This document shows positions 1-64,000 of a stretch of DNA of 64,000 nt, one piece after another. The position numbers were made by a program, and so were the translations under genes. The notes beneath the pieces are model-generated. The model made no database searches. It was given only the letters and a program-made list of their open reading frames with translations, and was not told the origin of the DNA. Location: assembly GCF_032854445.1 (NCBI RefSeq), contig NC_088297.1, positions 10,748,163-10,812,162 on the forward strand, in the 5' to 3' direction. Position 1 is the first letter of the stretch; every line of letters starts with the position of its first letter. Source of the DNA: Liolophura sinensis (lineage: Eukaryota; Mollusca; Polyplacophora; Chitonida; Chitonidae).

Positions 1-407
1 AGGGAACAGATTTGAAAATAACAAAAAGGAAAACGTCGCAGAGAATAATGGATGTTATTTACTGTTAACTGTGTTAGAATAACAATATCCTGCATGAACG
101 TAACAATGTAATGTGGAAGAATTCAGGAGTTTCCACCACGTGTATAGTTTACATCTCCAAGGCAATCTGTCGTATATTTAGATGTCGGCTTTAACTAGGT
201 AAAAGTGACACATTATTGTGTGTTCCATCCTGAAACCAAAAATTACTTCGCCTGAAATGTATAAGTTGGGCCATTTATGTAATCAACACGAATAGTTGTG
301 ATAATGACCTAGAAGCCTCTCGCCAATAAGATCGCTGTAAGCTCAGCAGTGTATAAGTATTACGATGGGTACAAATTGTGCCCCCCCCTCCCCCTACCAT
401 TCTTTTG

Positions 408-589
408 ACTTGTTTATTTATTTATATATTTATTTGATTGGTGTTTTTCGCCGTACTCAAGAATATTTCACTTGTACGACGGCGACCAGCATTGTGGTGG
501 TAGGAAACCGGGCAGAGCCCGGGGGAAATCCACGACCATCCGCAGGCTCCTGGCGGACCTTCCCAAACAGCTGAGCCACGGAGGCCCAA
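408..589 (-). mobile_element. SINE-A, internally deleted
   Basis: Family A on the minus strand: tail (TTTATTT) at left, core with CCGGGCAGAGCCCGGGGG, and at right the head end GCCACGGAGGCCC. The B-box part of the tRNA-like head is missing. Confidence 0.8.
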
Positions 590-908
590 AATGGTTTCCT
601 TTTTTGCAGACTTTATGACAAGGGGGGTAGCCTCAAATTATCCTTACTTGAACAGGAATATACCAAAGGGTTCTGCATATCGCGTGTACATATCTCGTCT
701 AATAGAATTTGTTAGCTCCTGTGTGTTGACTTATAAATACAATAACATTTTCAATTCAATGTTAATTTCTCAACATATGTTGATAAATAACAAAACAATA
801 ACAGCATCAGAGCTATGTGCTTATTATAAGTAAGCAAATAAATATATTATAATTTATATGTTCAAGGGATCATGAGGATAAATATGATTTGCGTTTATAG
901 TATTGTGA

Positions 909-1134
909 AATATTTATTTATTTATTTATTTGATTGGTGTTTTACGCCGTACTCAACAATATTTCACTTATACGACGGCGGTCAGCATTATGGTGGGTGG
1001 AAACCGGGCAGAGCTCGGGGAGGGGGGGGGGAACCAGGATGAGCTGGACTTGAACTCACAGCGACCACATTGGTGAGAGACTTATGGGTCATTACGCTGC
1101 GCTAGCGCGCTAACCAACTGAGCCACGGAGGCCC
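909..1134 (-). mobile_element. SINE-A, near full length
   Basis: Runs from the TTTATTTATTT tail to a complete tRNA-like head. Read on the minus strand, the head starts GGGGCCTCCGTGGCTCAG and has B-box-like GTTCAAGTCC. A poly-G run (1,019-1,030) replaces part of the core. Confidence 0.85.
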
Positions 1135-1384
1135 CTATTGTGAAATACAATGGATGCCTATCACAATTTGCGGCAGTCAGACAATAGCGTTTGGGTGAGA
1201 AAACATGAGTAAACGGACTGAATATTGTGAAAAAACCCCAACAGTTTAACACGGATAAACATCAAACAAGGATTGGGAATTGAAAAGGACGATCTGCTAC
1301 GTATTACTACTGCTACGTGTAACATTACAGTCGACAGCGTCGCGCATTTGCATTGGGAGTGGCATGAGTGAAATGAGTGTATTT

Positions 1385-1747
1385 TCACTCAACGGCATTT
1401 TTACTTTCAGCATTTTCTGATAACGCACTTGAACCATGCAGGATATTGGTGATTTCACGGCGTTTTGAAACGGACGGTTTGGTGACATAACTCCGTTTAC
1501 TGGATTCATTGCGGTGGCCCGTCACAGACATAACGTCCATCACAGAAACCCCGGCATCAGCAAGAACTGTGGCTGTCGTAGCCCGGGCGCAGTGATTCGC
1601 GTACTGCCGGCTGAGTTTTGCATCGCGGGAAATATCAGACATCATGGACCCAATCGTTTTGTGACTCACTGGTTGATTGCCATACCATGGTTTGTGGTCA
1701 ACTGGACCTTTAGGAGAGGCCGCTGAAAGAAAGATTCGCAGGAAGAA
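1385..1747 (-). pseudogene. Tyrosine recombinase C-terminal fragment (Crypton / KIAA1958-like)
   Basis: A 120-codon open frame on the minus strand reads PWYGNQPVSHKTIGSMM, YANHCARATTATVLADAG and MSVTGHRNESSKRSY. The HxxR box (HCAR), the GHR turn and a downstream Tyr (nucleophile) match the C-terminal catalytic half of tyrosine recombinases as found in Crypton elements and their domesticated relatives in animals. An upstream stop and the absence of the N-terminal half show it is a remnant, or one exon of something not seen here. Confidence 0.7.
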
Positions 1748-2384
1748 TTATCAGGTCCGTATGTAAAAATTCCATGAAACCATTATTGTGTAGCATTAAA
1801 CGTCCCTATGGGCTTTAAATTATTTGTAACCTGATACGTTTGTCCTTTAAAAATAAACGTTTGCTCCGTCAGAAAAAATAGTCATTGTGTTTCTTTGTTT
1901 ATATTTGCGCCTGCTTTATCCAATGTAAACAGCAACCTCTGTCCACCCATAAACAGAGTTTCCAACACAGCATTCTTGCTTGTTATCTGTATGTAAGTAC
2001 AGTATCACAGATTAACGCATGTATACAACAATGTCGTATATAGATTATGATTTCTCAATTAACGTCATAATTTTGACCAATCATATTGCCTCAATTTTCA
2101 ATCATCCAGGTGATAACTTGAGTCGTTTGTTACCTGTTCTGAATATTTTGACCCCAGCCCAAGAATGTAATCCCCTGCTATTTTAGATATGCTTTCCTTT
2201 GCTCCTTTGGGCCGCCTCCTTTTTTCCCCTGTTTGTTAAGTGGTATCATTTTCTAACAGAGGCTTCAAAGTTTCTAGTTATAAATTTGTGTGTTTTTCCG
2301 AGAATGGTGGCGGATGCACTCCACACAAAATTAGTGAAAAATCCTGTTTCACCAGACTTTGACTGGGTGGGTTTGGCCTCTGTC

Positions 2385-2440
2385 GTATAGGTGAAATATT
2401 CTTCAATACGGTGTAAAACTCCAATCAAATAAATAAGGAA
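2385..2440 (+). repeat. SINE-A tail fragment
   Basis: GTGAAATATTCTTCAATACGG and CAATCAAATAAATAAG mark the family A 3' end; the head is absent. Confidence 0.65.
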
Positions 2441-2669
2441 ATATGCTTGTCAATCAACTAATCACCCTAAAAGTGACGACAGGCCACTGAGCTGCATTCG
2501 AAACGTAACATCACCTATGCCTCAAAAAAATTCATGTAATTTAAAACAACTCAATCCACCCGTTAGTAGAGAGTAGCGTTGTAGACGTAAAAGCACACCT
2601 TAACTCAAGGGAGATCATCGAACTCTTCTGTCAAAATAGGATATCATAGTCTATTTCTTTTGGCCGCCG

Positions 2670-2745
2670 ATGTATAAGTGACATATTCCTGAGTACGGCG
2701 TAAAACATCAGTCAAATAAATAAATCAAATAAATAAATAAACCTA
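2670..2745 (+). repeat. SINE-A tail fragment
   Basis: GTATAAGTGACATATTCCTG, GAGTACGGCGTAAAACATCA, then repeated AAATAAATAAATA. Confidence 0.65.
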
Positions 2746-2959
2746 CATCTTTTTGAGAGCCGCCTATATCCGTAAAATGTCATACTCGCTACCAAAATTG
2801 CCTTTAGTCAGTGACACGTAATTACACGTCACAACTGCAAGATGACTCCACAGCAGCTCGCACGTGGCAGACGCGCGGGAAATCCTTGGAATAAATAGTG
2901 ACAGATGTTGATAAGGTATTTGTAAAACATTTGTGTGAATCTGGATTACACGGCAGTTT

Positions 2960-3027
2960 ATGTGGTAATAACTCATGTTATTGATTGGGTACGACGTTAA
3001 ACCCCAAGTACTCACTAACTCACTCAT
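2960..3027 (+). repeat. SINE-B/D tail fragment
   Basis: GGGTACGACGTTAAACCCCA and ACTCACTAACTCACTC only. Confidence 0.6.
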
Positions 3028-3321
3028 ATTATTGAGGTAATACCTCGTATTATACTAAGATATGGGGTAAACTCCTCGAGTCACTACCAAATCACTGCTA
3101 TTAATTCTCACTCAAATGCCACGTCTGAATTACAAAATTACTTCGATATAAGTTTTACTCGAACTCCGTTCTCTATCATATGCACATGTTGTGTCTTTAA
3201 TGTAAAAAGGCTAAAAATTCGAAAGAAAGCACTAAACATATCGACTGTCGCCCGCGGTGCATTAAGGTGAATGATGAATAAACAATTCATAAACGCTAAA
3301 GTAAAATTTATTATGAAATAC

Positions 3322-3572
3322 TCAGTTGGTTAGCGCGCTAGCGCAGCGTAATGATTCAGGAGTCTCTCACCAATGCGGTCGCTGTGAGTTCAAGTCCAGC
3401 TCATGCTGATTTCCTCCCCGCCCGTACGTGGGAAGGTCTTCCAGCAACCTGCGGATAGCTGTGGGTTTCCCCCGTGCTCTGCCCGGTTTCCACCCCACCA
3501 TAATGCTGGTCGCCGTCGTATAAGTGAAATATTGTTGAGTACGGCGTAAAACACCAATCAAATAAAATAAAT
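3322..3572 (+). mobile_element. SINE-A, near full length
   Basis: tRNA-like head from CAGTTGGTTAGCGCGC (A box) and GGTCGCTGTGAGTTCAAGTC (B box), core GTGGGAAGGTCTTCCAGCAA, and tail GAGTACGGCGTAAAACACCA ending AATAAAATAAATA. Confidence 0.88.
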
Positions 3573-4371
3573 ATTATGAAATAAAGCTGTTAAAATTCTT
3601 CTGAGATAGCAGAATAGATCTACTTCAAAGAAAAGAAAATACAGGCTGCGTTGAAACATTGCATCATCAGCAATAACAGATACAGATTTATTCACAAGGC
3701 CTTAAGTGTATTTGTTTGAGGAGCCTTTCATCATGCCATTCCTATTTTCATGGGTTACTTCCCTTTCCAGTATTTACGTCCCTTAACTATCGGAAATATT
3801 GCCGTTTATTTTGTCAGCTTCCAAAAACACAGAGGAAAATTGCAGCGACTCACAAGTAGTGTATTTCACTTATCCTTAACAACATTTTCCTTGATTCCGA
3901 TCGCTTTATTCACCTTATAGGGCCATTTAAAAGTTTTTCGAGAAGCCTGATAAATGTCTTGTCAGAAAAACTTAAGTATTGACATCAAGAATATCCATTT
4001 CAGGCCTTGATGTCCTTGTGAAACTGACTTTTTATATACTCAACTCTAGGTGAAATACAATAGTTAACTGGACAAGAAATTCTTCAGGAGCATTAGTCAC
4101 TCGTTATCGCTGCTGTTACTTAAATTCCACCACACTTGAAAGGCTTACTTGCAAATGCTAACCAATACCTACCGTCAGGGCAGATAAATAACCCATAGAT
4201 GACTTTTGTTTAATTATTGTATATACACAAAATTATATCAAAAATTAGGTTCGTTTGAATTTTTCGATCTCAGAACTTCAATTTTGTATTTGACATGCAT
4301 ACCAAAGCTATCGGTGAAATCATACACCCGTATTGTTCAACTCAACTTATATTTTTTTCTCCACAGCTTGC

Positions 4372-4467
4372 TGTGGCCAGCATTAATTGATGGGAGGAAA
4401 CGGAGCAGAGCCCGGGGGAAACCCACGACCATCCGTAGATTGCTGCAAGACCTTCCCACTCACGGTG
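4372..4467 (-). repeat. SINE-A core fragment
   Basis: Minus-strand core only (GGCCAGCATTA, GCAGAGCCCGGGGGAAACCC); both ends lost. Confidence 0.7.
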
Positions 4468-4609
4468 GATAAAAATTTGGATCTTCTGAACTAGCATGCT
4501 ACATGTTTTGGATACTGACTTAATGCATTCGCCTAGAACATTCCTTACGTTTTTCATCTTCACTGAAAACTATTGACTTTTTCATTTTTGCATAACGCAA
4601 CGACTGGTT

Positions 4610-4815
4610 GACCCGTATCCGTATAGTGGCTCGGGCGGGGCGCCTTACTTGCCTTCGGTAAGTCGTCTCAGCGAAGCAGCACTTGATTAAAGAGAGGCGG
4701 AAATCCGTCCTGTAACAAGGGGACACATTACATGCACTCCAAGGATTCCTTCGTCGTCATATGACTGAAAAATTGTTAAGTACGACGTTAAACCCCAAGC
4801 ACTCACTCACGAACA
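4610..4815 (+). mobile_element. SINE-B
   Basis: Body with CTTGCCTTCGGTAAGTCGTC and GGAAATCCGTCCTGTAAC, then the tail block CATATGACTGAAAAATTGTT and CGACGTTAAACCCCAAGCAC followed by CTCACTCAC. Confidence 0.8.
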
Positions 4816-4910
4816 TTGTATGTTAAATGTGATGACAACACAGCATTTTGAGTAATTCTAGACCAGTGACGATTTTGTTTCTACCAAATTCAGCTTAAAC
4901 CATTGTGCCA

Positions 4911-5315
4911 GGGGGCGTGTAAATTGCTACTATTTATTCATTTACATGAACAGTTAGTATAAAGCCCTGACTGAGGTAAATTGACAGGAGATCGGATATT
5001 ACCGGTTACGTGTGACCATTTACCAGACACCATACTGTCGTCGCTGCTCTGGTTTTACCCTCTGTGTTGTACATCTATCACACTGTCGTCGGTGCTCTGG
5101 TTTTACTCTCTGGCTGTACGTCTGTCACACTGTCACTGCTGCTCTGATTTTACCCTCTATACTGCACGTCTATCACACTGCCGTCGCTGCTCTGAATTTA
5201 CCGTCTATGCTGTACGTCGATCACACTGCCGTCGCTGCTCTGAATTTACCGTCTATGCTGTACGTCGATCACACTGCCGTCGCTGCTGTGGGTTTACTCT
5301 CTATGCTGTACGTAT
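4911..5315 (+). repeat. Repeat family C with an expanded 51-bp tandem array
   Basis: Family C start (GTAAATTGCTACTATTTATT, ACATGAACAGTTAGTATAAA, CTGAGGTAAATTGACAGGAG) leads into about six tandem units of 51 bp, each like CACACTGCCGTCGCTGCTCT. Other C copies have a single unit. The long open frames here are a by-product of the repeat period. Confidence 0.8.
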
Positions 5316-6499
5316 TTAATCATGTTAGACTGCACAAACAGTCCCACGAGCATCCTCGACCGCGTATTGTCCTCAAACATCCACGAAGATGTTTAGTGGA
5401 CCAATCTAGATGTTCCCTGTCCAAGGCCGGAATTGAACCCGCGTCCTGAAGTATGGGCCGGTAAGTATGCCGTTGTTATACAATAACCAGGGTTAATTAT
5501 ACTGCTATTAAAACAAAACCGTATTTGTAGGCTAATTTATAAAACCAATCAATGACTATCGATATTGTTCTAAAGGAATACCGGGTAAAGTAATACATAT
5601 TCATGAATATAAGGCTATCCCCAAATACTAAACGGAAGATATTTATATGAAAGCCAATCGATATACAGATTTCATAAAGGATCAGTTTACTATTTTAGTG
5701 TGTTGTACATGCCACTTAGGCGGCCAGGATAATGGTCCATTATAATTAAATGGCGACATGAATGGTCGGGAGCCTGACCGTCGTCTAAATACAGATATCT
5801 GTTTTGCATCGTTTAGATCAGTAGTTTGCTTGGAAGAACAGCTGAACAAAAAACTAGTAGAGAGTAGAGAGAGCACTGAGAAAAATTAAGCTGCTTTGGA
5901 AAGGGGATATCCATCGTGCGGTTTACATCCGTGTGGAAATCTAAGGTGTTATTTTTTTATGGAGGCCACAAGAGATCAAACCCTACGGTAGTTCTGTTTC
6001 CTCTGTGAACGTCAAAGTTATGAAGGGCGCGGCGGAAAACACGACCCGATGGACTTTCCCGATCTTTATGAACTTTCCAGACGTGTCCAGGGACACAACC
6101 TACCACCAAGGACCCGACATACACGATGAAGTAAGAATATCACCATTTTCTTTAATCATAATCTTGCAACGAAGTTATTTGTCGGAAGCGGGTGATGGGG
6201 ATCTGTTCATTGCATTGTATATACTGTTTTGTCCATACAACTTCTTCTAAAACATGCATGCACTCCATCTATTTCCGAGAACGTTTCGAAACATAGATGT
6301 CTACAGATCTGGACCTTTCCTATGACCTAACCGATGTCTTGTACTTTGTAAAATTTTCATGACAGTCTGTTCAATATACACAGATTATCCCCTTTAGGTG
6401 TCGGCTCGAAACAAATCTTAACATGATCGCACCATGAGTTCATGGCAACACCTGAGGAGAGATACGTCGCTCAGCGGGCTCTATATGTACATTGCGACA

Positions 6500-6592
6500 G
6501 CCAGAGGATATATAAGCTGCTATGATTTATACATTTACATGAAGAGTTAGAATGAAACCCTGACTGAGATAAACTGACAAGAGGCTGTATTT
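6500..6592 (+). repeat. Repeat family C fragment
   Basis: TTTACATGAAGAGTTAGAAT and CTGAGATAAACTGACAAGAG. Confidence 0.65.
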
Positions 6593-6594
6593 TA

Positions 6595-6770
6595 CTGTGG
6601 TGTGGTGTCTTCAGCATGATACTTCAGTGGCGGAAGCACTTCTACATCATCCACCCACCCACAAGAAGACACAATGTATGTACGCGCACTTGTTGACTCC
6701 TCACCTTCATATGACTGAAAAAATGTTGAGTACGACGTTAACCCCCAACCATACCTGCATGCGTATTTGA
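6595..6770 (+). repeat. SINE-D 3' half
   Basis: TGTCTTCAGCATGATAC, a diverged body, then CATATGACTGAAAAAATGTT and ACGACGTTAACCCCC. It lies directly after a family C fragment. Confidence 0.6.
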
Positions 6771-7177
6771 CAGACCTGTTCGCAACAGAATACACTGTAA
6801 GTGCAGCCAGATAGTGCCTTGTACAAAACATTGTATTATGTTGCATGCATGTAACGATCTAGCATTACCCAGAAAACATGATAATGTGTTGAATTTAACA
6901 CATCTCAGTTTTAGAGTGTAGTTCTACACATTGCTTGTGAGGTGGTTCGGTGTGTTGTAGCAGAAGGAAAAAAGCACACAATGAACAGTTAAGTTAGTGA
7001 GAAGTGGTATACTGAAATTACGCCGTCTGTCCCCCTGCCTGTCTGCAGGCTCGGCTTTACATCTGAAAATCCTTTTACAGGGGTTCACCGATTTCCTTAA
7101 ATATCGCGTACATCATCACTAGTATCTTATCTTGTTCCTTCGAATCGACATACAATTTACACTTCACATTAAAGCCA

Positions 7178-7360
7178 AGTGCTCTCCGGCCGTAAGTGGG
7201 AAGGTCTTCCAGCAACCTGCGGATGGTCGTGGGTTTCCCCCGGGCTCTGCCCGGTTTCCACCCGCCATAATGCTGGCCTCCGTCGTATAAGTGAAATATT
7301 GTTGAGTACGGCGTAAAACACCAATCAAAAAAAAAAAAAAAAAATAAATAAATAAAGCCA
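7178..7360 (+). mobile_element. SINE-A, 5'-truncated
   Basis: Starts in the core at CTCTCCGGCCGTAAGTGGGA and ends with an A-run and AAATAAATAAATAAA. It lacks the tRNA-like head, as expected from incomplete reverse transcription. Confidence 0.8.
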
Positions 7361-7501
7361 AGTGTTTCGTTTATAAACACATTTCTGTTACAGTGTATAA
7401 ACGGGTCCTTGTTATATAACAAAGAGAGTTGTTTTTATTACAGTAGCATGTATTATGTTTATATCTTAATGTGGTGGGTATTGTTATTAACATAACGTAG
7501 G

Positions 7502-7640
7502 ATTTATTTATTTATTTATTTATTTATTTGATTGGTGTTTTTAGCCGTACTAATATTTCACTTATCATTATGGTGGGAGGAAACCGGGTAGCGTCCGGAG
7601 AAAGCCCACGGCCATCCGCAGATTGCTGATAGACGTTCAC
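7502..7640 (-). repeat. SINE-A, degenerate
   Basis: Minus strand, TTTATTT tail then TTGATTGGTGTTTTTAGCCG and a diverged core. Confidence 0.7.
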
Positions 7641-7756
7641 ACATGGAACTGTATAGAGGACGACAGCTTGTGCAGGACTTGAAGTCGCAGCCATAGCAGA
7701 TAAACACATAAGAGTAAACATTAGGCACAGTAATCAGACGATGTTTATTTTATTAA

Positions 7757-8149
7757 CAAAACAAGTCTAGCTGGATATTATAACAGTTCACAATAAATTC
7801 GTTTAGTTAAAATATACTCATCAAACGTGACACATGTGGGCAGTGAAGGGTATGGTAAAAGTAACCGTGTAAGACAGGTGGCCACATGAGACAGGTTGGG
7901 TAAAAGACCAAGCGAACACAAATCAGATGAATAACATTTCCAAGTCACTATTAAATTAAGTTTTAACCCAATACAGCATACATAAATTTAGTAGTATTAC
8001 AACAGCGGTGAAATAGCCACCTGGCCACCTGTCTTACACGGTTACTTTTACCATACCCTTCACTGCCCACATGTATCACGTTTGATGAGTACATTTTAAC
8101 TAAACGAATTTACTGTGAACTGTTATAATCTCCATCTAGACTTGTTTTG
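7757..8149. mobile_element. Hairpin MITE with ~128-bp inverted arms and TTAA flanks
   Basis: Left arm 7,757-7,884 and right arm 8,023-8,149 are reverse complements with about five mismatches, separated by about 140 bp. Both ends start CAAAACAAG and are flanked by TTAA (7,753-7,756 and 8,150-8,153), the target duplication used by piggyBac-type transposases. No coding capacity, so non-autonomous. Confidence 0.8.
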
Positions 8150-8757
8150 TTAATAACACATTTAGCAACAGCGGGTTGAGTACATGAGTATAAGACATAT
8201 AATCTTCACTTTTTGATATAAATTAAAACCCAGGTAACCTGGCAGATATTTGGAACACATTTCTTTTCTCATCTACTGTACTGATATTGTCGGCATGGTT
8301 TTTGATTATTAAGGGTTCTACAGAAACGTCCAAAAATGAAATAAATGATGAAAAATAAATAAATATTTTAAAAAATATTATAGATAAAGTAAAGAGCAGC
8401 ATCTTTTTTCAGGATAATCTAAAATGAAATTTAGAACTTTGTGTCTATTTTTTCCATCCCAATATAAAAAACACTTTCAAAATGCTAGAAACATTATCAC
8501 TTTACATAAAATATTATTCCGAGAGTTCAATAACCGTTTAAAGATGAATTTCCACAGTGAAAGACTATTTTAGAAAATGACGTACTGAAGTATATTTTGC
8601 TCAAATATTGGCGGCCAGCGTTATGAGGTGAGAGAGCCTGGCAGCACCCAGGCTTAACCAACCACCCCCGGCAGTTTCCTGACTTACCATTACAGGCTTA
8701 GGTTTTCATGAGGAATCTGCGAATGCCATCTCAACCACCACCCCCCACCACACACCC

Positions 8758-8820
8758 ACCCACCCAATGTTCTTGAGTATGGTGTAAAACACCAATCAAA
8801 TAAATAATTTAATAAATAAA
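8758..8820 (+). repeat. SINE-A tail fragment
   Basis: TTCTTGAGTATGGTGTAAAA then CACCAATCAAATAAATAA. Confidence 0.65.
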
Positions 8821-9644
8821 TCACCAAGACTCCACGAACACTGAGAGCGAGGGAGCAGATGCAAAAATACAATGTAGCCCGTGGGAAGCTGACGACATCT
8901 GAAATCTGTCATAAGTTTACTTCACAGTTCGTTACACTCCACTTAGCCCAGTGATTCACACAGAAACTGACTGTACGTACAACGTTAAGTAATGTAGCAA
9001 TCCTTGTTATTTATCTCTCCAATCAGAAATCACGAAAACCGGACGTGCGTGGTTACACAGCCAACGCGTGGTTTCCGGATACTTTCCTTTGCGAAAAACA
9101 AATGTCTACCTAAATTCTCTATAAATAAACAAATATAAAAATGTATCATCTAACTTAAGCAGAGTGAAAACAAAAGGCCATAGAGTACGGACTGCTGAAA
9201 ACGTGATTACTTGGAGTATAATTTTCCATGGACTGTTTGAGTGATCATACAAATTTGGACATTGTGTGCATCCTGCATAAAAGGTGTACTGTTCGCTTTT
9301 TATGGATCCACTTGACAAGGGTCAAAAGGCCATTTTTTTACAGTCAAAACATCACCTGTTTTCGTAATCAAACTAATCATTCTCTTTTTTTTTACTGCAT
9401 AGTTGGCTTACATTTTAAGAAAATGCCGTGAAGTTTACATTTGCTGCTTTACCAACAATAACCACCATCCACCAATAATTTACGGTCGAACTTAAGTATG
9501 CTATTTAATATAACATTTTATTGAACAGTGTGGGTTTAATATCCAAGCTAACATCTCATCCTCTTGATTACATCAAATACAACCAGTTGTCATACCGGAA
9601 GCCTAAAAATGCACATGTATCCATCTTAATTTTACCCTATCACG

Positions 9645-9995
9645 TATGTATGTATGATTGGGGTTTAACGACATACTTCACAATTTTTAAGTCACATGAC
9701 GACGGGGACTCATTAGGTGCGTCAATTCTATATTGTGTCTTCGTGTGGCAGGGCGAGTCCATACCGCCAAAGTGCTGTCGTATTATGCCGAAGACACCAG
9801 ACATGACACCCCACCCAGCCACATTCTACTGACACCAGGTCAACTAATCATGTTTCCTTGATCTATCTTCCCAGTACTGAGTGTCAAATTATGCACCAGC
9901 AAATACCATTTTAAAAGTCTTTGTATGACCCCACCCGGGTGTAATCCCGAGGTCTCATGACTTCGAGGCGGAGGCTCAAACGAATCGGTTTGAGT
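9645..9995 (-). mobile_element. SINE-D, near full length
   Basis: On the minus strand: tRNA-like head (GCCTCCGCCTCGAAGTCATG, B-box-like GGGATTACACCC), body with TCATACAAAGACTTTT and GGTGTCTTCGGCATAATACG, tail GTCGTTAAACCCCAATCATA with CATA repeats. Confidence 0.75.
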
Positions 9996-10194
9996 ACAGT
10001 ATAAAAACACCAACAAGGAACACTAGGATGCAATATCCAAGCTAGCTTCTCGTTTGCCTGGTCACATCAAATACAAATAGCCATTATCTTGGAAATCTAA
10101 ATATGTCATCTTCATTTTATCTGATATCATTTGTCAGGGCTGGATTTTCAAAAAGTCGGAGTTACTGGTGTCCCGCTGTGGATGTATAGTATAT

Positions 10195-10335
10195 TTTTAA
10201 TGTTTCAGTTCAACTTGGATCGAATTATACCAAAGACTTTAAAAACTGGCACTTACTGCTGCCTAGCTTGGCGCTCAGAACTGAGAGGTTAGAGCAAGGT
10301 AACGGCTCTGGTTAGGCTCTTGACTATAATACAAG
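10195..10335 (+). repeat. SINE-D body fragment
   Basis: TATACCAAAGACTTTAAAAA and GCTTGGCGCTCAGAACTGAG match the D body. Confidence 0.65.
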
Positions 10336-12124
10336 GTATATAAAGGTACACATTGCATGATATATGTCCTTCTATCTATACAACCTCGACAATAGACAGG
10401 CAAAGCTCTCGAATACTTCCTTACTAACATTTATATACAGGCCAGCCAAAGATTAATGTCCTGTATGCGATATGACAGGTTTTGTAGTCGTACGATGTAA
10501 AGGACTATTTCATTACACATGCGTCAAACGTCTGAAGATAATATGTTCATAAACGTTAACCACGATGTGAAACAAAAATATTACCCTGTGAATACTTCAG
10601 AATGTAGGGAAAATGTAGGAAATTTAGAGAGCACTTTCCACAGAGTAACTTGACACACCCGTCAACTGTCAAAAACACGGATATAAAGCGAATGCCATGC
10701 ATGTATCTGGTCTGTTTTGAGGCTGGGATGTTTTGCACATCACATATATATATACAGCTTTTCAAAATTGGTAAACCTTGGATGATTTGAATCAACTTCC
10801 AACAACTAAATTGGGACATATTATTCTTATGGCGCTGGAAGAAGGAATTGGTTTCGACCTGAACTCCTTCGCCCTTTAGGCAAGCTTAGCGTAAAAGGCG
10901 ACTAATCTAGAGCCCCCACGTCTGGGCCCAGCTAACAGAATATGTCCTAGGACTTAGGTGGTGACATTGTAACAAATATTTAAAAGATATCTTTTTAACG
11001 TTATAGTTTAGGGATAATTTGCAAAAAAAAAAAAAAGCACAAAAAAAAAAAACACACAAAAAAAACACAATTTAACATCTAGGTTCTTTTTGGGTTTATT
11101 TTAAAAGCTTCTTGTTTCTATTTTGTTTTATTTTGGTATTGAGTGTTTTTTTTTCCTGTCGAAAACCAAAAATGTTCCATGGTTCAAACATGGTTTTGGC
11201 CATGATGCGGCTGAAATGCTACATATATACGGCTTTAGCCTAGTCATTCATTCATTCATTCCTCCAATCACAACACAATCTACCATGGCCGTAATGACTT
11301 TATCTTGACGCTGAAGCGTTCTGCTGGTCATGACAGCTATGTCACGCCAACGTTGCATATGTGAAGTATTTCACAAAACTAGCAACGTAACCACCTCGCT
11401 ATCGTTTTCCAGGTGATAATTAGGGGTGTGTCATAATTTTTACATCAGATGTGATTTAAAGCGATGGCTTAATTTCCGCATACCCGGCGTGATGCCGATC
11501 CCAACGAAGTTTTCATCAAGTTCATTTCATAACACGATTTAATTGAAACACAATTTAAACAAAAAAAAAAGAGAATTTAAAAAAAAAAAGAAGCAAAATG
11601 AGGAGGATAACACGCAAGCTGCCTCAAGGCTTATAATGTGACTCATATGACTAATTACCATATTTTGGGATAAATTTAGGACTGATCCTGCTAAATTTAA
11701 ACCATCCACCGCAAAGGCAGATATGTTCTCATTTTTCAGGTATGCAAATAAATGTACTTGTTTTTGCTTACGCTTTAAAACTTCTCCTGCGAGATTGTAA
11801 ATATTATATACCGCTAAGTTACGCCCACCACAGTAAAGCTGTTATGTGTTTGAATACAAACTAAAAATAAGTGTTTCTTTTAAGCACACTCATGTAACAG
11901 TTTAGAAAACTGTTTACCCATGAGAAAAAAATAATGAATAAATACCGGGACGCGTTTTTAAACTGTAACAGAATGTGTTTAAAAAGAAAACTCTTATTTT
12001 ACTGAGCTGCAGCTAGTACTGATACTAAGTCAGTCACTGATAGTAAATCAGACAGACTCTTTGCTAGTGAGTCAGTCAATCAGTCAGTCATGAATTCGAT
12101 CCCAGTTTTACAATACATGCAATT

Positions 12125-12265
12125 TATTGATTTTTTTTTTACTTGATAGCTGTTTGACGTCGTACTTCATTTATGCACAATGGTGGCAAATATTATGGTG
12201 AGAAGAAACCGGGCAGAGCCCAAAAGAAACCTTTCCACTTAAGACCAGAGAGGAAGCTAGCATTA
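12125..12265 (-). repeat. SINE-A, strongly diverged
   Basis: Only the core GGCAGAGCCC, a diverged CTTGATAGCTGTTTGACGTC tail region and the poly-T remain recognisable. Confidence 0.5.
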
Positions 12266-13562
12266 GCTGGTCTTGACTTAAGATACATGCACGACATACA
12301 CATAACGACTGGAGTGCAATTCCAGTTGAGCTGCGCCTTTATTCCGTATACAAGAGCGCTTGTAGGACCCGACGCAACCATCGGGTTGAGCTGAGCTTGG
12401 GGTCTTAAGCTACTGTGTATGCTGACCTCTAATCAGTCAGTCGGTCAATCAGTGCCCAAGACTGTCTTTTAGTCAATCCGTCTGTCAGTCAGTCAGTTCG
12501 CCCAGACTCATTCTCCGGTACAAACAGACTTTAAGGAAGTCATTACTCCCCTAGCCATCCATGCAATTAGTGGACCCATTTTCCGTGTGTACGGCAATTT
12601 GTTCACCCTCCGTGTATAACTCCACCCTGTTTCCTTAGCTATGGGGCGTGACATAAGCGTGCTTTTACTTTACTGTTAAGAAATGTCACAAGAACAGCAT
12701 AATTTACAGATATGTCCTGTTGCCCGGGGGGTGACACTCGCAAGATAAAGACTCCGGATTGGCCACAACCGCACATACCAGAAAGACGCTTCATAAAGAC
12801 AGGCCGTGCAATGTTAATCCAGAGGGTAAATAGAACCGTGCAGAGCAAGGCATGTAGAGTGTTTGGAAATTTTTCTTTATTCTAAACAGGACGTCGAGTT
12901 TTTTTTTAAACTCAGGCTCATATATAGGACAACCTCTTTTTACCTTTCAAACTCTTCTTCGGGATTCGTCGGTTGTTTCCGTCATCATAAATTCGTCACG
13001 GCCTGTGGTTTTCATCTAAGATGAATATAAACCGTGACCTGCCGTGAAAATGTAAATAAAGATAATAGTCTTTTTTATGTGTGAATTATTTGTTCCGAGG
13101 ATAAAAAGGCTAAGTGGGTGGAGGCAGCTGAAATGTCACAAATTTGTCCTTCACTGATGTATTAAAAATGGCATTGTGGTGGCGAACACATCAAAAGTGG
13201 GATTGTCCAAGTTTAAAATGACATACTTTTGCGTTTCCCATATTATAACCGAGGTTTCCTTGTGAGCAAAGGCTGATCATTACAGAGGGAAGTATTCTGG
13301 CTCCGCAGGCTTATAGTGGTATGGTATAGTTTTTCGCAGTCTCGTTGTACCAATTGTAAGGACATTTATTTGATCAACAAGAGCCTAACGAAGGCTCGGG
13401 CTTGATACTACTAGATATTTTTATTTATTAGATATTTATAAAAAGTTGACAGAAGCCTGTTAAAATGAGTAACTATTAATGAACCTGTTCGGAGTCTGAA
13501 AAAATCACAACGATTTATGACAATATTGTAACGCGAGGGTTTGTGACAAATTGAGGTGGACG

Positions 13563-13670
13563 ACAACGCTCGTATACAGCCCCTCGGGTACAACACTCGT
13601 ATACAGCCCCTCGGGTACAACACTCGTATACAGCCCCTCGGGTACAACACTCGTATACAGCCCCTCGGGT
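13563..13670. repeat. 27-bp minisatellite, 4 copies
   Basis: Four tandem units beginning ACAACACTCGTATACAGCCC, identical except for one G in the first. Because 27 is a multiple of three, all frames stay open across it. Confidence 0.95.
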
Positions 13671-14714
13671 ACATGTAGTTTGACATGAAGGTTTTTGGAG
13701 ACCAGCTGCGCTAGCATTGTGAATGAAAATATCCACGTTAACTTTGGGAGCATTGGTCAGATAATATCGAGTTATTCAAATAAATAAATAAATTAATAAG
13801 TTAATAAATAAAATCCTACTTGAACAGTGTAATATAAAATGGCGTATATGTTTTTTTTTTAGAAATATGGCGGTCGATTTGTACCTGTAAAGTGACGTAA
13901 CTTACAAACATCAATCAAATGTACATCAATAAGACGTAAAGTTACTGCTTTAAATGAGCGTAATAAAATCGATAGTAAGTTCATAAAGGTATACACCAGG
14001 TATTTGTATCCGTAAATTATTTACAGTGCATTTCGTTGTCGTAAATTACAGCGTAAATGTAGCGTAAATCCATACACAGTTTTTTATTCGGGGTAAGTAA
14101 TATTCGTATAATTAGAGCGAGTCCATTTCACGAATCGCTCTCAAAGAAGTGTGTACAGTGACAGGGTAATCCCGACAAAACCATGAGTACTTTATCATTG
14201 AGGTCAAAAGCTCATTGAGGTCAAGTGCGCCCTTATCGTGGTCAGTTACAGTTTTATGTCGGGACGTTTGTCATGTATGTGTGATGCAGTGAATTCCGGC
14301 ATCCGTGTTTAGAATTACACGTCTATAGTACAGAGCAATACCTATCCGTACACAATAAATATGTCTAACTGCTTTCACACGGAGTCCGTGCCTTTATAGG
14401 ACCGTATGGGCGGCTGGTTCATATATAGCAAGATTCAAGTAATCAACCCTGTACACTACTTATTTATTTATTTATTTATTATTTTATTTATTTATTTGTT
14501 TTCTTACTTCCTTCCTTGCTTACTTTCCTACTTACTTAATTGATGTTAAGCGAAACCATAGTCCAGTTGTTCAAAAACATAGAGCTGTCAGATAGGATTT
14601 ATGTACTTGTTTATTTATTTATTTATTTGATTGAGATTTAACATCGCATTTAAAGCAAAATTTCACTTATTTGACGAGGTCATGTCCTTTAGGTAAATTT
14701 GCATGTCATCAGGT

Positions 14715-14960
14715 ATAGACTTGTGTGCATGTGTCAGTATGCTATCATTCCGGGTCGATATGCCTCAGGGATCAAACCCTGGGTCGGGTCATACCAAAGA
14801 CTTTCAAAATGCTACTTGTTGCTGCATCGCTTGGCGCTCAACACTGAGACTTTAGAGCAAAGAAGCGTGGCTGGTTGGCAATATATCAGTAAGTCTTCTG
14901 TCTTCGGCATGATTTTTGCGCTGACAGCACTTTGGCAGCATAAACGCAATACATTTACAC
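14715..14960 (+). mobile_element. SINE-D, lacking its tail
   Basis: GGGATCAAACCCTGGGTCGG (B-box-like), ACCAAAGACTTTCAAAATGC, GCTTGGCGCTCAACACTGAG and TCTTCGGCATGATTTTTGCG. Confidence 0.72.
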
Positions 14961-15529
14961 ACGTAGTTACACCCATACATACAGTTAATAGCATATATAC
15001 ATAAATGCTATCATTTCGACGAAAAATTCAGGTTGAAAAGCGAAATTTCGCCTTACCTGAGCTGTTTCCCCGGAATTATTTCAGACATTCTTTAACAGTT
15101 TCGATCTAAACGCAACCCGTAGTGAATGTCCGCTGATATCTAGTGCGTCATTATGTAGTTCTGTCCGCAATAACCTGCATATCCGGAATCAACATACCAT
15201 CACTACAGGTGAAAACCGACCTTGAGAAAATGAACAGGAGGTATATGACGTCAACACTTCACTGAATGTTAAAATGGTTTGGAAATTTTTTGGACACGAT
15301 AAAAGACAAGTTGACCGCATACACTAAATAAGTTGCAGTGCGTGCATCGGGTACAATAGAACAAAAATAGGATGAATTCTTCTAAAAACAAATTCACAAA
15401 CCATGCCGAGGTGCATTGCACAAGAGGTTAAACACTGCTATTTTGTGCGCTTTTGAAGTGTGCGCTTATGATTGCTTTGCTTCTTGCCATGTCCGTTTTT
15501 TTTTTTGCATTTGTTTGCATCAATTACCC

Positions 15530-15533
<4 letters not shown>

Positions 15534-15560
<27 letters not shown>

Positions 15561-15561
15561 T
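15534..15561. repeat. (TTA)n microsatellite
   Basis: About nine consecutive TTA/ATT units. Confidence 0.9.
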
Positions 15562-15833
15562 AAATATCTAATTAACTTGTGTACTCTGTTTCTACTGAAG
15601 AAATCATTACATACTCAGGCTATTAATATATGTGATGTTTGGAGAGTGAGAGGTCAGACTGTTAGTTCAGCTTAGCGAGCAGTCAGAAAAAAAGCAAATG
15701 TGTGCTCGTTCAAGGCCTTTTTAGGGACAGTATTATTATGTCAATATTTCTCTGGTCTCCAAAGAGAGGTCTGTATAATGTTGTTTAAAGCTAAGGGTCA
15801 TGGTGGTTAGGTCGTGTTTATCAACCATCTGGG

Positions 15834-16080
15834 GAACCTCCGTGGCTGCGCAGTGATTCAGAAGTCTCTCACCAATTCGGTTGCTGTGAGTTCAAGTCCA
15901 GCTCATGCTGGCTTCCTGTCCGGCCCTAAGTGGGAAGGCCTGGCAATAACCTGCGGATGGTCGTGGGTTTCCCCCGGGCTTTGCGCGGTTTCCTTCCACC
16001 ATAATGCTGGCCACTGTAGTATAAGTGAAATACTCTTGAGTAAGGCATAAAACACCAATCAAATGAAGAAATAAATAAAT
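15834..16080 (+). mobile_element. SINE-A, near full length
   Basis: Head CCTCCGTGGCTG...GAGTTCAAGTCCAGC with a short deletion between A and B boxes, intact core, tail CACCAATCAAATGAAG then AAATAAATAAA. Confidence 0.85.
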
Positions 16081-16380
16081 CAACCGTCTTTGATTTCACA
16101 CACTCTGTTCTGGTTACCTAGCAACGCCACAACGTAACCGAGGTTCGTTCGGGCTGAATAAATATTTGTTTGACTTTGAAATTGTCGGCTCTGATTTCTG
16201 CTAGAAATTTAGGCCAATGGACATGTTTGGAGTCTGCAGTGTGTATAGTAAAGCCTGTTTTTTTTTTTGCCGGTAGATAAAAGTTTTCTGTGCATTTTAG
16301 ACCAGTGACGTCTAATAAATTCCAGTGAACATCACTGGATGTTTTGTGTCTATTTTGGATGAAGCCATTGTTCATGAGGA

Positions 16381-16550
16381 GAGCGTGTATTTTGCTACTA
16401 TTTTAAGCACTTACATGAACAGTTCGAATAAAAACCCTAACTGAGGTAAATTGACTAGAGGTTGCATTTCACCGGTTACATCTGACTATTTGCCCATTAT
16501 CACAATGTCGTCGCTGCTCCAGTTTTACTCTTCATGCTGTAAGTCTTTTA
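16381..16550 (+). repeat. Repeat family C copy
   Basis: ACATGAACAGTTCGAATAAA, CTGAGGTAAATTGACTAGAG, TTCACCGGTTACATCTGACT and a single TGTCGTCGCTGCTCCAGTTT unit. Confidence 0.75.
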
Positions 16551-17298
16551 TTATATTTATACATTGTAAGGGTTTTTTTTTTAATAATTGAAAATTTTAG
16601 TCCTGGAATGTGGTTTGAATTTTGGCGCACGAAAGCCGCTAATATTGTATGGAGACGTCATCGTAGCAATCCAATGACTTTTATTTTCACCTTCACAGAG
16701 CAAGGTTTACAACTTGTTATTCAGGTTATCAAGTATGAATCAAATTATTTGTACATATCCCAAACAAATAACCGGCAAGTCAAATATTTAACACGAAATT
16801 ACTAATGAATACAACATGGCATGAACACCCGGGAGACATAAAGCAGATCATGCGGGACGCAGAAAGAAATCTCGCATCGTCAGAGGGTTTGGTGCCGTCA
16901 TTTCCGTGGTGATATATCTCCATGATCTACCCGATAATGATAAAATCACCTGAACGAGTAATATTAAACGTAATGGAGTTCAAAATAACGTTAAGCTAAC
17001 CTAATATTAAGCTGTCAGTTAATACACGTTCTGTGTAATCAGTCAGTTAGCCAGTCAGCTAATCAATCTTACAATCATTCTCCCTCGTTTTTTTTTTGTT
17101 TTTTTTTTTCTAAACCACAGACCTATTGTGTGCCAGCACAACACATTTGCTGACTGCCCCGATGGAAAACTGGTAAATTTTGAACAAATGAGACTTAAAA
17201 AATATTATAAGTGGCTCCTCCTTGATGAAAGGCAAATTATTGCTCTCTTCAGCAACGAAATCGCGAGTTCGAATCCATCTCTCGCTCTGTGAGCTGCG

Positions 17299-17490
17299 AT
17301 TTTATTTATTTATTATTTGATTGGTGTTTTACGCCGTACTCAAGAATATTTCACTTATACAACGGCGGCCAGCATCATGGGGGAGGAAACCGGGCAGAGC
17401 CTGGGGGAAACCCACGACCATCCACAGGTTGTTGACAGACCTTCCCACTTACGGCCGGAGAGGAAGCCAGCATGAACTGGACTCACAGCT
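17299..17490 (-). mobile_element. SINE-A, 5'-truncated
   Basis: Tail TTTATTTATTTATTATTTG, then GGTGTTTTACGCCGTACTCA and the core; the tRNA-like head is mostly lost. Confidence 0.82.
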
Positions 17491-18897
17491 AAGCTGCGAT
17501 TTTAAGTCAAAAGGTTTGTTAGATACCGTACGAAGGCGAGTGGTTAAATCCGAGCACTCCGGTTTTCTTCACCTATAAACCAATATATGACCGCCGTCAT
17601 TTAAGTGAAATATAACATAAATGAATACGGCGCTAAACACCAGTTAAATATAAATGAATGAATAAATGAATGAGTTTATGAATGGATGAGTCAATAAATA
17701 AATAAGTAAATAAATAATTTGTACCCATATATAACGGGTGTGGAGAAATCCAATTTCTCGTTAATCACGTACACTTTCTCCTTACATATACACAAATAGA
17801 GGACTAACGGACAAAAAGCGATGTCTTTAGTAGGACTTAAGCTGAACAAATACCAAAGCACGTGAGGTGAATTGCGCTTACAGAAGTGCATTCACACCCA
17901 CCCCTCTAGTGCCTCCGTCTTCTTCATGAAGTCGACTCTAACGTCACACTAGCTTGTCTGCAGTAAATCGCTCCACGCTGGTATGTAGTAGTATAATGCT
18001 AGGGTTGGTTAGCGGAACTAGCTCGACCATGACAATTGGGCGCTCTTTTTTCTTCTCGGCGCTTTCTTTCAGTCGTGTATGACGCATGGCGGAGAACTGC
18101 AATTTGCATTGGATGAAGAGAAACCGCGACCAGCCCCCATCAGTAAATATGTATATATAGGCGTATATGTTTCTATATTCAGTGAGTTTAAAAATAAATG
18201 CTAAAAGCTGAACTTCGAGAGAACTACTGACACATATAGGCTGTGACACCAACTTGAACGCGAATACATATGTGCCTTTAACAGCTATGGATGAATAAGG
18301 AGCTGAAAGGACTACCATTTCAAATATCTGGTAAGACTTTACATCCATATTCGAAAATGCCGTTATAGTTTTTTCAATTTAAAGTTAGTTTATTTTCAGA
18401 GAATTAACATCAGGGTTTAAACAGTCTATCTGGATTGACCCCTATCGCTCTCATGGTATAGCCATTTGAGTGATTAAAACCGCCGGGGTTATTCCATATT
18501 AAGCCGCCACCTGAAGCGGTTTTAGATTTTAAATGGGAATATTATGGCCTGATAAACAGATCACAACTGTGTATAGAAATATCAATTCATATCATATTCA
18601 TCTTATACTTTCATAAGAAAGGTGTACATGTATAGGTGTTAAATCTACCGTGTTAGTGAGACGTGATGTCACTTAAAAAATTCGTTTATCGCAGTTGATA
18701 TAGTTTATTTATTTATTTATTTGACTCATGTTTGACGACGTATACTGCCACTCGGGTGGGGGAAACTGGACTGTCCAGAATAAGTCATTGCCCTTCGTAA
18801 GGTATCTGACAAACCTCTTCGCTTAAGTAGATATAAACAATAACGATTTTGACATCGTTACATTCTGTCATACACTAGTTTGTCAGTGGAACAAAAT

Positions 18898-19060
18898 ATA
18901 TTTATTTATTTTATTTGATTGGTGGTTTACGCCGTACCCAAGAATATTTCACTTATACGACGGCGGCCAGCATTGTGGTGGGTGGAAAACGGGGAGAGCC
19001 CGGGGGAAACCCACGACCATCTGCAGGTTGCTGAAAACCTTCCCACGAACGGCCGGAAAG
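18898..19060 (-). mobile_element. SINE-A, 5'-truncated
   Basis: Minus-strand copy with TTTATTTGATTGGTGG tail and core through GGCCGGAAAGGAAGCC; head missing. Confidence 0.8.
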
Positions 19061-20379
19061 GAAGCCTGTGAAACAAAATATAGTAAACATATAAAATTTT
19101 CACTAAATAATGTGTAAGGGCTTTTCGTATTGGCCCAGAATACGTGTGTGTGCACTTCACGTAGCACAGTGACGTAAATCGGGAGAGAGCTTAAGCGGAT
19201 GACTTCATACAAAACTTATCTTAACGGTTCTAAGAAATGTTAGTAACAAATAACCCAGGAACTAAAAAAAAACTGTTTTCGCTCCCTATGAAATGTAATT
19301 ACCGCTATGATTAAAACGGATCCTTTTAAATTGGCAGAGGTACAAGCGAACGAGACCGTGATGTAGTCAGCTAATCTATGGTGCATCACTAACTTCATGA
19401 TAGACCCATTTACATCTAAGGTCGACTTCTGTGCAATTAAAAAAAAAAACCCAATAAATCCGTTTTTTACCGGATGACATTCGCCAGACAACAATTAAAC
19501 CCGCACAACTGCTGTAGTACAAAGACATACGTCACAAGATCAAAGAGAATCTAAGGATCCTAAGCAATAAAGAAGTAACCGAGTACTTGATGGCTGTGGT
19601 CTTCGAGTCAAACTGGCGAAATAGGATAGAGTGTGTGTTTTGTGTTTTTTACTGTATTGTCTTGATGTACTACTAATGACTTGTGTTAGACTACTGCTCT
19701 GTCGATATAGGCAAACTCAAAGAGATTGAGGCCAAAATAAAAAAAAATACACAAAAGAAAAATAACCAATGCACATGTTTGGACGCTCAAGCTAAGTGCG
19801 CGCTGCCAATGACGTAGAGGGCTGTGTGACCCCAGCGATCCTCGTTGAATACTCGGATGTACGAGCACTAGCCCGGATGTCACTCACACTTTTGTTTTAG
19901 CACGTCCTAAACAACTCGCGTTATTCTGTTGTAACTGGTCTAACACAGATAAATATGCGGATCTGTTGTCAGCTTTAATAGGCACACACTCTTAGCATAC
20001 CACGGCAAGAATGTGAGCGTTTCGAATCCGGCCGTGCCCAGAAAATTTTGCTTTAAGTTTTATTTTCAACATACTGAAATATGTTAGCGGTGATTTACGA
20101 TGTTTTTTTGAAATACCAGCATCTCAGAACTGCCTCTAAAGGTCAAGTCGGGCAATCGTATACAACTCGGGAGGTTTTAAGCTGATAGTCAAAAGAACAA
20201 TTTCCAAAAACAACTTAAAACACCAGTTACAAAAAGAAATACAACCATACAATTATATGCAGTCATACCATAACACGCCCAGAAAATTCACAAACTCCGA
20301 TTATATACTTAAAGAATATGTACATGACATTCACTTTGCTTGTCACATACAGAGATATACATGTACCTTTGACTGTTTG

Positions 20380-20540
20380 AGTAAGTGAGTGCTTGGGTGA
20401 TAAGTCGTATTTTACAATATTTCAGTCATATGACGACGAAGTAATCCTTAGAGTGCATGTGATGTGCCTCCTTGTTGCAGGACAGATTTCCACCGCTCTT
20501 TCATCTAATGCTGCTTCACTGAGACGGCCGTTTGATCTTT
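20380..20540 (-). mobile_element. SINE-B, minus strand
   Basis: Starts with the reversed tail (TGAGTGCTTGGG, ATTTCAGTCATATGACGACG) and continues through the diverged body. Confidence 0.7.
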
Positions 20541-21197
20541 CTCTCTCTTTTCACTTGTACCCAAATTGTAAACACGTAAACATTTGAGGATTAACCTGGA
20601 TATTATGTACTTAAACTGGTTCAGGCCTAATCCGTGTTATATTTTCCACTCAATTTGTGAAATAGAGCATAACAAAAGTGTTAGCTCAATATTCACGGTT
20701 CGTTTAATCTGAGAGCTCGATCAAAATCGGCAATTGGATAAAACATTTGCAATTAAGCAAATGGAATATAAACAAGTAGGAATTTGTTGTTTTAAATTGC
20801 CCAAGTACACTTCACTTGGTTTTTTGCGTAATGTTGTTTGTAACAGTATAAAGTGTACGATATTGTCTGGTTGAAAAATAAAATGTTTCCTCTTAAATAG
20901 CGTGAAGTAAACACTTAAGAGATTGACGTCATGCCCCCGCTTTAGAAACGAAATTCCTTGGACTTTTTGGACTAATGTGTTTATTGTCTATCAAATCTGT
21001 GTGAAAACATTTCGGATGTCTTCAACTTCATACACAAGTCCGGAACTGTGGAGTGCCCGCTTCACACATTTACGTGGGAAAAGAGTTTACGTGCAACTAA
21101 CCTTCTGGGTTCGGTTGTTCAAAACTGGTTTAAGGCTTAACTTTACCAGATTTAACTTTAAACCAAATCTTTGGTTTTTCACTTAACCTAAAAAAAA

Positions 21198-21257
21198 GGA
21201 GAACTATATTGGCGGCTGGAGAACTATATTGGCGGCTGGAGAACTATATTGGCGGCT
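21198..21257. repeat. 20-bp tandem repeat, 3 exact copies
   Basis: GGAGAACTATATTGGCGGCT three times without mismatch. Confidence 0.95.
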
Positions 21258-21560
21258 GATTTTGGGAAAAATTTGGCATATAAAATATGACTAAATACCA
21301 GCATTAGTTAATGCACGTCTCAACTTTGCCCTGGACAATGTCCCACAAAATAATCTAGGGCTAAAATGCTTGTAACAACCAATGGCGTCGCACTATGAAA
21401 TGGGTTGCTGCCAGCCTTTTGTCTATATAGACTTTCTCCAGCGTTTTAATTTTTACGAATACATAAGCGGTATGATACTTCCACGGAAAACATGGGAGAA
21501 AATGAGGTTTTGCAAGTAGGAGTAACAGGCTTCATGAAGGCTGGTCACTCTATGCTAAGT

Positions 21561-21600
21561 TTGACGAGAGTTGCACAATTTTGACGAGAGTTGCACAATT
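21561..21600. repeat. 20-bp tandem duplication
   Basis: TTGACGAGAGTTGCACAATT twice, exact. Confidence 0.95.
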
Positions 21601-22469
21601 TTTGATTAATTATTTATTTTGTCGTTTATCTACCAAAGTCAAACAACATAATACTTCATCGTGGGTTCTTGTACACACAAGGATACAGAAGGAAGGTGGG
21701 TGATTGATACTTCGATATCAACCCAATCTGTCAACCCGAGGAATTCAGAGTATAATGACAGGCCTTCTCGCAATGTGTTATCCCACATAATCCCGGGGGT
21801 CTCGCGAGATCTCCGATAAAGTCTAATACCGCTTATTAAAATATGTTCCATGGTCATTTCCGCTATGTACATATATATATCCCAACATTTTAACGCTGGC
21901 TTCACCAAAGTCCACATGCTTCAACTAGGAAAAACAACGTTTCGGTTTTCATGAAACGCTTTTTTCATCGGTTCACACCAAAAGGTTGGCAAATATTGAA
22001 AGAGCTTCTGGGTACGACGTATAAAACCACATCGGGGTGTCTTAATTGAGCTCGCTTTGACCCAGGTATGTGTGTATTATACCGTCAGCGTACTAATGAG
22101 GCACAAGGAGCTATTAGGTTTGCTTAAAGGGATGGTGAACAGGATGGTGGACACAAGAGATTCACTGTTACAAAGGTTTACTACTTTTAGTCAGAGAAAT
22201 GAAACAACCCTCCCCCCCCCACCCCCCACGCGGATTTAAGGGGCAGGTCTGGGTTGGAATAATATGCATGTTTAAGATAACTAAAAAAAAAAAGAACAAA
22301 AAAACCCCTCCAGTCTGTTTCTTTTCTTAAATATTTTGACAAAATTCAAAAAACAAAAACATGACCCAAAATATTGCTACTGCGGTGTTAATTCAGAAAC
22401 TTTTTCTCATATTTTAAGATGATTATTGTTTATCATAATTTAATTACATTCTCTCTTTTTCTTTATCAG

Positions 22470-22589
22470 GAAAACCAAATAATAATCATGCCTCCACGGC
22501 CAGATGACGATCTCTCCAAACTGGAGCAGTTGGACGAAGATCACATCTTACAAGCTTTAAGAAGAAGAAATATTCTTGACAACAATTAT
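22470..22589 (+). CDS. CS1: CS1 coding exon 1 (start codon)
   Basis: Acceptor tttatcag ends at 22,469. ATG is at 22,488, with a short 5' UTR that has in-frame stops upstream. The exon encodes 34 residues rich in Asp/Glu/Leu ([10 protein letters not shown]...), the start of the motor domain, and ends at donor gtaagt in phase 0. Confidence 0.85.
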
Positions 22590-25500
22590 GTAAGTACATG
22601 TAAATCCAGTTTTGTGATTAAAATAATCCGTGTCCGAGATCTAATCAGTTCCGGTAATTAAAAGTTTCCGTTCTGTAGGTGAAGTGCGTTTTTAACTCAG
22701 CCCAGTGAATGACGCCATGAGCGGTGCTTACCCTTCAATCGACAACTATTAAGTATACTTGACACATCGCACGTCAGTCAAATTCTTTCATTTGTCACTT
22801 TGCTATCAGACCCAACCTTCAGATGTCCTAATATGGTTACAGACGGATGCCACCTACATAAATTTCAATTTGTACAAGCTAACCCAGGTATTCAGAGTAT
22901 GAATGAAATTATTTTGATGTGAAGGCGATAGGATGAGTTGTTATTGGCACGCCTTAGGCACACAAGTGCTCAATGGAGGCTCCCCCCCCTCCACCACACA
23001 CCATTCTTCTTTACTTCTCTTTCTGAAAGCCTGAGGGTCATGTCTTGCGATGAAGCAATATATTTGTACAGCATTTGCCAAGCTAATCGCTTATCGTGCA
23101 GCTGCACAAAGGAACATGTGGACAGATAAGTAGAAAACATGATCTACACCTTTATGACATTTAAACTGGAGACGTCGAGATAAAATTTCAGCATGAAGGG
23201 GATAGTATATAGACTGATTGACCCCTATCAGTATAATGGCTCTGGCGGGGCGGCTTACTTGCCTTCGGTAAGTCGTCTCAATGAAGCAACACTAGACAGA
23301 GGAGCGGTGGAAATCCGTTCTGCACAAGGAGGCACATTACATACATCCTAAGGACTCCTTCGTCGTCATATGACTGAAAAATTGTTAAGTACGACGTTAA
23401 ACCCCAAGCACTCACTCACTCACTCACTCACTCACACTCACTCACACACTCAAATGGACTGATGCAGATTCAACTGAATCTTTAAGAAACCTTAACAGGA
23501 AGTGTTTCCCATGTTCGCCGAAGTTTTACTAAAAGGTAGACATTGAATAACATCTACTTGAGTTCGTCTAAAGATTCTCCAGTAACACATATGATTCATG
23601 TATGTATGTATGTATATATGATAAAGCCATTGCTTTTCCCTCGAAGCGATTGTGAAATGTATTACGGGCCATCATACCTTCTCTTCAGTTTTCAGCTAAG
23701 AAAGGATTATACTGGGAAGAATTGCTTGAAAATGCTGTTAAAAATCTTTAACAGCTTGGATTTGTGTATTTATTCCCTATTTAATCAACGCGTTTTGTAA
23801 TCTAAACAAAATTACATGAAATTGCTTTTTATTATTTCATGTTCTCCTTTCAAAATTTCGAATTGAAGATATGCTTGTTTTTTAATTTTCGTATCATTTC
23901 GTGACACGGGATGAATGTATAGGTATTCAACCCATAATTTCACATGTGAAAGATGTCCTTAACAGAATTAATAGGTGAAAAATTACATACACGCACACAT
24001 CCCTTCCCCCTCCCCCCTCAAAACTCACACCACCACCATTCTTCTCCCGCTACAGCAATGAAAGCGGTTTCTATTTAACTTCAAGTGTTTATGCGTAATG
24101 AAAATGTCTTTATATATCATCTGAAAAATTTCAACCGCTGGATGTTCGGGACGATGACGCCAGCTATTTATACACGTGCATACAGTTCAGGGTGCAGAGA
24201 CGCCTCGGTAACGGATATGCTGCGTATACAATCACACCGACCCCGTATTTAGCCCATCCAAACTGCCTGCGGGCCTTATGATACACGTCAAGTAAATGCA
24301 TGCCGCATTCTAGTGTGAATGGAGCCGTGAACTATTAATAACTCCAAGTGCTAAAATGCAAAATGTTTCTTTTGATTGATTTGCCTATCGACACACTGGC
24401 CCTGTTTACGCACGCTGGCCCCGCCTGGTTTTTGTCTGTGCATGTGTGACTCGGTGCGTTAGCAATTGTTCAGTCGCGTCTGAGGACAAACGTAGTATGT
24501 GAGAAAGACGACAAAAAGGAGGCTTGAACACACCCAGGTTATCTTAAGACGGCTACGAACAGTGTGTAAGCAAGCACTGGCTAGACCCAGGTGGTGGCAA
24601 TAGCTCAATCTGTGGGACCAGCCAAATGTAAATATCTGATACAATGCACTGAGGACCGGCAGCAAGAAACATACCAGAAACCATACTCGCCATACTACTG
24701 CATGTCCTGACCAGGGCTCCGTTTCACAATGCGCACGCAGGGCTACGTTCACGTAATATCCATGGCGACGTAATACCTACAGTACTGGTCGCCATGGAAG
24801 TTAGGTGCACGTAACGCTACATCTAATGCATCGAATAAAAGCACTGTTTGCCTATACCTACACAGTAAATTTTACCAACCCAAGGCTTTACACTAAAATC
24901 TAAGTCCAAATTGAAATCCTAAATATCGGCATCAAATCGATTACATTTTGACCATTGATTCTGTGCTGTGACAGTAAAATGACAGCCACGTTTGAGCACC
25001 GAACTTCTAATATTTTTTCTTTAGTAAATAAATTTGGAACTTCAGTCCAAAATTATAACAGGTGAATGGTTTTACAGTGGGCCGTGAAGAAACTTAAACT
25101 CAGCAAATCACTATTGTAGTAGTGATTACTGCTTAAAAAATATCCGAATAGCTATCTGTTAATCATGGAAAGTTTATATGCTGATATACTGATTTATCAA
25201 ATGGTATTTCATTAAAATGAACGACTTTCAACTTTCAATAATGTGCTCTAGTACGCCTGAGATTCTGCTGTCTTTAGAAGTTTCTTAACCACAAGTTCAA
25301 AGGTCTCAGATATTACATGGCTTTGCATGAATTAAGTTTTTTTTTTCAAATTAGGTTTACCACTTTTTCCAGCGTACGTACACATATATACTGTTTTAAC
25401 TAAAGTTTTACCGCCCGGTATAGTGTACAAATACAAGTTATTTTCTGCATCACTCCATGTCGTGTTTAACCTTGCGTCATGATGATTCTGTTCTCCGATC

Positions 25501-28500
25501 CTATAGTGTCGTATACAAACGCCTTTAAACTGGTTTCGCAAGGCCATGTTTCGTCCAAAAATAATTCATTATCGCCATGCTCATTACAGAATCACGACAA
25601 AGCAACGACGAATACAATAATATCTTATACAAATCACGCATCTTTAAAGTCTATATTACAAAATGAAATGTTAAAGTCTTGAAGGTAAGAAAAAATTACA
25701 CTAAAGCGATTGTTTCTAAATCTTAAATAAAAATCACGTTTTGCCCAACATTTAAAGAGGCCACTGTACGTTGAAATAGGCTGTCGTATAGTCCTGAGTC
25801 AAACACCGACTGACTTTTCGCGCAGAAAGCATGGTATTGATTGACCGTTGAAATTTTACTTATTGTTCGCTGGCCCACTTTAGTGCAATGCATTGTTCAG
25901 GTTACGACGGTATATGTAGGACGACCCCTAACTCTGCAATGCAAACTGTGTTCAGTGCTTGATATGAAAAAACCATCCTGTCATGTCCCTGTGGGATTAC
26001 AGTATACCTATAGACCTAGATGTAATGGGCATTCTGATAGAACCATTCTGTATTCCCTCAAAAGACGTCTATACCACAAGGTGATCACTGAATCCCCGCA
26101 TAAATGTGTTATTATCCGCACATACAATTATATATGATTTATCCAACCGAGCATTTTGACACATATGCACGATTTAGGTCAGTGCGACATAATAAAATTT
26201 AAATATTCGTGTCACCTGACACATACATACGTGTATATATTCATCAAAAATAAAAAAAAAAATAAAAAAAATAAAAAAACGAACGTTTTGTGATAATTTT
26301 CTGTAATGTTATGTATGGTGTATGAATGACTCTATTGTTTTGTTCAGCAAATGACCAGCAAAATCAGCCATAGATGTCTTATATGGAATTATTGCAGTGT
26401 TTTATGCAAAGCTCCAACGTAAACGATGTATAAGTATGCGGCTAATGTCGATGACGAAAGTAAGTGGTAAAAAAGGTGTAATAGATGTAATTGTTATTAA
26501 TCATAGTAAGTATTTATTTATTTGCTTTGTGTTTTACGCCGTACTCAAGAATATTTCACTTATACGACGGCGGCCAGCATTATGGTGGGTGGAAACCGGG
26601 CAGAGCCCTGGGGAAACCCACGACCATCCGCAGGTTGCTGGCAGACCTTTCCACGTACGGCCGGAGAGGAAGCCAACCTGAGCTGGACTTGAACTCACAG
26701 CGACCGCATTGGTGGGAGACTTCCTGGGTCATTACGCTGTGCTAGCGAGCCACGGAGGCCCCTCATAGTAAGTATAAGTATAATCAAAATAAGTGGGGAT
26801 GGATTATTACCTACATGTTGATAATCGCCTTAAACTTGTTTTTCGCTTCAGACCTACATCGGAGACATACTCATAGCCGTGAATCCGTGCAAACCTGTTC
26901 GCATATATGAAGAAGAGGTAAGAGCGCATGAATATTTATATAATATAAACATCTGTTAATGTATTCATTCTTCGTTCATAAATATTCAACACGCCCGACC
27001 TAATTCATAAACAAATCTGATTGGTTGAACAGATCCTTTTTAAATCGTTGTCTGTTTTAGTACAGGGATATTGCTGACCCCACACTGATAGTTGTCCGGC
27101 TGGTCGAAGATAATACAAAAGGGAATTGTTAATTAAATGTATTTCCTGATGCTGAAAATATGACCCGTCGCGCCATGCCTGCAGTATCAGTGACCCGATT
27201 AGCTACATTGAAAATTAGACGTTTTTTGTTTATAAAACAAAATATCACAAGAAGCAACAAAATGAATAATCTGTATAACAGTAATATAAATTCTATGCCT
27301 TTATTTGAAAACAAATATTATTTTATTATAATAAGCTTTAATATAGTTAAAGTCGAAAACCCATAAACATACATAACAAAAGTTTATATCTGAAACCAGA
27401 CATCCTTTTCGCTATATTCGTCCACCCTAATAGCTACGGGTTCAATCCCGGCATTGGTAAAGACATTTTGTGGATTCCTCCGCTCTCAGCATGGATGCAT
27501 GTTTGGTGCCATCTAGCCTTCGACGACGCTGGTCGATGGTGCAATCAGAGGTTCGATGACAAGAGCCCTTGTCATCCAGTGTGGTGGGGAAAAAATCCGG
27601 TTTCCTCCTTGAGTTTCCCCCTTCGGTTTCCTCCGCCGATTAAACTGAACGCCATAGTATAAGTGAAAAAATCTAGTAAAGTAATTCTAATCAACCAATA
27701 ATCCCCCCCGCCCCCCCCCCCCCCCCCCCCCCAAAAAAAAGATATATTCCGACGAAGGTCAGATAATAATCAAGAGAATATTTAACTTGTACTGTATGAC
27801 CTGTTTCAGCATCACGAAACTTACAAGAATGTGTTGGCCCGGGACACACTGCCTCCGCACCCGTTCTGGGTGGCTGATCGAACCACCACGGAGGTGCTTC
27901 AGACGAGTCGGAACCAATGTATACTGGTCAGCGGCGAGTCGGGCGCGGGAAAAACCGAGACCACAAAACATATATTGAGTCATCTGGTGCATCTAGCGCC
28001 GAACACATCCTCAAGTCTTCTGGACAAAATTGTCAAGGTGAGCAGATAACATTTAGAACTGAGACGGCTAAACACATTTTGAGTCATCTGGTACATCTGG
28101 CGCCGAACACATTCTCAAGTCCTCTGGAGAAAATTGTCAAGGTGAGCAGATAGCGTTTAGAACTGAGAACATTTTTCAGGAGGTATAGACGTTTTGACGG
28201 GTACGTTAAAACGTAAAAAGATAGCTTTGGGTTTGCTTTAGATGTACAAGTAGATGCAGAGTAGATGTCCTGAACTTAGTTTGACTTATTGTTAACAAAA
28301 GCGTAAAGAGCTAAACGCCCAAGATAGGCTTGCTAAAATCAAGGTAATATCGAGGTGAAAATCATTACTAATATTTAGATAAGAAATTTACTTAGTTATA
28401 TCACGTATATATAAGACAGTAGGTGTGTCAAAAATCGTCTGGCGTCAAATGCCTGCCCAAATGAAACCTGCTTACAGTTTATCTCTCGAAGTAATTTACG

Positions 28501-31500
28501 TTGAATTTACGTCAGTTTACTTCCGGGTGAAGTTCCCTTGGCTAGGGACGATTTTTAACTGTAGAGGTTAGAATGTCGTAGAAAGCATCTTAAATTTGTC
28601 AGTAAACAGTAGCTTCATTCTTTTATGTCTGTTTCAGGTTAATCCATTATTGGAAGCTTTCGGCAATGCTTCTACCTCAATGAATACAAACTCAAGTCGG
28701 TTCGGCAAATTTATCGAACTCTTTTACAGAAACGATGGTTCTATATCAGGAGGTAAGAGTCTACAAATAATCGTCATTATCCAACGAAAAGACCGATTTT
28801 CTCTAATATAATTCCAAATCTACTTAATTTTAGTATTGTAGAAATCTTAAGTACTGAGATTAAGTACCACATTTAACTTCATACTACAATAAATTCTTGC
28901 ATCTCTTAGAGAAAAGATCGTCTGTTAAAATTAACAGATTAATTTTTGGCGTGTATATGAACTCTGATTAAAATTGGATCTTATACTTAATTTTTCGGAG
29001 CAGTTGTTTTAAATTTTACACATCATAAATTACGATATCATTACGTCCATCAAGGTAGCCCAAGAGTTCCTCCGACCAGGAGAGGCTCTTTAATTGCCAC
29101 GTTGTCTGATCATATTTTCACACTCACCTATTTTCGATTTTTTTACTTCCAGCAAAACTTCACGACTATCTCTTGGAGAAATCTCGCGTTATTCATCGAT
29201 CACCCGGCGAGAAGAACTTCCATGTGTTTTACTCCCTGTTTGCTGGGATGTCAGAAGAAAAACTGCTGTATTATTACCTCCAGAGGCCAGACGAACACAG
29301 GTAAGATGCTAATATGTGTAAACTTCATGTTAGACGACATGACGCTTTTCCACCAGATTTGCATGTTATCAGAGAGAAGTGTGTTCATGTGTCAGTCGTA
29401 TTAGTTTAGAGAAAATTGAGGCTGATTTAATAGATTCTAAAATCTTTGCTTTTCATTTTTTCCCGTACCAATTATTTTCTGTGTGTACCTAAACATGTTC
29501 TAAAATAAAAAGTTGACAGATAAAATGTGTAACATTGAATAGCAATATAGCCATTGAAATAGTATTAGAAAAAAAACAACTACTGAACATAAACGTATGT
29601 AGAGCTGGAAATATGTCATCTTAAAGAACTCCATTGCTGTTTTATTTGGGGTTTCAAAAACGACTGATGGTTAATTGTCCTGTCATTTCAGAATTTTATC
29701 CGATGAAGATGGCAGCCATGGTGTTTTTGGAAGCTCAGAAGAACATAGTCATTATAAAGAAATGTTTTTAGAGTTGATGGACATCATGACGTCACTGGGC
29801 CTGACTGATGACGTAAGCATTTACTTTTACATTTTATACATATAACGTGTCAAATTACCATTTACGTTAGTTTTCAAAGCGACAGAACCTATCAGTACCT
29901 TGGACGTATGACTGACAAATATCACCAACAAACTTTAAGCTTAACAATTTATTCCCTCCTTCCAACATGGCCAGAATGTAACAACTTTGGAAAAATCGGT
30001 AATAAAGTCAAGGAAAGCTGTTCCCCAGGCAGGACAAATGAAAACTTTCTTTGAAACAGTTATACGGGTGCTGAAATGAAAGCCTTCCGGAATGTTCACA
30101 TGAAATCTGCTATTTACTTTTCAGCAAATATCTCAGATATTTTTGGTTCTGGCTTCCATACTTCATGTCTCAAACCTGTCGTTTGTCCCGTGGGAGGAGA
30201 CCGGTGGGGTGAAGATCGCGGATGAGTACACGCTCCACGCTGTGGCCAATCTGCTCTCTTTAGACAACAGAGTAGAGCTAGCTGAAGCTTTGATATCCAG
30301 CGTGCATTTCATCAGAGGTATGTGTGCACACCTATTAAATTCTCTGCGTCACTCATCTGAGGTTTGTGTAGATTGTGTCATTATCACTGCTTGTGTTTTG
30401 GGACTTTGGAGGCGATGCTATTTCCCCCATCCATGACTGATGAACTGACCCTCGTGGTATAAGTGAAATATCCTTGAATATAGCATAAACAGAAATCATA
30501 TAAAATAACAAATCCCTCAGGTAAAAAGAATTTATACGTACATGTGTTACAGTATTACGTCACTGAAGCCAACTGGTGTGAGAAGTTGGTACCATTTTCA
30601 ATCCGGAAAAGTAACAGAAATAGAAACCTGTCTTTTAAAAGAGAGGCGCTTCCTCTCCCGCCGTATGCGGGAAGGTCTGATAGCAACCTGCGGATGGTCG
30701 TGGGTTTGCCCGGGCTCTGCCCGGTTTCCTACCACCATAATGCTAGCCGCCGTTGTATAAGTGAAATATTCTTGAGTACGCGCGTAAAACACCTCATCAG
30801 ATAAAGAAATAAAATAAAAGAGAGGCATCATTTATCATGTAGGTGATAAATATGGTATATATGTGTATACATACGTATGTCATTATACGGACGTTACAGT
30901 AGCATGTTTCTGTATTTGTAAACACCAAACAGAGCCTATAGATGATCTACATTCCTTGTTTCAGGAGAGAGAATACAAACGTTTAAAACAACTCACCAAG
31001 CCAATGACAGTCGAGACGCCTTGGCCAAAACACTTTACCTCAGATTGTTTGGTTGGCTGGTTGGAATCATCAACCAGTTGATTAGACCAGCCAATATGGA
31101 CTTCGGGTGAGTCACCTACAAAATGCAGTATGCGCAGAGTTAAACTTCCTTGTGTGTGAGTTTGGTCTAGGATTTACATATGAGCGCACTGAACACTGCA
31201 ACAAGTGTAACCTCGCCCAACAACATCCCAGTTGTGCTTTAATGAACATGCGGGAGCGGTAGATCAATGGTCAATCCTGGGTCGTGTCACACCTAAGACT
31301 TTAAAAGAGGAAGTTGTAGCTTCCTCGCGTGGAGGGCGGCTTTCATGCCTTCGCTAAGTCGTCTCAGTGAAGCAGCACTAGATAAAAGAACGGTGGAAAT
31401 CGTCCTGCAACAAGGAGGCACATTACATCCACTCTAAGGACTAAGGACTGAAAAATAGTACGACGTTAAACCCCAAGAGCTCACTCACCCACTTAATGAG

Positions 31501-34500
31501 CATGCGCACAGTTTACCTGGGTCAGATTTTTAAAACAACAGATTTTTGTTATTTTCTTTCAAAGGAAATCCACGGTCGGTATTCTGGACATGGCGGGCTT
31601 TGAGAATTTCCAGACGAACAGATTTGAACAGTTTCTGATTAACGCTTCCAATGAGCGTTTGCAGCAGTATTTCGTGGAACACATCTTCCCCCAAGAGAGG
31701 CGCCAATACGAGCTGGAGGGTTTAAAATGGACAGAAATCGATTACCCAGACAATGAAGCCACCATCAAACTTATTTTCGAGGTAAGCATTGTTTTAACTG
31801 TTTGATAAATATGACATAATATATCTACTAGTATAGCTTTCATATAATAAAAATGAACCAAGTGATTTACTCTTAAAAGACATGCGTACTTTACTAACAC
31901 AAGCAACAACAGGACAAAGGTATACGGCATAAAGAGATAGCATTTTAGAGAGAAGCATTTGAGAGAATCAGGCTTCGTTTTTTTTGTTTTACTTTTTTTG
32001 GACTTTTTTGTTTGTCTTGAAATGCAATACATACTTGAATCATAATTGCTGTAATAGCCCAATATTGGTTGTCAAAATTTTTTTCCTGGGAACAGGGCAA
32101 AGCAAAGTGCAAAGTGCAAAGTCTCCATGCTTTTAAAACTTTACACGACTTTCTTGATTTCGCACTTTTACAGAAGCCACACGGCATGCTTCCCCTCTTA
32201 GACGATGAGACCAACTTCCCGCAATCATCTGACGAGACCTATATCAAAAAGTTAGACAAGCTGTGTGATGAGAACGACAGGTACATCAGCTCTCTTAACG
32301 GCCGGACAGGCAATGTCGGCTTCGGTGTAAAGCATTTTGCCGAGCAGGTAATATCAGTGATCAGTCGATCATGCTAACAATTTATCAATTTAAAGAAAGC
32401 GGATCAGCCTCACAATAATCCAGTTAAAATATTTTTGTCTGTTTGGGTTAGAATTCTCTTCACTTCCAACAATATTTCTGTTCTACCGTATATATAGACA
32501 TATAAACATAGTGCTGCCTCACTGGAACGCCATGCCGAAGCCACGTATTACTCCCCACTCAGCCACAATACTCGGCCACCTGACCGGCTTGCCAGTTTAA
32601 AGCGATTCATGCAGGACGCAGTCTATGAGCTTCTTTCATGTTGCAACAATGAACGTTGCAACAATGAACGTTTAGTGTGGACATTAACAACGATTTTGAT
32701 AGCTGGTAGCCCCGAACGTATACTGATTACATCAGCTGTGAAAGTTCACAAATGACCCGGGTAAGTTTCATAGATTAATCAATAACTCAATCCGTCAATG
32801 TGTTTCAGGTATGGTACGATGCTGACGGGTTCCTTGAAAAAAACAGAGATTCCATCAACAGCGATCTGCTGTCCATCATTATGTCGAGCAAAAACCACTT
32901 CATCGCCGACCTTTTCGTGGCGTCCATGTCAGAAACCGGAACAATTTCAGGGTAAGACTTACCAAAATACAACAATGCATTTCCTCGTCTTTGTAGAGAT
33001 ATTAATTTATTTATTTGTTTTTACGCTGTACTCAAGAATATTTCACTTACACGACGACGGCCAGTATTTAGTGGGAGGACACCCAAGGCCATAAAAGTTC
33101 CACATAATGATTGGAATGCATAAATACTACGAGAACAATGTGTTGTCATCTGACGTTACGATTTTCTACACTGTGCAATCACAATAGACTTATGCTGGAA
33201 TTCTGTTGTTCCAGGTTCGCCAGCACGCACAAAATGCGAACAGGCCTACCTGAGTTCTGGCTGTCTTCCATAGAGCCGAAGAAACTTAAAGACAACCTCT
33301 CCAGAAAAGCATCGATGAAGATCAAAGAAAAGTAAGTATTACATTTTCATATATGGCCCATTACAAAATCTTTACCTCAGAATAGCCGCAGATAATGCCA
33401 GAATCAATGTCAATCTTCCAGTAATTAAAACAGTCCTTGTTTTCACCAAAAGCTTATCTAATCAGTCTTCATTTTAGGCAGATCGTGTAGTATAGAACTC
33501 GTGCTATATTTTGAAATATGTGATAAATTAGCGATATAAAGTTCATCATTTTTATTACCATTTATTGAAAGATACAGAGACACATACCAATCCGCTTTGC
33601 TGTGCTTTAACTAATTTCTAGCATCAGAGCAGCTTCTGTGGTTCGTCATGGTGAAACTAGTTTGCCAAACAGGTTGCTGACCGGTTTCACAAACCAGTGT
33701 GGCATTTACTCTTGAATAGAAAATGTCGATTACTTTTCCCCTAAAGCTTAAACTTAAATCAATGAATTAATCAATAAATTAAGGTTTGGTTAATATCTTT
33801 TGTTCATCAGGCTAAAACTTGCCACTCCAGAAGGCTTGTCAACTCCAAAGGATCGAACACTTACTTCAAGCACGCTCTCGAAACATTTCAAGGTAACCTA
33901 GCTTTTGGTTTTTTTAGGGGGCGGAGGTTAACTATAAATACATTTATCGTTCGTCATTTTAACCAAGCCTCTAAATAATTTAAAGATGTTTTTCTATTGA
34001 TTGTGGTCTGTCAGTGACGAGGACAAAATGCAGTCTGTCATCCAGACCGCAACCGTGGGCTGCTGATAAGTCTATACGGACAGAGCGGAATTAAACCTCA
34101 TGCCTTCGGCAGCTCACTGGCTCGGTTAATGTTGCAAACCTCCACAAAGGCTCACGTGGGGATACAGTCAGGTCTGGGTGGCGACAATGTCGGATAGCCA
34201 TGCGCAGTGGGTTTCTCACGCAAAAACAATCCCCACCTCCCATCCCTTTTAAAAGAAATTGTGACGGAAAAGATAATAGACGTAGGTTAAAAGGCGGCCC
34301 ATTTAACAATAATTCCGTTTCCGGTTTACGGAAATCTTATTGCTGGGACCCGTCCTCTCCAGTTTATGTAAGCCAGTGGCAGTTACACGCATAACTACTT
34401 CGCCACCAGCTCTTTCTGACTCGAAAATTAGCGCAGATCACTAGGTAGGCCGATATTTAGTTGCGAAATATGGTTAATATAAAACGGTTTGAACAAACTT

Positions 34501-37500
34501 TGAAAAGCCAAAACTTTTTCTGGATATAAATTTTCTGTTTCCATCTAAAAACCTGTTTTAATTTGTCAGTTTATTAGTATTTCTAATGTTTATAAAGAGT
34601 ATATTAGAAGTGTGGTCACAGCATGATGTGCTTTTTTGATTCTCTGTATTTTTGGTTGTTTTTTTTGTTTTTTCTTTGTTTTCTTTTTTTTTTGTTTTTT
34701 GTTTTGTTTTTTTTAGTTTTGTTTTGTTTGTTTGTTTGTTTAATAGTCATACCCAAACTTTTATCTTCAAGCACAATGACATATTTAAATATGGGCGAAG
34801 AATGGATACCTTTTTCTGATTGTAATCTGTACATAGTTAGTGAAGTGAAAAGTTTCAGTTTACTTCATCATCAACATGCAATCAATTTCCGTGTCTGGTT
34901 TGGATCAAGGAACACACCAAATTAGATTCGAACTGGTGTGGTATTAGGGTCACACCGTACAAAGCTGAGCTAGGTCTCATTGAATTCGAATAGACTGCAG
35001 GATGTCTGGGCCTTTGTACTTTGGTTTAACACACAACTGTATATACATACATATGATCAACACAGACATCTCATGAGTATGCATGAGTCTTTCTGTTAAC
35101 TGTGCTAAGTATACTTTGCGTCTAAGAATACTTATGACATGTGTAAGCCTCATTCAAAGGGGCTAATTAAATATTTATTTTTATTCAGAGATCTCTGGGA
35201 GATTTGATGACAAAGTTGTCGAAAGCAGAACCGCTGTTCATCAGGTAAGGAACCTAAACGTAAAACTTGTATTTTCAATGACATCATGTCGTACCATACA
35301 GCATATCTTTAACCGACTTTTCCACTTTTTTTCTGTCATGCCTTTGTCCATTTTTTCCTGTATACTCACCATTTCTTTTCCACTCTTGTCGATATGTTAC
35401 GACTGCGACTCGTTCCCACGGTGTTATTGAACCTCTTATGTCTTACACAGGTGCATAAAACCCAATCCCACCCTCACTCCGGGACGATTTGACGACAAAC
35501 TGGTGTTGAGACAACTTCAGTACAATGGACTCAGGTCAATTGCTCAACTGCGCAGGTCCGGATATCCGGTTAGGATAAAGTTTGAAGATTTCAACTCGAG
35601 GTGAGACCACGTATCATCCAGGCTGTGTGATGTTCATTGCTGAGTTACATTAGAACAAGAGAAGTTTGTGATTTGAGTTTTTACAAAAATGCTTGTGTGA
35701 TGATCTAAACCAAACTACAGGTCTTAGTTGCCATAGTTCAATCCTTAACTACTCGATCCATAAACCAATTAACCAATTAATCTGTCAGTCAGCCCCTCAA
35801 TCAGTCAGTCAGTCATTCAGTCAGTCAAGCAATTGAACAGTCATGGCCACCTATTCAATTATTAGAACTGCCATACTTTCCGTAGTTTTCAAACGATAAC
35901 TTCGTCTTTTAAGACCCCTCCCTTGTAAAATGGTAGCATAAAAATACAACTTAATACATTCCTTGCGGTAAAATTGATGTGTTCGTTGTCTCTTGCAAGG
36001 TACGAGTGTCTTGGCGTGGACCTTTCCGGAAGTCAAACTCCACCAGATAACTGTGAGAGTGTCTTACTGAAGGCTAACATTACCGGATATGCTTTAGGAA
36101 GAACCAAGGTAAATACTTACAAATAATGGAACGCCTTTTTAATGATTTTCAATGTGTTTTGATGTAAAACATTTAATCCTTTAATATGTATATAAGTAAA
36201 TTTAATTGGATCTAAGGGGTACAAATGAAAAAATTTAGTGGATTACAATTAAAGGGTACAATTAAATGAGTGTTCAGCTGTTTAGTGTAATTTTTAATCT
36301 TATTCAAGCTCTTAATGCGTTTCTGTTTTAAACAGGTTTTCTTAAAGTTGGAGCACAGAGAAAAGTTGGATGCATTGGCACAGAAAGCGGTAAGAACCAT
36401 GGAACAAATTTAAATCGAAGCAATTAGCGATGATATATTGTTAATCAGTTAAAACGTGTTCATTTAGTATACAATTTAAGATTCACTTTCAGCGTGTAAA
36501 CTGCTCATTAATGAAATGAAACAAATATGCCAAGATTTATAGAGTTTGTAGTTTGTTATTGTATTAGTACTATCTTATTTAAACTCAACCCCATCAGTAA
36601 TACATACTGCAACTTACAAGAGTTAAATTTGTCTAAATTTTAACTTTTGAGGTCGTAAACTACGTGACACTTTGAAGATTTACATGTTAACTCAAGTCGA
36701 AAATGTTTTTGAGGAATGCTGCGTGCTTAGCCTTTTGCTGTCTCCGTGGAATTTTGCCACCATTTGACACGTTACCATTTTCTCTCCTACAGCTGAGCGA
36801 GTCCCACTTAAGTGTAGCCTCCATCGACTATTCTGATCGACTGTCGGCTGTTGACGAAGAGGATACCATGAGCTTAGCCAGCACGACCAGAACGCATGCA
36901 TCCGCTAGCGACTCCGCCATCGAGCTCAACGACTTATCGTCCACCGGAAATGGATCGACATCGAAACTTCCGGCGCCTTCCAAGAAGCTGCAGATGAGAA
37001 TCCAAGAGCGCAGGAAGAAAGCGCCAAACATTTCTATCGACACGCGTCAAAAGAGATCAAAGAAAACGCAGCCTATCCAAGAACCGTTAGTATCTAATAT
37101 ATGTATTGTTTTCAGAATTTGTTCTCAAACGATGCAATAAGTTTGTGATAGAATTTGTGACATTTTCGTTCTTTTAAAAAACATCAGTCGTTATCTTTGT
37201 TGGGACAGTTTTTAAGAAAAGATTTATTTATTTATTTATTTATTTGATTGGTGTTTTACGTCGTACTCAAGAATATTTCACTTATACGACGGCGGCCAGC
37301 ATTATGGTGGGAGGAAACCGGGCAGAGCCCGGGGGAAACTCACGGCCATCCGCAGGTTGCTGGCAGACCTTCCTAACGTACGGCCGGAGAGGAAACCTGC
37401 ATGAGCAGGACTTGAACTCACGGCGACCGCATTTGTAAAAGGCTCCTGGGTCACTACGCTGCTTTAAGAAAAGAACTGTGGCTAAATAAGGATTGTAATA

Positions 37501-40500
37501 ATTTGTGCGATGTTTTATTACTATTATATTATGTCCGAGGGGGGTAGCACCTTGAAGCCATTCACCAATGCGGTCGCTGTGAGTTCAAGTCCAGCTCATG
37601 CAGGCTTCCTCTCCGGCCGTACGTGGGAAGGTCTGGCAGCAACTTGTGGTTGGTCTTGAGTTTTCTCCAGGCTCTACCCAGGTACCTCCCACCATAATGT
37701 TGGCCATTGTCGTATAAGTGAAATATTCTTGAGTATGGCATAAAACACCAGGCAAATGATTAAATAAATAAATATTATGGTTTTATCATTTCTTGCAGAA
37801 AGCCATACGACGTCTTCCAGAACACAGAGCGTGAAGTCGAAGACGCCGGAGAGATTTGGAAGAACATACTCAAGGTGTTACGTCTGATCGTATACGTTAT
37901 CCTGTTGGTGGCCTTATTCCTAGGCGCTGTTTCCATTAAGGTGTCCCTCCTTCTGCTGGCGTCACAAGTTAAGAAGGTGAGATTCGTTTCCTGTCCAGAG
38001 GAATACTTATTCTGAAAGTATTAAACTGATTCACCTATACATGTATAATATTACTGGATTTTGCATTAGGCATAGTAAAACTAGTTCCTCGTTCATTTAA
38101 TATAATAAAAGACATACAAAATAGAAAGTAAAACTAGAGTAGCGACGACAGTGGGATAGCTGACAAATGGTTACACGTAACCGGTGAAACACGGCTTCTT
38201 GCCAATTTACCTCATTTAGTGTTTTATTCTAACTGTTCATGTAAGTGCTTAACTGGTGGCTATTTACACGCCTCCTAGTACCATGACTGAAGTAGAATTA
38301 GGTAAAAAAAAACTACTGTGGTGTTCATTGCCAGTGTCGACGTCATCCACATTCTCAATTACATCCGTCAAACTTTAAACATAGTGAGTAATATCAAACA
38401 CCGTCACTATCGGCCTATCTTTTTCAGTCATCCACCCGGGTCAATGAGTACGCAACATTGTTGCTATTCTGTATCTGTGCTCCCGTTGCTGTCACGTGGT
38501 TATTTAGCTTAATGCGGGCATTATTTGGGTACAAGGAATGGCCGTCTCTTCTCAGTTTTACGGGGGTAAGTTGAGATATACCGTCTCGCATGTCTATATT
38601 ACGTGTCACCAGGAAAACCATACTTGTTAATTTCAAAGGTATAGATGTCCGGGTTTACTATTTCTGGTTAGTAAACTGAACACTCCCTACAGGACCGGTC
38701 ATACTGGTTATAATTGTGTTACATGTGAGTGCTTCAGGCCGAATCACATATGTAGGTAGTGTGTATTTCCTGAAACCATATCATTGTGGCACACCAGCCC
38801 TCTACAAAGGGAGGTAATGATAGTAGGCCTATTGTTATTCAAGTAATTGGACGCTATTACTTTTAACAAGACTTGCTTCCCTTTGTTTGAATAAGAAAAA
38901 CTTGTCTGCGGCATTCAAATCTCTAGTAACCATGAGCCAAGGTAAAATAAGGCTACACTTTTAGGATCTTTTTTACACTTTTATCATGTGTATCTTATTT
39001 TTTCCTCTGTGTTTTTTGCTTCCAGTCATGGCTGATAGAGATGCTTCACACGCTCGGTGTTTGCATCTTAGTCTTCCGTATTCTTCCATCGACGACTTTC
39101 CTAAATGGAATAATTATATGCTTGGCGCTGTGCCAAGTACCGGCATTCCTGAAAGTCATGACGTACTGCAAACGTCCCAACCAAGGCTGGAGAGGATGGC
39201 TTCTGACTGCACTTAATCTAGTCGCGCTTTTGGTTCAAGTGGCCGCGATTCCATTTTTCATGCTATTTAACTTCTTAAACGCAAACGGTGCGCAATGGAC
39301 AGACGCTGCTGGCATGCTGAAAACATTTTCGGCGCCCTCACTGTCGATAAGCTGGGAGCTGCCTGTCGCCATTCTGTGCATCTCTTTGAGCTGGTGGGAA
39401 AACTTCGTCGCGGATGATTGGGAATTTTTCTGCGGAAAACTCAGAGTACCCGTTCTCCAGTGGAAAATCACCATGCACGAGACGCGGGACACGACCTACA
39501 TGCTGGTTGGTCCGTTCAAAATCGGCTTCGCCGTACTATTGGCTCATTTGTTTGTCGAAGGTCACGTGTTCCTGTTACCGAACTACGAATCGGCTAATTT
39601 GGGCAACACCGTGTCTGATTATTTCTCATATTACGGTCTAATGTACATCAACATCGGCTGTGGGTTCATATGCACCTACCTGGCGGGAATGGCGTGTAAG
39701 CTTCATATGCAGGCCATCTCCTTCGCATTGCCTTTAATGCTGGCGCCTGCTGGAGCCGTTACAGTGGTGTTGTGTCAGTGTTACTACCAGTTCATGGACT
39801 TTGCGTGGTACACCACGGCCTGGCTCTGTCCCGAAAGAGACCTCTCTCAGCTGTGGATTCCACTTACCGTCGCTGGGGTTCTCTGGCTGTCTAACATGGT
39901 GATTCTATCTCACATATGGTTCCCACAGAACGAGCGGATGGCAAAGCTTGACAGGTAACACGTTAACATAATAACGTAGTGAAAACTTTACTGTACAAAG
40001 TGTAAAATCAGAGCAGCGACCACAGTGTGCTAATTGATAATTGGTCACACGCAATCGGTGAAATACAGACTCTTCTGAATTTACCTCAGTTCGGATAGCT
40101 TCAACAGTAGCACATTACACCTAGCTCAATGACTTGAACAGAATTACGTCAAAATGATGGTGAATTATTATGTACAATAAGACACAATTTTTCTGTACCG
40201 TTTCCCCAGGATGTTTGTGATGCCGAACTACGACGGAATCCTTACTGCCACTTCCTTAATGATGCGACGTCGACGCGACGACAAGGAGAGCTGGCTGATG
40301 TTCCGTGATCGGATACAGCACGAGGAGACTGTCGGCTACATGGGTGACACGCCGATGATTTACGTCTGCGCGACGATGTGGCACGAGACCAGACGGGAAA
40401 TGACGCAATTGCTGAAGTCCCTCTTCCGGTAAGTGACCAAAATTTTCTCTGGTTTCTTTATTATTTATTATTATTACTATTTAATAATAATAATAATATT

Positions 40501-43500
40501 TATGATTTATTGTTAAATTATTATTTCATTGTTAAAGTTAAGCCATAGTTATGCATTCTATTCAAATGTGTCGTCAACAGTAAAGAGACAATAGGAGGTT
40601 TTACCCATAATGCAAACTTTAAAACTCATGGAAATAAATTTTACTCCACATACCTTCAAAATAACGTGTCTGTAGAATATTTCCTCCATGTGATCTAACT
40701 GAGGAACCTTTCCCACCTAAAGTAATTTGGGGTCAACTTGTGCAGTCTGATGTTCTTTTTCCTGCTTGTGCGATGACTGGTTATGGGTAAACTAGTCCTC
40801 ATATGCGTGTATTAGAAGAGAACAGTGGAAAGTCAGATTTGGACCCAAGTGACCATTGCCTAAGAAAAGCTACCTCATTCTATTTGTTTCTTGAAGTTTT
40901 CGTGTGACGCCACTTGTACTTCACACACAAGATTTTACTGTTCTTATGGTTTACCTTTCATCTATTTTTTAGCCTTGATTACGTTCACTGTGCCAGTCGC
41001 ATTGCACAAGAGCAGTTGAACATTAATGATCCGGATTATTACGATTTGGAAGTTCATATCATTTTTGACGACGCGTTTGAGGACGACGACGAAAGTCAAA
41101 GTCGGGTGCCCAATGGCTTTGTCAGGCAGTTATGTGACTGTATTCCAGACGCCGCCAGGTAAAATATTGCACAGACGTTCAACATCTGTTTGTTTCAACA
41201 ACATGTTATTGCAGTAAACCATAGCTGGTATTGATATTCTTCTACTGCTTTTCCACTGGTTACAACATTAATTCCTGTTTGTAGCTCTAACATACTGTAT
41301 GGGATATATTATGCCCCATGGCGCTTTACTTTCAAACTGCACCCCTCGTGTACTACTTTAAGCAAGGATATATTGAGTATAAACACCGAAATAATTTTGT
41401 TTAAATAGATAAAATATTAAGTGCAGAAATGTAATCTTATTTTTGACAACAGTTCCGTGGCTAAGGGCGCTATCAACATACCCGGTCCAGAGAGATGCAC
41501 AACGCCCTATGGTGGACGACTGACGTGGACAATGCCTGGAAACACCAAAATGATCGTCCACATGAAGGACAAGAACAAGATCAGGCACAGAAAGAGATGG
41601 TCACAGGTAAGGTCCTGGAAAATAATGTAACCAAATAAAATAAGTAACATGCTATTATGAAATAAGCAACCTGTAGTTATGAAATAAGCAATCTACCTGT
41701 AGTATTGAAATAAGTATCCTGTAGTTATGAAATAAGCAAGCTGCATGTAGTATTGAAATAAGTATCCTGTAGTCGTGAAAAAAAGTGACCTGGAGTAATA
41801 TAACAACGTGTAGAAATGAAATAAGCAGCCAAAGAGCATTTAGTCAGCCAGGACAATGAAAGAACTGCATGTAACTTATGTTTTATGTAACTATCGATTG
41901 GTTTCCGGAAGAATTATTTTATTTGTTTTGTTCTTTTAGAGTTTCTGTTTACGGTATTTACGGTTTCTGTTAAATTTTCTTCCCCGTCATTTGATAGTTT
42001 TAAGACCTCTCTCTTTTGTGTACACCGTGTATTACCCCCACCCCACCCCCACCCCCGCCTATATTGTGTGTGGATTGTATCGCTAAATATCAACCGGTGA
42101 ATCAATCAGTCATGACTTTTTCCTTGTACAGGTCATGTATATGTACTATCTTCTCGGGTTTCATCTGCTTGGAACTAAAGTGGCAGACAAAGCCATGACT
42201 CAAGGTTTCGCTCAGTCTGACGCCGACGACAGCAATCTGTCGACTGCAGCCAGACACCGGAAAAGGAGCAGCGACGCGAAGGCCGAGAAGAGACGACACC
42301 GAGCTGGACCTATCAGTTCCATGTTTAGACGGATTGCTAGAGACAAATTTGAAAAGGTACACATGTACGGATGACATTGCTCAAAGATTCGAAACATTTG
42401 TAACTTGATACGTTATATTGTCTTGTCATATTCCATGCACAGTCTTCTCTGTCGTGAATGTATGTAAACACGGTGGTTTACTCAGGGCACTCCGGATTCT
42501 TACAGCCATAAATTGACCTCCTTTGAATAAGTAAAAAATTCTTTCGTAGGACGATAAAAAACAAATAAAATAGATAAAAAGGTACTCTTTTTAATTTGCT
42601 CTATGGACAAGCTTGACAATTTAGATAGAGGTGTTAACTATTTTCAGCAGCGTTCTACGTTTTCACAGCCAAATAATGAGGGCAGTGTTGTCTAAGGTAA
42701 CTTTAAGCATGAATAGCAATTTTAGGTGACCAGATGGTTCTGTTTTGATAACATTCAAATGATGTATCTAAACCACGTATTTTTTTTTTCTTTACACAGG
42801 CTGAGAATACTTTTATTCTGACCTTGGACGGCGACGTTGACTTCAAACCGGATGCTGTAAAGCTCTTGCTAGATCGTATGAAGAAAAATAAGAAAGTCGG
42901 TGCTGTTTGTGGAAGGATTCACCCAATTGGTTCAGGTGAGTTGTGGAAACAGAGTTTTAACGTCGAGTTTTGTGTGTTCAGCTTGTTGTGTATATAGATT
43001 CACGTTTACTTCACCGTTCATAATATTCAGCTTTGGTAATGAATATTCGGCTTCTAGCTGAACTGAACATTTTTTTCATGAAAGACATCAGTCACTAGTT
43101 TCCCTGTAAAATGTTATGGCAAATGACAGAAATGAACAATTAGGCGCGAAATGTTAAATCTTCTAAGGAAAACAGATTACAGTACTCAATGCACAAACGA
43201 ATCATTTAATGACAGTTGAAAGATTTTGCTATGTGGAACTGTAAAAAACGAGTGTAAACATCTGACCTCTGAAATGAGTCGTAGCAAATCTAAGTGCATA
43301 ATAATTGACCCCGGACCACACTAAAGCCTTGGGAGCTAGTGTTAAACGTTGTTTTGGTAATGGATCTTGCGATTATCGACTTGGAAAGCCCTTTACGGAC
43401 TACGAATGGTATATGAATGTCGAACATGACGCTTATATTTATATTGCTTCTTTCATCCACAGGCCCGATGGTGTGGTACCAGCAGTTTGAGTACTCGGTG

Positions 43501-45846
43501 GGTCACTGGCTCCAGAAGGCCGCTGAGCACGTGTTCGGATGTGTTCTCTGCTGCCCAGGCTGCTTCAGTTTGTTCCGTGGATCAGCTCTTATGGACGATA
43601 ATGTGATGAAGACGTATACTACCAAACCTACCGAAGCGACCCATTACATCCAGTTCGAACAAGGTGAGCGTTCTCTTGGATTAGCCTCAAGCTAATGTCT
43701 GGATTCTTTCCATTTCTCAAGGTATTTCTCACCTACACAAGCCGGGTCCAAACTCCATTCTCAATTCCCAAAGGAATAAGTTTAGAACATGTTCTTTAAA
43801 ATCATATTCATTGACTGTATCAACGTGCATCGGTATTATAAAACTGATACGCTTTTTGCTACAACATGCATTTTATTCTTGACTTTTGCTGAAGACTTTG
43901 TAGAGTGAAACTTTAATTAGTATTAATAAAACTAAATTTTAAAAAATTCTCTTTTCAGTAACACCTAATAAATGTGTATTTTTCCCTGTTTAGGTGAAGA
44001 TCGTTGGCTATGTACACTGTTGCTGCAACAAGGACACAGAATCGATTACTGCGCAGGCGCGGATGCTTTGACCTTTGCCCCGGAGACATTTGAGGAATTC
44101 TTCAACCAGAGGCGAAGATGGTCGCCGTCGACAATGGCGAACCAAGTTGATCTTCTCTCCAGCTGGCGACCAACAGTTCAAGTTAACGACAACATTAGCA
44201 AACTTTACATCCTGTACCAGTTCGTGCTCATGGCCTCGACGATCCTGGCTCCATCTACTGTTGTGCTGGTCATCACCGGCTCCTTCTTCACCATCTTGAA
44301 GATCGGAATCTGGCCATCGTATGCTCTCGCTGTACTACCGGTTCTCTTCTTCACAATTATCTGCATGAAGTGCAAAACTAAAACCCAGCTGAATGTGGCA
44401 GGAATTTTGAGCGCCCTCTACACCGTCGTCATGGTGATCGTGACAGTCGGTACGATTTTCAATATCGTCAAGGAAGAGTTCTCGAGTCCAAACGTTGTTT
44501 TCTTGACTGGAATGGCAGCCATTTTCTTGATCGCTGGTAGCTTCCACCCGCAAGAGTTCACATCATTGATCTACGGTATACTGTATTTCCTTACCGTCCC
44601 ATCCACTTTCATCCTCCTGACAGTGTTCTACCTGTGCAACATGCATAACGTCTCTTGGGGAACGAGAGAATTACCCAAGAAAATGACGGCGGAGGAGTTG
44701 GCGGATCAGCGGAAGGAGCTGCTAAAAAAGCAAGAGAGAAAACGCAACAAAGGTATATTGGGTTGGCTTGGGTTGGGCACAGTCGTCGAGGAAGTGAAGG
44801 ACCTGGTCAGAGGTATAATGAAAAATAAGGATAGCAAATCAGACGAAACCACCAATCTGACTGCTGCGGAAGAGGGTGAAGCTAGTAGTCAGGATGAACT
44901 CATAGTGGAAAACACATCTCGTTCGCCGGTCCTACCGCACGTCAACGTAGCGCACAGCTTCAGACAGGAGCGAGGCATCCAAAACGTGGACTGGACAAAG
45001 GTTGACTACGTGGGCAGAGGCAGAACGGTCAAGATCAACAGCTCAGAGAACGACTTTTGGGTGGACATCATCGGAAAGTACCTGCACCCTATCGACGAAG
45101 ACAAAGGCCACCAGCAGAAAATCAAGGACGATTTGATTTCGTTGCGCAACAACGTCGTCTTCGCCTTCATGCTCGTGAACTTTCTCTGGACAGTGATCAC
45201 GATTCAACTGCAAGTTCTGGAGGACGAAATCAAAGGGTTCTTCATCGAAGGAAAGTACGAACCGCTCTCTCTACTCTTCCTAGCTATTTTCGCCTTCATC
45301 TTGTTGCTACAGTTCTTGGCCATGTTCGCTCATCGCTGGGGAACGTTTCTTCACTTGATGTCCAGTACTCACATCGACTGGTTCAGAAATAACTTCGGGG
45401 AGGAGGATTTTGTGAAGTTCGCCCTGGAGGAGACGAGGCGATTGGCCACGGTGGAGCCTGAGCCAGATTGTTCCGACGACGTAAGTGATGACGATTCCGG
45501 GTACAGAGAGCACGAGCCTGTACCGCGCGTTCAAGACGACAACGACGCCGACGTCCCGCAACTGCAGAAGCTCTTCGAGAGGAACATTAGGCGCATGACA
45601 AGCAGGCAGAAGAAGAAGGCACATTTCAACGAGGATCCTTCATCTCCCGTTAAGCGAAATGCCACGTTTAGTCGACACTCCAGAAAAATCAGCAGTAAGA
45701 AACGCAAGAATCAGCAATATCGCCTTGAACTTATTAACAGGTCGGTGTCCATGCGCAATCCAGCGAATCAGAACTCGACTGTGGTGAATATCGAGAGACC
45801 CAGCGTGAGGCAGTCACAGAGTATAGAGGCTCAAACACGTATCTGA
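22470..45846 (+). CDS. CS1: Chitin synthase with N-terminal myosin motor domain (28 coding exons, 2,242 aa)
   Basis: The spliced frame (ATG 22,488, TGA 45,844-45,846; 6,729 nt) encodes a membrane chitin synthase fused to a myosin head. Visible in the sequence: P-loop GESGAGKT (about residues 98-105), switch [10 protein letters not shown] (148-156), switch II DMAGFE (380-385), the GRTKVFL segment after the converter (to about 725), a basic/serine-rich linker (740-850), a first membrane helix (about 858-890), a multi-helix block (943-1,251), and glycosyltransferase family 2 motifs: [15 protein letters not shown] (from 1,522), GEDRWL (1,626-1,631) and QRRRW (1,664-1,668). Further membrane helices, a charged coiled-coil-like stretch, two late helices and a basic tail follow. 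The order and length match molluscan myosin-chitin synthases (about 2,250-2,290 aa, from memory). Family knowledge: it polymerises UDP-GlcNAc into chitin at the plasma membrane, and the motor is thought to couple synthesis to actin. All key residues are intact and no stop or frameshift interrupts it. The ATG exon begins at a splice acceptor, so at least one upstream 5' UTR exon is unidentified. Confidence 0.95.
23215..23450 (+). mobile_element. SINE-B in CS1 intron 1 with (CACT)n tail
   Basis: Closely matches the 4.6-kb copy (CTTGCCTTCGGTAAGTCGTC, CGTCATATGACTGAAAAATT) and ends in an expanded CACTCACTCAC array. Confidence 0.82.
26511..26762 (-). mobile_element. SINE-A, full length, in CS1 intron 1
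   Basis: TATTTATTTATTTG tail, complete core, and head CAGCGACCGCATTGG...GCCACGGAGGCCC. It ends about 90 bp before the acceptor of CS1 exon 2. Confidence 0.88.
26852..26917 (+). CDS. CS1: CS1 coding exon 2
   Basis: This 66-nt exon encodes [15 protein letters not shown]..., the hallmark N-terminal strand of the myosin head (family pattern [13 protein letters not shown]). Acceptor cttcag, donor gtaaga, phase 0 at both ends. A SINE-A copy lies about 90 bp upstream. Confidence 0.95.
27706..27733. repeat. Poly-C tract
   Basis: A C-run of more than 20 bases interrupted by one G, about 75 bp upstream of CS1 exon 3; prone to length error. Confidence 0.85.
27810..28037 (+). CDS. CS1: CS1 coding exon 3 (myosin P-loop)
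   Basis: This 228-nt exon carries the ATP-binding P-loop [10 protein letters not shown] and the following helix. Acceptor gtttcag; donor gtgagc at 28,038. The last 81 nt of the exon plus the donor are duplicated directly downstream (28,061-28,164). The first donor must be used, because reading through it gives KVSR then a stop. Confidence 0.95.
28061..28164 (+). pseudogene. Partial tandem duplicate of CS1 exon 3 with a second donor site
   Basis: A 104-bp unit (27,957-28,060: 3' end of exon 3, donor and first intron bases) is repeated in tandem at 28,061-28,164 with a modest number of substitutions. The copy keeps an open reading frame resembling the original ([20 protein letters not shown]) and its own gtgagc donor at 28,142, but has no acceptor, so it should be spliced out as intron. 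It lacks the P-loop. Confidence 0.85.
28638..28752 (+). CDS. CS1: CS1 coding exon 4 (switch I)
   Basis: Encodes [11 protein letters not shown] and the switch I motif NTNSSRFGK. Acceptor gtttcag, donor gtaaga, ending in phase 1 (the split codon gives Ala with exon 5). Confidence 0.95.
29153..29300 (+). CDS. CS1: CS1 coding exon 5
   Basis: Encodes [12 protein letters not shown] and the [10 protein letters not shown] core strand of the myosin head. Acceptor ttccag, donor gtaaga, phase 2 end. Confidence 0.95.
29692..29812 (+). CDS. CS1: CS1 coding exon 6
   Basis: Encodes the acidic segment [12 protein letters not shown]...MTSLGLTDD of the upper 50K region. Acceptor atttcag, donor gtaagc, phase 0 end. 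Confidence 0.93.
30125..30317 (+). CDS. CS1: CS1 coding exon 7
   Basis: Encodes [20 protein letters not shown], the conserved helix of the 50K domain (family pattern ILxxLAAILHLGNI), then the VANLLSLD segment. Phase 1 end with donor gtatgt. Confidence 0.95.
30650..30820 (+). mobile_element. SINE-A, 5'-truncated, in CS1 intron 7
   Basis: Core from CTCTCCCGCCGTATGCGGGA to TTGAGTACGCGCGTAAAACA and an A-rich tail, sense to the host gene. Confidence 0.8.
30965..31106 (+). CDS. CS1: CS1 coding exon 8
   Basis: Encodes [19 protein letters not shown], equivalent to the family DALAKxLYxxLFxWLV helix. Acceptor tttcag, donor gtgagt, phase 2 end. Confidence 0.95.
31255..31498 (+). mobile_element. SINE-B body and tail after a D-like head, in CS1 intron 8
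   Basis: CCTGGGTCGTGTCACACCTA resembles the SINE-D head. From 31,335 the body is family B (TTCGCTAAGTCGTCTCAGTG) with tail ACGACGTTAAACCCCAAGAG. It may be a chimeric copy, or B's normal head. Confidence 0.65.
31565..31781 (+). CDS. CS1: CS1 coding exon 9 (switch II)
   Basis: Encodes [10 protein letters not shown] (switch II) and [11 protein letters not shown], the relay helix region. Acceptor ttcaaag, donor gtaagc, phase 0 end. Confidence 0.95.
32174..32347 (+). CDS. CS1: CS1 coding exon 10
   Basis: Encodes [16 protein letters not shown], matching the myosin G(I/V)LxLLDEExxFP element, then [10 protein letters not shown]. Donor gtaata is weak but phase 0 continues exactly into exon 11. Confidence 0.95.
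32640..32669. repeat. 15-bp tandem duplication in CS1 intron 10
   Basis: GTTGCAACAATGAAC twice, exact. Confidence 0.9.
32809..32951 (+). CDS. CS1: CS1 coding exon 11
   Basis: Encodes [20 protein letters not shown], the actin-binding side of the lower 50K domain. Ends in phase 2 before loop 2. Confidence 0.95.
33003..33080 (-). repeat. SINE-A tail/core fragment in CS1 intron 11
   Basis: Minus-strand TTTATTTATTTGTTTTTACG, then CACTTACACGACGACGGCCA. Confidence 0.65.
33215..33331 (+). CDS. CS1: CS1 coding exon 12 (loop 2 region)
   Basis: Encodes a polar, Lys-rich stretch ([19 protein letters not shown]) at the position of myosin loop 2. Acceptor gttccag, phase 2 end. Confidence 0.88.
33811..33892 (+). 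CDS. CS1: CS1 coding exon 13 (loop 2 region)
   Basis: Short exon (27 codons) rich in Thr/Ser ([17 protein letters not shown]). Acceptor catcag, donor gtaacc, phase 0 end. It is low in conserved motifs and is supported mainly by frame closure. Confidence 0.85.
34640..34745. repeat. T-rich (TTTTG)n low-complexity tract in CS1 intron 13
   Basis: Nearly pure T with single G or C, ending in TTTGTTTGTTTG; explains the low-complexity open frames on both strands. Confidence 0.9.
35189..35244 (+). CDS. CS1: CS1 coding exon 14
   Basis: Encodes [19 protein letters not shown], matching the family pattern L..LM..L....P.F(V/I)RCIKPN. Split Arg codon joins exon 15. Confidence 0.95.
35451..35600 (+). CDS. 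CS1: CS1 coding exon 15
   Basis: Encodes [18 protein letters not shown] and [21 protein letters not shown], the myosin SH-helix and converter start. Acceptor acacag, donor gtgaga. Confidence 0.96.
36000..36108 (+). CDS. CS1: CS1 coding exon 16 (converter)
   Basis: Encodes the converter segment ending [10 protein letters not shown]. Acceptor ttgcaag, donor gtaaat, phase 0 end. Confidence 0.93.
36336..36389 (+). CDS. CS1: CS1 coding exon 17 (end of motor)
   Basis: Eighteen codons, [18 protein letters not shown], complete the GxTKVFL motif that closes the motor. No IQ motif follows. Confidence 0.93.
36793..37085 (+). CDS. CS1: CS1 coding exon 18 (linker)
   Basis: Encodes 97 residues rich in Ser, Asp and then Lys/Arg, the cytosolic linker between motor and membrane domains. 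The donor gttagt at 37,086 is chosen because it gives the split Pro codon needed for the frame of exon 19. Confidence 0.88.
37220..37465 (-). mobile_element. SINE-A, near full length, antisense in CS1 intron 18
   Basis: TTTATTTATTTATTTATTTG tail at left, well-preserved core and B-box region (GACTTGAACTC), ending around CTACGCTGC. It forms an inverted pair with the copy at 37,550-37,775. Confidence 0.85.
37550..37775 (+). mobile_element. SINE-A, sense in CS1 intron 18, beside the exon 19 acceptor
   Basis: Head from ACCAATGCGGTCGCTGTGAG, core, and tail AAATAAATAAATA ending about 25-30 bp before acceptor tcttgcag. The tail occupies the usual branch-point region. Confidence 0.85.
37799..37976 (+). 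CDS. CS1: CS1 coding exon 19 (first membrane helix)
   Basis: Encodes [15 protein letters not shown], then a long hydrophobic stretch ([16 protein letters not shown]...). The acceptor tcttgcag is only about 30 bp from the tail of a SINE-A copy. Confidence 0.94.
38140..38285 (-). repeat. Repeat family C copy in CS1 intron 19
   Basis: Reverse orientation: GGTTACACGTAACCGGTGAA, TTGCCAATTTACCTCATTTA and CTAACTGTTCATGTAAGTGC. Confidence 0.75.
38428..38565 (+). CDS. CS1: CS1 coding exon 20 (membrane helix)
   Basis: Encodes [20 protein letters not shown], a membrane helix, then GYKEWPS. Donor gtaagt, phase 0. Confidence 0.93.
39026..39954 (+). CDS. CS1: CS1 coding exon 21 (multi-helix membrane block)
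   Basis: This 929-nt exon encodes about six hydrophobic helices with Trp-rich loops ([20 protein letters not shown]). It corresponds to the conserved membrane region preceding the catalytic domain of animal chitin synthases. Phase 2 end. Confidence 0.95.
40000..40105 (-). repeat. Repeat family C copy in CS1 intron 21
   Basis: AGCAGCGACCACAGTGTGCT, GGTCACACGCAATCGGTGAA and GAATTTACCTCAGTTC. Confidence 0.7.
40210..40428 (+). CDS. CS1: CS1 coding exon 22 (start of catalytic domain)
   Basis: Encodes [27 protein letters not shown] is a diagnostic block of animal chitin synthases. Phase 2 end. Confidence 0.96.
40973..41158 (+). CDS. CS1: CS1 coding exon 23
   Basis: Encodes [18 protein letters not shown], an acidic catalytic-domain segment of the family. 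Acceptor tttttag, split Ser codon at the end. Confidence 0.95.
41453..41606 (+). CDS. CS1: CS1 coding exon 24
   Basis: Encodes [13 protein letters not shown] and [12 protein letters not shown], two highly conserved chitin synthase blocks. Acceptor acaacag, donor gtaagg. Confidence 0.96.
41636..41835. repeat. Degenerate ~22-26-bp minisatellite in CS1 intron 24
   Basis: Repeated units of the form TATGAAATAAGCAACCTGTA with length variation, about eight units, starting about 30 bp after exon 24. Confidence 0.85.
42132..42356 (+). CDS. CS1: CS1 coding exon 25
   Basis: Encodes [14 protein letters not shown] then a basic insertion ([17 protein letters not shown]). Such a charged insert is a plausible site for variation between family members. 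Phase 0. Confidence 0.94.
42800..42935 (+). CDS. CS1: CS1 coding exon 26 (catalytic Asp)
   Basis: Encodes [17 protein letters not shown], the DxD-type donor-binding motif of GT2 enzymes, then [14 protein letters not shown]. Phase 1 end. Confidence 0.97.
43463..43663 (+). CDS. CS1: CS1 coding exon 27
   Basis: Encodes [20 protein letters not shown] and [14 protein letters not shown], acceptor-site blocks of the catalytic domain. Phase 1 end. Confidence 0.97.
43994..45846 (+). CDS. CS1: CS1 coding exon 28 (catalytic end, C-terminal helices, stop)
   Basis: Largest exon (1,853 nt). It starts with [14 protein letters not shown], then the product-binding motif QRRRWSPST, about six membrane helices, the charged segment [17 protein letters not shown], two late helices (around [14 protein letters not shown] and [16 protein letters not shown]) and a basic Ser-rich cytosolic tail ending at TGA 45,844-45,846. 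Confidence 0.97.
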
Positions 45847-46520
45847 AGGTCTTGAGTAATGCAACCGTCTTAATCATTCACCTCATCCCTGCCCCCACAT
45901 CCCCACCCGCGCAACGATCATCGGTTTGGATGATAAAACTATGTCTTTCCCGTTCCTTGGGCGCCAAAATCTACTGGCCGATGTAAAGCTGAAAAAAATA
46001 TCGTATAGCATTAATATAAAATCAGGGAAAAAAACCTTAATTTTGCACAACTCTATTCTTTACAATGTATGACTTTCTTTGCTGTGATAACGAGTTGACA
46101 AAAGATAACAGAACTTGTCTCAGGACAGTGCCAAATAATCTATGAATACATCTCGTACGAAACAAAATGTCTGTAAAGTCACAGTTTGACACACCAGGTA
46201 GCTGGCAAGTAACAATTTAAACGTTAAATTTGTGTCTGAGAGATCAGAATCATCAACAAACTCTCGCGCTGGATGCGAGATTCTCGCAGCAATATTCATG
46301 ACCTTCAGATTCTTGCGCGTGCTTTCGACGACTGATTCGGAAGACTGGAAACACAATGCATATAATGGTGCCAAATCTAGTCGAAGTAAATATATTTTAA
46401 TGCTCAAATGCTGACATATTTATGTAGATATACTTTTATTTTTGTGCTTAATATCACTGTTTTTACGTTATGTGTTGTCGTAAAATAAATACGTATTGGA
46501 TTCGATTTGTGACATTTCAC
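45847..46520 (+). other. CS1: Probable 3' UTR of CS1
   Basis: AT-rich non-coding sequence directly after the stop codon. The first canonical polyadenylation hexamer seen is AATAAA at 46,484-46,489. The true end is not visible and may lie further downstream. Confidence 0.5.
46484..46489 (+). promoter_or_regulatory. Candidate polyadenylation signal AATAAA for CS1
   Basis: A canonical hexamer about 640 bp after the stop codon, followed by T/GT-rich sequence. Confidence 0.45.
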
Positions 46521-48982
46521 AATTTGTGACATTTTTATAGTATTTATGTCTGCGCTCTTGCACCAAGAAAATGTGAATATTTCTGTGTTGTTTTATACAT
46601 TTCATACGTTTATTCCTAGGTATTTAAGCTAGTAATTCTGAAATGTAAGATGTCAATGTTGTCATTGTTATATTTTGGCTGAATATTGGTAACGATAATG
46701 ATAAAGTGTCTTTCAGTTATCGCCCACGTTTGTTAATGTTATTTGTTTTATATGATGTACTGATTCTGTTGTAAATACATTTTGTACTATTTTATAGCAA
46801 ATTTTTGGAGATGAATAGATCGTAAAAATTGATTTCCACTGACTTTGTTCACGAGAATGTCCCTGAATAGATGTGTGGGGTTAGAATTCCACGTCTTTGA
46901 CTTAACCAAGGTGGCGATTTCGTACACGCATTAGAAGGCGTGGGGAAAAACAAATCCTTTGGAGACAGCCTAGGATTTAGCTCAGTTCTGGCCTTTCATG
47001 CGTTATTGTACATAGTTTTTACTCAAAATTGCGTTCGAGCTCATGTAAACTTCCAGGCGTGAGAGACTCACAAAAGTGTGCAAAATTACGTCTGGCTACT
47101 GGGGGTTATAATACTTAAACTTGGCCACCTGGGCTTGTTTGTTCGGTAGCGAAGAAATCCAGGCCATGTGCAATCACTGCAGCTACCTCGCTCATTGGCG
47201 TCGCGTGCTTGAACCGAAGTCAGTTTGGCATTTTGTAATTAAGCGACTAGGCCTTACTATGAAGTTGTCATTCGGATAGACCTACTCTGTTACTTACGCA
47301 TGCAGGATAGACAAAAGTTTACAGCAACTTACTCAGTACTATCATGATTCCAACGTTGGAATGTTGATGGGAAGTGGGGGAAGTGCTCCATGATTAGCAC
47401 GCCAGCTCGGCGCGATGACCCGAAAGCCTGCCACCAATGTGGCCACTGTGAGTTCAAATCCAGCTCATACTGGCTTCCTCTCCGGCCCTAAGTGGGGATT
47501 TTTGTCAGCAACCTGCGGATGGTCGTGGGTTTACCCCAGGCTCGGCCCGGTTTCCTCCCATTATAATGTTGGTCGTATGAGTGAAATTATTGAGTACGGC
47601 GCAAAACGCCGATGAAATAAATAAATGATTCCTATCCTAATGGCCGTAAAATCTGTCCTCTTCACTTTTCACAAAAAGTGGGTTTTTACTAAAGATATGA
47701 AAATATCTTTTGTAACATTTTATCCAAAACTCATCCTTGAGCTCTTCCGAATCTCATTGTTTTTCACAGCTATACTATGTAAAAATGGAGGGGATATTCA
47801 ATGAAAAAAAGTGGGACATTTGGCCAGTCGACCTGATGTTGTTCAACTATGACTCTTGGAAGAAAACTCAGTCTTACAACTTTATTTCAGTGAATCAGCA
47901 AGAACAGCGTAATGGAAGATCCGAAGATTTAGTTTTCAGTTTTGTTTTTTCAATATGTGCTGGAGTTTCTACCTAACCGTAATTCTTAGGTATATTTTAA
48001 TACAAGATAAATAACTCTTTAACTCGTATAGTCACAGTCCCTTCAATATAACACTAAATTCTTCCTGCGTAATATACTGAAGATTACTGATCTCCGCGGG
48101 ATCGAGCAAATCTCCCGCGGGATCGAATCCACTAGCTCCGCCGGCTGTCATTCAAGATCGGCTCCTCTTCGGAGGATCGGTGATCCTTGGCAAATGTCTA
48201 TGCTGATTCCCTATGGAATGCTCAATGATGTATAAATGGTGTTTTGAGACTGTATAGCTGTCTTGCATCTGTATACTTCAGTAACTGTAAATTTTCATCT
48301 GTGGTATCTTCTAACTGATCTTCTGTGGCTTGTCTTGACCTTGCCTTTGCTTTTGCTCTTGTCTTCGATCGTGACTGTCGTAGAACTTCAGGACCATCTG
48401 TCAGACGGGGGGGGGGGGGGGGGTGTTGATTTGCAATGGCGCTTTTCCGGCCCAAAGGGCCGATGCGCACCAAAACTTGGCGTCATTGAAAATGCTTTTA
48501 AGCTGGATAGTATATAAAGGAAGAGTATATTATTTAGGACAAGAAGAAGAAGTTTCAATACTAGTGCTATGGACATTGTGGCATTATAGCCGACGAATTT
48601 TGGGCTTGATGACTAACAGAAGAAAAAAAAGTGTTTGCAGAGGGTCATTATTCACTATGATGACCGTTTCTTAATGTACAATCCATATTTACAGTACAAG
48701 TTGGGCAGGTACATGGGTTAAAGAGAGATTTTGGGAAAGGTGGGCGTTAGAACACTCAAGATGTTATAACATATACAGAACACAGAGTATAGTACAGGAA
48801 GAGCTGAACAGTATACATACACAATACCTGGACAAAAAAACAGTAGAAGCGTCAGCTCATATCAGTTCTGTTCGGGTAAAAAAACGACAACAACCACTTT
48901 AAAAGCAACAGATAGGCCGATCCAACCATGTTAACATTAAAAAAAAAAACAAAAACAAAAACAAAAAAAAAAAAACGGATTA
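46521..48982. other. Intergenic stretch between CS1 and the LINE
   Basis: One SINE-A, a CCGCGGGATCGA-type short direct repeat at 48,095-48,130 and a poly-G run at 48,408-48,423. A minus-strand frame at 48,222-48,473 has a basic/acidic composition but no recognised domain. Confidence 0.5.
47385..47628 (+). mobile_element. SINE-A with alternative tRNA-like head
   Basis: The head TTAGCACGCCAGCTCGGCGC differs from the GCGCGCTAGCGCAGCG head of most copies but resembles the 56.4-kb copy. The core and tail are family A. Confidence 0.82.
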
Positions 48983-49375
48983 TTAAAAACGACGACATCT
49001 GTTAAGAAAATTGGCCAGGGCCTGGAAAGTCTTATTTCGGTTGGCTTTAGGATTTAAAACAGATGCTAACGTAAAATGCCGAAGGCCAATGGAGCGTAAG
49101 TCCCGGTAAAGAACACGGCGAGCGTTAGAGTGCCGGGTACACGTAAATAAGAGATGAGCGATATCATCGTTAACTAGGCATATGTCACATAACCCAGATG
49201 GGTGCAGATTCATTCTGAATAAATAGGTATTTGTAGGTACATGTCCAGAAATAAGGCGGAAAACTAGCGTTTCATCTCGTCGGGAACGTAATGATATTGG
49301 CGAATTTAACAAGACAGAACGATTATACTCGTGAAAAAACCTCCCCTTATTAGCTTCATCCACTGCCGCTGCCAA
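48983..49375 (-). pseudogene. LINE ORF2: C-terminal CxxC...H...C region
   Basis: Encodes LISGHVPTNTYLFRM, SGLCDICLVNDDIAHLLFTC and FLNRCRRF, the usual end of RNase H-bearing LINE ORF2 proteins. Confidence 0.8.
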
Positions 49376-49445
49376 ATATCCACAAACTTAGATGCGACAT
49401 GACTCATAATTTCATTAATGTTTAAGGGCACGTGTATGGATATAT

Positions 49446-50111
49446 CTAAAAAGGATAAAGCTCTCTTCGCCAGGCCATTTCGTTCCCCACAATACCGACA
49501 TGAGCTGGTACCCAGTCAAAACTCACAGTGTATACCTGCAAGTACTGGGATAGGCTTGTATGTATATATTCCGTAGCACATAGTAAGGAAACATTCGGAT
49601 TATCAGATTTTTTTCTATCCTCGTTCAGAGTAGTCGAAATATAGGGAGGTTCTAGATTCCATGTGGGGAAATCAGGAACACGGGATGACTGCAAAGCAAC
49701 ATTATCACAATCTAAAGACGAAGATATGTTCTTTGATCTCAAACTAAATGGTAACCCAGCATAACTATTTAAGTGATGCAAGTTGTCATAAAAGGAAGGT
49801 TCGAGCAAACGAGACGAAGCATTATTAACCGAACATTTGAGCCTGAAAAAGAACTTGAGGGTGCGCAGGCGCCGACGGATAGACAATGGCCATTCGTTAC
49901 AGAATACCTGTAGAACGTTAAGTGGTGTGGTGCGCATGCCTCCTGTACATATCCGCAGCGCTGCGCACTGAACAGAATCTAATTTTTCTTTAAGCGTAAT
50001 GCAAGCAGAATCATAGGCTTCACAACAATAATCAAGTTTGGTACGGATGAGAGAGCGATATAGCAGTAGTAATGATTTTTTCTCAGCCCCCCCAAGATTT
50101 GCCCGATACAC
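49446..50111 (-). pseudogene. LINE ORF2: thumb and RNase H-like fragment
   Basis: Continues from the palm in another frame, with CEAYDSACITLKEKLDSVQ (thumb) and, near its end, WVPAHVGIVGNEMA, the last RNase H block. The frame is lost directly after this motif. Confidence 0.8.
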
Positions 50112-50628
50112 ACCTCATTAAATTTACAACTTTATCACATCTTGCTATCAAATAGTCAATATGTCTACCCCAAGTAAGCCTATTATCGAATATAACCCCG
50201 AGATACTTAAAAGAAGAGGAGATTTTGATCGTCGAGTTATTAAGGGTTAGACAAACATTACCAGTATGGCGCCGTGTAAACACAACAGCTTCTGTTTTAA
50301 CAGAAGAAAACTTAAACCCCCAGTCCCGGCTCCATTTCATTATATCATCTAGACCTTGCTGAATATGCTTGACACAAGAGGCAAGGGACCTAGAGCAAAA
50401 CCACATGGATTTATCATCAGGGAAAAGCGTGCAATTTAATTTAGGGGATATGGCATTTGGTAAGTCATTTATGGCTACGTTAAATAAAGTGGGAGATAAG
50501 ACACTTCCCTGGGGAACCCCATTCTCCACCGGAACCATGCGAGAATAACTCTGTCCCACTCGAACTTTAATAAAACGTCCGGACAGGAAATCTTTTAAAA
50601 AAACCCAACATTTTCCCACCAATGCCAA
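50083..50628 (-). pseudogene. LINE ORF2: RT palm (GVPQGSVLSP, FPDD box)
   Basis: Overlaps the preceding frame after a frameshift. It contains GVPQGSVLSPTLFNVAIND and then LFPDDKSMW, where Pro replaces the usual Ala of the catalytic ADD triad, followed by FKYLGVIFD. Confidence 0.85.
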
Positions 50629-52488
50629 TATTACGCAGCTTAATTAACACCCCAGTCCTCCAAACCATATCATACGCTTTTTCTATATCGAGAAACACAG
50701 CAAGTAGATAATCTTTATATTTAAAAGAGTGTCTGATGGAGGTTTCTAAATTAACCACATGGTCAGTAGTACAACGTTTGTTTCTAAAACCGCTCTGTAC
50801 TGGACTAAGTATATTGTGTTTCTCCAAAAACCACATCAATCTAGAATTTATCATACGCTCCATGATCTTGCAGAGACAGGACGTGAGGGCTATAGGCCTG
50901 TACGAAGATGTGAACGAGGGATCCTTACCTGGTTTAGCAACGGGCACAACAATTGCCGTTTTCCATTTAGCCGGGAGTTTCATACTAGACCAAACGGCAT
51001 TGTAGAGCAATAGTAATATAGTCATACAGTGATATGGCAAATTGTACAACATGGAGTATGTAATAGTATCCTCACCCGGTGACGAATCCGAACATGAGGA
51101 TAAGGCCTGCTTTAATTCTAGTAAAGAAAAATCATTGTTAATTGGCATGTCATCAAAAAGAATATTATTAAAAGGATGCATTTCTTCAATATTTTCCTTA
51201 TGGGATATAAACTCAGGAGAATAATTGTTTGAACTGGAAACGAAAGAGAAACTGTCTACCAAAATATTGGCTTTGTCAATCTTAGTAACATAATTACTAT
51301 TATTATGAACAATAGTTGGGATGTTATTTGATTTTCTTTTACCTTTAATCGAGTTTATTTTATTCCAGACTTCTTTGGTATTTGTATTTTCAGATAAATT
51401 CGAACAGTATTGTCGCCAGTGATCTCTCTGAGCTGTTTTAATCACCCGCTGTGCAACAGCTTTAGCTCGTTTAAATAAAACAATGTCTTGGTATAGGCGA
51501 GTGCGTTTTGCACGATTTTTTAAACGTTTCCGATTTTTTATAGCATTAGAACAATCGTCGTTCCACCAAGGAACAGGTATTTTACTAGACACCTTACCTG
51601 AGGATTTTGGAATGCATTTTTGTGCAGCCACATCAATGGCATTAAGTACATTATCTGCAAAAATATCAACATCATTATTATACACATCCTGAGAAAAAGA
51701 CCTCAAACATTCTTCTTTGTATACATCCCAGTTTGCCCTTTTCACACACCATCTGGGAGGCTGGCCTACAGGATTCACATGGTGGTCTATATTACAGGTG
51801 ACTAGAACTGGTAAGTGGTCGCTAGGACAAGGGCTTATGGTATCAACGAACCAATTAAAAGACAGACCTATATCTGCTGAGCAAAGAGTAAGGTCTAAGT
51901 GAGACAGATTACCAGAATGAGGATCTACACGAGTGCCCGTCCCATCATTTAAAACACACATTTCATAATCATTAACTAGAGCAGTCATTACCCGTCCACT
52001 GAAATTCGATGTAATGCTACCCCATAAGGGTCCGTAAGCGTTAAAATCCCCACACAATATATAAGTGCTATTAATATAAGACATAAGAGTATCAAAATCT
52101 TTTCTATCAATACGACTAGAAGGATTGTATGTATTAACAACACTTGTGGGTGCACCAGACCTCGTAGCAATATTAAAAAATTGTGCCTCAATACTGTTAA
52201 AGGGAGGTAACTTTAGTTCTGAAAAGGGTAGGCCGTCTTTAGAAGCATGGCCAGGCCCCCTCTCCCGTGTGTATTCCTATCCATTCTACCTATAAAATAC
52301 CCAGGCTTTAAAAAAGTTTCTTGAAGACATATAACATGAGGAGCGGGCTTAAGATTTTGAATATAACACTTGAATTCCTCTCCATGAGCGCCAAGACCGC
52401 AAATATTCTGATGTAACATGTTAAAAGTCATTGATAAAAAAGGTAAAACAAGATAGGAATATATATTTATATTATATAAAGGATACAT
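50567..52488 (-). pseudogene. LINE ORF2: APE endonuclease and RT N-terminal part
   Basis: Endonuclease blocks LHQNICGLGAHGEEF and ICLQETFLKPG open at 52,488. After a frameshift near 52.23 kb the frame resumes (NTYNPSS, then LCGDFNAYGPLWGS, SDHLPVLVTC). RT blocks follow: YRPIALTSCLCKIMERMI, QSGFRNKRCTTDHV and FLDIEKAYDMVW (catalytic motif A). Confidence 0.85.
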
Positions 52489-52880
52489 TATAAATCTTCA
52501 TCATCCGAGGACACAGTAAATAGAATATTGTTCAGTCTTTTAAAATCAACAGCCTCAGAGCCAAGACGACTCTGAGCGATGCTAAACACTACTTGTACCA
52601 AACTCTTAGGGTCTTCGATTTCGAAGACTTTTATTAGTATTTCCGAAAAGATGGCGATAAGCCTTGTGGCCATTGTGAAAGACATATCGTCTGTCTGAGT
52701 GGGTTCACCACGTGGGGTTTGAGTAGCTATGGTCCTAAGGATTGGCTTGACGGGTGTAATCGTAATAGAATGGGGCTGTTCAGGGGGGGTATCTACTACC
52801 CTTTTCGTAATTATGAAAATCCTAGATTCGGAAGCTTCCAATCCGAAATGTTGAACATCATGGCAGACTTTAAGAACCAC
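52488..52880 (-). pseudogene. LINE ORF1 C-terminal fragment (probable)
   Basis: 130 codons just upstream of the endonuclease start, ending SSDDEDL at the junction with ORF2. Assigned by position; no zinc knuckle or other motif was recognised. Confidence 0.45.
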
Positions 52881-53034
52881 GATGGAGTGACGTGAATCAT
52901 TTCGATCGGAAATAAATATCTAAAAAGCTTCTAACCGACCATAGAAACTCCAGCAGTATATACATGTTCCATAAATTATGAGTTTTAAACCAACATAACA
53001 GAATTTTGTAAGAATCGGTCACTGAAATTTTGAC

Positions 53035-53056
53035 TGTTGTTGTTGTTGTTGTTGTT
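53035..53056. repeat. (GTT)n microsatellite
   Basis: About seven GTT units downstream of the LINE region. Confidence 0.85.
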
Positions 53057-53514
53057 ATCAATCGTCAACAACACATACCTTTATCAAAAATAACCCCATG
53101 AATCTCTTATTTCATTTTCGTTAACAATAATATGTTAGACATGCATAAGAGGCGTAGGAATATTCACAGTTCAATGTCCAAAAAAACATCTGTAGGCCTC
53201 ATGCTCGATGGTGGTGATTGCTTGTCTCAGACTCGATCAGCAGATACGAGAGTTCCTCTGAATGCTCACGCTGTAATATGCCAGTTTTAGAACTTAACAG
53301 CAGAGGTGCGGTTAAGTCGAAGACGACAGTTATTTATTGATATTTTTACCCATTTTCACATTGTCGTTGTTGTAGAGCATGTATTTTATGTGAAATACTC
53401 AGTACATTCAAGTAATAACAATTACACTACCATTGTAACAACAGACAACCACATTACTTTCAGGTAACACCAGTCAATCTGATATGAATAACAGATTGTC
53501 CATAAGTTTTCATC

Positions 53515-53668
53515 ACAGTATGCTCTCAGGGTTGAGCGCCAAGCGAGACAGCAACAAGTACTATTTTTGGGGTCTTGGGTATGACCCGGCACGGATTTGA
53601 TTCCAGGGTCTCCCGACTTCGAGGAGGACCGCTCTAACCATTACGCCACCGAAGCGGTCTTCACCATT
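53515..53668 (-). mobile_element. SINE-D 5' half with a well-preserved tRNA-like head
   Basis: Minus strand: GGTGGCGTAATGGTTAGAGC (A box) and GGAATCAAATCC (B box), 40-50 bp apart, then GGGTCATACCCAAGACC and the GCTTGGCGCTCAACCCTGAG body. Confidence 0.75.
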
Positions 53669-54751
53669 CCATGAATGGGGACGCCAACCAAGTTAGATCA
53701 TATCATCACACAGTCTGATTATGATACATTGCAAATGTGACACCTAATTCTGTCTGCATGAGACACTTTACCGAATGTGACAGTGCCATTCTGCTAAATT
53801 CAGGTCACGCAATGGAGCAAAACTAGATACACATCATACTGGCTTACGCCCGCTTTCAAGAGAGCAAAATGTTGGCTATCAACACTTAAAAGATGCGAGG
53901 CAGGAATTGCTCTTCTGTCAACAAGCTTTTCTGTAGATCACGGTTATGTGGGTTTTAGGTCATGAACTGTTTTGCTGTCACTAAGTGCTTTTGGAGATTT
54001 GAATTATTAGCGGTAGTATATCTGTGTCAATTTTGTGTACAAACCCAGTATTTGCCAGTGTTTATTGACATTGTCACCTAGCCATTTGAAAATCTACAAA
54101 AAAAAAAAAACGTTTGATGTATGTTGAAATTGTCACTAGCCCCTTTTGGGGATCTGAAAAATGAAGGTTTTGTGTACGAACCAAGCAGCATGTTGAAACA
54201 GTCACTAGATACTTTTGGAGATCTGAAGAATGTAAGTTTCGTGAAGCCGAAGGAAGTGAGCATGGAAAAGACGTTATCATTGCCGTATTTGCAAACGCAA
54301 ACTTTTGGACCCTCGGCATTCTGTTTCTTGGGTCTTAAACCAATTAAGCATAAAATAGACCCATTCCTTTATAGTTATAGGCCTATAGGTATTCGGTCTG
54401 AGAATTAAAGTCTTAAAGAACCAGTTAACCACTCAGCGTTCCTTGCGAAGATTTAATAGCTCTCCGAATAATGTCCACCCTGAATCGCACCCAGCATCAC
54501 AAAGACTGCGTTCAGCTCCACTTTGATATTTTTCTTAGATCCTAATCGAAAGCAAAAATCTTCCTTGAGAAACTAGGGAGATAAAGACTGAATTACTTCG
54601 TTTTAAAATATATTTGAAGTTTTTACGCTAAAATGTAATAGTTAGGAAACAATCATCCAGTGATAATCTGACGATACACTCTCAAAAATACACCAAGTCA
54701 TAACAAAAACTCTAACACTCTGTGCATGCAAAAGGAAAATATATGTAGATC

Positions 54752-54757
54752 TTTATT
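54752..54757 (-). promoter_or_regulatory. Candidate polyadenylation signal (AATAAA on minus) for the MOXD-like gene
   Basis: TTTATT on the plus strand, about 110 bp beyond the stop codon. Confidence 0.45.
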
Positions 54758-54868
54758 GTACGTTACGATACATCGGATGTTCCAAGTAAATTAGAAAATA
54801 CACAAAGTGTAAACTTTTAACAAAAATATATTGTCGTTGAGTCATATTACGCGTGATATAAAAGTCAC

Positions 54869-55174
54869 TCAAAAGTATGCAAACAAAGCGATGAAGCTAA
54901 GGGCCCAGAAGAGCTCCGACAGGTGTGGGCGCAAACACCCACTTGTACAGGTTTCTCCTGTTGGCAGAGTAGACGTCTTCGAAATTGACCTGACGTTTCC
55001 ATCAATCTGAAAATTATAAGACATATGAGGTTTCAAATGCCTTGTAATAGACTGGATATGTAAGTTATACGTTCCTTTCAGCTGCTGTTCACTGCGCGCA
55101 GTAGTCATGGTCATCCAATCTGGTTCTAAGTACTTTCCCACATAACGACAGCCGCTTTTGTCCAGCCATGGCCG
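54869..55174 (-). CDS. MOXD1: MOXD-like last exon with hydrophobic C-terminus
   Basis: Open frame RPWLDKSGCRYVGKYLEPDW... ending with LSELFWALSFIALFAYF and a stop. The acceptor (gtaaaag) has a weak pyrimidine tract but is in the right phase. A further small exon between 55,174 and 56,628 cannot be excluded. Confidence 0.7.
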   Translation of the reverse strand, partial: RPWLDKSGCRYVGKYLEPDWMTMTTARSEQQLKGTYNLHIQSITRHLKPHMSYNFQIDGNVRSISKTSTLPTGETCTSGCLRPHLSELFWALSFIALFAYF

Positions 55175-58100
55175 CTTTTACGAAGAACTTGTCGGTGTTT
55201 AACCAATCACATGTACCTGTTCAAAAGCGGACGGCCTCGTCAGGAAATTGGCTTGCACTACTTTTGCGACGTATGTTCTCTACGTATTGCGTTTGGGCAG
55301 AATAAACGGAACGTAAGATGTACAAAATCTACCGCTGTGCAGCATAGATGAAGAACAGTATGCCGTTAGCTGAAGTGTTTTGTCGGAGATGGGTTATAAA
55401 TCTTACGTTTGTATTTCTTTGTAATGTAGGTAATGTTTTAGACGATCTGCATTTGTCTGTCTCTGTGTGTCTCTCTGACAATGAAAAACGTTATAGTCTG
55501 ATTTATTTATTTATTTTATTTTAACTGTTACATTTAAGATTATTGCATTTAGTGTGCTTGCTTTCTAATCTTTTTGATGTATTTTGACTTAAGGTTTTGT
55601 TTTATGAAAAACAATCAATTTGATCATAAACCAATGAATCAGTGGATAAACTTTCTATTTATTTATTTGATTGATGTTTTACGCCGTACTGAAGAATATT
55701 TCGCTTATACGACGGCGGCCTGCATTATGGTGGGAGGAAACCGGGAAGAGCCCGGGGGAAACCTACGACCATCCGCGGGTTAGGTTGATTTGAATGAAAG
55801 GTGGTGCGCTGTTTGACCTTGAACCAAGCACCAATCTGCTAAATCTTGGTTGTATCCACATCGATGAAATTTTTAAACGATTCATAACAACAACCTGTCT
55901 GTCAGACTTTGCGCACTTCGTGATCCATATCCATGATTTTTAACGATTCTTCACAAAATGTAAGATACTCGTCAAATCTTTATGGAAAGGGCTACCCAGG
56001 GTACAAGGACTAGTCCATTACATTTGGGGGTGATCCAGGTCAGGTCCTAGGTTCAGGATATTTCCATACGATTTTTCGTCGTTGCAAGATACAACAAACA
56101 TGCAGAGTATTGCCCTTTTGGCTGTAGTGGTAGTTTTGTACATTCAACTGCAGCGAAAGTTTGCGCTCTCGGTGTGATTTTTGTTGTTGTTGTCGGTGGT
56201 AGTGGTAATGATGATCCTTATGGTGATGGATATCGTTATAAGTATAACAACAGCTATTATTATTATTATTGTTATTATTATTATTATTATTATTATTAAC
56301 ATCATTATTATGATGTGGATATGTGACTATGTTGGCTATTATTACTACTATAAAAATGAATAATAAGGGTGGCCGAAGGGGTTAGCACGCCAGCACGGCG
56401 CAATGACACAGGAGCCTTGCACCAATGCAATCGCTGTAAGTTGAAGGCCAGCTGATGCTGGCTTCCTCTCCGGCGGTACGTGGAAAGGACTTCAGCAACC
56501 TGCGGATGGTTGTGGGTTTTACCCGGGCTCTGCCCGGCTTCCTCCAACCGTAATGCCGGCCGCCGTGGTAGAAGTGTAATATTCTTGAGTAAAACACGAA
56601 TCAAATAAATAAAAAATAGCAATTTACCGGATAGTTGTATAAACCGTAAGAACATTCAACAAAGAAGCCATCAACGCCATCTTTCTCGGCCCACTGTTGG
56701 AAAGCTTCTCGCACAGAATCATTCTTCCAGTCGACGTTGTTACGGAGAATGTCGTGAAGACCCTTCCCGGCATGCTCCGGAGGAGCAGTCACTGTATACT
56801 GGGGACTGAAAATTTATCAAACAGCAAAAAAGTGAGGAAGTATGTATGGAAATTGTATTATCGTGTTTGTCTTTTAGGCCCAGTTGTTCAAAAGTGTATC
56901 AGCAGTTAAGCACGGTATTAACTTAAGTCAGGACTAAAGGGTCATTAGTTTTAGATTAAGACAAGGCTAGTATTAAGCTTTAAGCCTGGCTTCACTTTCA
57001 ACACACTTTTGAACAACCGACCCTTGATTTTTAGTGACGCCCAGGAGCATGGATAACCACCTGAGACAGCGTGCTCAAATACCATTGGCTAGTTTTATCA
57101 TACTGTAGCATGAAGTACTTTATGTTGACACTTAGGCACAAGGATAAATACTGTAAATTGGGCGTGCTCAAAAAACTGGCCAGTTTTCAAAATAAATGTG
57201 ATCAAACGCACGCTGACATTCTCGATAGGTACTCGCACAAGTGATCAAAATCCAAAATAAATTTGACCAAACATGGTGACGTCCTCGATCGGGGATAACT
57301 ACACCTCTGTAGGCGTGCTAAATAAAAACATATCATTTCCATCTATATTTTAACGAACATTATGGAGACGTCCTCGATCGAGACAAGATACAAATATGTG
57401 GGCGTGCCCAGAAAGAAACCCGGATTGATTCTTGCGCACCGTATCGCAACGCCCCGGAACGAGGATAGGCGTTGTAAAGTAAGCCTGCTCATATAATTGG
57501 CCAGTTTCTACAATACATTTGATTGACGCCGTATCGAGGATACCTACATCTCGGTGGGTGTGTTCAGACAGAATGTTATTTCCATCATTAATTTAATTAA
57601 TGCTACCAAATGGAGACAACGATGTGTGTGCGTTCTCAGTAAGAAATACAGTTCGATCGTGGTTTTAATGTTTACAGTCGAGACAATCTAGAGACGTGTG
57701 GGCGTGTTCAGAAAGACATAAATTTGATAGTGATTTTGACGTACTTTATGGTAACGCCCAGGAACGAGGATAGGTACTGTGGAGTGGGCGTGCTCTGGCA
57801 GTTGGCCAGTTTTATCTTGGGATAGTACATCAGAAACCCCAGGCACATCTCTTGCCGTGTTGACAAACCACCCTGTGGGAGAGAAACGATATAGGCATTG
57901 CTTATTTAGATTGTTAAGCAGAGGTGAAACCCATCAACGCCATAACCCCCCGCTCCCTCCGCTCAGCTTGATCGGCCTCTATGTAGTGGTAATGCTTGAT
58001 TGATTGAATGACTAATTATTTTAAGCCTCAATATTTTTTAGTTTTACCATAACGGTCATTTTTAAAGGATAAGGGGCATTAGGTGCCCAGGCCGGATAAA

Positions 58101-61100
58101 GCTACACATTATTGACAAGTTACTGACAAAATTTCGTCAGTGTGAACAGTTAAACATGGTTTTCTAAACTAGTGATTCTTATAAGATTAAGTCAGTATTG
58201 ATTTACTTCTTCATATACTTCATTGTTTTGTAAAACATCGTTCATTTAAGTCTACTTCATTGTTGTGTTACTCCATACCGGTTAGTTTTATGGGCAGAGG
58301 AAAACACATTTGGAGTACTAGGCCTAAACCTTACAAGCTTTTTCACGTCTGACCACGATTTCTAAAAGACTAGTAGTCGTTAGCTAGTGTAAAAGCTGTC
58401 ACTATCTGCACCGTTAACTGCTTATGGTAGCCAAGATCAAATACAGAAATTTCATTTAAAAAAGTAATCTCTGGAATACGAGAATAAAATGTACTTACAA
58501 GAGTGATGTTCTTCCGGTCTGTGCTCCTGTAGTCACATTCCGTGATGAAGTGATCCCCCTAGTAAAGAAACGGAAACCAGACCATTGTTTGCGTTAGTCA
58601 GATATATCATGAGGCTCAATAATAGAAAGTTCATCCTTACGTGGGAAGGTCTGTCAGCATCCTGCGGATGGTCGTCGGTTTTCCCCGGGCTCTGCCCGGT
58701 TTCCACCCACTATAATGTTGGCCGCCGTAGTATAAGTGAAATATTCTTCAGTACGGTGTAAAACACCAATCAAATAAATAAAAAGAAAGTTTATCCACTG
58801 ATTCATTGGTTTTATGATCAAATTGATTGTTTTTCATAAAACAAAACCTTAAGTCAAAATACATCAAAAAGATTAGAAAGCAAGCACACTAAATGCAGTA
58901 ATCTTCAATGTAACGGTTAGTTTGTAAACAAAGCCAATTCGTCCTATTCATGTGGGTGATTGCTTTTGCAACTCTAATTCCTTTCAGCAGTATTATTGGC
59001 TGAATTTATACCAAAGAACTAAGAAATTATATGTGTTTTAAACAGTCTCCTTACGTTCCAAAGAGTCACCTTTAACCTCACAAGGCAAAACTTGTTTCCA
59101 TAAAACCTGAACTATTTAAACAGGCTCTTTTCAATTCTCAATCAGGCCAGCTTTAAAACAGCTATCGGTTTTGGGGACCTAATGTGCTTATATGATACAT
59201 GTGCATTTGTTGGTTGGAAGTCCTTATATCAGACATGCGCATTGTCGACCGGAAGTTCCTTGGGCCTGTATGAGGCATGATTAGTGATCAAATACACAGT
59301 TTTTTGCCTCAAGCCTTACAAAACGGTGGACAATAGCCTGGCACCACGAGTACGCTCTTAAAAGGACACACCACTGGCGTTGATTGGCGGAGAGAAGGTT
59401 TCCCGTGTTAAACCCACAGCTTTGGTCACGCTTGAATAAATATGCCATGCCTAAAATTCAGTTCATAGCTTGGACTTGCCTATATTTCATACCAACCAAT
59501 CAGAATCAATTCTGCATTCCCGTACAACACAAATGTGACTAGGTCTTCGTTATCTACTAGTATGAGATGAAAATACACTACATGTTAAAAATTTATACGT
59601 CAGTGCCAAATAGTTGAATATGTTATCTACGCTGTCTAATGATTGTCTGCAAGTTGCCATATTATGTTACCATTTATCAAATGTTAATTGGATACATTAT
59701 ACAATGCTATTTTACAACACTTTCTCAACATTTTGTAAAGTGCTGAATTTCCAACAATTAGGAAAGCTTTAACCAAGCATTATAAATACTTTGCCTCATG
59801 GGTCACTGCCAAAATAGTGGATTTCACATTATTAAAATTATATAGGCTATAACATTTCCGATTTAACGGAGTGATATCCACAGTTTTCAGTTTTCATCAC
59901 ATTACCGGCAATACATCGATTTCTTTTCCCATGATTCTTGTGTACTGGTAGTTGAAGTCGTAGTTGTTGTCTTCCGCCACAAGTTGCTGGTAAGCGCCCT
60001 GCCGGAAATGACGTACGCGCATGGCATGTCCCAGCAAATGAGAGTGTAGCATGGTCCCAAACACTTTGACACCTTCAGGTCGGCCTTTTAGCGCCTATTG
60101 AGTCAATAGTTATACAAATAAAATATGCTTCAAAAAAATAAAATAAAATAAAAAATAAAATAAAGAAATATATACATAATTTTCACAAATGAGAAAATCA
60201 CACAAAAGGATACAGGTTCTGGTTTCGAATCCGTGATGAATTTACAATAGCATCATAGAGAACACAGGCTGATGTGTTCGAATCATAAGGTTGAATCGTC
60301 TGCGGCTTTACCTCAGAACTATGTTCCGGTACATAGAGACTTGCGGTGCTAGGCAACTTTCTCCGCCCACGCATCTAACTGTTATCATCAAAGTTCAATA
60401 TTCTCAAGTGAGAAAAAAACATTATATTTCAAAGACCTTTTAGCAACATTGCTTCTAGTTTTGGAGGCGATCCTACAAAACCATTTCTGACTTTTAAACT
60501 ATAACAATTCATTTGTTAGTTCATTTCACTTGAATTTTAAACTGTACTCAAGAATACTTCACATATACGACGGCGGTCAGGATTGTGGCGAGAGGAAACC
60601 GGGCAGACGCAGCGGGAAACTCAGGACAATATGCAGTTTGCTGGAAGACATTCCCTGGTGCGACTTGAGCGGAAACGATGCTTGAAGGATGATACTAGAG
60701 CCTAGTTTTGGGCCCTAGAAATTGACATGTTGACAACGTGATAAATGCTTAGTTATTTTAAGAGAAGTCTGTCAATATTTCAACTTTTTCTTTTAATCTC
60801 CCCTCTCTTGTTCCAACAACTTATGGGCTCTTGCACCGTTTACTGTCACTGCTCTACATCTGTTGTTTGACTGGTGAAGGACTCCTGTTACAGGCTATGC
60901 AAATTATAAATTATAACAAAAAGATATATGTTCTGTTTTCGTCACAGATTAAGTGACAAAGTTTCAACACTGATGTTTGTTGGGTTAGTTACTAACCTGC
61001 TCCAAGCATTCTGGAAAGCACTGACCGACAGTCCGGAAACTTTCGGCAAATGGCGGAATGATATGACCTGGTCCCACAACTTCACCAACCTCAAAAATAC

Positions 61101-64000
61101 CAGCATCGTTGTCTCTGAGGTCAGGGGTCAAAGTGAGCCTAAATCCGGACGAATCAACAAGACCTGTTTTGACGAAATTGATAGGCACTGTATTTTTGCT
61201 TTTTAATTTTTTTCTCCGATCACGAATGCGAGGTAACAAAGTGGCCTTCTTTTATGGAGTATAATATCGGATAACTTCCATGCATCGTTAAACTTGTTTT
61301 CAGCTTTGTTTACAGTTTATATATTTATTTTTACACGCATGTATTCATTTGGGACCTAGTTGGAACCCTTCATCAGAAAGGCTGTTTTCTTTCTGGAGCG
61401 CAATTCCTTACTTGTATCCATAGCTATCAGAGCAATTTGATTACAATTTGATAACATCCTACCGTCCGTAATTTATGCATAAAGTATTATTATACATGTG
61501 CCTCACTGAGTGATTAGCGGTTTCCATTGGTCGACAGGGCACATGATATTCCGATAATCATGATGTACAACAATCACGCGCCCAAAAAATTCAAGGTTAC
61601 GCCCTCAAGTAATATCCCTAGTACACCAGGCAATAGCCAATGATCTCGCGCATGTTTATTGCACAGCAGTTGTCTCCCTTTATGCGCTCTCTGACACCTG
61701 CTTGCTGGAAACTTAGTGAACATAAAGTCAGCCAATAAAGCTTAATTAATTATTTAAGTAGTATTCTGGAAATGTTCTAAAATATTTTAAAAATTCTACA
61801 CCGTTTATCAACAAAAATATAGCAAACAATCGTCAGTACCTAGCCACTCATTTGGTGACGCCATTTTGCCATGTTATAGCTATGAAGAGTGACATCATAA
61901 AACCTAGGAGTTCTCATGTTCCATCGGTATAAAACAATGTGGCAATGAAAAAATACGAACAAAAACGTCTGATACCCAACCAAGGAGTATCAGCTCTGCT
62001 CTGTGTTCTTTTAGTTTGACGCTCGGTCAAGGCGATGTTAGTGGACACAAGCGTCGTGTTCATTAGGCCAAGCTGGCTGTGCCGACATCAGGGTTATTTA
62101 CTGAACATAGCAGGACCTTCTGATTTCAAACAAACCTTTATTCAAATAATGTGAGCATATTTCCGTAATAAATCTGAATTTGTCAAGGAAAAATAACACA
62201 AAGTCACAATATTTATCTTCAAGCAATGACTCTCCTGAGGCGGTTTGCTTGCTAGCTCACGCTGACAAGTTACTTCAGTCTCCTACTCAAAATGTGCGTC
62301 TAGTAACACGGGCAAGCGTTTTCAGTTCCCTGCTCATAAATGTATGGTCTAAAATGCACCACTTCAACACTTAAACTAACCGCAAAACCCAATCGACATC
62401 TGTCTATCCACTATAAGAAACCACACTGACAATCGAGAGCTAATAGGCTTTTTGACGTGACAGCCAATTACCACGTGACACTTTCAGCGCCAGTGTCTAC
62501 AACATAGCCACTCGAAGTGAATTGTCCGTCAGTGCGCCACCAATACTGATGTTCATCTTCTTTCAAAACTTTATACAATTTTTGTACATATTTTCCTGAG
62601 AAAACTGTGTCCTATGTCCTTTTGTCTATGTATATATATATTGACAGACTGTATGTTCACTTTAAACAACCGGTCTGTAGTTATAGCTCAGCTACCGACC
62701 TACAAGTTCGATGATTTAAAGTGCATCTCGGAAAGGTGCATATAATTTCGGTATAATAAAACATATCGTGGATGCTGTGGGATGGGATATCAGGAATTGT
62801 CAGCTCTCGACAAGTAATACTGACAATATCACTTCTCTCGAGCTGGTAATTCTTGACGTCGTCACGCGCTGTATACCCTTATATGGACATGATACAGATT
62901 AAACTACCAGCGGCCCAATGAAAATACATTTTTGTTGCTGCTGCTTTTTAAACATATACATGAACATTTAAAATGAAACCTTAACTCAGGTAAATTGACA
63001 AGGGGCCGTGTTTCACCGCATACGTGTGACCAATGGTGAAAGTGACCACACTTCTGTCGCTACACCACATTTGTGCACTGTAGTCTTTTGCATTTCATCC
63101 ACAAATAACACAGCTAGTTACAAGTTCCAGAAAAAAATTCGTTAATAAATTAAAGGCCATGAAAAACCATCGAATTACTTTCACATAAAAGGAATCACGC
63201 CATAATGTCGACACCCTGTGAGGATAAAAGACAGTTTCATTTGACAAATGCTCGTCTGTGTCAGGTCGACTTGAAAATAGGTTCATAAAAATATTTGCGT
63301 AATATGAGCTATTCACGGATGCACTAACTAAAGGCATGTGTAACTGAGCAAATGGAAACAAACCTTCCTTGTTTTGTGGGTTGTCGTAGTGTGTCTCCAT
63401 AAGCAGCATTGTAGGGTCTTCTTCATAACCGAAAGGCAAGCCAACGTGTTCCGGGAAATAAATGTCCTTGAAAAAGAGAAATACATGTCCTTGAAAAAGA
63501 CGATATCATTACACTCCTATGATGAAGTTAGTTATTCATTTTATCTGTGCTACAGATGGGTCTCACGTGTCCTTTGCTGAACCACCCCCTTCGAGTTTTG
63601 ATTTTCGTTACAGACGTCACAGAACGACTGAACATCTGTAACCGGTGTGTCGCACATCTGGTTGGCTTATTCGCAACAATACTGGTAATAAATGGCAAAT
63701 ACATGGCGTTGAAGTTGCTACTATCTAAGCATTTCCTAGCTATCACACAGTCGTCACAATTCTGGTTTTACTCTTGTCTTTCATATTGTTCAGTGATAGT
63801 TTGGAAAGACCTTTTGCCGTTGCCGTGCACAACACAGTTATGAACTCGAGAAAGTTTATTGCAGATATATACACTAAAACAGACTTAAGTCTTACCTCTC
63901 CCCCAACTGCCCACGCCACCATAACGCTTGAACAACCCCAGAAGTCAGGTGGCATATTTCTGTGGTAACACTCGTGTGCTTTGCCGGGGGTTTCCTCGCT
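54869..64000 (-). CDS. MOXD1: DBH/MOXD-family copper monooxygenase, partial (5' end beyond window)
   Basis: Eight minus-strand exons join into about 400 residues of a copper type II ascorbate-dependent monooxygenase. In order: AWAVGGE|DIYFPEHVGLPFGYEEDP; METHYDNP, whose His corresponds to a CuA ligand in PHM/DBH; DSSGFRLTLT; DAGIFEVGE; LHSHLLGHAMRVRHFRQG, whose HxH corresponds to two CuB ligands; DFNYQYTRIM; LPGDHFITECDY; GLSTRQEMCLGFLMYYP, whose Met is the third CuB ligand. Copper-site residues in the visible part are intact. The missing 5' part should hold the DOMON domain and the first CuA His pair. Family knowledge: these enzymes hydroxylate in the secretory pathway using ascorbate and O2; MOXD1 substrates are unknown. 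The C-terminus ends with a hydrophobic tail (ELFWALSFIALFAYF) after a Cys/Ser/Thr-rich stretch, suggesting a membrane or GPI anchor. MOXD1-like is preferred over DBH because of this tail, but assignment within the family is uncertain. Confidence 0.9.
55523..55783. repeat. Left arm of a long inverted duplication
   Basis: About 130 bp of unique sequence (CATTTAAGATTATTGCATTT ... TCAGTGGATAAACTTTC) plus the attached SINE-A; its reverse complement is at 58,636-58,918. Confidence 0.85.
55656..55783 (-). mobile_element. SINE-A, truncated, part of an inverted duplication
   Basis: Tail TATTTATTTGATTGATG, the GTACTGAAGAATATTT variant and part of the core. The same variant occurs in the inverted copy at 58,636-58,786. 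Confidence 0.8.
56253..56305. repeat. (ATT)n microsatellite
   Basis: ATTATTATTATT repeats with one GTT interruption. Confidence 0.9.
56367..56612 (+). mobile_element. SINE-A, full length with Ser/Leu-type head
   Basis: The head GGTGGCCGAAGGGGTTAGCA resembles the D-arm of class II (Ser/Leu) tRNAs. It then shows the family A core and a tail ending 15 bp before the donor of a MOXD-like exon, on the opposite strand. Confidence 0.82.
56628..56805 (-). CDS. MOXD1: MOXD-like exon (YTVTAPPEHAG...ECSYGLYNYP)
   Basis: Fifty-nine codons, including LRNNVDWKNDSVREAFQQW. Acceptor tttcag at 56,806 restores the codon split with the preceding exon; donor gtaaat. Confidence 0.88.
56877..57023. mobile_element. 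Short MITE with TTGTTCAAAAGTG inverted ends
   Basis: Left end GGCCCAGTTGTTCAAAAGTG; right end is its near reverse complement (CACTTTTGAACAACCGACCC). About 147 bp, non-coding, AT-rich inside. It lies about 70 bp upstream of an acceptor in the MOXD-like gene. Half copies of the same end occur near 21,109 and 14,560. Confidence 0.65.
57020..57790. repeat. Degenerate tandem array touching a MOXD-like exon
   Basis: Recurring blocks GACGTCCTCGATCG, GGAACGAGGATAGG, GGGCGTGCTC and TGGCCAGTTTT. The last unit includes the 3' end of the exon at 57,778-57,872 and its donor flank. Units are strongly diverged. Confidence 0.65.
57778..57872 (-). CDS. MOXD1: MOXD-like exon with CuB Met (RQEMC)
   Basis: Encodes GGLSTRQEMCLGFLMYYPKI followed by KLANCQSTPTP. 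The donor (gtacct) is non-optimal but gives the phase needed by the next exon. The 3' end of this exon and its donor flank resemble degenerate repeat units that fill the following intron. Confidence 0.9.
58499..58558 (-). CDS. MOXD1: MOXD-like exon (GDHFITECDY)
   Basis: A 60-nt exon completing the LPGD motif and carrying the conserved Cys of ITEC. Acceptor actag, donor gtaagt. Confidence 0.93.
58636..58786 (+). mobile_element. SINE-A, truncated, part of an inverted duplication
   Basis: Core from GTGGGAAGGTCTGTCAGCAT, tail with the CTTCAGTACGG variant and CAATCAAATAAATAAAAA; reverse-complement partner of 55,656-55,783. Confidence 0.8.
58636..58918. repeat. Right arm of a long inverted duplication
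   Basis: Reverse complement of 55,523-55,783, including GAAAGTTTATCCACTGATTC and CAAGCACACTAAATGCAGTA. The arms enclose three MOXD-like exons. Confidence 0.85.
59906..60094 (-). CDS. MOXD1: MOXD-like exon with CuB HxH
   Basis: Sixty-three codons: GTMLHSHLLGHAMRVRHFR then DNNYDFNYQYTRIM and DVLP. Acceptor aatag, donor gtaatg, phase 0 on both sides. Confidence 0.96.
60540..60655 (-). repeat. SINE-A, degenerate
   Basis: CTGTACTCAAGAATACTTCA, ACGACGGCGGTCAGGATTGT and CCGGGCAGACG; both ends diverged. Confidence 0.6.
60997..61163 (-). CDS. MOXD1: MOXD-like exon (DSSGFRLTLT...FPECLEQ)
   Basis: Encodes GLVDSSGFRLTLTPDLRDND, AGIFEVGEVVGPGHIIPP and GQCFPECLEQ, typical of the second copper domain. 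Acceptor aaaacag, donor gttagt. Confidence 0.95.
62925..63090 (+). repeat. Repeat family C copy in a MOXD-like intron
   Basis: ACATATACATGAACATTTAA, CTCAGGTAAATTGACAAGGG and GTTTCACCGCATACGTGTGA. Confidence 0.72.
63364..63466 (-). CDS. MOXD1: MOXD-like exon with CuA His (METHYDNP)
   Basis: Encodes DIYFPEHVGLPFGYEEDP...METHYDNPQNKE, ending in phase 1 with donor gtttgt. The acceptor tttttcaag is duplicated 22 bp upstream; only the downstream one keeps the frame. Confidence 0.92.
63896..64000 (-). CDS. MOXD1: MOXD-like exon (first visible, cut by window edge)
   Basis: Thirty-five codons with HECYHRN...FWGCSSVMVAWAVGGE. Donor gtaaga in phase 0. The 5' side runs off the window. Confidence 0.85.

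Follow-up and report, generated by a model that had tools for sequence, protein, structure and literature searches.

A predicted myosin motor–chitin synthase fusion gene of a chiton, with the motor as a probable actin tether or tension sensor

The window, i.e. the whole 64,000-nucleotide stretch of Liolophura sinensis DNA that was analysed, contains a plus-strand gene that very probably encodes an animal myosin motor fused to a chitin synthase, with the motor probably serving as an actin tether or tension sensor on a membrane polymerase. As judged from its sequence, the gene is a further member of the published lophotrochozoan myosin-chitin synthase family and not a new kind.

Gene model and the two halves of the protein

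Positions 22381–46380 of the plus strand were read and exons were joined by their splice signals. This yielded 28 coding exons, with GT–AG borders at all 27 introns, and a closed frame whose sole stop is terminal (45844–45846). The coding sequence comprises 6,729 bases including the stop, has no internal stops and intact splice sites, and specifies a product of 2,242 amino acids. An earlier note had given 28 exons, phases that all close and 2,242 residues; joining the exons reproduced these figures exactly.

Exon 1, 22470..22589, +: 18-nt 5' UTR, ATG at 22488, residues 1–34; preceded by an acceptor
Exon 2, 26852..26917, +: residues 35–56; in the myosin X alignment; weak codon score
Exon 3, 27810..28037, +: residues 57–132, P-loop GESGAGKT (98)
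Exon 4, 28638..28752, +: residues 133–171, switch I (148); weak codon score
Exon 5, 29153..29300, +: residues 171–220; myosin X alignment, paralog splice sites
Exon 6, 29692..29812, +: residues 220–260; myosin X alignment, paralog splice sites
Exon 7, 30125..30317, +: residues 261–325; myosin X alignment
Exon 8, 30965..31106, +: residues 325–372, acidic E326 before DALAK; myosin X alignment
Exon 9, 31565..31781, +: residues 372–444, switch II DMAGFE (380)
Exon 10, 32174..32347, +: residues 445–502; myosin X alignment, paralog splice sites
Exon 11, 32809..32951, +: residues 503–550; myosin X alignment, paralog splice sites
Exon 12, 33215..33331, +: residues 550–589, lysine-rich loop 2 region; outside the myosin X alignment
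Exon 13, 33811..33892, +: residues 589–616; weak codon score; only its last residues in the myosin X alignment
Exon 14, 35189..35244, +: residues 617–635; myosin X alignment, paralog splice sites
Exon 15, 35451..35600, +: residues 635–685; myosin X alignment, paralog splice sites
Exon 16, 36000..36108, +: residues 685–721, converter region; myosin X alignment
Exon 17, 36336..36389, +: residues 722–739, 54 nt, without an IQ motif
Exon 18, 36793..37085, +: residues 740–837, linker, Ser/Thr-rich then basic
Exon 19, 37799..37976, +: residues 837–896, first transmembrane-like segment; placed in four paralogs
Exon 20, 38428..38565, +: residues 897–942, hydrophobic segment; weak codon score; paralog comparison
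Exon 21, 39026..39954, +: residues 943–1252, hydrophobic segments; paralog comparison
Exon 22, 40210..40428, +: residues 1252–1325, CATMWHE (1305); paralog comparison
Exon 23, 40973..41158, +: residues 1325–1387, FDDA (1356)
Exon 24, 41453..41606, +: residues 1387–1438; paralog comparison
Exon 25, 42132..42356, +: residues 1439–1513, long basic insert preceding the LDGD exon
Exon 26, 42800..42935, +: residues 1514–1559, LDGD (1522); Pfam and paralog comparison
Exon 27, 43463..43663, +: residues 1559–1626; Pfam and paralog comparison
Exon 28, 43994..45846, +: residues 1626–2242 and stop; GEDRW (1626), QRRRW (1664), SWGTRE (1846); hydrophobic segments and tail in its C-terminal part

Because position 22470 is the first base 3' of a splice acceptor, a further, non-coding 5' exon is expected upstream. 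The gene, previously described as complete, is thus complete in its coding region, but the transcript is incomplete in this span. The leader contains no in-frame stop from 22470 to the ATG and hence does not prove the N-terminus. In the matching first exon of the paralog C8b, however, an in-frame TAA read from the DNA precedes the ATG, which favours a coding start within exon 1 of the window gene.

Pfam Myosin_head (PF00063) matched residues 7–725 (E 2.9e-184) and Chitin_synth_2 (PF03142) matched residues 1517–1743 (E 1.8e-28). All of the motifs claimed earlier (P-loop, switch I, switch II, LDGD, GEDRW and QRRRW) were located in the protein, together with SWGTRE, an instance of the SWGTR(E) motif specific to chitin synthases, and the acidic residue E326 occupies the TEDS position of the motor. 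With its catalytic motifs intact, each half looks active. Comparison of the motor with solved sequences gave 151 distinct matches at E up to 0.001, and myosin X, VII and XV headed the best 60 of these (E down to 5.4e-139). The synthase half, which has many hydrophobic segments with the first membrane-like one at ~863, matched seven solved sequences, of which one is a hyaluronan synthase and the other six are chitin synthases (best E 5.4e-15).

Both Chitin_synth_2 pieces in the window are exons of this same gene, so a second chitin synthase gene there was rejected; by eye, a codon-usage scan of both strands gave no other chitin-synthase-like piece. Myosin XVI and III carry N-terminal ankyrin and kinase domains, respectively. 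Upstream exons of this type were dropped as candidates, as none was seen by eye among plus-strand open frames of at least 62 aa, and the sole upstream frame scanned with Pfam (5945–6247, plus strand) had no matches.

Several other features were observed in the window. The end of exon 3 and the start of intron 3, donor included, are duplicated in tandem as 108-bp copies (27953–28060 and 28057–28164). The P-loop is absent from the second copy, and translation continued beyond the first donor meets an in-frame TAA. Birth of intron 3 from this duplication was rejected: the second copy includes intron sequence from beyond the donor, which means that the intron predates the duplication. A dispersed repeat family has many copies across the window, including within introns (e.g. 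26506–26750, 30648–30819, 37222–37462 and 37556–37776); exon 3, through the tandem duplication, is the only one of the 28 exons that overlaps repeats. Pieces of a non-LTR retrotransposon lie on the minus strand at 48986–52276, with an endonuclease match, reverse transcriptase matches in a pair of overlapping frames, and matches to RNase H and zf-RVT that fall under their cut-offs. On the minus strand, tail to tail with the chitin synthase gene, a copper type II ascorbate-dependent monooxygenase gene is represented by pieces (59900–63505), with one frame matching Cu2_monooxygen and two matching Cu2_monoox_C, of which one is below the cut-off.

Support from alignments, codon usage and paralogs

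Sixteen of the 27 junctions fall inside alignments to sequences from outside the family, 14 in the myosin X chain 5kg8_A and two in Pfam Chitin_synth_2. For eight of the remaining 11, paralogs have splice sites at the homologous place, both sites for junctions 20/21, 21/22, 23/24 and 24/25 and one site for 11/12, 18/19, 22/23 and 25/26. The paralog test gave no support for junctions 12/13 (loop 2), 17/18 (linker) and 19/20, the sole agreement at 19/20 being an extrapolated GT and AG in C8b. For these three junctions, splice consensus and frame are the main basis.

An exon entered the paralog test if its top match in a type II paralog (C8a, C8b, C6 or C4) scored at least 15 above the runner-up, and the test asked for a splice site at the homologous place and in the same phase. 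Acceptors were found in 35 of 40 cases and donors in 35 of 38, against a background of 0.055–0.064 of dinucleotides for AG and GT. Three of the successes were coincidental, since C8b reads through at the exon 3 donor, the exon 4 acceptor and the exon 8 acceptor, the last as judged by a tblastn match over residues 306–368 and an open frame. Without them the counts were 33 of 38 and 34 of 37, respectively, and C8b appears to lack introns 3 and 7. Acceptors failed for exon 9 in C8b, exon 19 in C8a and C6, and exons 21 and 26 in C4, and for exon 19 no matching donor was present in any of the three paralogs tested (C8a, C6 and C4).

Codon usage was scored against 400 control segments, whose overlap with exons was checked at just three points, and for 12 of the 28 exons no control was both open and equally high-scoring. 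The weakest scores were those of exons 2, 4, 13 and 20, which 41 to 68 of the 400 controls reached. In exons 5 and 13 an alternative open frame outscores the frame used.

A Chitin_synth_2 search of the genome (609,464,459 bp, 632 contigs) found 14 pieces at nine sites, the window gene included. For the eight further sites, tblastn was applied to the regions surrounding five; C11:3974693 was left out. The paralog C8b (C8, ~9.12–9.15 Mb) has a motor followed by a synthase on one strand, the same order as in the window gene, and its P-loop, switch I and switch II are intact. C8a (C8, ~20.03–20.09 Mb) has pieces matching motor exons 7, 9–11 and 14–17 and synthase counterparts of exons 19–22 and 24–28. 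Its exons 16 and 17 were under the placement cut-off yet in order, exons 8, 12 and 13 were not recognised in the region compared, and the region covered did not extend to motor exons 1–6. The two halves of the C8a switch II exon (exon 9; L030 ~1630–1835) match in two frames one base apart. Such an apparent shift may mean that the C8a motor has decayed or was assembled wrongly. For C6 and C4, both with synthase exons, ~27 and ~26 kb of upstream sequence, respectively, showed no recognisable motor exon. Beside the window gene, the genome holds at least two motor-bearing chitin synthases, C8a and C8b.

Over the shared columns of residues 1511–1850, the four type II paralogs are 57.1–63.8% identical to the window protein, and three C11 loci (L003, L005 and L008) are 34.7–36.1% identical. 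A tree split the two sets with a support of 100; the branching order among the type II paralogs was not resolved (support 63–71). Chitin_synth_2-like pieces at C11:3974693–3975100 and L005 have a stop inside the match, and these are possibly introns read through or decayed copies. The exon 25 insert, from VMYMYYLLG to AENTF, is 75 aa in the window gene, ~69 in C8b, ~59 in C8a and ~41 in C6, with the donors of these three paralogs picked by eye; in C4 it is 26 aa and intron-free. The longest inserts are those of the motor-bearing copies.

The lever region and the role of the motor

After the converter, the window protein continues into a ~110-residue linker, Ser/Thr-rich and then basic. No IQ motif was found in the 2,242-aa protein by a strict or loose pattern or by Pfam at E up to 0.1, nor in the three frames of 36000–37800. 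The motor therefore appears to be without a light-chain lever motif, provided that exons 17 and 18 are complete. The C8a stretch matching exon 17 follows an AG and continues for 231 nt in frame to GTAAGG, compared with 54 nt in the window gene, and it includes one canonical IQ motif, VQALVRGVLAR, after the converter (C8 ~20065115). C8b has no strict IQ motif in 40 kb and two loose ones in its linker region. It cannot be called lever-less, because these loose motifs are present and exons 17 and 18 lie outside its model.

The mechanism that we propose is as follows. On its cytoplasmic side the protein would bind cortical actin through the motor in an ATP-dependent manner; the membrane half would polymerise UDP-GlcNAc into chitin that is passed outward. 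Because a light-chain lever was not recognised, the stroke is expected to be short, and tethering or tension sensing at an actin-rich membrane would be likelier than processive transport. Among published actin-link models, PMC4595640 proposes that the myosin head may translate cytoskeletal organisation into the chitin scaffold and PMC8003268 suggests a mechanical link in shell-forming cells.

An alternative is that the motor acts as an actin tether that does not cycle, with the synthase as the sole enzyme. The unrecognised lever, the apparent one-base frame change in the C8a switch II exon, and the synthase exons of C6 and C4 without a recognised upstream motor, which make the motor seem dispensable, would all fit such a tether. 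Nevertheless, the intact P-loop, switch I and switch II of the window gene and C8b argue for a kept ATPase, and we regard the alternative as unlikely, if worth bearing in mind. A further reading is that the myosin-chitin synthases of this one animal are split into lever-armed (C8a) and lever-less (window gene) motors, the latter being actin-gated clamps or tension sensors and not transporters. This split is doubtful; it had already seemed improbable and was marked down further because of the frame change in C8a. The IQ difference between the window gene and C8a would be one mildly new point, and it offers a concrete way of asking whether the motor pulls or only holds.

Could a neighbouring unconventional myosin and a chitin synthase, i.e. 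two genes, have been wrongly joined? Linker junction 17/18, with neither outside homology nor paralog support, is where such an error could lie. However, the frame of exons 17–19 is open and stop-free across introns of just 403 and 713 bp, C8b repeats the motor-then-synthase order on one strand in one region, and the fusion is a published family (PMC3942024). Two separate genes were accordingly rejected as highly improbable. A pseudogene or assembly artefact, to which only the 108-bp duplication at the exon 3/intron 3 border might point, was dismissed with near certainty given 6,729 coding bases without an internal stop, intact splice sites, and stops in both other frames of 23 of the 28 exons.

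The known family and comparison systems

In 2006, Weiss et al. described a myosin-chitin synthase fusion in bivalves (as cited in PMC3942024 and PMC2241824), and the lophotrochozoan family is also treated in PMC4595640. According to PMC3942024, the family occurs in molluscs, brachiopods, myzostomids and annelids, with named type II members (groups A–C) that include those of Atrina, Pinctada, Mytilus, Lottia and Lingula; the fusion was traced by inference to the ancestor of lophotrochozoans, and three of the groups bear a motor whereas one does not. In PMC3942036 the motors of annelids and molluscs were assigned to myosin XVI and regarded as convergent with fungal class XVII. A paper title in the reference list of PMC3709759 states that a mollusc enzyme made in Dictyostelium is active. 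The window gene leaves this family picture unchanged. Among the gene-structure papers listed by one search, no title points to a map of a molluscan myosin-chitin synthase gene, although we do not claim its absence from print, as PMC5583752 deals with myosin evolution and has text on gene structure; the exon-domain map and the same-genome paralogs make it straightforward to plan cDNA tests and motor assays.

The earlier interpretation of a single, intact-looking fusion gene with active-looking motifs is well supported, whereas its label of a biomineralisation enzyme is unproven for the window gene. The E22 mineral-interacting domain of Atrina Ar-CS1 has the lysine peptides AKKKKKAS and EEKKKKKES (PMC3709759). 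Unlike Ar-CS1, the window protein has no counterpart of these KKKKK peptides, and no run of four or more lysines occurs in its 2,242 residues. Annelids, including tube worms with non-calcareous tubes, also have motor-bearing chitin synthases (PMC3942024, PMC8476170), and in one such worm 7 of 19 copies bear a motor (PMC8476170). The fusion does not, therefore, imply a mineralised shell.

Like the fungal myosin XVII chitin synthases (classes V and VII), the window protein joins a myosin head to Chitin_synth_2. Unlike them, it lacks Cyt-b5 and DEK_C, neither of which was matched at E up to 0.1 among 12 Pfam families, and a fungal-type fusion was rejected; the fungal protein is published as an independent fusion (PMC3942024, PMC3942036). 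The window gene shares motor and synthase pieces with C8a, from which it differs in the canonical IQ motif and the apparent exon 9 frame shift of C8a. In architecture the window protein resembles the lophotrochozoan type II enzymes, with an N-terminal myosin head, a multi-pass membrane half, and Chitin_synth_2 with GT2 motifs and SWGTRE.
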